DNA of 64,000 nucleotides. It comes from Sabellastarte sp. h YS-2021 (taxonomy: Eukaryota; Annelida; Polychaeta; Sabellida; Sabellidae). The notes under the pieces are model-generated. The model saw nothing but the letters and a program-made list of their open reading frames with translations, was not told the DNA's origin and did no database searches. Below are positions 1 through 64,000 of this stretch, in pieces. Position numbers and translations under genes: made by a program. The first letter of the stretch is position 1, and each line of letters begins with the position of its first letter. The DNA is taken from the NCBI GenBank assembly GCA_964017235.1, contig OZ024930.1:25362614-25426613 (forward strand), written 5' to 3'.

Positions 1-137
1 TCTGTCAGGTTCAGAATTTCTTTGAACATGCTGTTCAATTACCATTTACTGTACATCTGTACAGCACTTTCCCTGATAATTATGCTTTCCTCTCATTATT
101 ACCTTCACAAATCAAAAGCACTCAGTCAGCTGACACA

Positions 138-166
138 GTGCCCGTTCACGGGCACTCTCCTCTTGT
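138..166 (+). mobile_element. 3' end of a Helitron/Helentron-like element
   Basis: A perfect 7-bp stem (GTGCCCG / CGGGCAC) is followed 4 bases later by CTCTTGT and then TT. The same layout, a hairpin then CTCT(A/T)GT, ends the elements at 9345-11537, 11659-13063, 25226-27703 and 53415-58220. The 5' part is not recognisable in the first 137 bases and may lie outside the window. Short, but the repeated architecture supports it. Confidence 0.45.
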
Positions 167-581
167 TTATCATTGTTGATGATTATTCATAGTTATTTTG
201 ATATGTTTCTTGAATAGCTGAGTTTAAATTTCTCTTCAAAAGTTTTACTGAGCATTATATCAGTAACCTGTCTTGTCAAAAAATATATCAGTTATTTAAA
301 CTAAAAGACTGCCCACAAGTGAGTTTTAACTCATTAAATCCTAACTCAGGTTCTTGTACCTTTGATGTTTTCACATAAAATATTTTGTCATACATCAAAG
401 CTGCCAGTACCTTTTATTGGGGGAATTTGTGCAGAATACTCACTTTTGTCAAACAAACTCAGGCTGAGTGACTGAATGCTAAAATAGGCTGTGGAGTCCT
501 AATTGCAGTTAAGCTTGTTTCATCAAACAGGATTAACATCAAAGTTTTCTGCATTTGTTTCATGTAATTAATGAAGCGCCA

Positions 582-600
582 CCCCCCCCCCCCCCCCCCC
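582..600 (+). repeat. C homopolymer run
   Basis: About 19 consecutive C bases, then G and five more C. A simple repeat in an AT-rich intron. Its length is likely variable or uncertain in assembly. Confidence 0.95.
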
Positions 601-737
601 GCCCCCATAACAAGATCAGAAAACAAACTCTCCTGAAAAAAAAAATTTTTAAAAATGAACTGGACCTATCTGCCCTTCTTACAACTAAATTTAAAAAGTT
701 ATAGAATATATGACTATTATTGATCACATTGCAAAAC

Positions 738-1238
738 TGCTCATTATTTATTCAATTATACAAAAAAGTACAAGACATATCAAAATGTACCTTAATTACA
801 TGTCATACAGTTAAAACTACAACTTGAATTGCTTCTATTGGCAAAAAATAAAACTTCCTGTCAATAAAATTTTTGAAAAGATAGTCACACAGACTGCTTG
901 AAAACTCAAACCATAGTTTAAGTATTTGATATAGTTAAACAAACCACATAATAACATTAGATGATATACTAAGAACTAAAAAATGATTTGAATGTAGTAC
1001 CCTTCTTATTAGTTAAATAAGACTAAGTATGAAATGTATCATTATGAATGATTATATATAGTAAAACTGTTTCTTTAATAATTTATGCAAAAATGTACGA
1101 GATATATCAAAATATATCTTCATTAATTTTCATATAGTTAAAACTACATCATGAATTGCTCATAGCAAGAAAGAATCAGTTTCTATCAAAAAGACACTTT
1201 AAAAAGATGATTACACAGATTGCCTGAAATCTCAAATA
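738..1238 (+). repeat. Diverged tandem duplication, unit about 325 bp
   Basis: 738-912 and 1065-1238 align along their length. Shared blocks include GTACAAGACATATCAAAAT versus GTACGAGATATATCAAAAT, GTTAAAACTACA in both, TGAATTGCT in both, and CACACAGACTGCTTGAAAA versus TACACAGATTGCCTGAAAT. Divergence is visible at many sites, so the duplication is old. The second copy ends beside the MITE at 1242, whose terminal motif resembles the copy's last bases. No coding potential. Confidence 0.7.
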
Positions 1239-1241
1239 CTT

Positions 1242-1398
1242 GTTTAGGCAATCTGTGTAACACTGAACCTTATATTTCAGTCATTATGTGAAATGCCTAG
1301 GCATTTCGCGAAATAGCTAAACTGTTTAGGCATTTCGCGAAATGACTGAAATGTTCAGTCATTATGCGTAATGCCTGGTTACACAGATTGCCTGTAAC
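1242..1398. mobile_element. 157-bp palindromic MITE, GTTACA..GGCAATCTGTG family
   Basis: The terminal inverted repeats are GTTTAGGCAATCTGTGTAAC on the left and the complement of GTTACAGGCAATCTGTGTAA on the right. The core is a chain of palindromes: GGCATTTCGCGAAAT occurs twice and related ATTATGCGTAATGCC arms follow. The terminal motif is close to that of the MITE at 4271-4706 (GTTACAGTGAATTTGTGT), so the two are related families. No target duplication could be fixed. Confidence 0.7.
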
Positions 1399-1934
1399 AT
1401 ATATACATTTCATACATTTTAAAGTAGGTGGGATTGATGATATAATTTTTTTATTAAATTATACTTTGGTTTTATTTTGTTCCATTATCAGAATACAATA
1501 ATATTTATAAATATGTCCCTAAAAGTGGCCACGTTTTTATAATTCAAAATGGCGCCGATGAAAACCGGAGGAAATGATTGGTTGTTGCTATTGTAGTAAA
1601 CAGGATATTTGCCGATTTGCGGTATTTTGATTGACACCGTGGAAAGGTCCATAGTACTATAGAGTGAATAAATACTAATTGAAATGTGACACTGAAGAAA
1701 AGTTGGACGAAGCTGTTCAAAATGTATGCTTAATAGTTGGTACAGGTTAGAGTTTACGATAAATTTACAGCTGAATTTAAGTTAAGATATGAGTCAGCTT
1801 AAATATGCAAACAATAAGTTTTAATTGATACAAATCTCAAATGGATATTACACAAAGACACAATAAATACTGCACATGCAGGAAACTATAAAATTCTATT
1901 TTACTAGTGTTTTTGTAACGCTTTATCTCCCTCT

Positions 1935-2640
1935 AAAGAAAAAAAGGGATAGATTCTAAGTTTCTTTCTGAATGAGTGGAGAGGACGAACGTACATCATC
2001 AGGCAAATCATTCCAAATCTTTGGAGCATCATAAGCAAAGCTGAGGCTAGCCCTAAAATAGGCCGTTATATCTAATAGCGGTGAACCGCTGACATAACGT
2101 CCTATTGGCTTCCATTTGAAAATCTCAGGCATTCAAACTTTGGCTTTATACTCTTACATGTATCAGATAAATATTGGTTACTTGTAGCTTTGATATGTCT
2201 TGTATGTAGTATTATCAGTCTAAAACAATAAAGCAGTTATAATCCACATAATAATACCAATATGAAGGTGTTTTGTTAATGTTTCATTCAATGAAGTTAC
2301 CACATTAGGCCTACATTAGGGTTAGAAAAGGTGCTGAATATAATAGCAGAATATTGCAGTTGTATCTTATAAATAGTGGATGTTTGGTTTTAGACTGTTA
2401 ATACTATTGACATTGAACGTAAAACCAGTGAGTATCCAAGAATATTCTTTCTATTTAAAGAGTATAAAGCCAAAGTTTGAAATGCCTGAGATTTTCAAAT
2501 GGAAGCCGATAGGACGTTAGTATGCGGTAACGCAAATTTACTAACGGCCTACATTAGGGCTAAGCTGAGGCCAAAATGTGTAGTATGCTTATATACTGAA
2601 GTGGCAAAGTGTGGGACCTCATAAAACTGTTCAAGATTGT
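1935..2640 (-). pseudogene. LINE reverse-transcriptase 3'-end relic, split by a MITE
   Basis: On the minus strand, 1946-2035 reads SFAYDAPKIWNDLPDDVRSS. This is the common C-terminal motif of non-LTR (LINE) ORF2 proteins (F-A-x-x-A-P-x-x-W-N-x-L-P-x-x-I/V-R). The minus-strand upstream part resumes at 2563-2640 with RSHTLPLQYISI-like sequence, after a 515-bp MITE inserted at 2048-2562. It ends in a stop and is only a fragment. The LINE at the right end of the window (63545-64000) has the same motif but is a different, longer copy. Confidence 0.65.
2048..2562. mobile_element. 515-bp TIR element with 9-bp target duplication
   Basis: Termini are TAGCCCTAA and TTAGGGCTA. Inverted arms extend about 110 bp: GACGTCC or CGTCCTAT-type sequence with the block CCATTTGAAAATCTCAGGCA on the left and its complement near 2480-2500. 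Flanks are the direct repeat AGCTGAGGC at 2039-2047 and 2563-2571. A 9-bp duplication with long TIRs fits Mutator-like (MULE) or related MITEs. It sits inside a LINE relic. No coding region. Confidence 0.75.
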
Positions 2641-2969
2641 GAAATGAAATGTGTAAAATGCAGAATTTTACATTGTGTAATTTATGTCACACTTTTATAA
2701 AATAGTCAGCAAGGTTACCAAAATTTGTAGTGTGTTGTGGTTTGAAAAATAAATATTTCACACGAGGAAATGGAAATCATAGTGGGTATAACTTCTGTAT
2801 CATGAAACATGAAAACAGGTGCAAGTTGCTATGGGACAAGGTATAAATGAAAAATACAAAATACACTTTTATAAGTAAAAGAGAAACCCCCGCACACACA
2901 TCCTTTAACAAATGACTTGGATTGTGTAACTAGTAACATATATAATGGCTATTTTAATTTTTTCACCAG

Positions 2970-3058
2970 CCGCTATGTGACCGTTCCTAAGAACACAGAT
3001 GATTGGCTAACTCGCTCTGACTCCCAGAATTCAGAGGAGGACACTATGGAGAGTAGCG
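2970..3058 (+). CDS. USP15: USP exon: acidic Ser/Glu linker
   Basis: The acceptor TTTTTTCACCAG precedes the exon and the donor GTGAGT follows it. The exon enters at phase 2 (one base completes an upstream codon) and leaves with one base of a split Asp codon completed at 5235. It encodes RYVTVPKNTDDWLTRSDSQ followed by an acidic NSEEDTMESS stretch. In USP4/15 proteins an acidic, poorly conserved insert lies just before the VNSYG segment, between the two halves of the catalytic domain, and that is the likely identity. It is the least conserved of the seven exons. Support comes from the splice signals and exact phase continuity with the next exon rather than from motifs. Confidence 0.75.
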
Positions 3059-3124
3059 GTGAGTGGTAAAACAAATATAGCAGAACCCTGTAATACCACA
3101 AGTCTGTAAATAAGAATTCTTTAG

Positions 3125-3145
3125 TAACCTCTACCGAGGAGGTTA
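3125..3145 (+). repeat. 5' hairpin of an array-bearing element
   Basis: TAACCTC and GAGGTTA form a 7-bp stem around TACCGAG. This stem, followed by a pyrimidine/GT-rich lead (TTTGCTTGTCTGTGTTTG), resembles the starts of the elements at 11659 and 25226. No matching 3' end was found downstream, so this may be a truncated or composite copy leading into the array at 3186-3930. Confidence 0.4.
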
Positions 3146-3185
3146 TGCTTACGTGTGCATTCATTTGCTTGTCTGTGTTTGTAAT

Positions 3186-3930
3186 TATTTGTTTTCACAT
3201 AAGTTCGACTGATCACCGCCGCCTGATTATGGTCTCACTTGGATAACTTTGTGGGCTTTCAAATTTTTCTTTCCTTATTAACTTTCTTTAAAACTATAGG
3301 GGCGCGAAAAAAATGCTTATATCTCGAATTTTTCTCAAAAATTGCAAAACACCAAAATGTTTATATCTCGAAAACCGTGCTAGATAGAGCAATTTCGACA
3401 AAATTTTTGACCCGCAGACTATCTCTTCAGAGTAGCCATCCCAATTTTCAAAAAAAATTTGTCTCACTAAAAATGGCAGACATTTTGAGTTTTCGAATTT
3501 TTCGCAAAAATTGCAAAACACAAAAATGCTTATATCTCGAAAACCGTGCTAGATAGAACGACACAATTTTTGATCCGCAGGGTATCTCTTCAGAGTAATT
3601 CTCCTAATTTTCAAAAAAAATTTGTCTCGCCAAAGATGGCGCCCATTTTGAAGTTTCGAATTTTTCTCAAAAATTGCAAAACACAAAAATGCTTATATCT
3701 CGAAAACTGTGCTTAGATAGAGTGATTTCAACAAAATATTTGACCCACAGGGTATCTCTTCAGAGTTAGCCATCCCAATTTTCAAAAAAAATTTGTCTCG
3801 CTAAAAATGGCGGCCATTTTGAATTTTTCGAATTTTTTGCAAAAAGAAAACAAAGCACAAAAATGGTTATATCTCAAAAACCATGTTAGAGCGATTTCAA
3901 CAAAATTTTTGACCCGCGTTTTGAAATTTT
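3186..3930 (+). repeat. Satellite-like array A, about 4 copies of a ~168-bp unit
   Basis: The unit carries AAAATGCTTATATCTCGAAA, CCGTGCTAGATAGAGCGATT, GGGTATCTCTTCAGAGTAGC and AAAATGGCGGCCATTTTGAA. It is the same unit as in the arrays at 9720-11400, 53830-54690, 56445-57045 and 57815-58090. Here it is preceded by about 110 bp (3186-3295) that also occurs at 52863-52980, so that lead belongs to a dispersed element. Open frames on both strands arise because the unit is close to a multiple of three and are not genes. Confidence 0.85.
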
Positions 3931-4270
3931 TAAAGTTTTCCCTCCATTTGATGTGCAGACAAACAAAGTGGCAGTTGTAAAACCTAGTATTTCAGTAAAA
4001 TGCTCTCTCTACCGAGATACTGTGCCTACCGACCCATCCCTAGTAAAAACCTATAAAGTAAAATTCCTACAGTTTCCCATAAAACAGGAAAATTGTGAAA
4101 TTAAGCAAAAGTGGAAAAGAGTCAACTCAACTGAACACAGAGAAACTCCTCCAGGGAAAACTCTATGAGGTAGAACTCCTTTTTGTGTAAATAATAGTTT
4201 AACTGTGATATCCTCCTCTGTTATCCAAGAATATAATGGGGAAACTTTCCAAATGATACACAGTGTATAT

Positions 4271-4706
4271 GTTACAGTGAATTTGTGTAATCAGTGAATT
4301 CCCAAATTCCCTGAACGTTCCCTAAAATCTCTAGGGAATTTATGAAATCCCTAAAACTTTTAAAATTTTTTTAACAAATTCACTGAATGTTTTTAGGGAA
4401 TTTGTGAAATTACATTTATTGTGCTTTAGTCAATTATTATGCATTTCAGAAATGGTTTTGTATAAACTAAAGGGATTTTACAACAAATCATTTTAGTTTT
4501 AAAATGATTTTGTGTTTAATAAATGTTAGTACAATAAATATTCAGGGATTTCATGAAATCTGTAGCTAAAATTCCAGGGATTTTGCAAATTCCCTAGAAA
4601 TTTAAGGGAATTCCCAAATTCCCTGGTCCATTTAGGGATTTCTGAAATTCCCTAAAAATGTTCAGGAAAATTCGCGAATTTTCTGATTACACAAATTCAC
4701 TGTAAC
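4271..4706. mobile_element. 436-bp MITE with perfect 24-bp TIRs
   Basis: It begins GTTACAGTGAATTTGTGT and ends with the exact complement; the inverted match runs 24 bases. The subterminal parts are repeats of AAATTCCC/GGGAATTT and TTCAGGGAATT-like blocks in both orientations, including CGCGAATTTT. No ORF of note. Distinctive by its all-palindromic interior. It is a relative of the MITE at 1242-1398 by terminal motif. Confidence 0.85.
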
Positions 4707-4784
4707 ACATTCACAAAAAATATCACAGATGAAGGTGACGACATTATACAAGTGCACAGAACAAGTATTGTTAATATTCATGAC

Positions 4785-4850
4785 TGACATATTTTGTCTG
4801 TATATTTCTAATGGGGGATGTTTTCCTTTTATTATCCACCATTTTGTATG
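4785..4850 (-). repeat. Fragment of a dispersed repeat also at 23060-23170
   Basis: GTCTGTATATTTCTAAT, GGGGGATGTTTTCC and TTTTATTATCCACCATTTTGT match, in reverse complement, the sequence around 23105-23160 that ends the element at 22754-23126. This is a shared fragment of one repeat family in the host intron. Nothing else is seen in 4707-5234. Confidence 0.6.
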
Positions 4851-5234
4851 ATTCTTCAGGTAAATAAATCCATATTTAAAGAGACAATGTGATAATCTGT
4901 GTATATATGCAAGGGTACCAGTGAATATAAAAACCACAGTCTTTAACTTGCTATATCACAGTCATTTCTGAACAGATTTTCATACAACAAAAGTTAGCAG
5001 AAGCACTGAAAAAATATCTTTCTAATGATGTAAAATACATATTTGTAGGTTACATAGTTTCCAAGATATTAATTAAAAATCATCACCCGTTGATGCTAGT
5101 TATCCATGTTAAGGAGGCACCACTGTACGCTAAATATTATATCTGGCTCTGTATATACAGCATGTGGTAGGTAATAAAGTAGTATTTGGATTCTGTTATC
5201 CAAATGCTGTTCTGTACCATTCCTGGTTTTGTAG

Positions 5235-5363
5235 ATTCGGGTGAGGAGATGGGAGACAAGGCCGACACAGAGGTGGAACCCTTCACTTTTCACATGGTCA
5301 ACTCCTACGGCAGCACAGAGGTGGAGTCTATCAGGAATGATGACAAACCCATCAAATTCTCAG
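5235..5363 (+). CDS. USP15: USP exon: VNSYG segment
   Basis: The acceptor is TGGTTTTGTAG and the donor is GTAAAT. The exon encodes SGEEMGDKADTEVEP, FTFHMVNSYGS and the IRNDDKPIKFS region. FTF-x-x-VNSYG is a recognisable USP15/USP4 signature located just before the second half of the catalytic domain. Phase fits on both sides: the first two bases complete an Asp codon from 3058, and the final G begins a Gly codon completed at 5903. A GTGAGG inside the exon looks like a donor but would break the frame. Confidence 0.88.
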
Positions 5364-5902
5364 GTAAATGTCATGGAAACAAGATGTTTGAAAGGTGGTT
5401 AGTGTAATGGTACTCTGTATATCCAAATATTAGATGGAATGTATTCATAGTGCAAATTTCCAAAATACCCAGGTGGTATATTTTGACCTGCCTCTCCTTT
5501 ATTTCCTCCTTCAAACCTTTCACCTGAACAAGTTCTTCTGACATGTTGAAAAAATAGCTGTTTGACCCATAGTTTTTACAAGTTTTTTTAGAAAGCAGTG
5601 GACATTTGAAAGTTCTGCATGCTACACCCAATGTTAATAGAGACCAGCTTGTAAATGCTGAAATGGGTTGCATATTGTCTCTTCATTTGTGAGTTTGACC
5701 TCAGCCCTAAATCTGTAAATTGGTAGTGGTTTGACAATGCCCAGTGCTCATATCCTACTCTTGAGGCTATCATGTACTGCTCTACTCGTCCCCTTTACCT
5801 ACTTGTGTGTGTGTTTGGTGACATTTAGCTCAAACAATAATTAAACCATGCTTCTTCAGTTCCATTTCAGGTTGAATGTAATGCCATTGTTTTTCTTGGC
5901 AG

Positions 5903-6089
5903 GTCGGTCATATGTAGCCATGGACTGGCACCCGAAAGCCAAGGACAAATATTACGATGAGAAGAAGGCAGAGGCCCTGGAGATGGATGACTCTGTGAAA
6001 CAGACTGCGCCAAAGAAAACCACCATACAGCTGTCAGATTGCTTGGACCTCTTCACTAATCAGGAACAGCTAGGCGAACAGGATCCTTG
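5903..6089 (+). CDS. USP15: USP exon: AMDW / YYDE segment to DPW
   Basis: A polypyrimidine tract and GGCAG acceptor lie upstream; the donor GTAAGA lies downstream. The exon encodes RSYVAMDWHPKAKDKYYDE, then a basic/acidic linker with KKTTIQL, SDCLDLF and LGEQDPW. The family counterparts are LAMDW, YYDE, VALRDCIELFTT and the W of PWYCP, so homology runs along the whole exon. It forms the start of the second catalytic subdomain and leads into the zinc ribbon. The last codon (Trp) is split TG|G across the next intron, which matters for the repeated acceptors described at 6295-6551. Confidence 0.93.
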
Positions 6090-6294
6090 GTAAGATGTTG
6101 TCAAGGTCTAAATTGTTAGTGGTAAAGGGCAATCAATGTCTATCGGGATTCAAGTAAGCCAAATTTTCTTGATACAGGTCTAAGGAAATGATTCTAGCAC
6201 TGAAAACATGTTGCATTCTTTTCACCAGTCAGGAATAAGTGGTAAAATAATATTAATATACAGTCAAATGGGGCAAAACAAAACAAGTTACATC

Positions 6295-6702
<408 letters not shown>

Positions 6703-7142
6703 TAAGTCTGAACTGGTGTCAGGATATTAGAGATTTGTGTATTTTTATTACTTGTAAATGTCACCTGTGGAAAACCAAGTTGAGCCACTGAAGTAGCATT
6801 GATGTTAATCTATTGTTCTATTGAATTCAAATATATGTTGCTTAATACTCTTGTCTAGTGTGCTGCTTTTGGAAAGTATTTACAAAATTTAAAACAGGAA
6901 AACATATATACTGTATTCTTTGGAAAACTATTAAGAAATATAACAAATATTAAGAATGTGGAAATGAATCAATTTCTCTTTGATATTACAGTCTACTTAT
7001 AAAACTTCTGAATAAAGCATCTTGTTATCTGATTTGAAGAGTTTTGACTTCTTAGAATTGAAATTCTCACCTGTTGAGCACGGCACACTTGAATAAATCA
7101 TACTGAAAGTATTTAACGTGCATGTTATTTCTTCTCTGTTAG

Positions 7143-7247
7143 TGGTCTAGACATGAAGCGTTACATCCTGAACACGGCACACTTTGGTGGCACAGTCTAT
7201 GACCTTATCTCTGTGTCAAACCACTATGGCGGCATGGGCGGGGGACA
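7143..7247 (+). CDS. USP15: USP exon: SNHYGG, first part of the catalytic His box
   Basis: The acceptor is CTTCTCTGTTAG and the donor is GTGAGT. The exon encodes GLDMKRYILNTAHFGGTVYD followed by LISVSNHYGGMGGGH. SNHYGGMGGGHY is the USP His box; the His codon is the last complete codon, and the Tyr after it is split T|AC over the next intron. In this family that His is the general base of the catalytic triad. The residues are intact, so the enzyme looks functional here. A partial duplicate of the AACACGGCACACTT sequence lies in the intron at about 7076-7090. Confidence 0.95.
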
Positions 7248-7367
7248 TTGTGAGTATATCGATGCATACATTATGAGTAAAACTATTACTATTGTGTGCT
7301 GTCATATCAGTTGATATTGAAGTATTGCTTCTGATTGTAAAATAAGTCATTTGACAGTTCTGGTTTG

Positions 7368-9053
7368 TAGGGCTGAAAGCGAATAGCAAAAAACGCTTTT
7401 CGAATATTCGTTCATGGTATTCGACGAATATTTGCAAATTTAATGACAGCTACCTACTTCACTGTTTTTTTCCTCGAGGACAGTTTTATTTAATGTAAGT
7501 TTACATTTTCACCACATAATACGTGATAATACATCACAAAACACAAGATTTTAACACTTCGTAATTGTTTACACATACATGATGATTGACAGCTAGCTCA
7601 CTATTCACTTGCAATAAAATAGTCTGAAAAATATGCGAGGAAAAATTGTAACCCAAACCGAATGTAAGGAAAAAGCATCCCCCACTTTCTACATAAGAGT
7701 AATTAGACCTGTATGAAGATCTTAGGATTCCAGAAGTGTAAGTAAATTTGTATTATATAAGCCCACAAATGTTTATCAAAACTTAAACTCATATTTTTGT
7801 TAACAGATGGTGTTTCGAGCTAAGGCTGTATTTTTTTTCTACTTTTGATCTGTGTTTAATAAAATTGCAAAGTTGCAACAAAAAATACTCGCACATCAAC
7901 TTATCTAGAAAGTTACTTGAAGTAAACATTTCTCATTTTTTTGGGAAATCAGAAAAAAAAAACCATCATCTAGTTGAACTTAACTTTCATTGTATATAAA
8001 CAATGCATATAGACTCCCTATAAATGGGGAATAACGACCTTGGTTATAAATCAAGTGGAAAGACAAGACATCCTACAATGCCACTGTATTTTACTTTATA
8101 ACTTGCCATTGATATTTTTAGCCAACTTTATGGAATAAGTTAAGCACTGTGCATGGTGCATTATCATTCTATGAACTGTACTACATCTAAGTAACCTGTT
8201 TGTATGAAATAAATAGATTATGTAGATCAGCTTCAAGAAAAGTATATTCCATGTAATATTTTTCAGGTTAAGACAAATTTAACAGAATTATTGACAAATA
8301 ATTTACAGTACTAAGCTTACACACACAAATAAATCCTGGTGTTCAGGAACCTTTTTAACTGCTTCATTCGTTGGTGAAAAAGCATGTTTTTTTTTTGGTT
8401 TGAAGTGGTGTTTACGTAAAAAAATCAAGAAAATAAGACAGGGTAATAAAAACAGTATCACACAGTGTCATTCAACCAAAGTGGTGGAATTAAGGGATAT
8501 TAGCGCTGAAAAAAAGTTTAATGCTTGAAATAAATGAAAACTTAAACTGTTGTGGTTATCTTAACAGGTTACTAGATTATCGCCCCAAAGCATGCTTGTC
8601 GATGGTGTTGTACTCTACTGTTTTTTCAGATAACAGCCCCCCCCCCTCCCCCCTCACAGTGAAGCTGTTAAATTGGTTTGATGATGAAAAATAATATTTA
8701 AGTTTCTAAATGAATGGTTCTGTCACTTTTGCACTGTAGAAATTTCGAATAAAATTTCCCAGAATGATATTTTTGCAACTACATAGCAAGGTAATGACAG
8801 GTAGACAGGAAGTGAAACCGGCAATATGTAAACACATGAAAAAAAAAAAAACCATGAAAATAATACATCAGTAAAAAAAGGTTTTTTAAGACATGGTATT
8901 TATGTATTATGCACTTCATTTGTGTTTTTGGTCCTTATATTAATGCAATCACATGTAATAAAAATAAGAAAATATTCGTTGTTGACAAATGCTATTTGAA
9001 AAATATTGACAACGAACGAAGAACGAATATCTGGTATTTGCCTTTCAGCCTTA
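7368..9053. mobile_element. hAT-like non-autonomous transposon
   Basis: Termini are TAGGGCTGAAAGCGAATAGC on the left and the complement of TAAGGCTGAAAGGCAAATAC on the right. Flanks are CTGGTTTG (7360-7367) and CCGGTTTG (9054-9061), an 8-bp target duplication with one mismatch, as expected for hAT. Subterminal TATTCGT/ACGAATA motifs recur at both ends. No transposase domain is visible in the 1.7 kb, only AT-rich sequence with a C-rich tract at 8636-8660. Confidence 0.75.
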
Positions 9054-9344
9054 CCGGTTTGATACTTGGCCTTTGTAACTGGGATAGTTACTAATTGCTT
9101 GCAGATGCTGCATTGTTGAAGCCATAGAATCTTGACCAAATAATGTTTACTACTGCTTTCTTCTGATGTGTTTATTTAAACACATCTAAAATATACAATT
9201 TTCTATAGTATTTTACATTAACTCTCAGGGAAACTCGTTAATTACACTTTTATTTGTGAAAGATTCTTTTCCAAATGGTGGGGATTTTTTTATGTCAGAT
9301 GCTTGTGTGTTTATCTGATCAGTTATTCAGCTGGCTCCAGAATT

Positions 9345-11537
9345 AAGTGTCCCGCAAGGGATGCTTTTTTGTGAATAGGAGAAAATGAGGCTCCGCCGGC
9401 TCCGCATTTCGTTTTCCGTATAACTCTGTAACCGTTAGGCGGATTCTTTTCAAATTTGGCAGGTGTATGCAGTAGCCTTGGGGAATTTTTTTTGAATATG
9501 CTGCAGTGCCATTTCAACCAATCAGAGAGGTCACATGACCAAAAATGTCTTTTTTTTTCGATGGGTAAGCTTGTCCAGATGATAACTTGAAAGGGATTTT
9601 ATCAATTCACCTGAAACTTGGCAAATACATTTATTCTATTAAAATCTGGAAATCCTTAGATTTTGGCATTGATTGGTTAAGAAATGGCCGAGTAATTAAT
9701 GATTAATTAATCATTACGAATTTTCCAAATAACGAAAACACAAAAATGCTTCTATCTCGAAAACCGTGCTAGATAGAGCGATTTCGACGAAATTTTTGAC
9801 CCACAGGGTATCTCTGCAGAGTGGCCATCGCAATTTACCATAATTTTTTGTCTCGCCCAAAATGGCCGCCATTTTGAATTTTCGAATTTTTCCCAAAAAT
9901 TGCAAAACACAAAAATGCTTATATCTCGAAAACCGTGCTAGATAGAGCAATTTCAACGAAAGTTTTGATCCACAGGGTATCTCTTCAGAGTAGCCATCCC
10001 AATTTAAAAAAAAATTTTGTCTCGCCCAAAATGGCGGCCATTTTGAATTTTTCACAAAAATTGCAATACACAAAAATGCTTATATCTCGAAAACCGTGCT
10101 AGATAGAGTGATTTCGACGAAATCTTTGACCCATAGAGAAATTCTGCAGAGTGGCCATCCCAATTTTCAAAAAAATTTTGTCTCCCCCAAAATGGCCGCC
10201 ATTTTGAATTTTTCGCAAAAATTGCAAAACTCAAAAATGCTTCTATCTCGAAAACCGTGCTAGATACAGCGATTTCAACGAAATATTTGATCCACAGGGT
10301 ATGTCTGCAGAGTAGCCATCCCTATTTTCCAAAAATTTTTGTCTCACCAAAAATGGCGGCCATTTTGAATTTTCGAATTTTTCGCAAAAATTGCAAAACA
10401 CAAAAATGCTTATATCTCAAAACTGTGCTTGATAGAGCGATTTCGACAAAATTTTTTAAACCGCAGGTTATCTCTGCAGAGTAGCCATCTCAATTTTCAA
10501 AATGTTTTTGTCTCGCCATTTTGAATTTTCGAATTTTTCGCAAAACACAAAAATGCTTATATCTCGAAAACCGTGCTAGATAGAGCGATTTCGACGAAAT
10601 TTTTGATCCACAGGGTAACTCAGTAGAGTAGCCATCCCAATTTTCAAAAACAATTTGTCTCACCCAAAATGGCGGCCATTTTGAATTTTTCGCAAAAATT
10701 GCAAAACACAAAAATGCTTATATCTCGAAAACTGTGCTAGATAGAGCGATTTCGACAAAATTTTCAAACTGCAGGGTATCTTTTCAGAGTAGCCATCTCA
10801 ATTTTCAAAAAAATTTTGTCTCACCATTTTGAATTTTTTCACAAAAATTGCAAAACACAAAAATGCTTTTATCTCGAAAACCGTGCTAGATAGAGCGATT
10901 TCAACGAAATTTTTGACCCACAGGGTATTTCTGCAGAGTAGCCATCCCAATTAAAAAAAAAAAAAAATTGTCTCACCCAAAATGGTGGTCTTTTTTGAAT
11001 TTTCGAATTTTTTGCAAAAAATGCAAAACACAAAAATGCTTATATCTCGAAAATCGTGCTCGATGGAGCAATTTCGACGAAAATTTTGACCCACAGGGTA
11101 TCTCTGCACAGTAGTAATTCCAATTTTCAAAAAATGGCGGCCATTTTGAATTTTCGAATTTTTCGCAAAATTGCAAAACACAGAAATGCTTATATCTCGC
11201 AAAACTGTGCTAGATAGAGTAATTTCAACAAACTTTTTTACCCACAGGGTATCTCTGCAGAGTGGCCATCTCAATTTTCAAAACATTTTTCTCTCACCAA
11301 AAATGGCGGCCATTTTGAATTTTCTAATTTTTCGCAAAAAATGCAAAACACAAAAAATGCTTATATCTCGAAAACTGTGCTAGATAGAGCAGACTACGCA
11401 GAATTTGGTTTCCACAACAGTATAAGGCTAGAAGCAGAACATTTTCACTTAAGCACTCACCATTATATCCTTTTTGGGACGCTTTGTTTTTGCTGTGCAA
11501 AAACATTATCTTTTTTTTTTGCAAGCGATCCTCTAGT
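9345..11537 (+). mobile_element. Helentron/HINE-like element carrying satellite array A
   Basis: It begins with a hairpin (arms AAGTGTCCC and GGGATGCTT) and ends GGGACGCTT (11476-11484), then the hairpin GTTTTTGC/GCAAAAAC (11486-11504), then CTCTAGT (11531-11537). The flanks join as ...AATT|TGTT..., an insertion between two T bases without duplication. 9345-9720 is a lead shared with the copy at 53415. 9720-11400 is a run of about 10-11 satellite A units. No replicase/helicase is encoded, so it is non-autonomous. The class is inference from the terminal structure. Confidence 0.6.
9720..11400 (+). repeat. Satellite array A, about 10-11 units of 150-172 bp
   Basis: TATATCTCGAAAACCGTGCT-type starts occur near 9745, 9915, 10078, 10240, 10408, 10553, 10717, 10865, 11040, 11190 and 11360. 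Spacing varies because some units lack the GGCGGCCATTTTGAATTTTC block. Units differ by many substitutions, so the array is not freshly expanded. Confidence 0.9.
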
Positions 11538-11658
11538 TGTTTCTGGCATTTGGATGGGTTTATTAGTCAGTTTACTACAGTGCTTCAAAATAACGTACCC
11601 TTAACATTTTTTGGTAATATTTAACACTTTATAACCATTTTCTCCCTTCCTGTTTTTA

Positions 11659-13063
11659 GGCGGGTTGCGTGTAACCAACCCGCCTATTAGATTGATGTGT
11701 CCGACGTGCGTCCACATTTTTCGTTTCCGGACTCGAACTCAAAAACGGTTTGTCCGATCGAATTCAAACTTGACAGGGACATAGATCAACACCATAGCTA
11801 GGTTCCTTTCGATATTGGTGAAATTCCGTCTGTTCGTTTGTCCGTTTTTCGTCCGTTTGTCTGTCCATCCGTCTATTTGTCCACATTTTCGTTTCCGGAC
11901 TCTAACTCCAAAACGGTTTGACCAATCGAATTCAAACTTGACAGGGAGATAGATCACCATCATAGCTAGGTTCCTTTCGAAATTGGTGAAATTCCGTCTG
12001 TTCGTTTGTCTGTTTTTCGTCCGTTTGCCTGTCCATCCATCTGTTTGTCCACATTTTTGTTTCCGGACTCTAACTGGAAAACGGTTTGACCAATCGAATT
12101 CAAACTTGACAGGGAGATAGATCATCATCATAGCTAGGTTCCTTTCGAAATTGGTGAAATTCCGTCTGTTCGTTTGTCTGTTTCTTGTCTGTTTGTCTGT
12201 CCATCTGTCTGTTTATCCACATTTTCGTTTCCGGACTCTAACTCGAAAACGGTTTGTCCAATCGAATTCATACTTGACAGGGACATTGACAGGGACATAG
12301 ATCACCATCATAGCTAGGTTCCTTTCGAAATTGGTGTAACTCCGTCTGTTCGTTTTTCTGTCCGTTCGTTTTTGCTCCGTTTTTCTGTCCATCCATCTGT
12401 CCGTCCACATTTTCTTTTCCGGACTCGAACTCGAAAACGGTTAGTCCAATCAAATTCAAATTTCACAGGGACATACATCACCATCATAGCTAGGTTCCTG
12501 TCGAAATTGGTGAAATTCCGTTCGTTCATTTGTCCATTTTTGTCCGTTTGTCTGTCCACCAATCTGTTTGTCCACATTTTCGTTTCCGGACTCCAACTCG
12601 AAAACACTTTGTCCAATCGAATTCATACTTGACAGGGATATAGATCACCATCATAGCTAGGTTCCTTTCGAAATTGGTGTAATTCCGTCTGTTTGTTTGT
12701 CCGTTTTCCTGTCTGTTTGTCTGTTTTTTATCCATTTTTCTGTCCATCCGTCTGTCTGTCCACATTTTCGTTTCTGGACTCTAACTCGACTCTTTGTCCA
12801 GTCGAATTCAAACTTGACAGGGAGATGTATCACCATCATAGCTAAGTTGCTAAGTTGGTGTAATTCCGCCCTTTCATTTGTCCGTTTATAGCATAGATAC
12901 AATTATGTAACCTAGATTACAAGTTTTACGTTTCTTAGCACGTCTTACACATTCACCTTAACTGGGTTTCTTTCCTTCTTTTCTAAATGTAATTACAGCA
13001 GTTGCTAATCTTATTTCTGCCTGCGCAACCCGCCTTCTTTTGGGGCATCTGTGACCCTCTTGT
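11659..13063 (+). mobile_element. Hairpin-ended element with a 169-bp array
   Basis: It starts with GGCGGGTTG..CAACCCGCC (hairpin). The arm reappears at the far end as CGCAACCCGCC (13024-13034), followed by CTCTTGT at 13057-13063. Between them lies an array of about 7 units. The terminal logic is the same as the elements at 9345 and 25226: the 5' hairpin arm is repeated in inverse near the 3' end, then a short tail ends in CTCT(A/T)GT. No protein-coding capacity. Confidence 0.6.
11710..12890 (+). repeat. Tandem array, about 7 units of ~169 bp
   Basis: Each unit has TCCACATTTTCGTTTCCGGA, AACTCGAAAACGGTTTGTCC, AATCGAATTCAAACTTGACA, ATCACCATCATAGCTAGGTT and a (GTCTGTTT)n-like tract. Starts lie near 11711, 11880, 12048, 12217, 12402, 12570 and 12758. 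Minus-strand open frames of 80-130 codons across it are artefacts of the repeat. Confidence 0.9.
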
Positions 13064-13179
13064 CTGAATTTGTATGAACAGTACCCTTCTAGTAGCTAAT
13101 CTGATATAAGTTACAGCTCACATCTCTGTAACCATTTCTGTACCAGTTTTCTTATGGCACCTCGTGTTTCTATTCACAG

Positions 13180-13268
13180 ACACTGCATATGGGAAGAACT
13201 GTGAGGACAACCAGTGGTATTACTTTGATGACTCCAGTGTTTCTGAAGCAAACAGGGACTCCCCTGTG
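13180..13268 (+). CDS. USP15: USP exon: WYYFDD block with catalytic Asp
   Basis: The acceptor is TTTCTATTCACAG and the donor is GTAAGT. The exon completes the Tyr of GGGHY and encodes TAYGKNCEDNQWYYFDDSSV and SEANRDSPV. W-x-Y-F-D-D-S-x-V carries the third triad residue (Asp) of USP proteases. The preceding intron is 5.9 kb and holds a hAT-like element and two array-bearing elements. The exon is 89 bp and ends in phase 0. Confidence 0.95.
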
Positions 13269-14206
13269 GTAAGTATCCTTTATATTTTTCTGAATATACT
13301 TCCCAATTTGAGATATATGTGGGGTTGATATATGCATGGTTTCTGATAAATCCTTGGCTCGCAAATGCTTGGTTCGATACAAGTACCTGCTTCCAGCTTT
13401 ATGCCTGCTTCCAACTTAATGCCTGTAGATATAGGCATTCACAGTCAAATGTTTGAAGCACTTTGCAATAAATATAAGGCTGAGAATATTGGAACTAAAT
13501 GCTCCACCTTGCAGTGGAAAACCTGGTGTTGTACATACATCACTATATTTATGTGATGTATATGCCCAAGTGCCTCTTTCATATCAAAACAGGCTTTATT
13601 TCTAGTGCATTTAAAATCGGTAGGCTTGCAGTAAAATACAGGCATTTTTCAGACCAAACTCTGTGTTAAGTCTGACATCTTTGCAAATTTCAATTTTTGA
13701 GTCTTCACTCTATTTACAACATTCAATGCTAATCTGCTTCAGTACTCTCGTCAGTGTTAAAAGTTTTACGAGTAGTATGCAAGTTTAAACAGATTATCTC
13801 TAGTGCTACCCCTACTTAAAAAATTGAGGGCAGGCAAAGAACCACATGACATTAATCATTAGTGGTGTGGCGATTAGACGTATTGTCGATTAATCGTCGG
13901 TGACAGTGTAGAATCGCGGTCGGTCACTGACGTTTTCTAATGATCGATTATTAAGCTTATATCTTACCTTTCCTGATTTATATCAATATCCACGTATTTT
14001 AAAAATATTTTAGGTATTTTTACTTAATAAACTGACAGTTTTATTGCGTTAATACATCCTATCCAATGGACCATTGCTTATCCGGTCGGCGCAGACCGGT
14101 CCGCCAAACGTCAGAAAAAGACGTCCTGTGTTTCCACCGGCTAGGCCGGTCCAGTATTGTGCACTCGCCAGGTGGCGTGTCGTACTTCCTTCCTGTCTAG
14201 ACAGAG

Positions 14207-14214
14207 TGACGTCA
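14207..14214. promoter_or_regulatory. TGACGTCA (CRE-like) site in the DIRS left ITR
   Basis: A perfect CRE/ATF palindrome inside the ITR. It is kept at matching ITR positions at 20205-20212 (A right), 43146-43153 (E left), 49083-49090 (E right) and 34479-34486 (D). It sits next to GTCTAGAC and CTTTTTCGTTTGG, upstream of the gag start. A promoter role is inference. Confidence 0.4.
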
Positions 14215-14380
14215 TAGCATCTTTTTCGTTTGGTGCATGTGTTGTGTACACGAATTTTGTTACTGGAAAAAGTTTTCTGGATTTTCATCTTTAATTCTCA
14301 GAGTGTGCTTCCTACTTTTATGTTATATTGTTCAAGAGTGTTTATAGATCATTTTGACTTTGATTTATTTTCGGATCGTC

Positions 14381-16530
14381 ATGTCTTCGCCTAGCCAAAA
14401 GCATGGAAGCTGTGGACATATCATGGCTAGCTTTGACAGCCATAACTTCTGCGCACGCTGCAGAGAGAAGGGTAAGGGCTCAGATCCGTGTACTTCCAAA
14501 AATGACTGTAACTCTTGCAATTTATTAACTGAAGAACAACGCTTACAGTTGTCCACTCCTTCTTATAGGATTAAGAAAGAGAAAAGGGATCTTAAGAAAT
14601 CCCCCGATACCCCCAAGCAAGACTCATCCAGTTCCTCTCTCATACACCCGTCCTCTGTGACGGTACTGGGAGCTGTGGACGGCCAGGGGATTTTGCAGTC
14701 CCCTGGTTCGAGTGCAGGGAAGAAGAAGAAATCTACTTCATCAGACAAACCCAAGGTCGCTTCCAAGGACAGTAAAACTAATGTGGAGAAACCCCCTAAA
14801 TCGTCTGTCAAACCTCACAATTCTTCAGTTGATTCCAGGATCGACGACTTAGACCTTAAGTGGTCGGACAGATTTAATAGAATTGAGGCTCTACTGTTAG
14901 CAAGGTCTTTGGAGAAACCTGAACCAGCCTTTACTTCGGTAAAGATTGCTCCAGCACACTCGCCTCCTGCCAGTTCGGTCATCTCCTCCAAACCCTTCAT
15001 TAGACCTTCTGATGCTTCTCAGGGATCAGACTCATCGGTCACCGACCTCACCTCACAGAAACAGGTTACCGACCAGTCAACTGGACCGGACAAGCGACAA
15101 CAGACCTCAGATTTGCATGGTTTTACTCAAACTGTCTCCAAGTCGACCAGCAAGTCGTTAAAGGGAAAAGCCTCTACCGACCGACTCTCAGATCTGGCTG
15201 GTACTGAATCTCCAGTTTCTCAACAAGTACCCAGCAGGTCGTCATCGGCACCGGCCAGAAGGCTTAGTACTTCCTCTATGGACACCAATACCGACACCGA
15301 CCTTTCTGATCGTCCCCCAGTGGACATTTTTGTCGAAGAGGGAGAACTCTCAGATCAGGAACATGACACCACCGCTGCCGACCCCGACCAGACCCTCTCA
15401 GAGGACCAAAACTATAGAGAAACTATGAGAGGGATCCGGTCGTTCATGGGGTGGACCCATATCCCTGATACGGATACGGCAGCATCAACGGCGGACGACA
15501 ACCCATTCGCAGGTCCGAAAGCCCAGCCTACAGGCAAGATCTCAGTTTCAATGCCCACCGATGAGTGGCTCTGTAGTAAGATGGGTAAACTAAATCTAAC
15601 ACTTACAGAGGGTTACCCGTCGCGCAGCTCAGAGGCTGGTGGCCTACTTAAGGAGTTCGTACGCCCCCCCGAGATCACAAGCTAAGTGATACAGCTTTAC
15701 ACCGAACCAGGAAAATGTAGGGAAGGACCCTAGCAAGACTGTATCTTCATGGTGCACGGACTCTTCTAAGATTAACAGCACCTACAGTCGCATTGCCAAG
15801 GCTGCAGGCATTGCATCCACCCCACCAGCTTCTCGTCAAATCTGTCAAGACAACTTACGAAGGTGGGAGAAGTCTGCCCGCGAAGCCTCTATCATATGCA
15901 ACCAGGCGGCAGGCTTCAACCGGTGTCTGTACAAGGTGCAGGATTCTATGCAATCCCAACTGAAAGTGCTTAAAGCCGACTTTAGCAAAGGAAAGTCTTC
16001 CTCCAAGGTATCTCAGGCGGTGGATGAACTGCAGTTTTTGATGGAGTTTAACTCCAGTATCACTCAATCCATGGCTAAGACATTAGAACATTTGACGGAC
16101 TTCGTCTTTGTCACTGTCGCCAACACCACCCTGGCCAGACGAGATTCTTACCTGTCTCACCTCAAGTTGGGTGTCAAGCCTGATACCTTTGCCGCTTTGC
16201 GAACGGGCCCCCTGCATATACCTACACTGTTCCCGGACTCAGAGCAGGATATTGCCAACTTCGAAAGCAAGGGACAGACCCATTCTGGGAAGAAAGGTCG
16301 CTTTCACCCTTATGAGCGTCAAGACAAATGCTCAGACTTCAGAAAGCCGGACCGCCCTGCTTGGAAGAACATTGGCAACAGGGGCCAACAGAAGAAAGGA
16401 AAACCCAAAGCCTCTTACTACTCATCGCGACCAGCCAAGGGCCAAGGGGCCAACAGAAGAAAGGAAAACCCAAAGCCTCTTACTACTCATCGCGACCAGC
16501 CAAGGGGCAGTCCTATAAATGACAATTACT
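14381..16530 (+). other. Gag-like region of DIRS fossil A
   Basis: The start MSSPSQKHGSCGH is followed by an N-terminal Cys/His cluster (CGH, CARCREKGKGSDPC, CNSC) that could bind zinc. Next come a Ser/Thr-rich low-complexity stretch, an acidic GELSDQEHD block with EDQNYRETMRGIRSFMGW, and a C-terminal helical region with RRDSYLSHLKLGVKPDTF. The same layout is seen in E (43291 on) and, in reverse, in D (32572-34349), so these conserved blocks define the protein for this family. The function is inferred as nucleoprotein. Confidence 0.8.
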
Positions 16531-16989
16531 TTGTAAACAAGGAAGGACTGCTGGCCGGGAGCAAGACATTACCACAAGATCTGACATTAAACTCTGTAAA
16601 TTGTGGTGTTGTAAAAGTTGTACGTTCTGCGCCCGGGCATTCCCAAAAGATAGAAATAAGTCCCGGGGCAGCAGCTTGTCAAATATCAGAGAAACACAAA
16701 TTAAAATATGTGAAACGTGTTTCTTGTGTCACTCACTTGTCTTGTGCCCAACCTGTAATAAATGCCCAACTTGCTGCACAAAATCTGCCTGTAGGGGCCA
16801 GACTACAACATTTTTGGCAAATTTGGCTGGATCTAGGAGCCAGTCCGAAAGCTATCCAGATTCTGAAAGAGGGCTACACCCTCCCCTTCCGGACCTGACC
16901 GAAACTTACAAGGTCCCCCACGGTCATAAGTTGTTATGTCAATCCTCACAGGGACAGCTACCTGTTAGAGGCATTACATCAACTTATAG

Positions 16990-18640
16990 CCAAAAACGCA
17001 GTGGAACTGGTGCGAAACCAAAAATCCCTGGGGTTTTTCAACCGACTCTTCCTGGTACCAAAACCCAACAACAAATGGAGACCCATTTTGGACCTAAGCA
17101 AACTAAATGTCTTTCTCAAGGTGGAGAAATTCAAAATGGAAACACCAGAAACCATCAGAACCTCTCTCCACCGGGGGGAATGGGTCACCTCCATAGATTT
17201 CAGGGACGCTTACTTCCACATACCCATACAAGAACAATCCAGGAAGTATCTCAGGTTTCATTTCCGAAACCAAACATACCAGTTCAAGGCTCTGCCCTTT
17301 GGTCTCTCAACAGCACCTTTGGAATTCACTGTGATAGCCAAAGAAGTGAAACTAATGGCCACACACAAGGGTATAAGGATCCACCAGTACCTAGACGACT
17401 GGTTGATGAGAGCCAGATCCCACCAGGCCTGTCTCCAACATACTCAGACCCTAGTACAAATGTGCAAGGATCTAGGTTGGATGGTGAACTTGGAAAAGTC
17501 AGAACTGCAACCCAAACAAATCTTCGAATTTGTAGGCTACTAGTTCGACCTCACGGTCGGTCGAGTCCGACCGACACCGGACCGGTGGCAAATCCTCCAG
17601 GACACCATAACCAAAATTCTGTCTTCACCGGCCTGTCCGGTCAGACAGTTCATGTCCTTGATCGGTCTCTTAACAGCCACAGAAAAACAAGTTCACCTAG
17701 GCAGACTGCATATGAGACCCATACAATGGCACCTCAAAAACAACTGGCACGTGCCCGAATCTCTACAAAAAGTGATTCCTCACTTAAGATGGTGGCTTCA
17801 AGAAGACAACGTTCTCACAGGCCAACCATTACACCCCATAAAACATGCTCTGCAAATCTTTACAGACGCATCAAAAGAAGGGTGGGGCACTCACTTAAAC
17901 GAACGCACTGCAAGAGGTTTGTGGTCCCTACCGGAAAGCCATCTACACATAAACTACCTGGAATTAAAAGCAGTGCTCCTAGCACTGAAGGAATTCCGGG
18001 ATCTATGCTCCGGACAGATAGTACTGGTAGCAACCGACAACACTACAGTAGTGTCGTACATCAACAAGGAGGGAGGAATGAGGTCGGGCCCGCTTTGTGC
18101 TCTACTATGGAGAATGTTAACTTGGTGCACCAGACATCAGGTCACTCTCAAAGCCCGACATATACCAGGCAGGCTGAACGTGGTAGCAGACAAGCTATCT
18201 CGCCTAGGCCAGATAATTCAAACCGAATGGTCTCTCCTCCAAGAGATTTTCCAGGCGACATGCGACAGGTGGCACCAGCCCGATATAGACCTGTTCGCCA
18301 TGAGGTTCAACAACAAGTTACCTCAATTCGTTTCACCAGTACCGGACACACTTGCAGTGGCAGTGGACGCACTCAGTCTTCAATGGGAGAGAATGGATGC
18401 TTATGCCTTCCCACCGACAGCCATCTTGGGCAAGGTGGTGGAGAAATTACGGGACTCCCATTGCAAGAGAATCATCCTGATTGCTCCAGGATGGCCCAAC
18501 ATGCCTTGGTTTTGGGATCTTGTGACCATGTCCAGTCAGATCCCACTGAGCCTGCCCAATCTGCTGATCCAGCCTTTCAATCAGATCCCTCACAGAAATC
18601 TGACAAATCTGAATCTCCATGCATGGCTCCTAGAGCCACA
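16990..18640 (+). other. Reverse transcriptase / RNase H region of DIRS fossil A
   Basis: RT motifs include GFFNRLFLVPKPN, SIDFRDAYFHIPI, LPFGLSTAP and the catalytic-type HQYLDDWLM box. They are followed by an RNase H-like domain with IFTDASKEGWG, YLELKAV, ATDNTTVV and KARHIPGRLNVVADKLSR. The order and the YLDD form are typical of DIRS elements. It overlaps the start of the recombinase region in another frame, an arrangement the family is known for. Confidence 0.88.
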
Positions 18641-19693
18641 GCAATCAAGAAGCAGGGCTTCTCTGAGACAGTGGCAGCAAGGATTGAGGCTCCTCAAAGA
18701 GGATCAACCAGATCAGTCTATGAGGCAAAGTGGACCATTTTTACAAAGTGGTGCAACACTAATCAGGTGGACTTCAGGGCACCCCCTTTAAAGTCCATTG
18801 CTGACTTCCTTATGTACCTGTTTCAGGACAGGAAGTTACAGCCCAGCACCATTGATGGTTACAGATCGGCCATTGCTGATAAACTGGGAAGTTCAACCCT
18901 CAGTGTCAGCAAAGATGAAAATCTCACTCATCTCCTGGAGAGTTTCCATAGAGACAGACCCAAGGGCAGACGGGGTATCCCTTCTTGGAACCTATCTCTG
19001 GTTTTACACCAGCTAACAAAGGCTTCTTTTGAACTAATCAAGGAGGCCTCCTTGAAGCATTTGACCTTCAAGACAGTCTTTCTACTAGCCCTTGGCTCGG
19101 GCAAATGCAGAAGTGAGATTCATGCCTGGCTAAACAGGAATATTAGGCACCAATCTGACTGGTCAAAGGTGTCTCTGTACCCATCACCCAGCTTTCTCTC
19201 TAAAAATCAGCTGGCCAAGGAGGGTCCAGACAGTGCTGCCCCAGTGGTTATACCAGCACTGGCACCAACCCTGGATAAATCCCTCAAGTCTGATAGGTCA
19301 CTCTGTCCGGTCAGAGCTTTACGCTACTATTTGGATAGGACCTCAGACATCAGGCAGAATAAGGAGCTAGTCTTTGTCTCCTTCAAGAAGGGTTTCGACA
19401 AAGACATCTCCCCTGCCACTATCTCCTCATGGATCAAGCAAACTGTGATCCTATGTTATGAGCTGTCTGATCAACAAGCCCACACCCTGCATCAGGTTAA
19501 AGCCCATGATGTCAGGGCCTTTGCTGCCTCTAAGGCTTTCCAGTCGGGAGTTTCCTTAGACCAGATTCTTTCAGCTTGCCACTGGAAGTCACATAATACC
19601 TTCACACAATTCTACTTGAAGGATGTGGCCTGGGCTGACTCCGAGCTCTATCATTTAGGTCCTGTAGTGGCTGCACAGCAGATCCACAAATAA
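18640..19693 (+). other. Tyrosine recombinase region of DIRS fossil A
   Basis: The SAM-like N-terminal part (YEAKWTIFTKWC, PSTIDGYRSAIADKLG) is followed by the catalytic domain with HDVRAFAASKAF (H-x-x-R) and ACHWKSHNTFTQFYLKD, which carries the Trp and the Tyr nucleophile. In DIRS elements this enzyme integrates a circular DNA intermediate. The same region is seen in E and C. Confidence 0.9.
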
Positions 19694-20029
19694 CCTGGGA
19701 CCTAGAGGAGATCTGTAAATAGTTGTACATATATTTAAGTGAAAAAAAAAACAAAAAAACTGTGTTGTGCTTCCCTCGGGAGGTTTATTCCCTACTATTC
19801 TGGGACTGAACTCACCCCTCTCTTCCCTTACCTCAGAGCAGGTCTGTTACAAAAGAGGGGGGGGGGGGGGCAAGTCGGTTGGGACCAATGGACCGGTCCC
19901 TACTAACCGACTATGGCCCTCAAGGTATCTGACCACAAGGTCTACCCGGGCCTGAAAGAAATCAATTGTTATCTTGATTATGAGTTCACCTAAGGCCCTA
20001 GTAACTTACCCGCCGACCAAGCGGTAGTT

Positions 20030-20145
20030 ATTCAGCAATGGTCCATTGGATAGGATGAATTAACGCAATAAAATTGCAAATTTAATAAATAAATTAAATT
20101 TTTATAAGTTAATACCCTATCCAATGGACACACAAGACCCTCCCA
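20030..20145 (+). repeat. Internal complementary region (ICR) of DIRS fossil A
   Basis: It reads as the complement of the left end (CAATGGTCCATTGGATAGGA, then AACGCAATAAAA) fused directly to the complement of the right end (AAATTTAATAAATAAATT, then ATACCCTATCCAATGGAC). This is the circle-junction template that DIRS replication needs, and it fixes the element's outer ends at 14039 and 20406. Confidence 0.88.
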
Positions 20146-20540
20146 CCGACCCCGCTATCAGTTTACTAGGGGTCTAATTTGTTTAGACAACGAAAAAGAT
20201 GCTATGACGTCACTCTGTCTAGACAGGAAGGAAGTACGACACGCCACCTGGCGAGTGCACATTACTGGACCGGCCTAGCCGGTGGAAACACAGGACGTCT
20301 TTTTCTGACGTTTGGCGGACCGGTCCGCGCTGACCGGATAAGCAATGGTTCATTGGATAGGGTATTAACTTATAAAAATTTAATTTATTTATTAAATTTG
20401 CAATTTAGTCTTGAATTTCAAGTTTGTTTATGTCTACCGCCATATTTACAGGAAGTGGGTGCTTTCGGTAGATTCTAAATGTCGGGACACCGTTATTCTT
20501 ACCAGATTGACCTATACTTTATCCCGGAAAGTGTTTCTTA

Positions 20541-20710
20541 AATAATAGTACAATAATGTAATTTTATAGGGCAGTATGCTGTAGAAATGGACCACCATCA
20601 ATGATTATCAGCCTGACACATCCACTAATGGATGTGAAAGGCTGATAATCATTGATGAAGGTCCATTTCTACAGCATATTGCACATAAAAATTACATTAT
20701 TACTATTATT
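20541..20710. repeat. 170-bp near-perfect palindrome (hairpin MITE)
   Basis: Arms of about 72 bp: AATAATAGTACAATAATGTA through ATGCTGTAGAAATGGACC and CAATGATTATCAGCC on the left, and the complement on the right. The loop is itself a stem (CACATCCA / TGGATGTG). It lies in the right part of the hAT-like element at 13860-21246. The arms differ at only a few positions. Confidence 0.85.
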
Positions 20711-21301
20711 ACTAGCTGAATTTCATATAACTGGACGTTGTACTAGTCAAATTAATGTTGTGACATCATATAAGTAGAGGCTGATAAAATACGTCACCAT
20801 GACGTTTTGTTTTGAAGTGGTTTTTGTATGTTTTTTCCCCGTAAACAAGAGCCATTTTTTCACATTAATCAGTTAACCTACTGACAAATTGTTTATATCA
20901 TTGGAAAGATATTATTACACTGCTTATTTTCGTTTTTGTTTGGTTTAAATCCGTGCAGTAATAAGTGTGATATTGCAAGTTGAAAATTTCAAGTGAGAGT
21001 ACTGCATTTGTAAACAAATACTTGGTGACGTTGGAGCCCAGTCAATAATACTCATTATTGGACCACGGACCGGCTAGATACTGTGTTTTCAAAGACTTGA
21101 TTCTGCATTTATAATCCCCTAGTAACGCACGCTCAGCTAGTAATAATAAACAATAATGGAGTAAAATAATCGATTATGGGTCGATCATCGCTCCGAGAAA
21201 TGGATGAATAATCGACCATGAAAATTGGAGGCGATTCCCAGCACTATTAATCATAACACCCATGCAAATGCTTCATGTGCTAAACTGGATTTATTCTTCA
21301 G

Positions 21302-21418
21302 ACCAAGGCAGGTTACGTGCTAGTGTACAGACGTAGGGAGCTTGGTACAACAGCCGCTGAATTCAACGGAGAAAATGATGAAGAGGAGAAAATGGACATT
21401 GAACAGAACCACTCCTAG
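21302..21418 (+). CDS. USP15: USP terminal exon: YVLVYRR and acidic C-terminus
   Basis: The acceptor TTTATTCTTCAG leads into TKAGYVLVYRRRELGTTAAE, then an acidic tail with GENDEEEKMD, and a TAG stop at 21416-21418. KAAYVLFYQRR is the usual last strand of the USP fold. The short acidic tail after it resembles USP15/USP4 C-termini in character but not residue by residue. The intron before this exon is 8.0 kb and holds the hAT-like element with DIRS fossil A. Even so, the acceptor lies only about 47 bases past the hAT target duplication and is intact. Confidence 0.94.
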   Translation, partial: TKAGYVLVYRRRELGTTAAEFNGENDEEEKMDIEQNHS

Positions 21419-22753
21419 GTGGTGCTATGAACTAGACAGAATTACTCCTAAGTGGCACTGTGAATGCAACAAAATTGTTCCACAATGGTGCACTGAATAT
21501 ACAAATGATTCCTACAAGAACAAAGTTACCACAGATTTAGAGACCATATCAAGAAACCTTAATTTCTCTTTAACTGGGAATCACTTAAAACAGATTTGTA
21601 AATGTTCTGTATCAAGATCTTAATTTTCTTCATTAGATATAATGAATTTAAGATCTTTTGAACAGATTTAATCTGATCACTATTTCTGGAACTTATTTCT
21701 GCATTCTTTCACGTTAAATACATGTGTACCATTTATACACAGTCACAGTGGCAGGCTGTGGTTGGCATTGTAATGTTGGTTATAATGTATTTTTTTCTTC
21801 ACTGTGAAAGTTTTTTGTCCAGGATGCAGTTTCTGTGCTTTTGGTTAAAATGGAACTCAAACTGTGGAACTAAGAAGCGTTCACTCAAATCATTACTGCA
21901 CTGGTACCACTAGGATGTTTCAATCAATCCTTTTCAACTTTCATTTGGATGACACGTTTAGTCAGATAGGCAAGTTGTTTTCATTTATGTGTAAGGTAGA
22001 ATTTGTAATTTTCACAACTCAGAAAGTGATATCTGATAGTTAAAGTCTAATGGATGAAGTTATTTGGATACAAACTGAAGCTTTATCAACAATATGGATG
22101 TACCAAATCTCAGTTTCTTGAGTAGATTACTTGGGGAAGAAGTGTGTTATTTGTCACTGAGTGTGAAGTTTCCCACATAAAAAAACAAACCATCAGATTG
22201 TGTTTAGCTGGGAGAGATTCGCACCACATTTGGTATTTTCATGACAATTATTGGGAAAATGGGAAAGTTCTATACTATTCAAATATTATTTGACCATAAA
22301 TATTTGCTTAATTTTAATAACTTGATAATGCCATGTGTCTGAGGTTCATAAAACATTTGTGAAACAAGAAATTGTGTGAAGAAGACTTGACCTTGTTTAC
22401 TCTCTCTCTCCATATTTTTCTCAAAGCTTTAGCATTAAAATGGAAATTTTATGTACAGAAAAAATATTCTTGGGTTCGAAATCCTCAACTTGTTATGCTT
22501 GGACTAAAATATTAATTGTATATAGAAGTGAAACTGACCTCAAATATATGTGGTGTATTATGTCTTATGATGAAATTTCTCTGGAAGGTAATAAGTTTTT
22601 CTTGAGGAAAACTTTAAAATGCAAGAATTTAATACTACAATACAGATACTTTAATACAGCTATTCAAGTAGTGATATTGTTTTGAGTTGTTTTTTTTTTC
22701 TGTCAAAGTGACAAAGTCATATGCCGTGTTGGTTTCACTTTTCTTACTCTTAA

Positions 22754-23126
22754 TTTTATTATCCACCACGCGACGTATTTGCCCTAAATACGGGGAAATA
22801 CAGACCGGGATGTATTTTTTTTGTATACACCGGCGCGCCGGTACTATGGATATTGAGTGTGATTAACTTCCGGTTTTTCAACAATATCTCGGAAAGTATG
22901 TAACTTAAAAATATGTATAATATATCATTAGAAAGGTGTTATTCTAGCGCTTCTGCTCATGTATGTTGCATAAATATCCATGCAGAAATGACTGAGATAT
23001 TGCAAGGTAAAGATTGAAGTTTTATATTCAGTGTTGCTCATTCTTTTTGACAGTCTGTTTCACGTTTTCTCATTAAATATTCATATTATTTGACCCATAA
23101 ATCGCACAAAATGGTGGATAATAAAA
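22754..23126. mobile_element. 373-bp element with 15-bp TIRs
   Basis: TTTTATTATCCACCA at 22754-22768 and its exact complement at 23112-23126. No coding region. The left subterminal contains CCGGCGCGCCGG, a GC palindrome unusual for this AT-rich region. The right end and following bases match 4785-4850 in reverse, so the family is dispersed. No clear target duplication. Confidence 0.6.
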
Positions 23127-23135
23127 GTAAAACAT

Positions 23136-23270
23136 CCCTCATCAGACATATACAGAAAAAATATATCACTCATGAAGATTAACAATATAATACTCGTGCT
23201 ATGCACTCGTATAATATTGTTATCTTCATTCGTGATATATTTTTTCTGTATATGTCATTCGGGACGTTTT
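23136..23270. repeat. Large hairpin, arms about 54 bp
   Basis: GACATATACAGAAAAAATAT, then ATCACTCATGAAGATTAACA and ATAATACTCGTGC, are mirrored after a 3-base loop by the complementary arm ending in GTATATGTC. A few mismatches. It directly follows the element at 22754-23126 and shares the AACATCCC motif with 4785-4850. Confidence 0.8.
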
Positions 23271-23315
23271 CCTATTGTATTGCTCCCTGTTATATTGTGT
23301 ATAAATATTAGTTTC

Positions 23316-23342
23316 TTTTTTTTTTTTTTTTTTTTTTTTTTT
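23316..23342 (+). repeat. T homopolymer run (about 27)
   Basis: Uninterrupted T run. It could be the tail of a minus-strand retroposon, but no body is recognisable on either side. Confidence 0.9.
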
Positions 23343-23831
23343 GTTATTTCCTGTTGGCACACATTCCACATGGTTCTTTGAAAAGATGATGAAAAAATTG
23401 CAAAATAGAAAATATTTTTACACTTGGTTTGCACAAAGTTTTAGTTCGAAATTTATAATAAAAAATAAGAATATAATTCTGTGAATTATCATTGAATATC
23501 ACACGTTCCCAATGTAATTTTGTTGCATTTTGGGAAGAAGTAGATAGAAGCACACACATTTCAACAGAGTGCTCTGGTACGACTTTTTGTATTATTTATT
23601 GATTGTAGGACAATGAAAAATATGTATGCACCTTTACTTTAGTTGTGTAATAAGTGATAATTTAGCTTTAGAAATTCAGCTGATTGTGTTACCTTTTTGG
23701 TCATAGTATTGCAAATATGAACAAAAAAATTAAAGGGCATTTAAGTTTATCAAGTCTTGTGAAATAAATGAGATTTCAACAAAGTTAGCTTTGTTGTACA
23801 AAGGAAATTCTATGGTTTTTGTGTAAGTGTA

Positions 23832-24055
23832 GAGTAAGAAATCTAAAATTCGCCAGGAATCTAAAATTCGCCACCTCTAAAACCTTAGTTAATTTTATAA
23901 AGAAAATGATGTTTTGTCTGAAAATTGGCATTTTTCAGTTCCAAAAGCCTTAACTTACTGTACATTCAACAAATCTCACCTCAATTCATTTATTTTATTA
24001 GTATTTCCACATGTGGCGAATTTCAGATATGTGGCGAATTTTAGATTTCTTACTC
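23832..24055. mobile_element. 224-bp Tc1/mariner-like MITE with TA target sites
   Basis: Inverted ends GAGTAAGAAATCTAAAATTC / complement, flanked by TA on both sides. Each end carries a second short copy of ATCTAAAATTCGCCAC, so the TIR is internally repeated. No ORF. It lies in the presumed USP 3' UTR or flank. Confidence 0.75.
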
Positions 24056-24606
24056 TAATGCATAGTGAGCTGGCAAGACAAAGCTGTGCTATTTTACTAG
24101 ATGATTCACATTTCCTATGTTCAAATGAATGTGAGTCCAGAATGAATTCATAGTTTGCTGTTTAAAAAATATTATTCAAGTTGGATGTTGATGTGTTATG
24201 GACCTCGTGTTGTTATTTGTACATAACGTAGTTTTCAAAAGTGCTGTCTGTTATTTATTATTCCGCCATCTTTTCATTCTCTATTTACTCGTTTGTATTT
24301 TTTTCCAACACAGTGTAATTATTATTCAAGATTGAGTGTACTTCAGAAGACGGATAATTTTAGGAATATATAAAAAGTCTTAGGTCTAATTGTATTTTTG
24401 TGTAAGTGTACATAGTAATTATTCTGTGTTGTATGTTTTGAACTTATATAACGTGACTGAAGAGTGAAGGGAGTTCTCAGTAAACTTATTACACAACTTT
24501 AACTTTGTATCTGGAAATGTGACGAAATGTTTTTGTGTACTTGTGCAAGTTTGTGTACTAGCCCTTCACCTTAGCAGGATTGGTTCACAAGTAGGGCACT
24601 AATAAA

Positions 24607-25225
24607 AGTCAGCATATAAGAAAATGTGGCTTAGTCTTCGGAAATACAGTAATGATTTGTACGTTTTCTTTGTATACTGAATATGACAAAAATATTTCCC
24701 AACCACAATTTTTTACCTGGTTCAAAGTAGTTCAGACAAGTAGACAGGTACCCTCACTTCTGTAACTGTATTGTATCCAGGTTTTTGTGTTCTAGCTTTA
24801 ACCAACTGGATGTACCAGTAATGATTGTTGACATAAACAATTTTATCATAAATAAACATGAAATATCTGAAAAAAATAAGGAAAATTATGTTTAAAAGCA
24901 GATAAGGTATACAAATGTAACTGTGAATTAGGTTTTTTTCATGTAATTGATCGAAATAGACAATATGTCAAAAGTTTTGGGAGTAACCAGTTCATTAGTT
25001 TGCACGGTGTTAGTCAGTTTTGCAGCTTGCTTTGATTTCAAAAGCATCATAAAAACTAAATACATTGCACTTTGAAAATGTGTGCACAATTTTTTGTTGT
25101 TTTTTGTCTTTTTTAGAGCATCCAGCTGGGTTAATATTACATTATTTTGCTGTTGGATATTGCTGAAGTAAATTTTGTAGAACACTATTATATGATAGCA
25201 TATTAATTAATTGGTCACAATAATT
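24607..25225. other. Intergenic, no feature seen
   Basis: AT-rich unique sequence with scattered AATAAA-like words (for example near 24851). No coding, RNA or repeat signal was found. Confidence 0.6.
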
Positions 25226-25559
25226 GTATCCCCGGACGAAAGTCGGGGATACTTAGGATTCAGTACGGTCACGCCGCCGCCGCCGCAGAGATTTCCTTTT
25301 GGACGCGATAACTTAAAAAATATTTTAGTTAGAACTTTCAAATTTGGTATGTGGGTATATATGGGCAATGCCACAAACGCTATTGTTTTGTGACCTTGAC
25401 CTTCAATCTCAAGGTCACTGGTGGCCATTTAAAGGTCAGATTTTGGCCATTTTTGCACATTTTGGCCCAGTTCTCCAAGACAGAAAGTTAGATCATCCTA
25501 TGGCTGGTATATATAATAGTAATACATATATATGTCCTCTATAAGCATGCAGAAATTTG

Positions 25560-25985
25560 ACCTTGAAGCTCTTCATTGAAGGTCATCCACTGACCGCCAA
25601 AGTACTTGACCGAGGGGCATTTTTGGCCTTTTTGGAGATATTTTCACACTTAACGCTGACTATATTGCATGGAAACTATTGAAAATGGCTTTGGAGGTTG
25701 AGTACATGATGGACTTCTGCCATCCAGGTTTACTGGTTACAGATCTTCATTTAAGGTCATCCACTGACCGCCAAAGTACCTGACCAAGGGTCATTTTTGG
25801 CATATTTGGAGATATTTTCACACTTAATGCTGACTACATTGCGTGGAAACTATCGAAAATGGCTTTGGAGGTTGAGTACATGACGGAGTACCAGCATCCA
25901 GGCTGACCGGTTACAGATCTTCGTTGAAGGTCATCCACTGACCGCCAAAGTACCTGACCGAGGGTCATTTTGGGCCCTCTATTTG
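25560..25985 (+). repeat. Tandem array, about 2.5 units of 174 bp
   Basis: GGTCATCCACTGACCGCCAA recurs at 25581, 25755 and 25929, exactly 174 bases apart. Each is followed by GACC(A/G)AGGG(T/G)CATTT and GGAGATATTTTCACACTTAA. Confidence 0.9.
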
Positions 25986-25989
25986 TTTG

Positions 25990-27600
25990 TTTGTTTGTAA
26001 ACAAGATAACTCAAAAACTGACAGACGGATTTTGATGAAATTTTCAGGATATGTCCAAATTGGTAAAAGGAAGATGTGATTAAATTTTGGGAGTGATACG
26101 GATCACTGTCTGTATCTTCTGGATCCATGAAATTTAGTTTTTAAACACAGATAACTCAAAAAGTTATGGGTGCATTTTGATGAAATTTTCAGGAGATGTC
26201 CTTATTGGGACGAGGAACAAGTGATTAGATTTTGGGAGTGATCCGGATCACTGTCTGGATCATCTGGATCCAGACTGCCAGATGTGTTTGTGTACAATAT
26301 AGCTCAAAAACTTATGAACGGATTTTGATGAAATTTTCAGGATATGTCTGAAAAGGTAAAAGGATGAAATGGCTGAATTTTGGAAGTGATCCGGATCACT
26401 CTATGGATCTTCTGGATCCATGAAATGTAATAAGACAGATACCTCAAAAAGTTATGGATGGATTGTGATGACATTTTCAGCAAATGACCTAAATGGTGCG
26501 AGGAACAAGTGATTAGATTTGGGGAGTGATCTGGATCATCTGGATCCAGGTTGCCAGATGTGTTTGTGTACATTGTAGCAAAAAAACTTATGGACGGATT
26601 TTGATGAAATTTTCAGGATACGTCTGAAAAGGTAAAAGGATGAAATAACTGAATTTTGGAAGTGATCCGGATCACTGTATGGATCTTCTGGATCCGTGAA
26701 ATGTAATAAGACATACCTCAAAAAGTTATGGATGGATTGTGATGACATTTTCAGCAAATGACCTAAATGGTACAAGGAACAAGTGATTATACTTTTGGAA
26801 TGATCTGGATCACCGTCTGGATCATCTGGATCGAGCCTGCAACATGATTTTACGATGAATTTTGATGATATTTTTAGGCTATGTTACAAATAGTAAAAGG
26901 AAGAAGTGGTAAAAGGATGAAATGATTGAATTTTGGAAGTGATCCGGATCACTATATGGATCTTCTTGATCCATGAAATGTAATTTTTTAAGACAGATAC
27001 TTCAAAAAGTTATGGATGGATTGTTTCAGCAAATGGCCTAAATGGTACAAGGAACAAGTGATTACATTTTTGGAGTGATCTGGATCATCTGGATCCAGGC
27101 TTGCACATAATCTTGGAATGGATTTTACTATTTTCAGGATATGTTACAAATGGTAAAAGGAAGAAGTGGTAAAAGGAAGAAATGGTTCAATTTTGCGAGT
27201 GATCTGGACCACTATCTGGATCTTCTGGATCCGTGAATGTAATTTTTAAAGACAAATAGCTCAGAAAGTCATGAATGGATTTTTATGAAATTTTCAGGAA
27301 ATGTCTTAAATGGGACAAAGAACAAGTGATTAGATTTGGGAGTAATCTGGATCACTGTCTGGATCATGTGGATCCAGGCTGCCAGATGTGTCTGTGTACA
27401 AGATAACTCAAAAACTTATGGATGGATTTCGATGAAAGTTTTAGAATATGTCTGAAAAGGTAAAAGGATGAAATGATTGAGTTTTGGAAGCGATCCGGAT
27501 CACTATATGGATCTTCTGGATCCATGAAATGTAATTTTTAAAGACAGATATAAGTGAAACAACTAGTGATTAGCTTTTGGAAGTAATCTGGTACTATGGA
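25990..27600 (+). repeat. Tandem array, about 11 units of ~140 bp
   Basis: Units carry AACTCAAAAACTTATGGACG, TTTTGATGAAATTTTCAGGA and TGATCCGGATCACTGTCTGG / ATCTTCTGGATCC. Two subtypes alternate over part of the array (GGATATGTCTGAAAAGGTAA versus AGCAAATGACCTAAATGGTA), suggesting amplification of a dimer of about 280 bp. Later units are irregular. Confidence 0.85.
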
Positions 27601-27703
27601 GAATCCTGACCTGGTGCTCCAGGAAACAGGCTCAAGCCCGACACATTCACGCCTTAACTATGTCCCGTCCGGGGATACACTGCGTCGAGACGCAATCTCT
27701 AGT

Positions 27704-28418
27704 CTTAATTTGACATCTGAAGTGTGTATCAATCTACAGTTAAGAAATTATGTAAAATACAAACAAGTAAAAGATAAACTTTCATCATATTACTTTATCA
27801 AATTGAATTAACCGCACACAATCATATATGTTGCAAGAAGTATATGAAATCAGTAAATATGCATGTTTACATGAAATTTCAGTTAATATCTGTAATCCTC
27901 CCAAAACTTTGTTAGAAAATGGTATTTAATTTATTTGATTCCAGTAAGTTGATAAACTTCTAAATAAGTATTGCGTTTAAATTGTTTCAAAAGAATTACC
28001 AAATATATGTCTCTTCTATGGGGAGAGATATGAAAAAATAAATATTCCACTTGTAAAGTTGTGATAGTATCTAGTTTTGAAATCAAAATAAAATATATTG
28101 TCTTATTTCCTAAAATTTTTTGGCATTGTGTGTACTTTCTGACCAATGCATTGATAATGCATATTTACTCAAAATTGCAGTGAATGTGTTTTACTGGTTT
28201 GGCATATTTACCATTTAATGTATATCTTTCAATCTGTTGCATATCGTAATTGCTAACAGTATAGGTATTTCAGAAATGTACATAGCCAGCTTTTTCTGTT
28301 TTATAACAGCAAGTTTATTTCCTGTGATAATTAAAAGATATATAGATATATGACAATATTGTATATTCTCTTTGTGTATTTAACCGCCTTAAAACTGTGT
28401 CATCATGTAGTGAGCTCT
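27704..28418. other. Intergenic, no feature seen
   Basis: AT-rich sequence between the array element and DIRS fossil B. No coding or repeat structure recognised. Confidence 0.6.
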
Positions 28419-31400
28419 TTTTATTGTTTTAATACATCCTACCTAATGGTCAATATTCTATACTGGTCAGCGCAGACCTCTTCCGCCAAAGGCCGGAAAA
28501 AGACCTCCTGTGTTTGCACTGGTAGGACCGGTCACATAAGCCAAGTGGCGCACCCTACTTCCTCCCTGTCCAGACAATGTGATGTCATTGCATCTTTTTT
28601 ATTTGGCACTTGTGCATACAAGACGTGTGTTGAAGAAATCTCAAGTTTTCAAGATATTTCTACGATTTTACAAAGAAAAACGACCCCCATGGCCATGAGG
28701 TATTGTTAAAAGACGGCATCAGTGCCTTTTATATTGTGTACTACCATTCCCTTTTGTGGGTTTCCACTAAGAGCTATTGTTTTCCTACAACTTCAGCATA
28801 GTGTGACCCACACAAGAGTTTCCTTCATACTTACAGACAAATGCATCATCTTCAGCTGATGTCATCATCTCCAGCAAATGCTGTAAGCAGCAAGTCGCTT
28901 GCGAGATATAAATAGAATTCCTGTCGTAATCCTCCTACTAGCAAATACTGTAAACAGCTATCACTTACAAGAAATCAATAATTTAATGGAGGAAATGTAC
29001 ATCATGCTGACCTCATCACAGAAGTTTAGCAACATTGACCACTGTTGGTACTTGGTTGGATGACCATTTTAATGGAAGAATTTTTATTGGTGATTTTGCT
29101 TCCCTGCCTAGCAAATGTAAATAGCCCTTTGATTTTAACAGCTCTGGTCTGGTGTTGGTCATTCGATTACACAGATTACCTTACAAGAGTTACAGAAGAA
29201 AACTTATTTATGGACAATTCTTCATCCCTGCCTAGCAAATGTAGATAGCTGTTTCACCGGACTGGTGCCAGTCATGTGACCACACAGATACTTCACCCAC
29301 ACTGGATACCGACCTGGTACTGGCCTGGCTAACAGGCTGGCAAAAGATTAAAGGTTGTAAAGTAGCCAGTTAGCCCACCAATTACTCTGAATAAATTGGT
29401 TACAGAAAAATACCTTGGGCCACTCAGTTTCCCGGTACTGGTGACATGCGACTCAACTGATAAGATATCTGTAAAACTGTCATCAGATGACTGGCTCTGT
29501 TAGAAATTGGAGAAACTTAACCTCACACTCACAGAAGGGTATCCTACTCTTAGTACTGATACCAGTGCACTGTCTAAGGACCAGTGTCCTCACGCTCAGA
29601 AGTGGTATGAAGTGTACTCAGAAAGCAAAGACTTTTCCTGGTCTAAGGTAACTTACTGGCATAGTGAACCAGCAAAATTCAATAGTGCCATCACCAGATG
29701 TACCATCGCTGTTTAACAAAGGTTCAGGAGAGCATATTCATCCAGCTGAGGGTCATTCAGGATTAGAAAGCAAAGGGGAAGTCGGCCACTAAAACACAGG
29801 AGGCAACTGATGAGCTTGCCTACTTAATGACTTTCAACCAGAATATCACACATGCTGTGGCCAGGACTATGCAGGATCTGTCAGACTTTGTATGCATTAA
29901 CATGACGAATGTCACTGTGATCAGACGTGACAGCTCCCTGGATTTTTTAGGCAAGGGATCGAGGTTGACACACTGGCAGCTGTTAGAAGCTCATCCTTTA
30001 CATGATCTCTCTGTAAGACAGTCTTATCTTTAAGGCAAAGGTGGAAATTGTGCACCATGACGACAAGTGCTACTCTGGTGAAAAAAGTCTGGCAGGTACT
30101 ATCCTTTAATTCAGTCAGCCAAGCTAGCACATGAAACCAATTGGAAATTTGGACCACCAGCCTGGGAAAAACTTAGCTCTTGACAAAACAAACAAGGTTG
30201 AGGCAAAGCCTCTTAACTACTCCCAGCGACTGGCCAAGGGGCAAAGTTCTTATAAATGACAATTACTGTGTACCCCCAGAGAGGTTTGTGGAAATGGCCC
30301 AAAGGACAGAGACTTTTCTGGACAATTGTTGGATTTAAATGTCAATTGTTTTTTATGAATAATGTACTTCCTGTTGCCGGGCAGCCACAAAGGCATAAGT
30401 CCCATTGTAAAACAAATAAAATTTGTTATATGTGTTTCCTGTGTAGATTAGTTGTGTTCTGTCCAACCTGTCACCATTGTCCACACTGTTGCTCAAAATC
30501 TGCCTGTAGGGGCCAGACTGGAAAACCCGAGCCTCCAGCTCTAAAATTATAAGAATCCTCCCATTTCAAAACTGACCAACAAAAAGTAATAAAAAATAAA
30601 AAGTGGCTATGTACATCACCTCAGGAACATCTACTTGATGAGGCATTACAATCACTTATTCAAAGAATGCAGTAGAAAAGGTTAAAACTCCGATATATCT
30701 GGCTTTCTTCAACAGCCTGCTTGATTCCAAAACCCAACAAGTTTAGATCTGAGCTCACTGAACAAATATCTGAAAACAGAAATTCAAAATGGAGACACCA
30801 GAGAACATAAGGACTTGCAGAAAGGCAAATTGGTAACATCCATAGATTTCAGGGATGCTTACTTCTATATCCCAATTAACCCACAGTCTAGGAAATACCT
30901 GCGCAGTCAAGAAAATCAAACTGATGGTGCAAAACAAGGGTATAAGAATCCACCATTACCTAGACGATTGGTTGTTCAGAGCCAATTCCAAGCAAACTTG
31001 TCTCCGTCGTACTAAAACTCTAGTAGCTATGTGTCAGGTTTTTATTTGGATAATAAACATAGAGAAGACAGAACTGGAACCCAAGCCGACCTTTGATTTA
31101 CCAGTACAACCTCAGAGGGGGCAAGGTCATACCAACCTTGTCATGTTTGCAGTTAGGGTCAGTTCAGGCAGCTCAACAAGTTCACCTAGGCTGGCTCCAC
31201 AGGAGACCACTCCAGGCACTTGAAAAATCATTGGAGAATCCCAGAATCACTAAAAAGGTGATCCTGATCCCAAGATCTCTCCACCCACACTAAATATAGT
31301 GGCTCTAAGAGGCAATGTCCGTCAAGGTCACCCACTACACCCACTCAGCCATGCCTTCAGATCTCAGGCTGGGGCACTCACTTAGGAGATCTAATGGTAA

Positions 31401-32288
31401 GAGAGACTTGGTCCCTGCCAGAAAGTGAATTATATATAAACTACTTGGATCTAAAGGTGGTCTTCTTGGCCAGAGTTCCAAGACCTGTTAAGGCAAGATT
31501 GTACTCTTGGCAAGAGACAGCACCAAAATTGTTGCCTACATAAACAAGGACCCATATGCCTTACCAACAGTAGCCATATTGGGCAAGGTGGTGGTGAAAC
31601 TAAGGGACTAGTTGTGCAGGAGAATCATCCTGACTGCCCCAGGATGGAAAACTTGCCTTGGTTCTGGGATCTGGTGGCCATGTCAAGCCAGATCCCTCTG
31701 TGCCTGCCCAATCTGCTGACTCAAGTTCAATCAGATTCCACAGAAGAATCTGCCGAAATTCATGCCTGGCTTGTAGGGTCTCGGCAATCAAGGAACAAGA
31801 CTTCTCTATGTCAGTGGCAGCACAAATTGAGGCTCCTCAACCTAAGAAGTGAAGTGGACTATTTTGAACAAAATGGTGCCTTAGTGATGGAAACAGATCA
31901 GCCACAACAGACAAGATGTGAAAAACCACCCATCATTGTCGGCAAGGACGAAAATCACACTCGTCTCCTTCAGAATTGGATCGTTTCCATAGAATAAGTA
32001 AATTAAATTTTTATAATAGCCTACTTATTGGACAGGAGAGGCCCTCCCAACCAGCCCTGCTATGTGCTTATTTTAGGGGCTTATCTAGGTTAAGGCAACA
32101 GAAAAAGATGCCACAATGTCATGTTGTGTACACAGGAAGGAAAAAGGGTGCGCCACCGGGCAAATGCACATTACATGATTGATCCTGCAGGTGGAAAAAC
32201 AGGACCTCTGGCATTAGGGGGACCGGTCTGCTGTCCATTAGGCATTGTATTAACTTGAAATGTAATTTACTTATGAAATTTGCAGTTT
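28419..32288 (+). mobile_element. DIRS-type retroelement fossil B (old, decayed)
   Basis: The left ITR starts TTTTATTG..TTAATACATCCTAC and the right end is ATGAAATTTGCAGTTT. Remnants of the gag-like, RT (SIDFRDAYFYIPI, HHYLDDWL), RNase H and recombinase regions follow the order of A, with large parts missing. At about 3.9 kb it is much shorter than A or E and has many breaks. It is the oldest DIRS copy here by eye. Copy C starts exactly at its right end. Confidence 0.85.
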
Positions 32289-32571
32289 TTATTGCGCTAC
32301 AATAGCTTACCATGTGGGACTTCATGGTGTTCTCGGATGGCCACAAAGCATCATGGCCAACGTCTTAAGAAAAATAGACATTTATAGTTGGCTATAGCCT
32401 CAAGTTGTTGTCACGTGATAACCGCTGACCTTTCGTCCTTCTTTCTCGTTGGCCATGTTGAACTGGTGGCTTTGTGTAATTTATACAGACATTTTTATTT
32501 ATATCTCAGCATATATGTATTGTTGGAGGTTTATTTTTGGTTATTTTATTATATAACATAGATTATTCTGT

Positions 32572-34690
32572 AAAATTTCCATTTTGGGAAGTACGTCGGG
32601 AAGCTGGAAGTACGTCGGGAAGTACGTCGGGAAGCTTCTAACTGGTTGATTTCATCCTCAGCTTTTCTAATAGCAGCATCTGGAAATAACCCATATCCAT
32701 TCAGGGGACAATTTCTCAAGGAATTGAAAGTATCTGGTTTAATCCCCGGTTTCACAGCTTGCAAGTATGAGTCCCTACGGAGTAGGGTCAAATTCGCCAT
32801 CTGCACAAAGGTAAAGTCTGCCAAGTGTTGTAGAGATTTCCCCATGGCGAAACTGACATTCTGGTTAAATGAGGATAAGTATAAAAGTTCATCCAGTGCA
32901 CCTTGAGCTTTGACAGAGGACTTGCCTTTCTTAAGTTCACTTTGTAAAATATGCAATTGTTCTTGGAAGGCATCCTGTATTTTGGTGATACAGCGATTAA
33001 ACCCCGCTGACTGGTTGCAAATATATGAAGACTCTTTTGCTGCTTTCTCCCACTTACGCATAGTGTCTTGTGATAGTGGGCGGGATGGAGGCTGAGGAGA
33101 TGTAGAAGATATGGTTGAAATCCTGGGGAATGAACTGTTGATCTTCGCCGCATCATTTGGCCAAGAATTTACAGATTTACCCGGCCTAGTTGGATCTGTA
33201 GGCTCCGCCGGGTGTATCCCATACCATCTGTTCTGGGATTTTGGGGGTCTGAGGAACTGGTCCACATGCAGGCCACCTGGATCACTAGATTTTGAAGGAT
33301 ATCCTTCTATCAGTACAAGGTTTAGAGTTTCTAGTTTTCGGCACAACCAATCTTCCGGTGGAAGATCCACAGAAATCTTGCCCACCGGCTGAGAACGGTG
33401 ACCTGCCCAAGGATTATCAGTGCGGGATTGCGGAGAAAACTCCAGGTCAGGAATGTGTGTCCATCCCATAAACGCGCGGACGCCTCTCACAGTCTCGCGG
33501 TAATTTTGATCTTCACTGAGGACCCGGTCCGGGTCTGAGGTTTCCAAGTCTGGGGATTCCTCTGCGTCAGATAACTCACCCTCTTCAAATGTTTCCTGAG
33601 GATTGACATCGCGGAAGGTGACCGGCCCGGAGCCGGAAGAAGGTTGTTGAAATGAAGATTGAGAGGAAGCAGACATAGCAGCTGACGAAACAGTAGCCAC
33701 CGGAGCAGGGTGTTTAAACATAGGCTCTGCTTCCGGGTAGAGGTTTTGAAGTGGAGATTGTCTGTCAGCAAAGGAAACATCCTGATCTCTAGCCTCATCC
33801 GGGCCAACAGCCGGGCCGGCTGGGCCGGAAGAAGCTGAAGTAGTGACAAAAAAGGGTGTCTGGGAAAGAGCACCTGCTGGAGCAGCATGAGAGACCGGTA
33901 CTTTGACCGGAGAAAATGACGGATTTTGTTGCACAGAAGGTGAGGGGCGATGTCCTAAAGTAATAAGTGCCTCAAGCCTGGCCATACGAGTGGCCCACTT
34001 TTCGTCCAGTTCTTGAAGATCTTTCTTAAACTGAGGCACAGGAAGGGACAAATCCGGAGCAGAAGACAAAGAAACATCAGGTTCTTGTTCTGGCTGGGTA
34101 TCAAGTACTACCACAGTAGACGGATCGACTAACACCTCCTTTGCTTTAGCCTTTTCCTTTCTGAGTTTATAGGTAGGCGTACTTAACTTGAGCACTTGCT
34201 CCGGGGTAAGGACACTGCAAAAGTCACACTGCAGATTTTGAACACAAGGGTCATCACCATGTCCTTTCTCGCGACAACGCGCACACCTGCTATGTTTGTC
34301 GAATGAAGCCATAATATGGCCACACCCTTTTTCTGTCCTGGAGATGCCATGATAGAAAAGTCAACTAATGGCAACTATTCCGACACAAATTAAACAAAAT
34401 AACACAAATATAAAACCAAAAAGGTTCACAGATAAAAATCCACAACTTTAAATATCGCGCCAAACGAAAAAGATGCTATGACGTCACGTCCCTCTGGCGA
34501 GTGAGGCAGGAACTAGGCCACCTGGCGAGTGGATTGTAGTGTGCCGGTCCTGCCGGGGGTGAAACCCGGGACGTCTTTTTCTTTCGTTTGGCGGGACCGG
34601 CTGGCGCCGGGCTATAGCTGTCGTCTGGTAGGTAAGGTATTAACTAATAAAAATTTAATTTACTAATTAAAATTTGCAATTTTGACAGAA
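32572..34690 (-). mobile_element. DIRS fossil fragment D, inverted inside C
   Basis: A minus-strand ITR (34440-34690, with TGACGTCA and CTTTTTCTTTCGTTTGGCGG) followed by a long gag-like region. Its blocks match A and E: CARCREKGHGDDPC, the acidic GELSDAEES block, QNYRETVRGVRAFMGWTHIP and RRDSYLQAVKPGIKPDTF. RT and recombinase are absent, so it is a partial copy with few breaks in what remains. It interrupts C between its left ITR and gag-like region. Short repeats of GAAGTACGTCGG mark its truncated end near 32590-32640. Confidence 0.8.
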
Positions 34691-35879
34691 TATTTTCTTT
34701 TTAATATTGCATGTTTGAGTTTTCCTCGGTTCAGGCTTTTGGTATGTAATTTTTATTGTGTTTAAAATGTCTTCTCAGCAATCGAATAAAGACGAACCAA
34801 GATCTAACAAATACAGGCACTTTTGCTTTCCATTTGATGTACATAATTACTGCCCTACCTGTAGGGAATCTGGCAAGGGTGACGACCCCTGTATCACTTT
34901 TGAGACTCCATATCCAATTTGCGCTTCTTTTACAGATGCAGAACAGATGCAAAAAATTGCACAAAGGAAATGGTACATCAGGAAGCAAAAAGGCAACACT
35001 GTTAGTTCTAAGGAAGATGAACTAGATCTATTAGGGGACAACGTTGAATCTTTTGCTGGTACTAATGCAGACCTTGAGAGTGCTAGTGACAACTTATTCA
35101 CCTCACCCCCACTTCCACAGCCCCTACCCTTCAGTTAATTGTCTCTCAAAACGCCAGCAAAGACTCTCCCTCCCACCCCAGGTACTGCTTTACAGCAGAA
35201 AATTGAATCTAATTTAGAAAAATCACACACACTAAACCTGCATTTGCAGCAGCTAATGGGTTCGTTCCAGGCCTCCATGTCCATGATCTGCCTTGGACCA
35301 ATACTCTGATGAATCCGACCAACCTCGGATGTCATCTACCAAACCCAAAAAACATGCTGACAAGAGTAAATATAAATCTAGATCCAGATATGTATCATCT
35401 TCCTCAGAGGAAGATCAGCCCTCAGTGGCCAAACACAGGTCTTCTAAGCCCAATCTCAACATGATCCAGACCCCCCCTCCCTTATTATAGAGAAGTAGTC
35501 CTGGCTGATCCCTCCCAGTATGCTGAAGAGGTGGACACTTTTGTCTCTATGGGGGCAATTCCTCACAAAGCAGTAACCAATTGTTTTCCTCAGGAAGGGG
35601 GAAACCAAACTTCAGAGGCTCCAAGGGTCGTTTTTGACCCCACAATAGGGGACGAGGGCATGGAAACCCCTCCCCCCAATGACTCCTTCAAAGCCTCCCT
35701 CAGTCCACCAGTAGGAGGTCGCCTCCGTTCTTTCAGAAAAGACTGGCAAACAAACAAATGTCATCAAACGTGTTTAACATTATCACCAATGGCTATGTAC
35801 TGCCATTCCTCTCAAAACCAAACTTGGTCAGATTACCTCTCATTCTATCAGAATACAATGCCCTTCAAAAAGACCAAGC

Positions 35880-37640
35880 TCTGGCCGATTTTATCCAGTC
35901 TCTTCTGTCAAAGAACACAATCGAAAGGGTGGAAAATGTAAAATCTCTCGGATTTTACAGTCGGCTGTTTCTAGTCCCCACGCCTCACCAAAGGTGGAGG
36001 CCAGTAATAGACTTCAGCAGGCTGTAGAAAAGTTCAAAATGGAAACTCCAGAGTCCATCAGGATCTCCCTAATTCCGGTGACCTATCGGACGCTTACCTT
36101 CACATCCCCATCCACCCAAACTCAAGGAAATACCTAAGATTTTGTCACAGGTGTTTTAGTTCACCCCCCTTCCTTTCGGAGCCCCCCAGGTCTTTACGAT
36201 GATTGTAAAGGAAGTGAAGCCAATGGCCCTCTCCAGAGGACTCAGGCCGGGCGCTTCATGTTGGAAAGTTGGTAGTTACTTGCCGATGCCTGGTGCTTTA
36301 CAGTGCAGTATGCATTGGTTTCCTCCACCTGTAAACTACCCGTCGCAATATGACCCAGGCTGTTGAATGCGGCGTAAAACAACAAACAAACCAAACCAAA
36401 CAAACCAGAGGACTCAGTCTTCACCAATACCTGGTCGACTGGCTGATCAGGTCCCAGTCTCAGGAGGAAGCCCAAGTGAACACTCCTAACTCAGTCCTTG
36501 TCGTGGATAATCAAGAAAAATCAGAACTGAAACCTACTCAGGCGTTTTCGTTCGTGGGCTACGAATACCATCTACATTCAGCCCTTGTAAAACCCACACA
36601 AGAGAGGTGGCTCAAACTCCAGGATTTGATCCTGCGACTCAAAACATGTTTTGACTGCAAGATGTTTGATGTCGCTAAATGGGTTACTTGCCTGAACGGA
36701 GAAAATGGTCCCGGTTCACCTCAAGGAGCACTGGAAATATCCTCAGTCGCTGGACAGCCTCCTTCCCAGGACAGAAACGATTTCTTCACACCTAGACTGG
36801 TGGCAGAACCCCACAAACGTGATGATAGGTGCCGACCTTTATGCCAAAGACCACAGCATCCAACTCTTACAGACGCCTCAAACGAAGGTTGGGGCGCTCA
36901 CTTAAACCAATGTTCAACAAAGGGTCTGTGGTCAGACGGGGAAAAAAGCTACACATAAATGTTCTAGAGTTGAAGGTGATCCCCCTGGCTCTTCGAAGTT
37001 TCAAGGACCAGTGTCAAAACCAAACTGTGCTAGTTGCAACAAACAACTCAACAGTGGTAGTCTACATAAACAAACAAGGAGGAACTCACTCAGCAGAGAT
37101 GTGCGTGCTCCTGTGGAAGATCATGACCTGGTGCCATCATTATCATATAACACTCAAAGCCAGACACATTCTAGGATGTCTGAATGTGATGGCTCACCTT
37201 CTGTCCAGGTTGAACCAAGTTCAATCAACAGAATGGTCACTGCACCCTCAGGTGTTCAAAAGTCAGAAGTGGTTCACCCCTCATGTAGATCTGTTTGCCA
37301 CTCATCCGAAACCACAAGCTTCCACTGTACGTGTCTTCAATCCTAGACCCAAATGCGTGGGACATGGATGCTCTGAACATAAACTGGACGGGTCTCACTG
37401 CTTATGCTTACCCACGGCTCTCCTTCACAGGGTGATCCAAAAAATCAGGCAATGCCATTGCCTGATCACTGTAATAGTCCCAGACTGGCCAGGGATGCCC
37501 TGGTTTTGGGACCTAATGCAGCTCTCAACAGAGATCCCACTGCAACTCCCGGTGTCAACAACTCTTCTCAAACAGTCCCACAATTATGTGTTTCACAGCA
37601 ATCCACAACATCTCAACCTCCACGTCTGGTGTCTAGGAGT
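35880..37640 (+). other. RT / RNase H region of DIRS fossil C
   Basis: Blocks GFYSRLFLVPTPHQRWRPVI, then a HQYLVDWLIRS-type box, FVGYEYHLHSALVKPTQERW, the RNase H-like LQTPQTKVGAL/INVLELKVIPL and KARHILGCLNVMAHLLSR. A 5'-truncated SINE lies within it (36246-36404). Confidence 0.8.
36246..36404 (+). mobile_element. 5'-truncated SINE inside DIRS fossil C
   Basis: GGAAAGTTGGTAGTTACTTG, TTTACAGTGCAGTA, TGGTTTCCTCCACCTGTAAA and GAATGCGGCGTAAAACAACA match the body of the full SINE at 59086-59312. The tRNA-like head is missing and the tail is (CAAAC)n. Flanked by CCAGAGGACTCAG at 36233-36245 and 36405-36417, a perfect 13-bp target duplication. Confidence 0.9.
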
Positions 37641-38821
37641 GGACAGCTCCAAGAACAAGGCTTCTCTGTGGATATGGCAGAGAGAATTGCTGCACCTCAG
37701 AGGTCATCAACAAGGACCAGCTACAAGTCAAAGTGGGCCCTATTTGAGAAATGGCGCAGAGAAAATTCGGTGGATTTCTCCACTCCATCTGTGAAACAAA
37801 TCTCAGATTTTTTTCATGTACCTGTACCAAGATCTAAACAGGCGCCCCTCGACCATTGATGGTTACAGGACGGCCATTGTTGACACTTTGTGCCCAGAGG
37901 GCCACCATATTGCACAAAGTTTGGACCTTCACAGGTTACTCTCCAGCTTTCATAGGGATCGTCCCAAAAGTTCCAGGAATCTTCCTAAGTGGAACCTTTC
38001 TGTTCTTAATGAGCTCACAAAAGCACCCTTTGAGCCTATGAAAGACACAGACCTCAAACATCTTACTCTCAAAACTGCTTTCTTGTTAGCTCTGGCCTCC
38101 TGCAAACGCCACAGCGAAATCCATGCCTGGGTTGCAAACAAAGTATCTAATCTAGGCCAATGGGAAAAGGTTGCCTTGTTCCCTTCTGACTTTATAGCCA
38201 AAAAGCAACTAGCAAGAGAAGGTTCTCAAAGTGTGTCTGGTGACTATTCCTGCTTTGACTACCATTGTAGATAGACAATTCAAAGACAGGACCCTGTGTC
38301 CGGTGCGGGTACTATGAGGCACTATTTGGATAGAACCAAAGACCTGAGAGGGTCTCGACCCTGTGTCTGCTGCGGGTACTCTGAGGTACTATTTGGATCG
38401 AACCAAAGACCTGAGAGGGTCTCGATCCCTCCTTTTTATCTCCTTCAAGAAAGGACACACCTCAGACATCAGACCCGCTATTCTCTCTTCTTGGTTGAAA
38501 CAAACCATTATACTTTATTACAAACAAGCAGACCAACAAGCCTTGGACTTGGTCCATGTTAAAGCACATGACATTAGGGCTTTCGCGACCTCTAAGGCCT
38601 TTTACGGTGGGGTATCGGTGGACCAAATCATGCAAGCCTGTCACTGGAAAGCTCACAACACACTTACAAATTTTTACCTAAAAGACCTTACTTGGTCAGA
38701 CAACGACAACAATATGTATCTGGGACCAGTGGTGGCGGCACAACAAGTCCTAGATCCTTCCCCTCAGACCAGTTGTCCTCGGCGGGGGGGATCCACTACA
38801 ACCAAGTCTTCAGGAGTCTAA
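37640..38821 (+). other. Tyrosine recombinase region of DIRS fossil C
   Basis: SYKSKWALFEKWRRENSVDF, PSTIDGYRTAIVDTLCPEG, AHDIRAFATSKAFYGGVSVD and ACHWKAHNTLTNFYLKD match the recombinase regions of A and E with clear family-level divergence. Confidence 0.85.
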
Positions 38822-39613
38822 TCCCAGGATATAGGTACAGGTTTACCTGTCAAGATGTTACAGGTAAGGTCATTTTGTATTTTTAATTTATCAAATATAA
38901 TATATATTAAGGACTTATTAAAGTTGTCATTAATCTCATATTTGGTGGCAAAAATGTATGGGAATCCCAACCATTGGGCTGGTTTGTCGCTCGTGGAGGG
39001 CCCCTATGGACCCTTAGACCTCTAAGTGAGCACTGCTGCACTTCTGTCCTACAATCAAAACATCTTGACAGTTTTTAGCACTGTCCCCCATTCTATTCAG
39101 GTTTTTGGCTCTTTACAGGCCTGGTCTTCGGGATTGGGGCACTGTAAACAGGACTCAGACTGGTATTTCTAAACATTCATTCTTATCTATTATTTCAAAA
39201 TCTAAGAAAAATTAACATATCTCCAGTCTCAGCTGTAACCTTGCCACCGGGTGGTTGCATTCAGCATTAAGTCCCATGTGGTAAGCTATTGTAGCGCAAT
39301 AAAATTGAACATTTTATCTACGTAAATGTAGTTTTTATAAGCTACAAGCTTACCATGTGGGATTTAGAAGAGTCCCACCCTGCCTGCCCGCTGTTTACAG
39401 CTGACTGGTAGGTTTAAAAAATTTCAACAAGAAAGTAGGACGAAAGGTCAGAGGTTATCACCTGACGACAACTTGAGGCTACAGCCAACTATAAACTATT
39501 TTTCGTAGACATTGGCCATAATGCCTTGTGGCCATCCGAGAACAGAATTAAGTCCCACATGGTAAGCTTGTAGCTTATAAAAGGTACATTTACGTAATTA
39601 AAATTTTCAATTT

Positions 39614-40044
39614 TATATGTGTGCACGTTAGAAAGTTTAAGAATTGTGTTTGATATTGCATTTCTTCAGACAACTAATAAAGTGTTAAACAAGTTTCTTT
39701 CTTTAATGTTCATATGTATACACACACTGACATTATGGCATTACTCTGTGGTGTCTACATACTCATACATCAGCTTGAACAACTTCTCCAAAAAATGAGG
39801 CCCAGAAACACACTGTTTCTTTTAGAAGATGCCTTGTCTATCATGGATGAAAAATTGCTCAAGGAATGCAGATCTCGTCTGTTCCCCAGAGTCATTACCA
39901 AGGAGATACCCCCATAGAAATTGTGAAACTTTCAATACTTTTTGTCAATGACAATTGTAGGGATTTCCCTCTTATCTTATGTATATGTACTTGGCCACAA
40001 GTAGATTCCCTTGTGTGAGTATCAGGCCTTGATTTTTCTTAAGT
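39614..40044. other. Short intergenic stretch with a dispersed 80-bp repeat
   Basis: 39955-40035 (TAGGGATTTCCCTCTTATCT, GTAGATTCCCTTGTGTGAGT, ATCAGGCCTTGA) also occurs in reverse at 56262-56345 and forward at 59990-60090. A 67-codon open frame at 39714-39917 has no recognisable domain, and I do not call it a gene. Confidence 0.6.
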
Positions 40045-40066
40045 GTATCCACCAGACGGTGGATAC
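40045..40066 (+). repeat. 5' hairpin of a hairpin-ended element
   Basis: GTATCCACC and GGTGGATAC surround AGAC. It resembles the first hairpin of the element at 25226 (GTATCCCCG / CGGGGATAC). No 3' counterpart was found, so only a start is visible. Confidence 0.4.
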
Positions 40067-40532
40067 TTTGGCTTATGTGGGTGTTCCACTGGAGCCGATG
40101 CTGTTGTGAAAGTCGTACAAACGTAGAAAAAAGGTGTGGAAATGCATATTTGGTTAAGAAACCCCCCGACAAGATGGTAACCTCCCGACAGGACATGATG
40201 ACAACACCAACAAGCCGAAGAGTCGGTGATCAGATGTAGAAGTAGTGCAAGCCCTAAACCCCTAATAGACAAGCTGCATTGCAAACAGACAAACTAAAAA
40301 GACAGACAAGCCAGGACCACAGCCCAACACAACAAGACTTTGTTGATTGATTTTGGGGGTTGGTATCCATAGTCGAGATCCAGAATCAGGACACATATCA
40401 CACTGTATAAACTCCCATCACGTGACAAGCCACACATTTCTCACTACAAATCTTACAGCTACACATCAAGATGAACTGATTCACAAGTTGAGGACCCTTT
40501 GTTTTTTATTAAGTTGAATGTTATTTTTCATC

Positions 40533-41502
40533 ATGATTTCAAGACACAGAAGGCAACAGAACCGAGCACCTGCCCAGCCAGAGCCACAGCCCCTACCACA
40601 TAGGAGGAAGATGCCACAGAATCCATGGGCTATACCCTGGATTCTGCAAAGAGAGGAGAGAGAATGCTACAGCACTCTTGGACAAGCTAATAACAACTGA
40701 CATACCAGGTTACTGGAATTTCATCAGGATGCCAACTGTGTTTGTTGATTTAATTGAAAGAATTTATCCCTGTCTCAGAAAGTCACCCACAAATTTTAGG
40801 AAGCCACTGGAAGTTGGTTTGAAACCCAATTTGAAAGTTGGTTACACTCCGGCACATATCCACAGGAGAAAGCTTCACCTCATTTCAGTACCATTGGAGG
40901 TTGGCAGAACTACCATTTGTAAGTTTGTGCCCAAGGTGTGCTGAGCCATCCTTCAAGAATTTCAGCAGGAATATTTGATCTGACCAACAGATCCTGAAGA
41001 GTGGAGAATGATTGAGGAGAAATTTAGAAACAGATGGAATGTCCCCCATGCTGTTGGTGCACTAGATGGCAAACATATTATTATGAAGAAGCCCAAGAAG
41101 TCAGGCAGTGAATATTTAGAGTACAAGGGTTATTTCTCCCTGGTACTGTTACCCCTGGTCAGTGCAGAGTACAAGTTCCTGTGGGTCAATGTGGGGGCCA
41201 GTGGTTCTTCATCTGATGCACAGGTATTCAACTAGAGCAAGCTAAGAAGAAAAATTGAGAACAGCACTTGAGAACAGCTACCACCACCAGAACCACTGGG
41301 ACTTGGAGGCGAAATCTACACTACTTCCTTTTGAGGGACGATGCCTGGTCAAGCCCTACAGTAGAAGACAACTGACCAGGGAGGAGAGAATAGCCAACTA
41401 CAGGATATCCAAGGGCAGAAGGGTGGTTGAGAATGCTTTTGGAATATTAATGGGAAGGTTCAGGGTATTGCTGACCACCAAGGAGCAGAGGCCAAAAGTT
41501 GT
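40533..41502 (+). pseudogene. Harbinger transposase (HARBI1-like), N-terminal and catalytic part
   Basis: The start MISRHRRQQNRAP is chosen at the ATG at 40533. Recognisable blocks are [135 protein letters not shown] and [18 protein letters not shown]. The DDE triad positions (D of LDGKH, D of SSDAQ, E of VVENAFG) are visible. It is dead: a frameshift after ECYSTL (about 40675), a second shift and a TGA near 40942, a TAG after DAQVFN (41234-41236), and a deletion or shift in the block that normally reads GDDAF-x-LxPW. Interrupted after VVRD by the hAT-like insertion. Confidence 0.9.
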
Positions 41503-42388
41503 GAGGGACACAGACATGCATTTAAATACATTTTTAATACTTATTGAAAGTATTTGCATTTGAGATTTTCAAATAAGTAATTGCATTTGAAAACAATTCA
41601 AATACTTTCAAATACAATTTGCAAAAACAATTTATTCTGCAAGTGAATGAATTTTGAAAAGTTTTTTTTCTTTCTTTTTGCAAAACATTAAGTTACGTTA
41701 TTCCTTTATTACTATTAATGTTATGTATTGGTGAGCTCCTTTTAATTTAGGCTTTTAATAAGTATTTTAAAAAAGTAATCGGTTAAAAATATTTTGGTTC
41801 TTCATCTGATGCACAGGTATTCAACTAGAGCAAGCTAAGAAGAAAAATTGAGAACAGCACTTGAGAACAGCTACCACCACCAGAACCACTGGGACTTGGA
41901 GGCGAAATCTACACTACTTCCTTTTGAGGGACGATGCCTGGTCAAGCCCTACAGTAGAAGACAACTGACCAGGGAGGAGAGAATAGCCAACTACAGGATA
42001 TCCAAGGGCAGAAGGGTGGTTGAGAATGCTTTTGGAATATTAATGGGAAGGTTCAGGGTATTGCTGACCACCAAGGAGCAGAGGCCAAAAGTTGTGAGGG
42101 ACACAGACATGCATTTAAATACATTTTTAATACTTATTGAAAGTATTTGCATTTGAGATTTTCAAATAAGTAATTGCATTTGAAAACAATTCAAATACTT
42201 TCAAATACAATTTGCAAAAACAATTTATTCTGCAAGTGAATGAATTTTGAAAAGTTTTTTTTCTTTCTTTTTGCAAAACATTAAGTTACGTTATTCCTTT
42301 ATTGCTATTAATGTTATGTATTGGTGAGCTCCTTTTAATTTAGGCTTTTAATAAGTATTTTAAAAAAGTAATCGGTTAAAAATATTTG
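41203..42388 (+). repeat. Exact tandem duplication, 2 x 593 bp
   Basis: 41203-41795 and 41796-42388 are identical except for one A/G difference seen at the TTTATT(A/G)CTATTAATG position. Each unit holds about 300 bp of Harbinger transposase, the GAGGGACA target copy, and the first 285 bp of the hAT-like element. The duplication therefore came after the hAT insertion. Either a very recent event or an assembly artefact. Confidence 0.95.
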
Positions 42389-43290
42389 AGTTTATTGACT
42401 TACTAGATATTATTAATACTGATATGCTTCTTTGAAGATATTTAGCTAATGAAGAAACATTCTGTGAAAGACTGATTGATCTCTTAAAGTGATATCGCAA
42501 TGCTAATATAAAAGCAGCTTACCTGGGCAGTCCCATTATTGTGGATTTGTTTGAAAATACATAAGCTGAAAAGCAAACATTCAGTAATAAATAATTTGGA
42601 AGATTCAATATATCAGGAAGGATTCAGCCTAATGTTAGACAACACTTTTCTGTTATGAATGTCCATGAGGAAAAAAGAAAGTATTGTGTGAGGTGGATTT
42701 GGAATTGTTCTAGTGAACTTGGGCTCAACAAAAGCAGCCACTGATCCCCTCACTTGAAGGTTACAATTTCAAGCATTTACAATCACTAATACCTCACTTG
42801 AAGGTTACAATTTTAAGCATTTTCAAATAATGTTATTTAAAGGTAAAAGTTTAGTCCTACATGAAGAAGTTATGTAATTAGAAAATATGTCAGAAGTTCA
42901 TGAAATAAGATATCTACTGTACTGACAACTTACTTGTAGCTCATTCCCACTGTATTAATTTGCATCACAATTTTAACATTTTATTGCTTTAATACATCCT
43001 ATCCAATGGACAATATGCTAAACCGGTCAGCGCAGACCGGCCCGCCAAACATCAGAAAAAGACGTCCTGTGTTTCCACCGGCTGGCCGGTCCTTGCACTG
43101 CATTCGCCAGGTGGCGCATCGTACTTCCTTGCTGTCTAGACAATCTGACGTCATGGCATCTTTTTCGTTTGGTGCATGCACTGCTTGAATGGATTATTTT
43201 GTGATTGAAGAATTTTGTGATTTTTGTGAGTTAAGGAAGTTTTGAGGTTTTACAACTTTACTATTTACTTCCTTACGTCTTATAGACCAT

Positions 43291-45468
43291 TATGTCCTCT
43301 GCTAGTCAGCGTCGAGGGGGGTGCGGCCACATGATGGCAGGTTTTGATCTTCACTCTGTCTGCACGCATTGTCGCGATAAGAAGAAGGGCTCAGACCCTT
43401 GTATAGAGACACCTCCTGCTCCCTGCCGCCATTGTGATGCCTTAACTGTGGACCAGAAAGCTCAGCTCTCCACCCCCTCGTATAAAATCAAGAAGGGAAA
43501 GAGAGAGGCAAAGACATCTACCCGTGCTAAAGACTCAGACACTCTCAGTCCCACCCTTGTGGACCCGGCACTTGTGTCGGTAGTGGGGGTAGTGGATGGC
43601 CAAGGTACCTCTGGTGCCTCTGGTTTGAGTGGGCCGGAAGAGAAGAAGAAGAAATCTGAGAAGAAATCGTCAACATCTACCAAGTCGGTGAAGCCGGATA
43701 AGTCGGTGAAGTCTTCTTCCAGCCGACCAGCCTCTTCAACTACCGACCAGGGGAAGTCCACTGCCCCCTCTACCGAATCAAGAATCTCAGACCTTGACAG
43801 AAAATGGTCGGATCGGTTCAACAGGCTGGAAGCCCTGCTCATGGCTAGGACATTGGACCGTCCTTAGGAGCCGGTGTTTGGTACTGTTAAGGTGACCCCT
43901 TTGTTTTATATTCTCTGTGTGGGTCTTTTACCAAAGTCGATGTTGACTCTTTCAAAGCATCTTTATTTCTATGTTACATACATAGTAACTGTAAGTTTTA
44001 TACAATAGATGGCATACACAAAATATGGGAATGGAACAACATCATTACACCCTTCACATGCTCCTCCAGCAGATGTGGTCCGGCCGGACCCCTTTCTACA
44101 GCCTAGCAGTCAGCTCTCTCAACCAACCGACCCTGCTCTTGCCTTACCGACTACCGACCCAGCTCAGCAAGGGTCTGCTACCAAAGCATCTTCATCGACT
44201 CAGCCAGAACCGACCACCACTCCTGCACCGACACAGCCAAGTCAAAGACGTTTAGTTAGTGCTTTTGACACGTCTAAGAAGGAAACTTCCCTCTCCAGTG
44301 ACTATGAGTCGGACAGTCTGTCTTCGGACCGACCACCTGTTGATATCTTTCCGGAGGAAGGGGAGTTGTCGGAGGATCAAGAGGCCAACTTGTCCGACCA
44401 TGATCAATCCCTCTCGGAAAAACAGTCTTACCGAGAAACTATGATGGGGATTAGATCATGAAGTGGTCACACATCCCGGACATTGACTCTGGCGCTACCA
44501 CCTCTGAGGACAACCCCTTCTCCGGCCCCAAGATGCACACTCCAGGGAAAGTTTCTGTAACTTTACCGACCGACGAATGGCTCTGCAAGAAAATGTCAAA
44601 GCTCAACCTTACTCTAACTCAGGGATATCCCACACGAGCATCTGAAGCAGGGGACCTTTTAAGAGACCAATTTGTCTGGCCGCCCAAATCACAGAGCAAA
44701 TGGTATGGGTTCCAGGCCAACCCCAAGAAGGACTCTGATCAAGCTGTTTCAACTTGGCACACCGGATCCTCCCGTCTCAGCAGTGGATATCTCAGAATTG
44801 CTAGACAGGCCGGAATTGCTAGTGCTCCTCCCATGTCACATCCCATCTCCCAAGAAAATCTACATAAGTGGGAGAGGTCTGCACGCGAGTCGACAGTGAT
44901 TTGTAATCACGCTGCCGGTTTTAACCGCTGTCTACTGAAGATCCAGCAAAACATGAACACACAGTTGAAAGCCATACGGGTGGAATCCAAAGGGAAAGCA
45001 CCGGCCAAATCTTCATCTGCTGTGGATGAACTGCAATTTTTACTGGACTTCAATGCTAGTGTGTGCCAGTCCATGGCGAAAGCAATGGAACACTTGACAG
45101 AATTTGTGTTTGTGAACATGGCAAATGTAACCCTTCTGAGGCGGGACTCATATTTGGCATATCTGAAGGCAGGGGTTAAGGCGGACACTCTCAACGCCCT
45201 ACGCACAGCACCACTTCATTTAGATACCCTGTTTCCGGACAGTTGTGTTAAGAAGGCAGAGGATGATATAACTGACTTTGACAGGAACAGATCTAGTTCA
45301 GTGTATAAGAGCCGCAGATATCATCCCTATGAAAGGCAAGAGCAGAGGTCGGATAAGAAACAAGATAAACCAGCCTGGAAGAACTTGGCACGTTCCCATC
45401 GCAGAAGGAATAAAGGAAAGCAGCAGTATTCCTCGCGACCGGCCAAGGGTCAGCAGCAGTACAAATGA
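43291..45468 (+). other. Gag-like region of DIRS fossil E
   Basis: MSSASQRRGGCGHMMAGFD, a Cys/His cluster (CTHCRDKKKGSDPC, PCRHC), a Lys/Ser-rich stretch, an acidic GELSEDQEAN block, QSYRETMMGI, TDEWLCKKMSKLNLTLTQGY, and the C-terminal RRDSYLAYLKAGVKADTLNA with TLFPDS. Same blocks and order as A. Confidence 0.82.
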
Positions 45469-45899
45469 CAATCAATGTATAGTTCAGTTGAGACCCCTGC
45501 TGCTGACCGGGAGCCCAGCACAAGAGACAATGAACACTTTAAATGTAAAGCTAAATGTTGTAAATTCTGCTCATACTGCTCCCGGGCATTCTCAAAAGAA
45601 CGAAATAAGTCCCGGGGCAGCAGTTTGTTATCCAGGGCAAAGTACATTAAAGTCTGTGAAAGGTGTTTCTTGTGTCATTCCATTGTCTCATGTAGATACT
45701 GTAACAAATGCTCCCAATGTTGTCACAAATCTGCCTGTAGGGGCCAGACTGCAAAAGTTTTGGAAAAAGTGGTTAGATCTGGGTGCTGGGCCGAAAGTAG
45801 TTCAAATCCTGAAAGAGGGCTACACCCTCCCCTTTCGGACCCGGCCAAACTTGTCAAGAATTCCCACAGTCATAAGCTGTTATGGCAATCCTCACAGAA

Positions 45900-47510
45900 A
45901 CCTCAAACTGTTAGAGGCATTACATCAGCTTATGGACAAAAATGCCATAGAATTGGTCCACAAACAGACCTCATTAGGGTTTTTCAACCGACTATTTCTA
46001 GTCCCCAAATCTTAGACCTGAGCAATCTGAATTTTTTCCTCAAGACCAAAAAATGGAGACCCCGGAAACCATCAAGATATCTCTCCAACAGGGAGAGTGG
46101 GTAACCTCCATAGACTTCAAGGACGCTTATTTCCACATTCCGATACAGGAACAGTCCAGGAAATACTTGAGATTTCATGTCCAGGGCCAGACCTTCCAAT
46201 TCAAAGCTCTACCGTTTGGCCTGTCCACAGCGCCCATGGAGTTCACTGTCATAGCCAAGGAGGTAAGAGCACTGTCAGAGCCACATCCCACCGGGAATGT
46301 CTCCAACATATGCAAGTCTCTAGGTTGAATGGTGAACACAGAAAAGTCGGAGCTGGAGCCAAAGCAAATTTTCAATTTTGTTGGTTACCAGTTCGACCTC
46401 CAGTCTGGTCGGGTCCGACCGACACCGGACTGGTGGCAGAATTTACAAGGGAAAATACTGGAACTCCTTGCCCTCCGGACGTGTTCGATGAGGGAGTTCA
46501 TGTCCTTGATAGGCCTGTTAACAGCCACAGAAAAGCAGGTTCACCTAGGCAGGTTACACATGAGGCCCATTCAATGGCATCTCAAAAGCAATTGGAGGAT
46601 TCCGGAGTCCTTAGAAAAGAGGATTCCTCTACCCAGATCTTTACACCCCCACCTACAATGGTGGCTAAAGGAAAGCAATGTTCTCACCAGCCAACCATTA
46701 CACCCAATATGACATGCTCTGCAAGTCTTTACAGACACATCAAAAGAAGGGTGGGGCTCTCAATTAAACGAGTTCACTGCCAGGGGAACTTGGTCCCTAC
46801 CAGAAAGCAAGCTACACATAAATTATCTGGAACTCAAGGCAGTGTTTCTGGCCTTAAGAGAGTTTCAAGATCTATGCATGGGCAAGATGGTTCTTATAGC
46901 AACTGACAATACCACAGTGGTAGCTTACATCAACAAAGAGGGGGGTATGAGGTCTGGCCCATTGTGTGCCCTACTATGGAGAATCTTGACCTGGTGCTCC
47001 GGAAAACAAGTCACCCTGAGGGCTCGACACATCCCAGGTCGCTTAAATGTGGTGGCCGACAAATTATCCAGACTAGGGCAGACAGAATGGTCCCTTCGAC
47101 CACAAGTTTTTCAAAGGTTGTGCCACAGGTGGCACCGACCTCAGATAGACCTCTTTGCCACAAGATTCAACAACAAGCTTCCCCTCTTTGTATCACCGGT
47201 TCTGGATCCCATGGCCACTGCAATAGATGCACTCAGCCTGCCATGGGGAGATCTGGATGCCTATGCCTTCCCACCAACAGCCATATTGGGCAAAGTGATG
47301 GAGAAATTACAAGACTGCCCTTGCAAAAGACTGATTCTTATTGCACCGGGGTGGCCCAACATGACATGGTTCTGGGACTTGGTGGAGATGTCCAGCCAGA
47401 TTCCATTACTCTTGCCTCAACCACCCAACCTTCTGACTCAGCCCTTCAATCAGACCCCTCACAGAAGTCTGTCAAACCTAAATCTCCATGCATGGCTCCT
47501 AGAGCCATAA
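45900..47510 (+). other. RT / RNase H region of DIRS fossil E
   Basis: SLGFFNRLFLVPKS, TSIDFKDAYFHIPIQEQSRK, LPFGLSTAPMEFTVIAKEV, FVGYQFDLQSGRV, then the RNase H-like ATDNTTVVAYINKEGGM and RARHIPGRLNVVADKLSR. It corresponds block by block to A. Confidence 0.87.
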
Positions 47511-48562
47511 TTATCAAGGCACAAGGGTTCTCTGAGGCGGTGGCAGCAAGAATTGAGGCTCCTCAAAGAGGATCAACCAGGTCAGTCTATGAGGCAAAGT
47601 GGGCCATCTTTAAGAAATGGTGCCTCACTAATCAGGTGGACTTCAGGTCACCACCTGTAAAGTCGGTAGCAGACTTCCTGTTGTACCTTTTCCAGGACAG
47701 GAAGTTGCAACCCAGTACCATTGATGGTTACAGATCTGCCATTGCTGATAAGTTGGGAAGCTCATCCATTAACATCAGCAAGGACGAAAATCTCACTCGT
47801 CTCCTGGATAGTTTCCACAGAGACAGACCAAAGAGTAGGAGGGGAGTCCCTTCATGGAACCTTTCCCTGGTATTACATCAGCTAACAAAGGCTCCTTTTG
47901 AACCCCTAAAAGAAGCGTCACTGAAACACTTGACCTTCAAAACAGCATTCCTCTTAGCCCTAGGCTCGGGTAAGAGAAGGAGTGAGATACACGCTTGGCA
48001 GCACAAGAATATTAGACACCAGTCCGACTGGTCCAAAGTGTTTCTGTACCCATCACCCAGCTTTTTATCAAAAAATCAGCTGGCCAAAGAGGGTCCAGAC
48101 AGTGTGGCCCCAGTGGTTATTCCAGTCCTGGCCCCTACTCTGGATAGATCCCTCAAGTCTGACAGGTCCCTTTGTCCAGTCAGAGCCCTACGTTACTACC
48201 TGGACAGGACCCCAGACCTCAGGCAGAACAAGGAGCTGGTCTTTGTCTCCTTCAAGAAAGGTTTTGACAAGGATATCTCCCCTGCCACTATCTCCTGCTG
48301 GATCAAACAAACTGTGATCTTGTGCTATGAGCTCTCTGACCAGCAGACCCTAACCTTGCACCAAGTCAAAGCCCATGATGTGTGGGCTTTTGCTGCATCT
48401 AAGGCCTTCCAATCGGGTATGTCCTTAGACCAAATACTGTCAGCTTGCCACTGGAAATCACACAATACCTTCACACAATTTTATCTGAAGGATGTGGCTT
48501 GGGCTGACTCAGAGCTCTTCCATCTGGGACCGGTGGTGGCTGCTCAGCAGATCCATCAATAA
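47500..48562 (+). other. Tyrosine recombinase region of DIRS fossil E
   Basis: RSVYEAKWAIFKKWCLTNQV, PSTIDGYRSAIADKLGSSS, SKNQLAKEGPDSVAPVVIPV, LCPVRALRYYLDRTPDLRQN and ACHWKSHNTFTQFYLKDVAW. The region is very close to that of A. Confidence 0.88.
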
Positions 48563-49477
48563 CCCAGAGATTAGAGGAGATCTGTATATATGTATATAGT
48601 GTACAGTTTTTGTATATATTGTATATATATTTAAGAAGCATAAAAAAAACTCTGACGTGCTTGCTTCGGGAGGTTTATTTCCTCAGGGACTGAACTCATC
48701 CCTCTCCTTCCCTACATCTGAGAAGGTCTGTTCAAAAAAGGGGGGGAGGTGCGTCGGTTGGGACCGGTCTCCTGGTCTCTGTTGTTTGACTGCAACCCTC
48801 ATGGGCCTCCGTACCTTGGAGTCGACCGAGCCTAGAGGAATCTTTGTTAGTTTTCTTCTGAGTTCATGTAGTCCCTAGTAACTTACCCGCCGACCAAGTG
48901 GTAGTTGTTTAGCATATTGTCCATTGGATAGGATGTATTAACACAATAAAATTGCAAATTTAATAAGTAAATTAAATTTTTATAAGTTAATACCCTATCC
49001 AATGGACACACAAGACCCTCCCACCAACCCCACTATCAGCTTTCTAGGGGTCCACTAGGTTTAGACAACGAAAAAGATGCCATGACGTCAAGTTGTCTAG
49101 ACAGCAAGGAAGTACGATGCGCCACCTGGCGAATGCAGTGTGAGGACCGGCCAGCCGGTGGAAACACAGGACGTCTTTTTCTGACGTTTGGCGGGCCGGT
49201 CTGCGCCAACCAGTTTAGCATATTGTCCATTGGATACGGTATTAACTTATAAAAATTTAATTTACTTATTAAATTTGCAATTTAATATATTAATGTATGC
49301 TAATATATAAAATTTTAAGTGTTTAAAAGCATTTGAAAAAGTATTTGAAATACTTTTGAAAAGTATTTGCATTAGCATTTGAAGAAAATAAAAGTATTTG
49401 CATTTGAAAAATTAAAAAGTATTTCCATTTGCATTTAAATACTTTTAAAAGTATTTGACCCCAAGCCTGGAGGGACA

Positions 49478-49705
49478 TTGTTAGCATGTGTGGTACTACA
49501 TAGCATGCTGAGAAGTCATCAGGGTGGAGCAGACAGGCCACCAACTCCAGCAGATAACCTACAACCACTACATGCTGACCAGGTGGAGCAGAGACAACAT
49601 GAGAATTGTAGAAATCCATCGAGGGAGGCCAAACATCAACAAGACCTACTGAAAGACTACTTCAGTAACCTAGGGGCACTGGCTAGGCAGGAGGATAGGA
49701 TTTAA
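49478..49705 (+). pseudogene. Harbinger transposase, C-terminal part
   Basis: This continues the transposase after the 8-kb insertion. It encodes LACVVLHSMLRSHQGGADRP, PTPADNLQPLHADQVEQRQH and NPSREAKHQQDLLKDYFSNL, GALARQEDRI, then stop. In relatives VVRDI(V) runs straight into LTCVVLHNMLRTHQGGADR, so the join at the 8-bp duplication GAGGGACA restores the collinear order. One base is missing just after the junction (GACATTGT then TAGCA), which shifts the frame. Confidence 0.9.
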
Positions 49706-50713
49706 GAAGACTGAGGGGAGAACAAACTGTCACCTATCAGTCCTTTTTAGGACTAACCAAATATTCAAGAACATTTATTTTAATGGTTTACACAAAAATT
49801 AAATCAAATCCCAAACCATTGTTAACCAAAAACAATTTTGACCAAATTGACCCCCTTTTAAACCTATATTCTAAATAATTTCATACTTAAAGATTATCAT
49901 AAAATATTAGCATTTAAACCCATGGTCTCAAATGTCAAAAGTACAAACCCCACACACACATTTATTCTGCGTTTTAGAAAAAAACATTTTTTTAATTAGA
50001 GCACCAATTTGACCCAAAAATTAATACATCATTTCACCATAAATTTTATATTTTTTATTTCCCATTGCAACACCTGTAGCTTATAAAAATATCTTTGAAG
50101 ATAAACACTCTCAATGAATTGTCGGTCAACTGGAAAACATTAAATCAATTAGTCTGTCAGTCATAATGTCTTGCTTTGTAATATTGTCTGTCAGTCCATC
50201 CACACATTCATTCTAAGTTAAGATTTTTAATTTTTTTGTGTGTGTTTAAAATTTTTTTTAAATATATCAAACATTCATTCACATAATTTTTGTTATGTTT
50301 TGGGGGGAAGTGTAAGTGTTGGACTGTGTCATTTTTTTTTTGCTTTGGGAAGAACAAGCTGATGAATAATTGCTTTTGAAAGATTTGGGTGGCCCTGAGA
50401 AGGGCGTTTTGGTGCAATTTAATTCAGACTAATTTTCTGATTTGGTTTGACTGCTGGCTGGACTGGGTGGGAGGTCTTGCTTGTTCTCACTGAGTGGTAG
50501 TTGGCACTGGTGATAGTGCTGGTTGAAGTTGAGAGTGTGAAAATGATTGTGGTGTGTCGATCTGCTGGTACTGTAGTATGGATGGAATATTTCCGAAAAG
50601 ACTTTCAGAAGTGTTAACTGTCTCCCTGTTGTCCGGAGGCGACAGATGACACGTTTAATGTCTTTGTTGCACTCAAAGTAGACATCAGTTGTCTGGAAGG
50701 CCCAGGCTGCTGG
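49706..50713. other. Harbinger interior between the two genes
   Basis: AT-rich sequence between the ends of the convergent transposase and MADF genes. No coding signal. Probably the two 3' ends and spacer of the transposon. Confidence 0.5.
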
Positions 50714-51687
50714 TCATCCACAACAAGAAAAGATGTAGGCTGTGATGATGCTGTTGCTGACTGTGGCTGAACTTTCGCAATCACTGTAGGAGGCTGTGGT
50801 CCTATTTAGTTGGCTGCACAGCTGGTGTGAAAAGTTATCTGCTGAGGCCTTTGTTGCTTCTGGAATTTGAAATGTTGTGACCTGTTGAGTTGTTATGACC
50901 TGTCTCTTACATTTATTGGCCTTGTACTGTATTCCACTAAAAAGTTTCACTGTCTTCATTCCTGAAGGTCAAAAATTCTCGTTGCTCCAGGTGTTCAATC
51001 TCAGAGTAGAGATAGTTGCAGAAGGACTGTCTTGGATATAGAATCCTGACATGCATCCTAGAAACTGGAAATCATCAACCTCATTTGCTGGATCTGACCT
51101 AAAATTGGATCTTCAGCATTGGTGGTGGCGACAGCAGCTGGTCGGTGTGAAGGGCTTGTGGTCGACCATTGATGAGTAACATCTGATGTCATGCTGATTT
51201 CTATCTCAGATTCGGTGTCTCATGAAGTGCCTGGAACTGAAGCTATGGCTGCTGAAGGTCTGTGGTGACTTGAATGTGGAACACTTAGACACTTCCTTCC
51301 TTCTGATGTAGCCTCGTAGAAAACTAAACTGTCTCTCATCCAGGTCTGTCTTTCAGTGCTATTCACTGCAGCTTGTCCTGACTTCATGTGAGTGAGCTTG
51401 CCATATCTGGTACTTTTAGTCTCGATCCACTTCTTGACAGTGTTGACAAATAAATTCCTGGAAGCTGTGTGAGTCTTGTAGAGTTCTGCGTTCTGCTTGA
51501 CAAACTCCACAATGGCCTCTTTGTCAGAATCACTCAAGAAAATCAACTTCATTTGCCCCTTCTGCCTGGATTGAGTTGATTCACCGTCTGTGTCTTCAAA
51601 TTCGCTTTTCTGTCCTTTCCTCAATCTCTTCCACATCCTCGGTCCTTTCTGTCCTGTCTCTTTCCAACCTCTCTCTGTCCCTGTCAC
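50714..51687 (-). pseudogene. Harbinger MADF/Myb-like DNA-binding protein
   Basis: On the minus strand the first part carries a MADF/SANT-like domain: FLSDSDKEAIVEFVKQNAEL, YKTHTASRNLFVNTVKKWIE and TRYGKLTHMKSGQAA with ERQTWMRDSLVFY. After an in-frame TGA (at 51220-51222) the same frame continues DTESEIEISMTSDVTHQ and ILGQIQQMRLMISS. A shift then leads to RQSFCNYLYSEIEHLEQREF and LTFRNE, and another shift to VKLFSGIQYKANKCKRQ and TTQQVTTFQ. This is the BESS-like C-terminus of Harbinger Myb proteins, which escort the transposase to DNA. So there is one stop and about two frameshifts: non-functional. The start may be further upstream than 51687. Confidence 0.8.
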
Positions 51688-52862
51688 AAAGTGATTTCAT
51701 AAGTTTTATAGATATTCTATTGGGGTCATTGTGATTTCATCATTTGGAAGAATTGATGCAAGTTTTGTGGTTCCACATGTGTACATTCTGGGTTTAATAT
51801 GGTTTTGTCACTTTGTGTTATTTCACACCTCTGTGTATGAAAACATGTTTCACTGGGGGTTGCTTTGAATCAAGGGGTTGATTTAGGTGATTTCAATATT
51901 GGTAGTGTTCACATTGTGCAAGTCTTTCTGTGGGGGAAAACATTTAGTTGTGTAGAAGAAGTTGAGTTGTCAACATCTGTCCTTTGGGAGAGAATTTCTG
52001 GAGGGAAATTCTTTGTTGCTTTATATGCCAGCATTGCAGGTATATGATTATTTTCATCACAGTTTATAATTACAGTGAATAATAAGTTATCATAATTTCT
52101 ACATATAAATCATGTATTTATATAGAATAAATGTAAATAGTTGATCACGCATACAAATATTGTTATATTATCTCAAGTCTTTTATTGTGTGTTGTAAAAT
52201 CAGTTGTATTTGATGTTGATGTATTGGGATAGTGTTTTGAATTATTTGTAGCTGGTGTCAGTGTTTGCTTGGGGAGTTCCATGCTGGTGGAGCTAGTGAC
52301 TGATGTTTTGACATTGGATGGTTGTTATTTCTTGACGTCACACTTGCTGGAGTTTAGTCATGTTTTGATGTTGGATGCTTGACTTTATTATGTGGTGTTA
52401 TACTTGCTGGAGTTAACACTTGGACAGTCCTGAGATGATTTTGCTGTCTTGATAATTTTGCTGTTTTGATGATTTTGCTAACATGATGATTTTGCTGACT
52501 TATTGATTGAATAAACATTGACATTTTGTGTAAAATAAACATTGTTGTGATTGCATAACATAAATGTATATATTTATGTATGTGTATGTGTGAACCCGGT
52601 TGTGATTGTGGTGCATAATTATGTTGTGTTTTGTATGCTTGCATTGTATAGTTGTATGTGAATGCAGGAGTTTTATTTTGTATAATTATATGTTGGTTAT
52701 AGACAGATAAATATAATTTTACATCAGATAAGACATTGGTTTCATTTACCAAGTGAATCTCATTCTGACCCTGTGACAGTCCCTCTGTCCCTCTCTCTTG
52801 CCATTCTTCTTTCTCTATATCCTCAGTAGTATCTCCTAATTAAGAGGCCTGTCAGGAATGCT
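51688..52862. other. Flank of the Harbinger element, no gene seen
   Basis: AT- and TG-rich sequence. 52430-52510 has a short internal repeat of GATGATTTTGCT. No coding, RNA or terminal-repeat signal could be fixed; the right end of the Harbinger element probably lies here. Confidence 0.5.
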
Positions 52863-53829
52863 TATTTGTTTTCACTGAAGTTCGACTGATCGCCGTCACA
52901 GGATTATGGTCTCCCTTGAATAACTTCTTAGGTTTTCAAATTTTTCTTTCCTTTTTATCTTTCTTTAAAAATATAGGGGCTGGAAAAATTTGGGGGATAC
53001 TTTGCGCAGACCTTAAGCTTTACTTAAGGTAACCTTAAGCATTTTCAAAAACACCCCATCATTGCGTTTCGGAAAAAACCACACATACCTGTGCTATAAA
53101 ATTTATCAGGTACATTCTAGACCAAATTTTTGGTCAGGATTTTCTCATCAATTGGACCATAGATGCTTGAATGGGAGGCGTTTTATTTTCATAAATTTTT
53201 TAAAATTGGGTACTTGGTCTGTATCTCAAAAACAGTCAGGATTTCGGCGTTTTGTTGGAATAACTTATTCAGCTACTTTTTGATAATCTTTCACATGCCA
53301 AAGTTTTAGCCCTGTATCTGCAATCTTAAGGTCACCTTAATGTCAAAAAGGGGGTTTTAGCCCTCCAGTTCACTTACTTTTTCACTTTTTTCAACCAAAC
53401 TTGGCAAATTTATTAAGCATCCCGCAAGGGACGCTTGTTTGTGTATGGGAGAGCTTCCGGCTCCGGCGGCTCCGCCGGCTCCGGCGGCTCCGCCGGCTCC
53501 GCATTTTGTTTTCCTTATAACTCTGTAACCATTAGGCGGATTCTTTTCAAATTTGGCAGGTTTAGGCAGTAGCCTTGGGGAATTTTTTTGAATATGCTGC
53601 AGTGACATTTCAACCAATCAGAGAGGTCACATGACCAAAAATGTCTTTTTTCGATGGGGAAGCTTGTCCGGATGATAACTTGAAAAGAATTTTATCAATT
53701 CACCTGAAACTTGGCAAATACATTCATTCTATTAAAATCTGGAAATCATTAGATTTTGGCATTGAGTGGTCAAGAAATGGCCGAGTAATTAATGATTAAT
53801 TAATCATTACGAATTTTCCAAATAAGGAA

Positions 53830-54690
53830 AACACAAAAATGCTTATATCTCGAAAACCGTGCTAGATAGAGCGATTTCGACGAAATTTTTGACCCGCAGG
53901 GTATCTCTGCGGACTAGTTTTTCCAATTTTCAAAAAATTTTTGTCTCGCCCAAAATGGCGGCCATTTTGAATTTTCGAAATTTTCGCAAAAATTGCAAAA
54001 CACAAAAATGCTTATATCTCGAAAACCGTGCTAGATAGAGCGATTTCGACGAAATTTTTGACGCACAGGGTATCTCTGCAGAGTAATTATCCCAATTTTG
54101 AAAAAATTTTTGTCTCACCAAAAATGGCGGCCATTTTGAATTTTCGAATTTTTCGCAAAAATTGCAAAACATAAAAATGCTTATATCTCGAAAACCCTGC
54201 TAGATAGAGCGATTTCGACGAAATTTTTGACCCACAGGGTATATCTGCAGAGTAGCCATGCCAATTTTCAAAAAAATTTTGTCTCGCCAAAAATGGCGGC
54301 CATTTTGAATTTTCGAATTTTTCGCAAAAATTGCAAAACATAAAAATGCTTATATCTCGAAAGCCCTGCTAGATAGAGCGATTTCGACGAAATTTTTGAC
54401 CCGCAGGGTATCTCTGCAGAGTAGCCATGCCAATTTTCAAACAAAAAATTTCTCGCAAAAAATGGCGGCCATTTTGAATTTTCGAATTTTTCGCAAAATT
54501 GCAAAACACAAAAATGCTTATATCTCGAAAACCGTGCTAGATAGAGCGATTTCGACGAAATTTTTGACCCACAGGGTATCTCTGAAGAGTAGCCATGCCA
54601 ATTTTCAAAAAAATTTTATCTTGCCAAAAATGGCGGCCATTTTGAATTTTCGAATTTTTGCTCAAAAATTGCAAAACACAAAAATGCTAA
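53830..54690 (+). repeat. Satellite array A, about 5 units of ~168 bp
   Basis: Unit starts (ATGCTTATATCTCGAAAACC) near 53838, 54008, 54178, 54347 and 54515, spacing 168-171. Further units lie at 56445-57045 and 57815-58090, so the array has been split by inserts. Confidence 0.92.
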
Positions 54691-54691
54691 T

Positions 54692-56240
54692 ATATTTTAC
54701 TATGTTATAGCTCACCCAAAAGTAGCTGAATAACATATTTATACTAAATTCTCTAAATGCAATAGTTTTCCAATTACAACTGATTTACTCAATAGTGAGA
54801 ACCTCAAAGTAGTTATTACTCAGCTATGCAATGAGCTACAGGTCTGAAATTTTGCTATGTTATAGCTCACCCAAAAGTAGGTGAACAACATATTTAAGCA
54901 AAATACTGTAAATGCAATAGTTTTCAAGTTACAACTGATTTACTCAATAGTGATGACCTAAAAGTAGCTATTACTCAGCTATGCCATGAGCTACAGGTCT
55001 GAAATTTTACTATGTTATAGCTGACCCAAAAGTAGCTGAATAACATATTTATACGACATTTTCTAAATGCAATAGTTTTCCAATTACAACTGATTTACTC
55101 AATAGTGAGAACTTCAAAGTAGCTATTAGTCAGCTATGCCATGACCTACAGATCTGAAATTTCACTATGTTATAGCTGGCCCAAAAGTAGCTGAATAACA
55201 TATTTATACGAAATTCTCTAAATGCAATAGTTTTGCAATTACAACTGATTTACTCAATAGTGAGAACCTCAAAGTAGTTATTACTCAGCTATGCAATGAG
55301 CTACAGGTCTGAAATTTTACTATGTTATAGCTGACCCAAAAGTAGGTGAACAACATATTTAAGCAAAATACTGTAAATGCAATAGTTTTCAAGTTACAAC
55401 TGATTTACTCAATAGTGATGACCTAAAAGTAGCTATTACTCAGCTATGCCATGAGCTACAGGTCTGAAATTTTACTATGTTATAGCTGACCCAAAAGTAG
55501 CTGAATAACATATTTATACGAAATTCTCTAAATGCAATAGTTTTCCAATTACAACTGATTTACTCAATAGTGAGAACTTCAAAGTAGCTATTACTCAGCT
55601 ATGCAATGAGCCACAGATCTGAAACTTCACTATGTTATAGCTGATCCCAAAATAGGTGAATAACATATTGAAACACAATACTGTAAATGCAATAGTTTCC
55701 AAGTTATAAGCGATTTACTCAACAGTGATAACCTAAAAGTAGCTATTACTCAGCTATGCCATGAGCTACAGGTCTGAAATTTTACTATGTTATAGCTGAC
55801 CCAAAAGTAGCTGAATAACATATTTATACGAAATTCTCTAAATGCAATAGTTTTGAAGTTATAAGCGATTTACTCAACAGTGATAACCTAAAAGTAGCTA
55901 TTACTCAGCTATGCCATGAGCTACAGGTCTAAAATTTTACTATGTTATAGCTGACCCAAAAGTAGCTGAATAACATATTTATACGAAATTCTCTAAATGC
56001 AATAGTTTTTAAGTTACAAGTGATTTTACTCATAATGGAAGTTACTGAAAAGCCCAAAAGTAGCTATTACTCACTTAGCTATTGAGACAGGCACCCAACT
56101 TACTCACCATATTGTAGCTATGAAAAAAGTAGCTGAATAACATATTTTAACAAAATGCTCTAAATGCAACACTTTTCAAGTTATAAATGATTTTGTGCAT
56201 GATTTCATGAATTTTAATGCATTAAAAATTATTAAAAAAA
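54692..56240 (+). repeat. Tandem array B, about 10 units of ~155 bp
   Basis: Units carry TTTTACTATGTTATAGCTGA, CCCAAAAGTAGCTGAATAAC, AAATGCAATAGTTTTCCAAT, TGATTTACTCAATAGTGAGA and CTATGCCATGAGCTACAGGT. They start near 54695, 54857, 55010, 55165, 55317, 55473, 55627, 55783 and 55935, with a diverged last unit. Two subtypes partly alternate (TATTTATACGAAATTCTCTA versus TATTTAAGCAAAATACTGTA). Confidence 0.92.
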
Positions 56241-56444
56241 TTTATTTAAAAAAAAGTAAGACAGATCCAGGTCTCATACTCACACAAGAGAATCTACCTC
56301 TGGCCTAGTACATATATGCAAGATATGAGAGAAATCCCTGCAATAGTCACTGAGAAAATTGTGATTAAGTGTTGAAATTTTCACACTTTTGGTGGGGGTA
56401 CCCCCCTTGTAATGTCTCTAGCAAACAGACGAACAGACAGCTGA

Positions 56445-57045
56445 CATAAAAATGCTTATATCTCGAAAACCCTGCAAGATAGAGCGATTTCGACGAAATT
56501 TTTGACCCACAGGGTATATCTGCAGAGTAGCCATGCCAATTTTCAAAAAAATTTTGTCTCGCCAAAAATGGCGGCCATTTTGAATTTTCGAATTTTTCGC
56601 AAAAATTGCAAAACATAAAAATGCTTATATCTCGAAAACCCTGCTAGATAGAGCGATTTCGACGAAATTTTTGACCCGCAGGATATATCTGCAGAGTAGC
56701 CATGCCAATTTTCAAACAAAAAATTTCTCACAAAAAATGGCGGCCATTTTGAATTTTCGAATTTTTCGCAAAATTGCAAAATACAAAAATGCTTATATCT
56801 CGAAAACCCTGCTAGATAGAGCGATTTCGACGAAATTTTTGAGCCACAGGGTATCTCTGCAGAGTAGCCATGCCAATTTTCAAAAAAATTTTGTCTTGCC
56901 AAAAATGGCGGCCATTTTGAATTTTCGAATTTTTGCACAAAAATTGCAAAACACAAAAATGCTAATATTTCGAAAACCGTGCTACATAGAACGATTTCGA
57001 CAAAATTTTTTATCTTCAGGGTATCTCTGCAGAGCAGCTATCCCA
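56445..57045 (+). repeat. Satellite array A, 3-4 units (second block)
   Basis: Resumes after array B with ATGCTTATATCTCGAAAACC; three full units and a partial. Closest to the 54170-54690 units (they share the CCCTGCTAGATAGAGCG variant), so the two blocks were probably contiguous or copied from each other. Confidence 0.9.
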
Positions 57046-57730
57046 AAGAGCTTTCACTTGGTGAAGTTTCAGACCCGTAGCTAATTACTCACCTACTCAA
57101 AATGAGTAAATCCTAATTATCTCAAAAACTATTGCGGATACCCAATTTTTCTCAAATAACTCATTCATGTACTTTTGGGATAGCTTTCACATGGTGAAGT
57201 TTCAGACCCGTAGATGATTACTCACCTACTCAAAATGAGTAAATGTGAATTATCTTTTAAAAGTATTGCAGATAGCCAATTTTTCTCAAATAACTCATTC
57301 ACCTACTTTTGGAAGAGCTTTCACTTGGTGAAGTTTCAGACCCGTAGCTAATTACTCACCTACTCAAAATGAGTAAATGCTAATTATCTGTAAAAGTATT
57401 GCGGATACCCAATTTTTATCAAATACTCATTCATCTACTTGTGGGAGAGCTTTCACATGGTGAAGTTTCAGACCCATAGCTAATTACTCACCTACTCAAA
57501 ATGAGTAAATGCGAATTATCTCTAAAAGTATTGCAGATAGCCAATTTTTCTCAAATAACTCATTCACCTACTTTTGGGAGAGCTTTCACTTGGTGAAGTT
57601 TCAGACCCATAGATAATTATTCACCTACTCAAAATGAGTAAATGTGAATTATCTCTTAATAGTATTGCAGATAGCCAATTTTTCTCAAATAACTCATTCA
57701 CCTACTTTTGGAAGAGCTTTCACACACGAA
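57040..57730 (-). repeat. Tandem array C, about 5 units of ~134 bp, inverted relative of B
   Basis: On + each unit reads GAGCTTTCACTTGGTGAAGT, TTCAGACCCGTAGCTAATTA, CTCACCTACTCAAAATGAGT and GCCAATTTTTCTCAAATAAC. Read on the minus strand this aligns with array B: CCCAAAAGTAGGTGAAT, CTATCTGCAATACTTTT, TTTACTCA, TTAGCTA and GGGTCTGAAAC. So C and B descend from one unit and face each other. Confidence 0.85.
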
Positions 57731-57814
57731 AATGAAAAATTGTGAATATCTCGGAAAAGCTATTTCTTCTGCTTTAATGCTCGGCGCGAGATACACACCG
57801 CGGCAGTGGTCTTG

Positions 57815-58090
57815 ACAAAAAATTTTGTCTCCCCAAAAATGGTGGCCATTTTGAATTTTTTGCAAAACACAAAAATGCTTATATCTCGAAAACCGTGCTA
57901 TATGGAGCGAACTCAACAAAATTTTTGACCTGCTGGGTATCTCTGCAGAGTAGCCATGCCAATTTTCAAAATATTTTTGTCTCGCCAAATATAACGGACA
58001 TTTTTAATTTTTTTATTTTTTGCAAAACACAAAAATGCTTATATCTTGAAAACCGTGCTAGATAGAGCAGACTGCGCTGACTTTGGTTGC
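57815..58090 (+). repeat. Satellite array A, about 2 terminal units
   Basis: Two diverged units (ATGCTTATATCTCGAAAACC, then ATGCTTATATCTTGAAAACC) running into GCAGACTGCGCTGACTTTGG, which matches the array end of the relative at 11385-11410. Confidence 0.85.
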
Positions 58091-58239
58091 CACAACAGTA
58101 TAAGGCTAGAAACGAAGCATTTTCTTAATACTTTAGCACTCACCTTTATATCCTTTTCGGGACGCTTTGTTTTTGCTATGCAAAAACATTATCTTTTCTT
58201 TTTGCGAGCGATCCTCTAGTTAAGATTTGCCAAAGGAAT

Positions 58240-58830
58240 ATTCAGTCTTTGTGGTGACCTTAAATTCAAAATGTTAATGGACCTATGGCCTGTTTAAAGC
58301 CATCAAATTGGAATAAAATCCTCTGGCTCCTTTCTTTTTCCATTTTTTAATCTAAATTATCACTGGTATTAAAATAGATAAAATAATACTTATGGTCACC
58401 TTAAACTCTCAATATGAATGGAGCTGTAGCCACCTTAAAGTGAAATAAGGGGGCTTTCAGCCTCCAACTATCTTATTGTTCAACCGACCTCAGTTAAACT
58501 TTGCACACCTATAAAGGATGGCAAAAGGGACACTGTTATTTTATGGTGAACTTAATGCCTCAATATGAATGAAGTTATAGTCACCGGACAGTAACAGAAG
58601 GGGGTTTTCAGCCTCCAACCATCTTATTGATCAACTGACGTTGGGTAAATTTCACACTTATAACGGATGCCAAGAGGGACATTCTTCTTTTCTGTCCACC
58701 TTGAAGTCCACTTATGGCCATCTTACAGTAAGAAATGGGTTTTCAGCCCCCAACTCACCAACTGTTCAACTAATATCAGTTAAACTTGGCACATTGATTA
58801 GGCTTACTCACAGGATGGTTTCTTTAGAAT
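58240..58830 (+). repeat. Tandem units of ~150 bp (outer element)
   Basis: About 4 diverged units with CTCAATATGAATG(G/A)AG, AGGGGG(C/T)TTTCAGCCTCCAAC and GTTAAACTTGGCACA-type ends. Starts near 58250, 58400, 58555 and 58690. Confidence 0.75.
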
Positions 58831-59085
58831 TAATTTACCATTCATACAATTATAAGCATCAGCAACATATTATTCTCTACATTGGCCACATTATAACAAA
58901 ATACCAAAACATAAATTTCACTTACTAGAAGAATGCACACTTTATCCTTAAGCCAAAAACAAGCCTTTACTAAAACTTCACAAGCTTTAATGTATTGTTC
59001 ATACAAAAGCACAAAAACATCACTGTTTAAAACAGATACACACCAGCAGTAGAGAAACAGCAGATTTGTTTTAAAGATTATAGTA

Positions 59086-59312
59086 GAGGGGCCACGGTGG
59101 CAGAGTGGTAACACTCTTGCCTCCCACCTCTGAGGCCAGGGTTTGGTTCCCGGCACTGCCTCAAGTGGGAAAGCTGGTAGTTGCTTGCCGTTGGTCAGCA
59201 GTTTACAGTACAGAACCCTGATGAACTCTATGTACTGGTTTCCTCTGCCCTTCGAACTACCTGTACAGTGTTGAAAGCGACGTAAAACCCCAAATAAATA
59301 AATTAATTAAAC
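59086..59312 (+). mobile_element. Full-length tRNA-derived SINE
   Basis: The head carries a pol III A box (TGGCAGAGTGGT, 59109-59120) and B box (GGTTTGGTTCCC). A body follows with AAGCTGGTAGTTGCTTGCCG, TTTACAGTACAGAACCC, GGTTTCCTCTGCCC and GAAAGCGACGTAAAACCCC. It ends in AAATAAATAAATTAATTAAA. The target duplication ATTATAGTA lies at 59077-59085 and 59313-59321. The acceptor arms do not pair, so it is not a tRNA gene. The GCGACGTAAAAC tail block is of a type common in invertebrate SINEs. Confidence 0.9.
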
Positions 59313-59321
59313 ATTATAGTA

Positions 59322-60887
59322 TCAGTTACTTGTAAATTAACAAGCACCTCAAAAGATTATGAAAATCAAAATGACAATACTTTTCCCCCACACTGTTCCC
59401 TCTATTCATCTGCACACCAGTAATCCTCTTAACCAATAAATTGTTAACTAGAAAATAAAAGTATAATATCCCCACTCAGTAAATAATTTAAAGCCAAATG
59501 ACTTTATTTAAAAAGCAAAATGAAACAGTGGCAATAAAAAGGTGTGAAATTTAGTGACTAAATTGTTCTAAAGACAGAGTATCATTTGTAAGTTTTGTTT
59601 GAAGGATTGTAGTCACACAGAAAAGAACAATGTCCTTCAACACAAGTTCCAATGAAAGGGGTATAAAAACACAAAAGCTTTTCATGATAAGAATGCTTGG
59701 ATTGAACATCCTACATATGGTCTTCATTATAAAGAAACTTAATCCCCTGTTTCAAGTAAGTCTAATCAGAGTGGGACCTTTGTCTGCCTTCTAAGGTAAT
59801 CTTATAGTCACACAGAAATCATCAAACATCCCAAACTATCATAATCTCTTACTAAACATATACATATTTACTTGTACCATTTGAAAATTATTTACACAAA
59901 ATGTGAAAGGAAGACTGATTTCCCTTAAAAACTTTCCAAATACTTTCACATGTTTTAGATGAATTTTATCTGTCTGCATCAGATGACAAGGCTAGCTGAA
60001 CCAGCAATTGATATAAATATCTTGCATATATGTACTACTACATCACCAGTAGATTCCCTTGTTGGAGTATCAGGCCTGCATGGGTTATCAACATTCCTTA
60101 TCTCATGTAATCCTTGGTGACTGTCTGGGATGAGTAGAATTCATGTATTCATGCACTAAATCACTTATAACTTGAAAAGTATTACATATAGAGCATTTTG
60201 TTAAATGTGTTTTTGATGTAGTTTTGTGTCAGTTATAACATAGTAAAATTTCAGAACTGTAGCCCCTTACATAATTAAATAATTACTGTAAAATTTAAAC
60301 ATTCTACTGCAGTAAATAATCTTTTTCTCACCTCTGCATATTTATTTCAGTGAGGGGAGTGACGAAGAGCCAGTCTTTTGCTTCTCTAATCTGCCCCCTC
60401 CCCACTCCCCTCACTCAAATAAAAGTGCATATGAAAGAAGAAATGCCTCTGTGTATGGGGGATGGGGGAAGTGAGATGGGGAAGTGAGATTATGTGTGTG
60501 TGTTGTAAGTCTCACTTCCCCCCCATTCAAACAAAGTGGAGAATATGTGTGCAATGTGATAAGGTCTCTAATCATTTTTTATTACATTACATTAATTTAA
60601 AACATTTACATCAACTTTTGCTTAGTATAATGACCTACCAAATTAATTTGTAACTTGTTTTATTCTTGTAAGCAATAACTCTGAAGCAAAATAATTAACT
60701 TTTGAACAAAATGTCTTAAGCACTTTGGTTCACTGGATTTTATCACTGTTTTTGTTAAGTTTTTAGTTAAAGCACAATCAGTAATTTTATACAACAGTTC
60801 TTAAGCATCTTAGTCCACTGCATTTAATTAGTGTTTTATACTTAAGTCTGATACTAATGACATTTTGAACAGAAATGTCTGTGGTCA
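59322..60887. other. Intergenic with an inverted array-B monomer and G-rich hairpins
   Basis: 59990-60090 is the dispersed 80-bp repeat. 60160-60290 read on the minus strand is one diverged array-B unit (CTACAGTTCTGAAATTTTAC, TATGTTATAACTGACACAAA, TGCTCTATATGTAATACTTT). 60351-60415 has inverted GTGAGGGGAGTG / CACTCCCCTCAC, and 60474-60522 has GGGGAAGTGAGA / TCTCACTTCCCC. 59322-59985 shows nothing recognisable. Confidence 0.6.
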
Positions 60888-62252
60888 ATGTACCCTTACA
60901 CTTCAGACCTCTTCTGCCAGAACATTCTCAAAGATTACCCTGAAAAACAAAAAATAGGTCCACATTTACTGAAACTATTAGAACTTGTATTACACTCAAT
61001 GAGTTTTAATTTCAATGGCGACCACTACCTACAAGTAGGTAGTACAGCCATGGGAACAGCAGCTGCCCCCAATTATGCAAACCTATTCATGGATAGGTTC
61101 GAAACCAAAGCCTTGGATAACTGGCCACTAAAACCACTACTCTGGCTAAGGTTTATCGATGATATCTTTATGATATGGACACATGGAGATGATAACTTAA
61201 CTGAATTTATCACCTACCTAAACAGTATCCACCCAACCATCAAATTCACACATGAATCTAGCTTAACACAAATTAATTTTCTAGACACAACGGTCAAAAT
61301 TAATGACAGTAGGGATATCTACACCACACTGTATGAGAAACCCACTGATACACATCTGTACCTACATTATACCTCTTCTCACCATACCCCCTGCAAAACC
61401 AAAGGGCCTTATGGTCAATTTCTTAGACTCAGAAGGATATGTACTTTTGACAATGACTTCCATGAAAATGCTGAAAAACTCGTCAGCTATTACCTCAAAA
61501 GAGGGTACCCTGAAAAAAGTCTAAGAAAACATTACAAAAGAGCATTTAAATATTCCCAAGATGAACTCCTTAATGTGGTAGAGAAAACCCCAGTCACCAC
61601 ACCTGTGATGGTCACCAATTACAACCCTTCAAACCCCAACATCAAGGAAATTATCCACAAAAATTGGAACATAATTTCCAACAGTCCTGATTGTGGACCA
61701 CATTTCCCACAAAAACCAATAGTAGGCTTTAGGAGACTCCCAAACCTAAGGGACATACTAACAAATGCTACCACCACATACCCCCCAACAAAGGCCATAC
61801 CTACTATCCCTCATATTCCCATATGCACTCGATTGGGAAAATGTACCTATTGCCCATTCATGAAGAAAATCACAACTGTTAAATGTAACTTCACTAAAAA
61901 GTCACACAAAACCTTAGACTTACCAAAACAAGTCACATGTGAACTTACCAATGTCATATACCTGATTACCTGCACTAAGTGCCAAAAACAATATGTTGGT
62001 GAAACATGTAGAGCACTTAGAAAAAGAATGTATGAGCATAAAGCTTCAGTACAAAAAGATGGACAAATCACACCAGTTTCCAGACACTTCAAAAGTGAAG
62101 GACATAACCACAGACATATGCAGTTCTCTGTGCTAGAGTGGTGCACACCTAAGTTTGAAGCATCCTCCACATCCAAACGAAGGCGAATTGAGTTGGGCTG
62201 GATCTTCAAACTGCACTCTCTACACCCTATTGGCATTAACCAATTTGTGTGA
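60888..62252 (+). CDS. Penelope-like retroelement, RT + GIY-YIG endonuclease (5'-truncated)
   Basis: 454 codons open to a TGA at 62250. The reverse transcriptase part has LLELVLHSMSFNFNGDHYLQ, STAMGTAAAPNYANLFMDRF (residues about 52-71) and the catalytic-type WLRFIDDIFMIWTHGDD (about 85-101), then INFLDTTVKINDSRDIYTTL. A linker with CTYCPFMKK follows. The C-terminal GIY-YIG nuclease has VIYLITCTKCQKQYVGETCR and ALRKRMYEHKASV (about 360-393). This RT plus GIY-YIG order defines Penelope-like elements. The N-terminal fingers/palm part is missing, so this copy is 5'-truncated; the ATG at 60888 is just the first Met in the remaining frame. No stop interrupts the surviving part, so it is fairly young. 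Confidence 0.92.
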   Translation: MYPYTSDLFCQNILKDYPEKQKIGPHLLKLLELVLHSMSFNFNGDHYLQVGSTAMGTAAAPNYANLFMDRFETKALDNWPLKPLLWLRFIDDIFMIWTHGDDNLTEFITYLNSIHPTIKFTHESSLTQINFLDTTVKINDSRDIYTTLYEKPTDTHLYLHYTSSHHTPCKTKGPYGQFLRLRRICTFDNDFHENAEKLVSYYLKRGYPEKSLRKHYKRAFKYSQDELLNVVEKTPVTTPVMVTNYNPSNPNIKEIIHKNWNIISNSPDCGPHFPQKPIVGFRRLPNLRDILTNATTTYPPTKAIPTIPHIPICTRLGKCTYCPFMKKITTVKCNFTKKSHKTLDLPKQVTCELTNVIYLITCTKCQKQYVGETCRALRKRMYEHKASVQKDGQITPVSRHFKSEGHNHRHMQFSVLEWCTPKFEASSTSKRRRIELGWIFKLHSLHPIGINQFV

Positions 62253-62340
62253 CTCTGTTTGGCTATAATCCGGACCCTACAGCACTCAGGGGTCCTCCTT
62301 CTAATTTTCCCATTCTCAAAGATTGTAGCACATACAGAAT

Positions 62341-63137
62341 CCGGGGAAAAAAATGCCTCCTGGACAAAATGCCTCCCAGAAAAAATGCCTCCTGGAAAAA
62401 ATGCCCCCTAAAAATGGTTCCTGAATATTTGGTGACTAGGAAAAAATGCCTCCTGAGAAAAAAAGTTATTTCAACTTGTAAACATGTTACATAAGAAAAC
62501 TATAACATATAATGTCAAAAACATGTTAATTTCAAATATGTTTACAGTCAAAACCAGAACGTACAATATCACAAAGTACAAATTACAAATATCTTCTTGA
62601 AAGGGTATCCCTTCAGCTGTACTCTGGACCAGTTTAAAAGCAGGATTTATGGCTGTGAGTAGTTGTGACCTTTATGGCTTACAATATACATTCTTATCAA
62701 TTTACAACATAGGTTACCCCCTCTATAAGGAGTTGATCGCAGTTAGATGCACTAGGAGGGGCAGAAATTTTATTACAAGAAAAACACGACAACTGTCATG
62801 ATGGAAACCAGGGATGAGCAGCCAGCCAAAAGAGTGAGAAGAACCAGCAAAACCTTACAGGAGAAACCCAAGTACCTTTGTACAGATAAGCAAAATGGGT
62901 AAAAGACTGTGAATTTTTCACAGGCATAGGCGACTATAAGACTCAAGTGGAAAAATGAAGATGCCTCTGAAGTTGTAACATGAACCTGTTGTGTTATAAT
63001 ACTTGAAATAACTTTTTCTTCTTAGGAGGCATTTTTCATAGTCACAAAATATTCATGAGGCATTCTTTCTAGGAGGCCTTCTTTCTAGGAGGCATATTTT
63101 TTAGCAGACATTTTTTCCAGGAGGTATTTTTTCCGCG
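62341..63137. mobile_element. 797-bp element with ~145-bp TIRs made of 16-bp repeats
   Basis: Both ends are strings of a 16-bp unit AAAAAATGCCTCCTGG (four units on the left, five on the right in complement). They are followed by a shared GAATATTT(T/G)GTGACTA block, one more unit, and AAAAAGTTATTTCAA. The ends are CCGGGGAAAAAAATGCC and the complement of GCGGAAAAAATACC. No transposase inside and no clear target duplication; the superfamily is not recognised. Confidence 0.8.
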
Positions 63138-63544
63138 TACTGGACATACATTCTTTCGAGAAGTAAATTTCACACCTACAATTTCTCTTCTGCCAAGCTG
63201 TGGTCGTTCTTTAATTTGTTAAATATAGTAACATACACAATGCAATAAAGTTCACATTTTCTATTTTTTTTTATGATGCATATCTTGACATCTTTTACGG
63301 ATTACTTCGCACTTTTTTATCATGGCCACTTTGTTTTTGTCAGCAAAAACCTTTTTTAGTTCAAACTGTGGTTGAGAATCTGTAGGTACTTCAATCTTTC
63401 TCCTGCTGCCTGTCAGGAACATTTACAGGCTGGCTGAAGTTACCGTCTGTAAGGATATTTTTCCTGCACAGTCTGTCATCACGTACACTCTGGATAACCA
63501 TATTTTGAACAAGCCAGATACATGATACAGACAGGCCTGTTGTA

Positions 63545-64000
63545 TTAACTGACAAGGCGGAAGTGTAGCTGACAGGCCCTTAAGTTAACCAACAGGCCTG
63601 TTGCTAGGTGGATGGACTTTGGGTCTGTTACAAGGGTCGGAAACAGTCGTAGAAATATCGAACATGTTTGATATTTCACCGACTCTTCCCGACAAGCCTT
63701 TGTGAAGAGATAGGTTTTGAGCTTCTTTCTAAAATAGGCAATAGTGGATGATGCACGGATGTCTTCAGGGAGTGAATTCCAAACAGTGGGAACATCAAAG
63801 GCAAAACAGAAGCCAAACTGCTTAGTAGACTTGTGAATTTTATGTTGAAATTTTTGAACATTGAGGAAATTGGCAACACTCTGACTGCACCTAGTATTGT
63901 AAGTAGTGCAGTATGTGGATAGGTGTGGAGCAAAATATTTAGGGAAACCAGTATGAATAAACTTGTACACCAGGGTAGCCAAACTGAACTCTGAGCAAAA
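63545..64000 (-). pseudogene. LINE ORF2 3' end (reverse transcriptase C-terminus), runs off the window
   Basis: Minus-strand frame with MATLVYKFIHTGFPKYFAPH, NTRCSQSVANFLNVQKFQHK, IHKSTKQFGFCFAFDVPTVW and NSLPEDIRASSTIAYFRKKL, then KTYLF. R-x-SxxxLxVPxxxxxxxKxxFxxxAPxxWNxLPxxIR is the standard end of non-LTR retrotransposon ORF2 (CR1/L2/RTE-like groups). The RT core lies beyond 64000. Coding similarity ends about 63680; the 3' region 63138-63545 may be its 3' UTR, though no tail was fixed. Confidence 0.75.

Follow-up and report, generated by a model that had tools for sequence, protein, structure and literature searches.

Array-bearing elements in a sabellid worm genome as probable non-autonomous Helentrons, with a probable enzyme-encoding parent for one family

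The window analysed here is a stretch of 64,000 nucleotides from the genome of the annelid Sabellastarte sp., and five array-filled elements lie in or beside it: two of family A and one each of families B, C and E (Table 1). In all four families the 5' end is a palindrome, and its first arm returns, inverted, tens of base pairs inside the 3' end, forming a subterminal inverted repeat (subTIR); all have internal arrays and a short 3' palindrome, with CTCTAG or CTCTTG preceding a T. The original prediction had proposed this shared plan for 9345-11537, 11659-13063, 25226-27703 and 53415-58220, and it is borne out with coordinates right to within one or two bases, except at the start of B, where a T-run could push the boundary from 11659 out to 11653. 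CTCTAGT or CTCTTGT had been given as the last bases; CTCTAG and CTCTTG do recur, but the final T may belong to either element or target.

Table 1. Elements, fragments and arrays in the window (positions count from its first letter)
Feature	Position	Strand	Details
3' end of family E element	1..166	+	subTIR AGTCAGCTGACA 124-135, hairpin GTGCCCGTTCACGGGCAC 138-155, end CTCTTG/T
Array of family A monomer, 163-bp unit	3324..3917	.	flanks show no element ends on visual inspection
Family A HINE-type element	9343..11537	+	array 9735-11390, end CTCTAG/T
Family B HINE-type element	11653..13063	+	ends and array common to autonomous Helentron G000:C3:168666687-168678957
Family C HINE-type element	25225..27703	+	arrays 25570-25975 and 25992-27535, end CTCTAG/T
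Solitary C-type 5'-end-like hairpin (GTATCCACC-AGAC-GGTGGATAC)	40045..40066	+	absent from the original prediction
Second family A element, composite	53413..58220	+	other repeats in array region
Family E-type fragment, inverted, 3'-truncated, inside A element	54694..56447	-
133-bp array inside second A element	57047..57723	.	related to E1 array

The exact inverted copy of the arm measures 14 bp in C and 12 bp in both E and B. Family C opens with the palindrome GTATCCCC..GGGGATAC at 25226-25252 and closes with the subTIR GTCCGGGGATAC (27667-27678) and the hairpin TGCGTCGAGACGCA (27681-27694); the arm GGTGGATAC of the solitary C-type hairpin occurs nowhere else in the window. Family B has a T-run and palindrome at 11657-11686, an array of units of about 168 bp at 11710-12887, the subTIR CGCAACCCGCCT at 13024-13035 and a 3' hairpin, GGGGCATCTGTGACCC, with one mismatch at 13042-13057, before the end CTCTTG/T. 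In family A the 5' palindrome at 9345-9366 has the common form AAGCGTCCC-GCAA-GGGACGCTT elsewhere in the genome, the inverted copy of the 5' arm, GGGACGCTT, lies at 11476-11484 and the 3' palindrome at 11485-11505. Both A 5' ends in the window are degraded, and the 9-bp inverted match pairs the arm AAGCGTCCC of intact copies with the GGGACGCTT of the window copy; 10 of 14 other A copies keep a perfect 9-bp stem. The exact 3' stems are 9 bp in A, 5 in C and 8 in E.

How readily could such a combination arise by chance? Three features were required, each counted in exact pairs: 9 bp or more in the 5' hairpin, 9 bp or more in an inverted arm close to the opposite end, and 5 bp or more in the 3' hairpin. 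They coincide once in 4,000 random segments of the window. C and E satisfy all three. B fails on a 3' hairpin of 3 exact pairs, both window copies of A on a 4-bp stem and a 7-bp arm, and the outer end of the autonomous B Helentron described below on all counts (6, 8 and 3). A scan of the window alone for a hairpin together with TCT(A/T)GT does not tell the elements apart from the background: the top scores are 15 and 10, and 600 random positions reach 15.

Other copies in the genome bear on the boundaries. A search with the terminal sequences, as the original prediction had proposed, finds the ends recurring at these boundaries, with 6,729 single termini for A, 3,561 for B, 2,662 for C and 9,077 for E, and none for the reversed patterns of any family. 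All 39 other scored copies of the A 3' end stop at query positions 157-166 (window 11537-11546), and the A 5' end is seen in 14/14 fetched copies. Family B shows both its ends at 8/8 loci, the 5' end lying further out than the first match in L007 and L002; L002 and the autonomous B Helentron each have repeated 5' ends with a single 3' end, an indirect hint of rolling-circle activity. The C 5' end is present at all 30 loci, window copy included, and its 3' end is recognised at 26 of the 30, with CTAG in 24 of these 26 (L014 and L022 differ).

Family E takes a different form from that first proposed. What had been read as a lone 3' end at 138-166 is in fact the end of an E element of about 3.35 kb reaching C4:25359434, the rest of which lies upstream of the window (G000:C4:25359434-25362613, L066) and starts with TTTTTA and a 13-bp palindrome. 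At the 3' end, 8/8 fetched copies end in CTCTTG and then diverge. The 5' end is based on this one copy together with the inverted fragment inside 53415-58220; at the predicted position in 8 other E copies no 5' end is found in any, perhaps because array length varies. Another putative 5' end, at GTATCCACTGG (C4:25361578), was rejected, as all 40 scored places, including the window's own, run through it. The element at 53415-58220, proposed as a further example of the plan, is a composite A element, holding the inverted E-type fragment as well as the 133-bp array. The fragment is 90% identical to E over 1,747 bp (54695-56440), and its 5' end, at TTTTTATGTCAGCTG, falls within an A-array unit.

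Empty sites, here paralogs rather than haplotypes, point to insertion where T is abundant, in most cases at TT, with any duplication limited to TT, in agreement with the T/T insertion originally proposed. Joined flanks find a junction-spanning paralog among the fetched loci in 9 of 26 cases for C and 4 of 8 for B, and one empty site is an intact Rep gene copy set against a Rep gene copy that holds a C-like element. TT flanks C at the 5' side in 29/30 copies and at the 3' side in 23/26, against a background TT frequency of 0.103. The spanning paralogs of L017 and L034 read G/T and T/G at the junction, and some paralogs are gapped beside it. Occupied sites are longer by the element and TT; this would also fit a 2-bp TT duplication, or insertion of TT...CTAG between A and T. 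At L021 the target of a C insertion is the 133-bp repeat.

The last of these parses bears on whether A and C are nearer to canonical Helitrons, or to a "proto-Helentron" type (5'-TT...CTAG-3' between A and T), leaving only B and E as Helentrons proper. ATT precedes AAG in 16/16 A copies read (14 fetched and the 2 in the window), an A stands ahead of the two bases preceding G in 22/30 C copies, and both families end in CTAG, consistent with CTRR; a Phytophthora element with 5' TT, 3' CTAG and A/T insertion, as given in the portion of PMC4067079 drawn on here, resembles them in ends and insertion site. A canonical Helitron has TC at its 5' end, CTRR at its 3' end and inserts between A and T, however, and none of the four families has TC at its deduced 5' boundary, the 3' ends being CTAG in A and C and CTTG in B and E. 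Canonical ends (A/TC...CTAG/T) were tried for C and for 53415 and dropped, because the copies show G or AAG, preceded by T or TT, ahead of the palindrome, so that TC is not terminal. The palindromic 5' end of A and C with its inverted copy near the 3' end is Helentron-like, and 22 of the 23 C copies that read CTAGT go on with another T, an argument for a TT target, although the sequence is compatible with either parse. We consider this separate placing of A and C unlikely, while giving it some weight.

For family B the Helentron reading gains an enzyme. A 12.3-kb Helentron at C3:168666687-168678957 contains an open frame of 2,245 amino acids with Rep, PIF1 helicase and an endonuclease-like end. 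Searched against Pfam in three pieces, the frame matches Helitron_like_N (1.2e-25), DUF6570 (5.5e-14), PIF1 (1.7e-28), Pif1_2B (2.1e-5) and Peptidase_C48 (1.4e-4); the Exo_endo_phos match (3.3e-5) has 24.2 bits, just under the Pfam cut-off of 24.5, and the endonuclease region has no hit among PDB structures when searched by sequence. The Rep motif VEFQHRGSPHLH places an S between G and P at four loci of this autonomous family (L042, L044, L045 and L047), a feature described as diagnostic of Helentrons in Rep motif 2 in the part of PMC4067079 consulted. The tail of the element is 87-88% identical to seven B copies over 187 bp and 81% identical to the window copy over 199 bp, and the element carries B's array of about 168 bp (92% over 459 bp). 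B's 5' end occurs in it at two places, the outer one, with a 6-bp exact stem, read in one copy only; a second copy, on C4, shares the inner 5' end and array (97% over 300 bp). GTCY runs of 8-40 bases occur in the 4 B copies checked and in the autonomous element, and by the same count the window copy has none.

Could a B element simply have landed beside an unrelated Rep gene? B termini are many (3,561) and nested insertions are common here, so a chance neighbour has to be considered. Yet the 2.4 kb upstream in the autonomous element is whole in 5 places, and in 4 of them, the parent included, the same tail follows 9.4-9.9 kb from this block (13.5 kb in a copy with a 4.05-kb insert); the 40 listed tails include none for the fifth, C14:75441386. 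Two copies also have the inner 5' end and array in common, and 39 of the 40 scored tail copies stop at query 692-700 (the other at 673). Both observations likewise speak against it, and a chance association is scarcely credible. These 40 copies are 97-100% identical to the autonomous element, which suggests recent activity. One copy, on C18, has the tail of the autonomous element immediately after the array (99% over 200 bp), the structure that a deletion derivative should have.

These ends also bear on the suggestion that the elements are MITE-like or other TIR transposons, the first label of "pearl"-type bivalve elements. Small size, inverted repeats near both ends and the lack of a long coding frame noticed in a casual look at the window copies would fit. 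Such transposons have inverted repeats at their very ends and a target duplication, whereas here the inverted repeat is asymmetric, at the 5' end but tens of base pairs inside the 3' end, and duplication is absent beyond a possible TT. For B this reading is refuted, its ends belonging to a Rep/helicase element, and overall it is very improbable.

The Helentron reading originally put forward is thus supported by boundaries, T/T sites and an autonomous Rep/helicase element with B's ends and array, but the partner sought for every family was found for B and not for A, C or E. A survey of 24 Rep hits, each with 1.5 kb of flank, yields none, although a more distant partner would escape it. The matches there are nested or unrelated: no A ends occur, L042 holds nested C-like ends, L043 has C-like ends downstream, and an E end in L059 has the opposite orientation.

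The arrays had been thought to be a separate satellite in each element. Most of 28 array pairs do differ, but E1 is related to the 133-bp array (z 18 against shuffles) and both A elements belong to one family. Strong similarity is confined to the E1-G pair and to B with h45, the repeat flanking the autonomous B Helentron; A and C2 are moderately related (z 4.2), and C2-C1 and C1-E2 marginally. A common core in all arrays, suspected by eye, was dropped because so few of the pairs are related. The differences between families, together with the A-type array at 3324-3917 that has no recognised ends, might indicate independent satellites that captured or assembled ends, their shared architecture arising by convergence. 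Against this, each family's array and ends co-occur in the same order in the copies read, and the autonomous Helentron itself holds the B array, so that convergence is improbable.

Helentrons belong to the DNA transposons and are believed to transpose through rolling-circle replication of a single strand. The elements are very probably non-autonomous Helentrons (HINEs) moved in trans by a Rep/helicase, perhaps with endonuclease, and B very probably has an enzyme-encoding parent; for A, C and E we infer the same mechanism from anatomy and target alone. Rep would nick the element at its 5' end, the PIF1 helicase would displace the strand, the 3' palindrome would stop the process and the single strand would enter TT sites. 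Derivatives that lose the coding part would be HINEs that retain ends and array, the satellite thereby spreading as transposon cargo. It is possible, though rather doubtful, that the autonomous Helentron, whose 5' end is doubled, has the array as a permanent component, perhaps with a function, and that rolling-circle replication both makes and spreads the genome's dispersed satellites. An enzyme-encoding element with B's ends and satellite, and a copy resembling its direct deletion derivative, make the origin of the satellite testable: does the enzyme mobilise array-bearing derivatives, and is the array needed?

HINEs as such are already known, and the tie of family B to an array-bearing autonomous Helentron is the main addition. 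The four families also supply defined repeats for the genome studied; in the hard clam genome, unclassified repeats make up about a quarter (PMC8905726). In oyster, dispersed satellite repeats ride in HINEs, and in the sections of the Crassostrea gigas study used here (PMC7492417) the Cg_HINEs share with the present families a 5' subTIR with adjacent inverted arm, central satellite-like arrays, a 3' subTIR and palindrome, and TT insertion without duplication. Several carry a GTCY, GTCC or GTCK microsatellite after the 5' arm, comparable to the GTCY runs of B copies. There the Cg_HINEs could not be linked with any of the 10 autonomous Helentrons in Repbase, unlike family B with its array-carrying parent. 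The central tandem repeats between conserved ends of bivalve pearl (about 160 bp), DTC84 and MgE, from the same source, and of CvA, CvE and CvG, from a partial view of PMC11136912, are likened by description. HINEs and Helentrons of mite, Culex and Drosophila, DINE-1 among them, as covered by the part of PMC4067079 consulted, likewise have subterminal inverted repeats, which in mite and Culex are palindromes, a stem-loop at the 3' end, 2-5 Ts in a row at the boundary, a Rep/helicase with S in Rep motif 2, and HINEs as deletion derivatives. Their Rep/helicase has a C-terminal endonuclease, for which the B parent has a candidate in its endonuclease-like end. The present elements differ from these in sequence and host, in the CTAG ends of A and C and in the inner second 5' end found in both copies read of the B parent.

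Family B has an autonomous partner in the genome. A search for the Rep gene (PF14214) gave 24 hits, one of which (locus L045, on contig C3 of the same assembly) falls within an open frame of 2,245 aa. Searched in pieces, this frame matches DUF6570, Helitron_like_N, PIF1 and Pif1_2B, with a weak C48 peptidase match and, at the C-terminus, an endonuclease-like match slightly below cut-off. Its Rep motif, VEFQHRGSPHLH, carries S at the place that PMC4067079 gives as diagnostic for Helentrons. The whole autonomous element spans 12,271 bp. The original prediction had called for a search for an autonomous Rep/helicase element with the same ends; among the 24 Rep hits and their 1.5-kb flanks, one came to light for B only. 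The tail of this parent resembles those of B elements: its final 187 bp align with seven copies at 87-88% identity, and 199 bp with the window copy at 81%. Upstream of its gene it carries the B array (92% over 459 bp) and two B 5' ends, at C3:168666687 and C3:168667287. A second locus, on the window's contig C4, has the inner 5' end and array at 97% identity over 300 bp. Locus L002 likewise has several B 5' ends (oriented positions 315, 1082 and 1497) and a single 3' end, a pattern that rolling-circle products would show if ends were reused or skipped. Elsewhere, the Rep motifs of L040, L041, L049 and L050 read RGWPHIH or RRWPHIH, not RGSPH, the W at the diagnostic place marking a second Rep lineage.

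The 700 bp past the parent's frame occur at 97-100% identity at 40 scored places (of 1,662 first-look candidates); 39 of these matches run to query 692-700, the remaining one to 673. The 2.4-kb upstream-side block of the parent is whole in only five places (all seven candidates scored), and because four of these fall among the 40 scored tails, the remaining 36 lack it. In one of the latter, at C14:88646862, the final 300 bp of the frame persist just upstream of the tail at 99% identity. Six tail copies start at query 85; in the one of these that was read, on C18, the tail is directly preceded by the B array, which over 200 bp shares 99% identity with that of the parent. Such a junction is the expected outcome of deleting an internal part of the parent.

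Direct reading of four elements and a lone 3' end in the window upheld the proposed common plan: a palindromic 5' end, arrays within, the 5' arm repeated in inverted form close to the 3' end, and a final CTCTAG or CTCTTG before a T. A further palindrome stands at the 3' end, weak in B. Feature coordinates were checked by script. A 5' hairpin of at least 9 bp, an inverted arm of at least 9 bp and a 3' hairpin of at least 5 bp (exact pairs) occurred together once in 4,000 random window segments; C and E have all three, whereas B falls short at its 3' hairpin (3 exact pairs), the two window A copies at a 4-bp stem and a 7-bp arm, and the outer end of the B parent at all three (6, 8 and 3 bp). Outside the window, a perfect 9-bp stem is present in 10 of 14 other A copies. 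At L087 (C11:17243357-17243427) the A 5'-hairpin loop reads CCCTTGCAGG, not CCCGCAAGGG; it appears inverted, as if flipped inside the stem.

Features of the window
Feature	Position	Remark
E, arm repeat	124-135	repeats the arm of the E 5' palindrome
Tandem duplication	16380-16506	65-bp unit, perfect
Segment near C 3' end	27592-27628	recurs at 46972-47008 (92% over 37 bp) and 18103-18163 (75% over 61 bp)
E-like stretch	39727-40041	74% to E element positions 35-365; directly ahead of the 40045 hairpin
Hairpin	40045-40066	GTATCCACC-AGAC-GGTGGATAC after T
Inverted E match	54695-56440	90% over 1,747 bp
133-bp array	57047-57723	related to E array, inside 53415-58220

The element at 53415-58220 had been taken as one more example of the plan. 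Both of its ends are indeed of family A, and the A monomer makes up its first array, but it is a composite that also holds the 133-bp array and an inverted E segment. This segment stops within an A-array unit, at the 5' terminus of E. The 5' end of E itself, a 13-bp palindrome after TTTTTA, lies upstream of the window at about C4:25359440 (L066), so that the element, with its 3' end in the window, measures about 3.35 kb. Inside it, 1,075 bp recur at about 99% identity at the 39 other places scored, out of 6,656 first-look candidates, so at least some of family E is young.

The hairpin at 40045 appears to be a 5' end standing alone, from a further C-like subfamily, with no second GGTGGATAC downstream within the window. 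In L043 a broken Rep domain is followed, 1.2 kb on, by another C-like 5' end, GTATCCCCAGCG-TAAA-GCGGGGATAC, at 3299-3340. The short segment near the C 3' end that recurs twice elsewhere in the window is possibly a captured fragment.

The ends recur genome-wide. Across the 1.786-Gb genome (647 contigs; window at C4:25362614-25426613), allowing at most one or two mismatches, there are 9,077 E 3', 6,729 A 5', 3,561 B 3' and 2,662 C 3' ends and none for each reversed control pattern; these count termini and do not imply complete elements. The C 5' end is common to all 30 loci, window copy included, and the 3' end is recognisable in 26, reading CTAG in 24 of them. TT precedes the first G in 29/30 loci and follows the 3' end in 23/26, against a background frequency in the window of 0.103. 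The A 5' end reads ATT-AAG in every copy read, 14 fetched ones and the two in the window; on the 3' side, the other scored copies (39 of 39) all stop within query 157-166. All eight B loci have the 5' end, and CTCTTG then T as 3' end; CTCTTGTT is the 3' end in 8/8 fetched E copies.

At L042 a Rep gene copy is interrupted by a 4,054-bp C-like element: the filled site reads GTTTATT-ATATCC...CTAG-TTTTGG, and the intact gene copy GTTTATTTTGG. Among the fetched loci, paralogous sequence spans 9 of 26 joined C flanks (7 of the 9 with at least one match ungapped beside the junction) and 4 of 8 joined B flanks, with T-run differences. The junction in paralogs is G|T for L017 and T|G for L034, rather than T|T. 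Filled sites are longer by the element and two Ts. Three readings of the insertion fit the sequences equally: T...T entering at T|T, TT...CTAG entering at A|T, and a duplication of TT.

Subterminal inverted repeats, a 3' stem-loop, T-strings and TT targets are described for Helentrons and their non-autonomous associates, the HINEs, which are deletion derivatives (PMC4067079). Oyster HINEs have a 5' subterminal inverted repeat, adjacent inverted arm, microsatellite (GTCY-like in several), satellite array, 3' subterminal inverted repeat and palindrome; the study that describes them reports no autonomous Helentron to which they could be linked (PMC7492417). Similar GTCY runs occur in four checked B copies and the B parent, but by the same count none in the window B copy. 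No later link between bivalve HINEs and an autonomous Helentron was found in the available portions of PMC11136912, PMC8268682, PMC12628747 and PMC10294476 or in literature listings, which cover mainly open-access work. The families are new and their kind already known; the main gain over the known systems is the autonomous partner of B, which bears its own copy of the B satellite.
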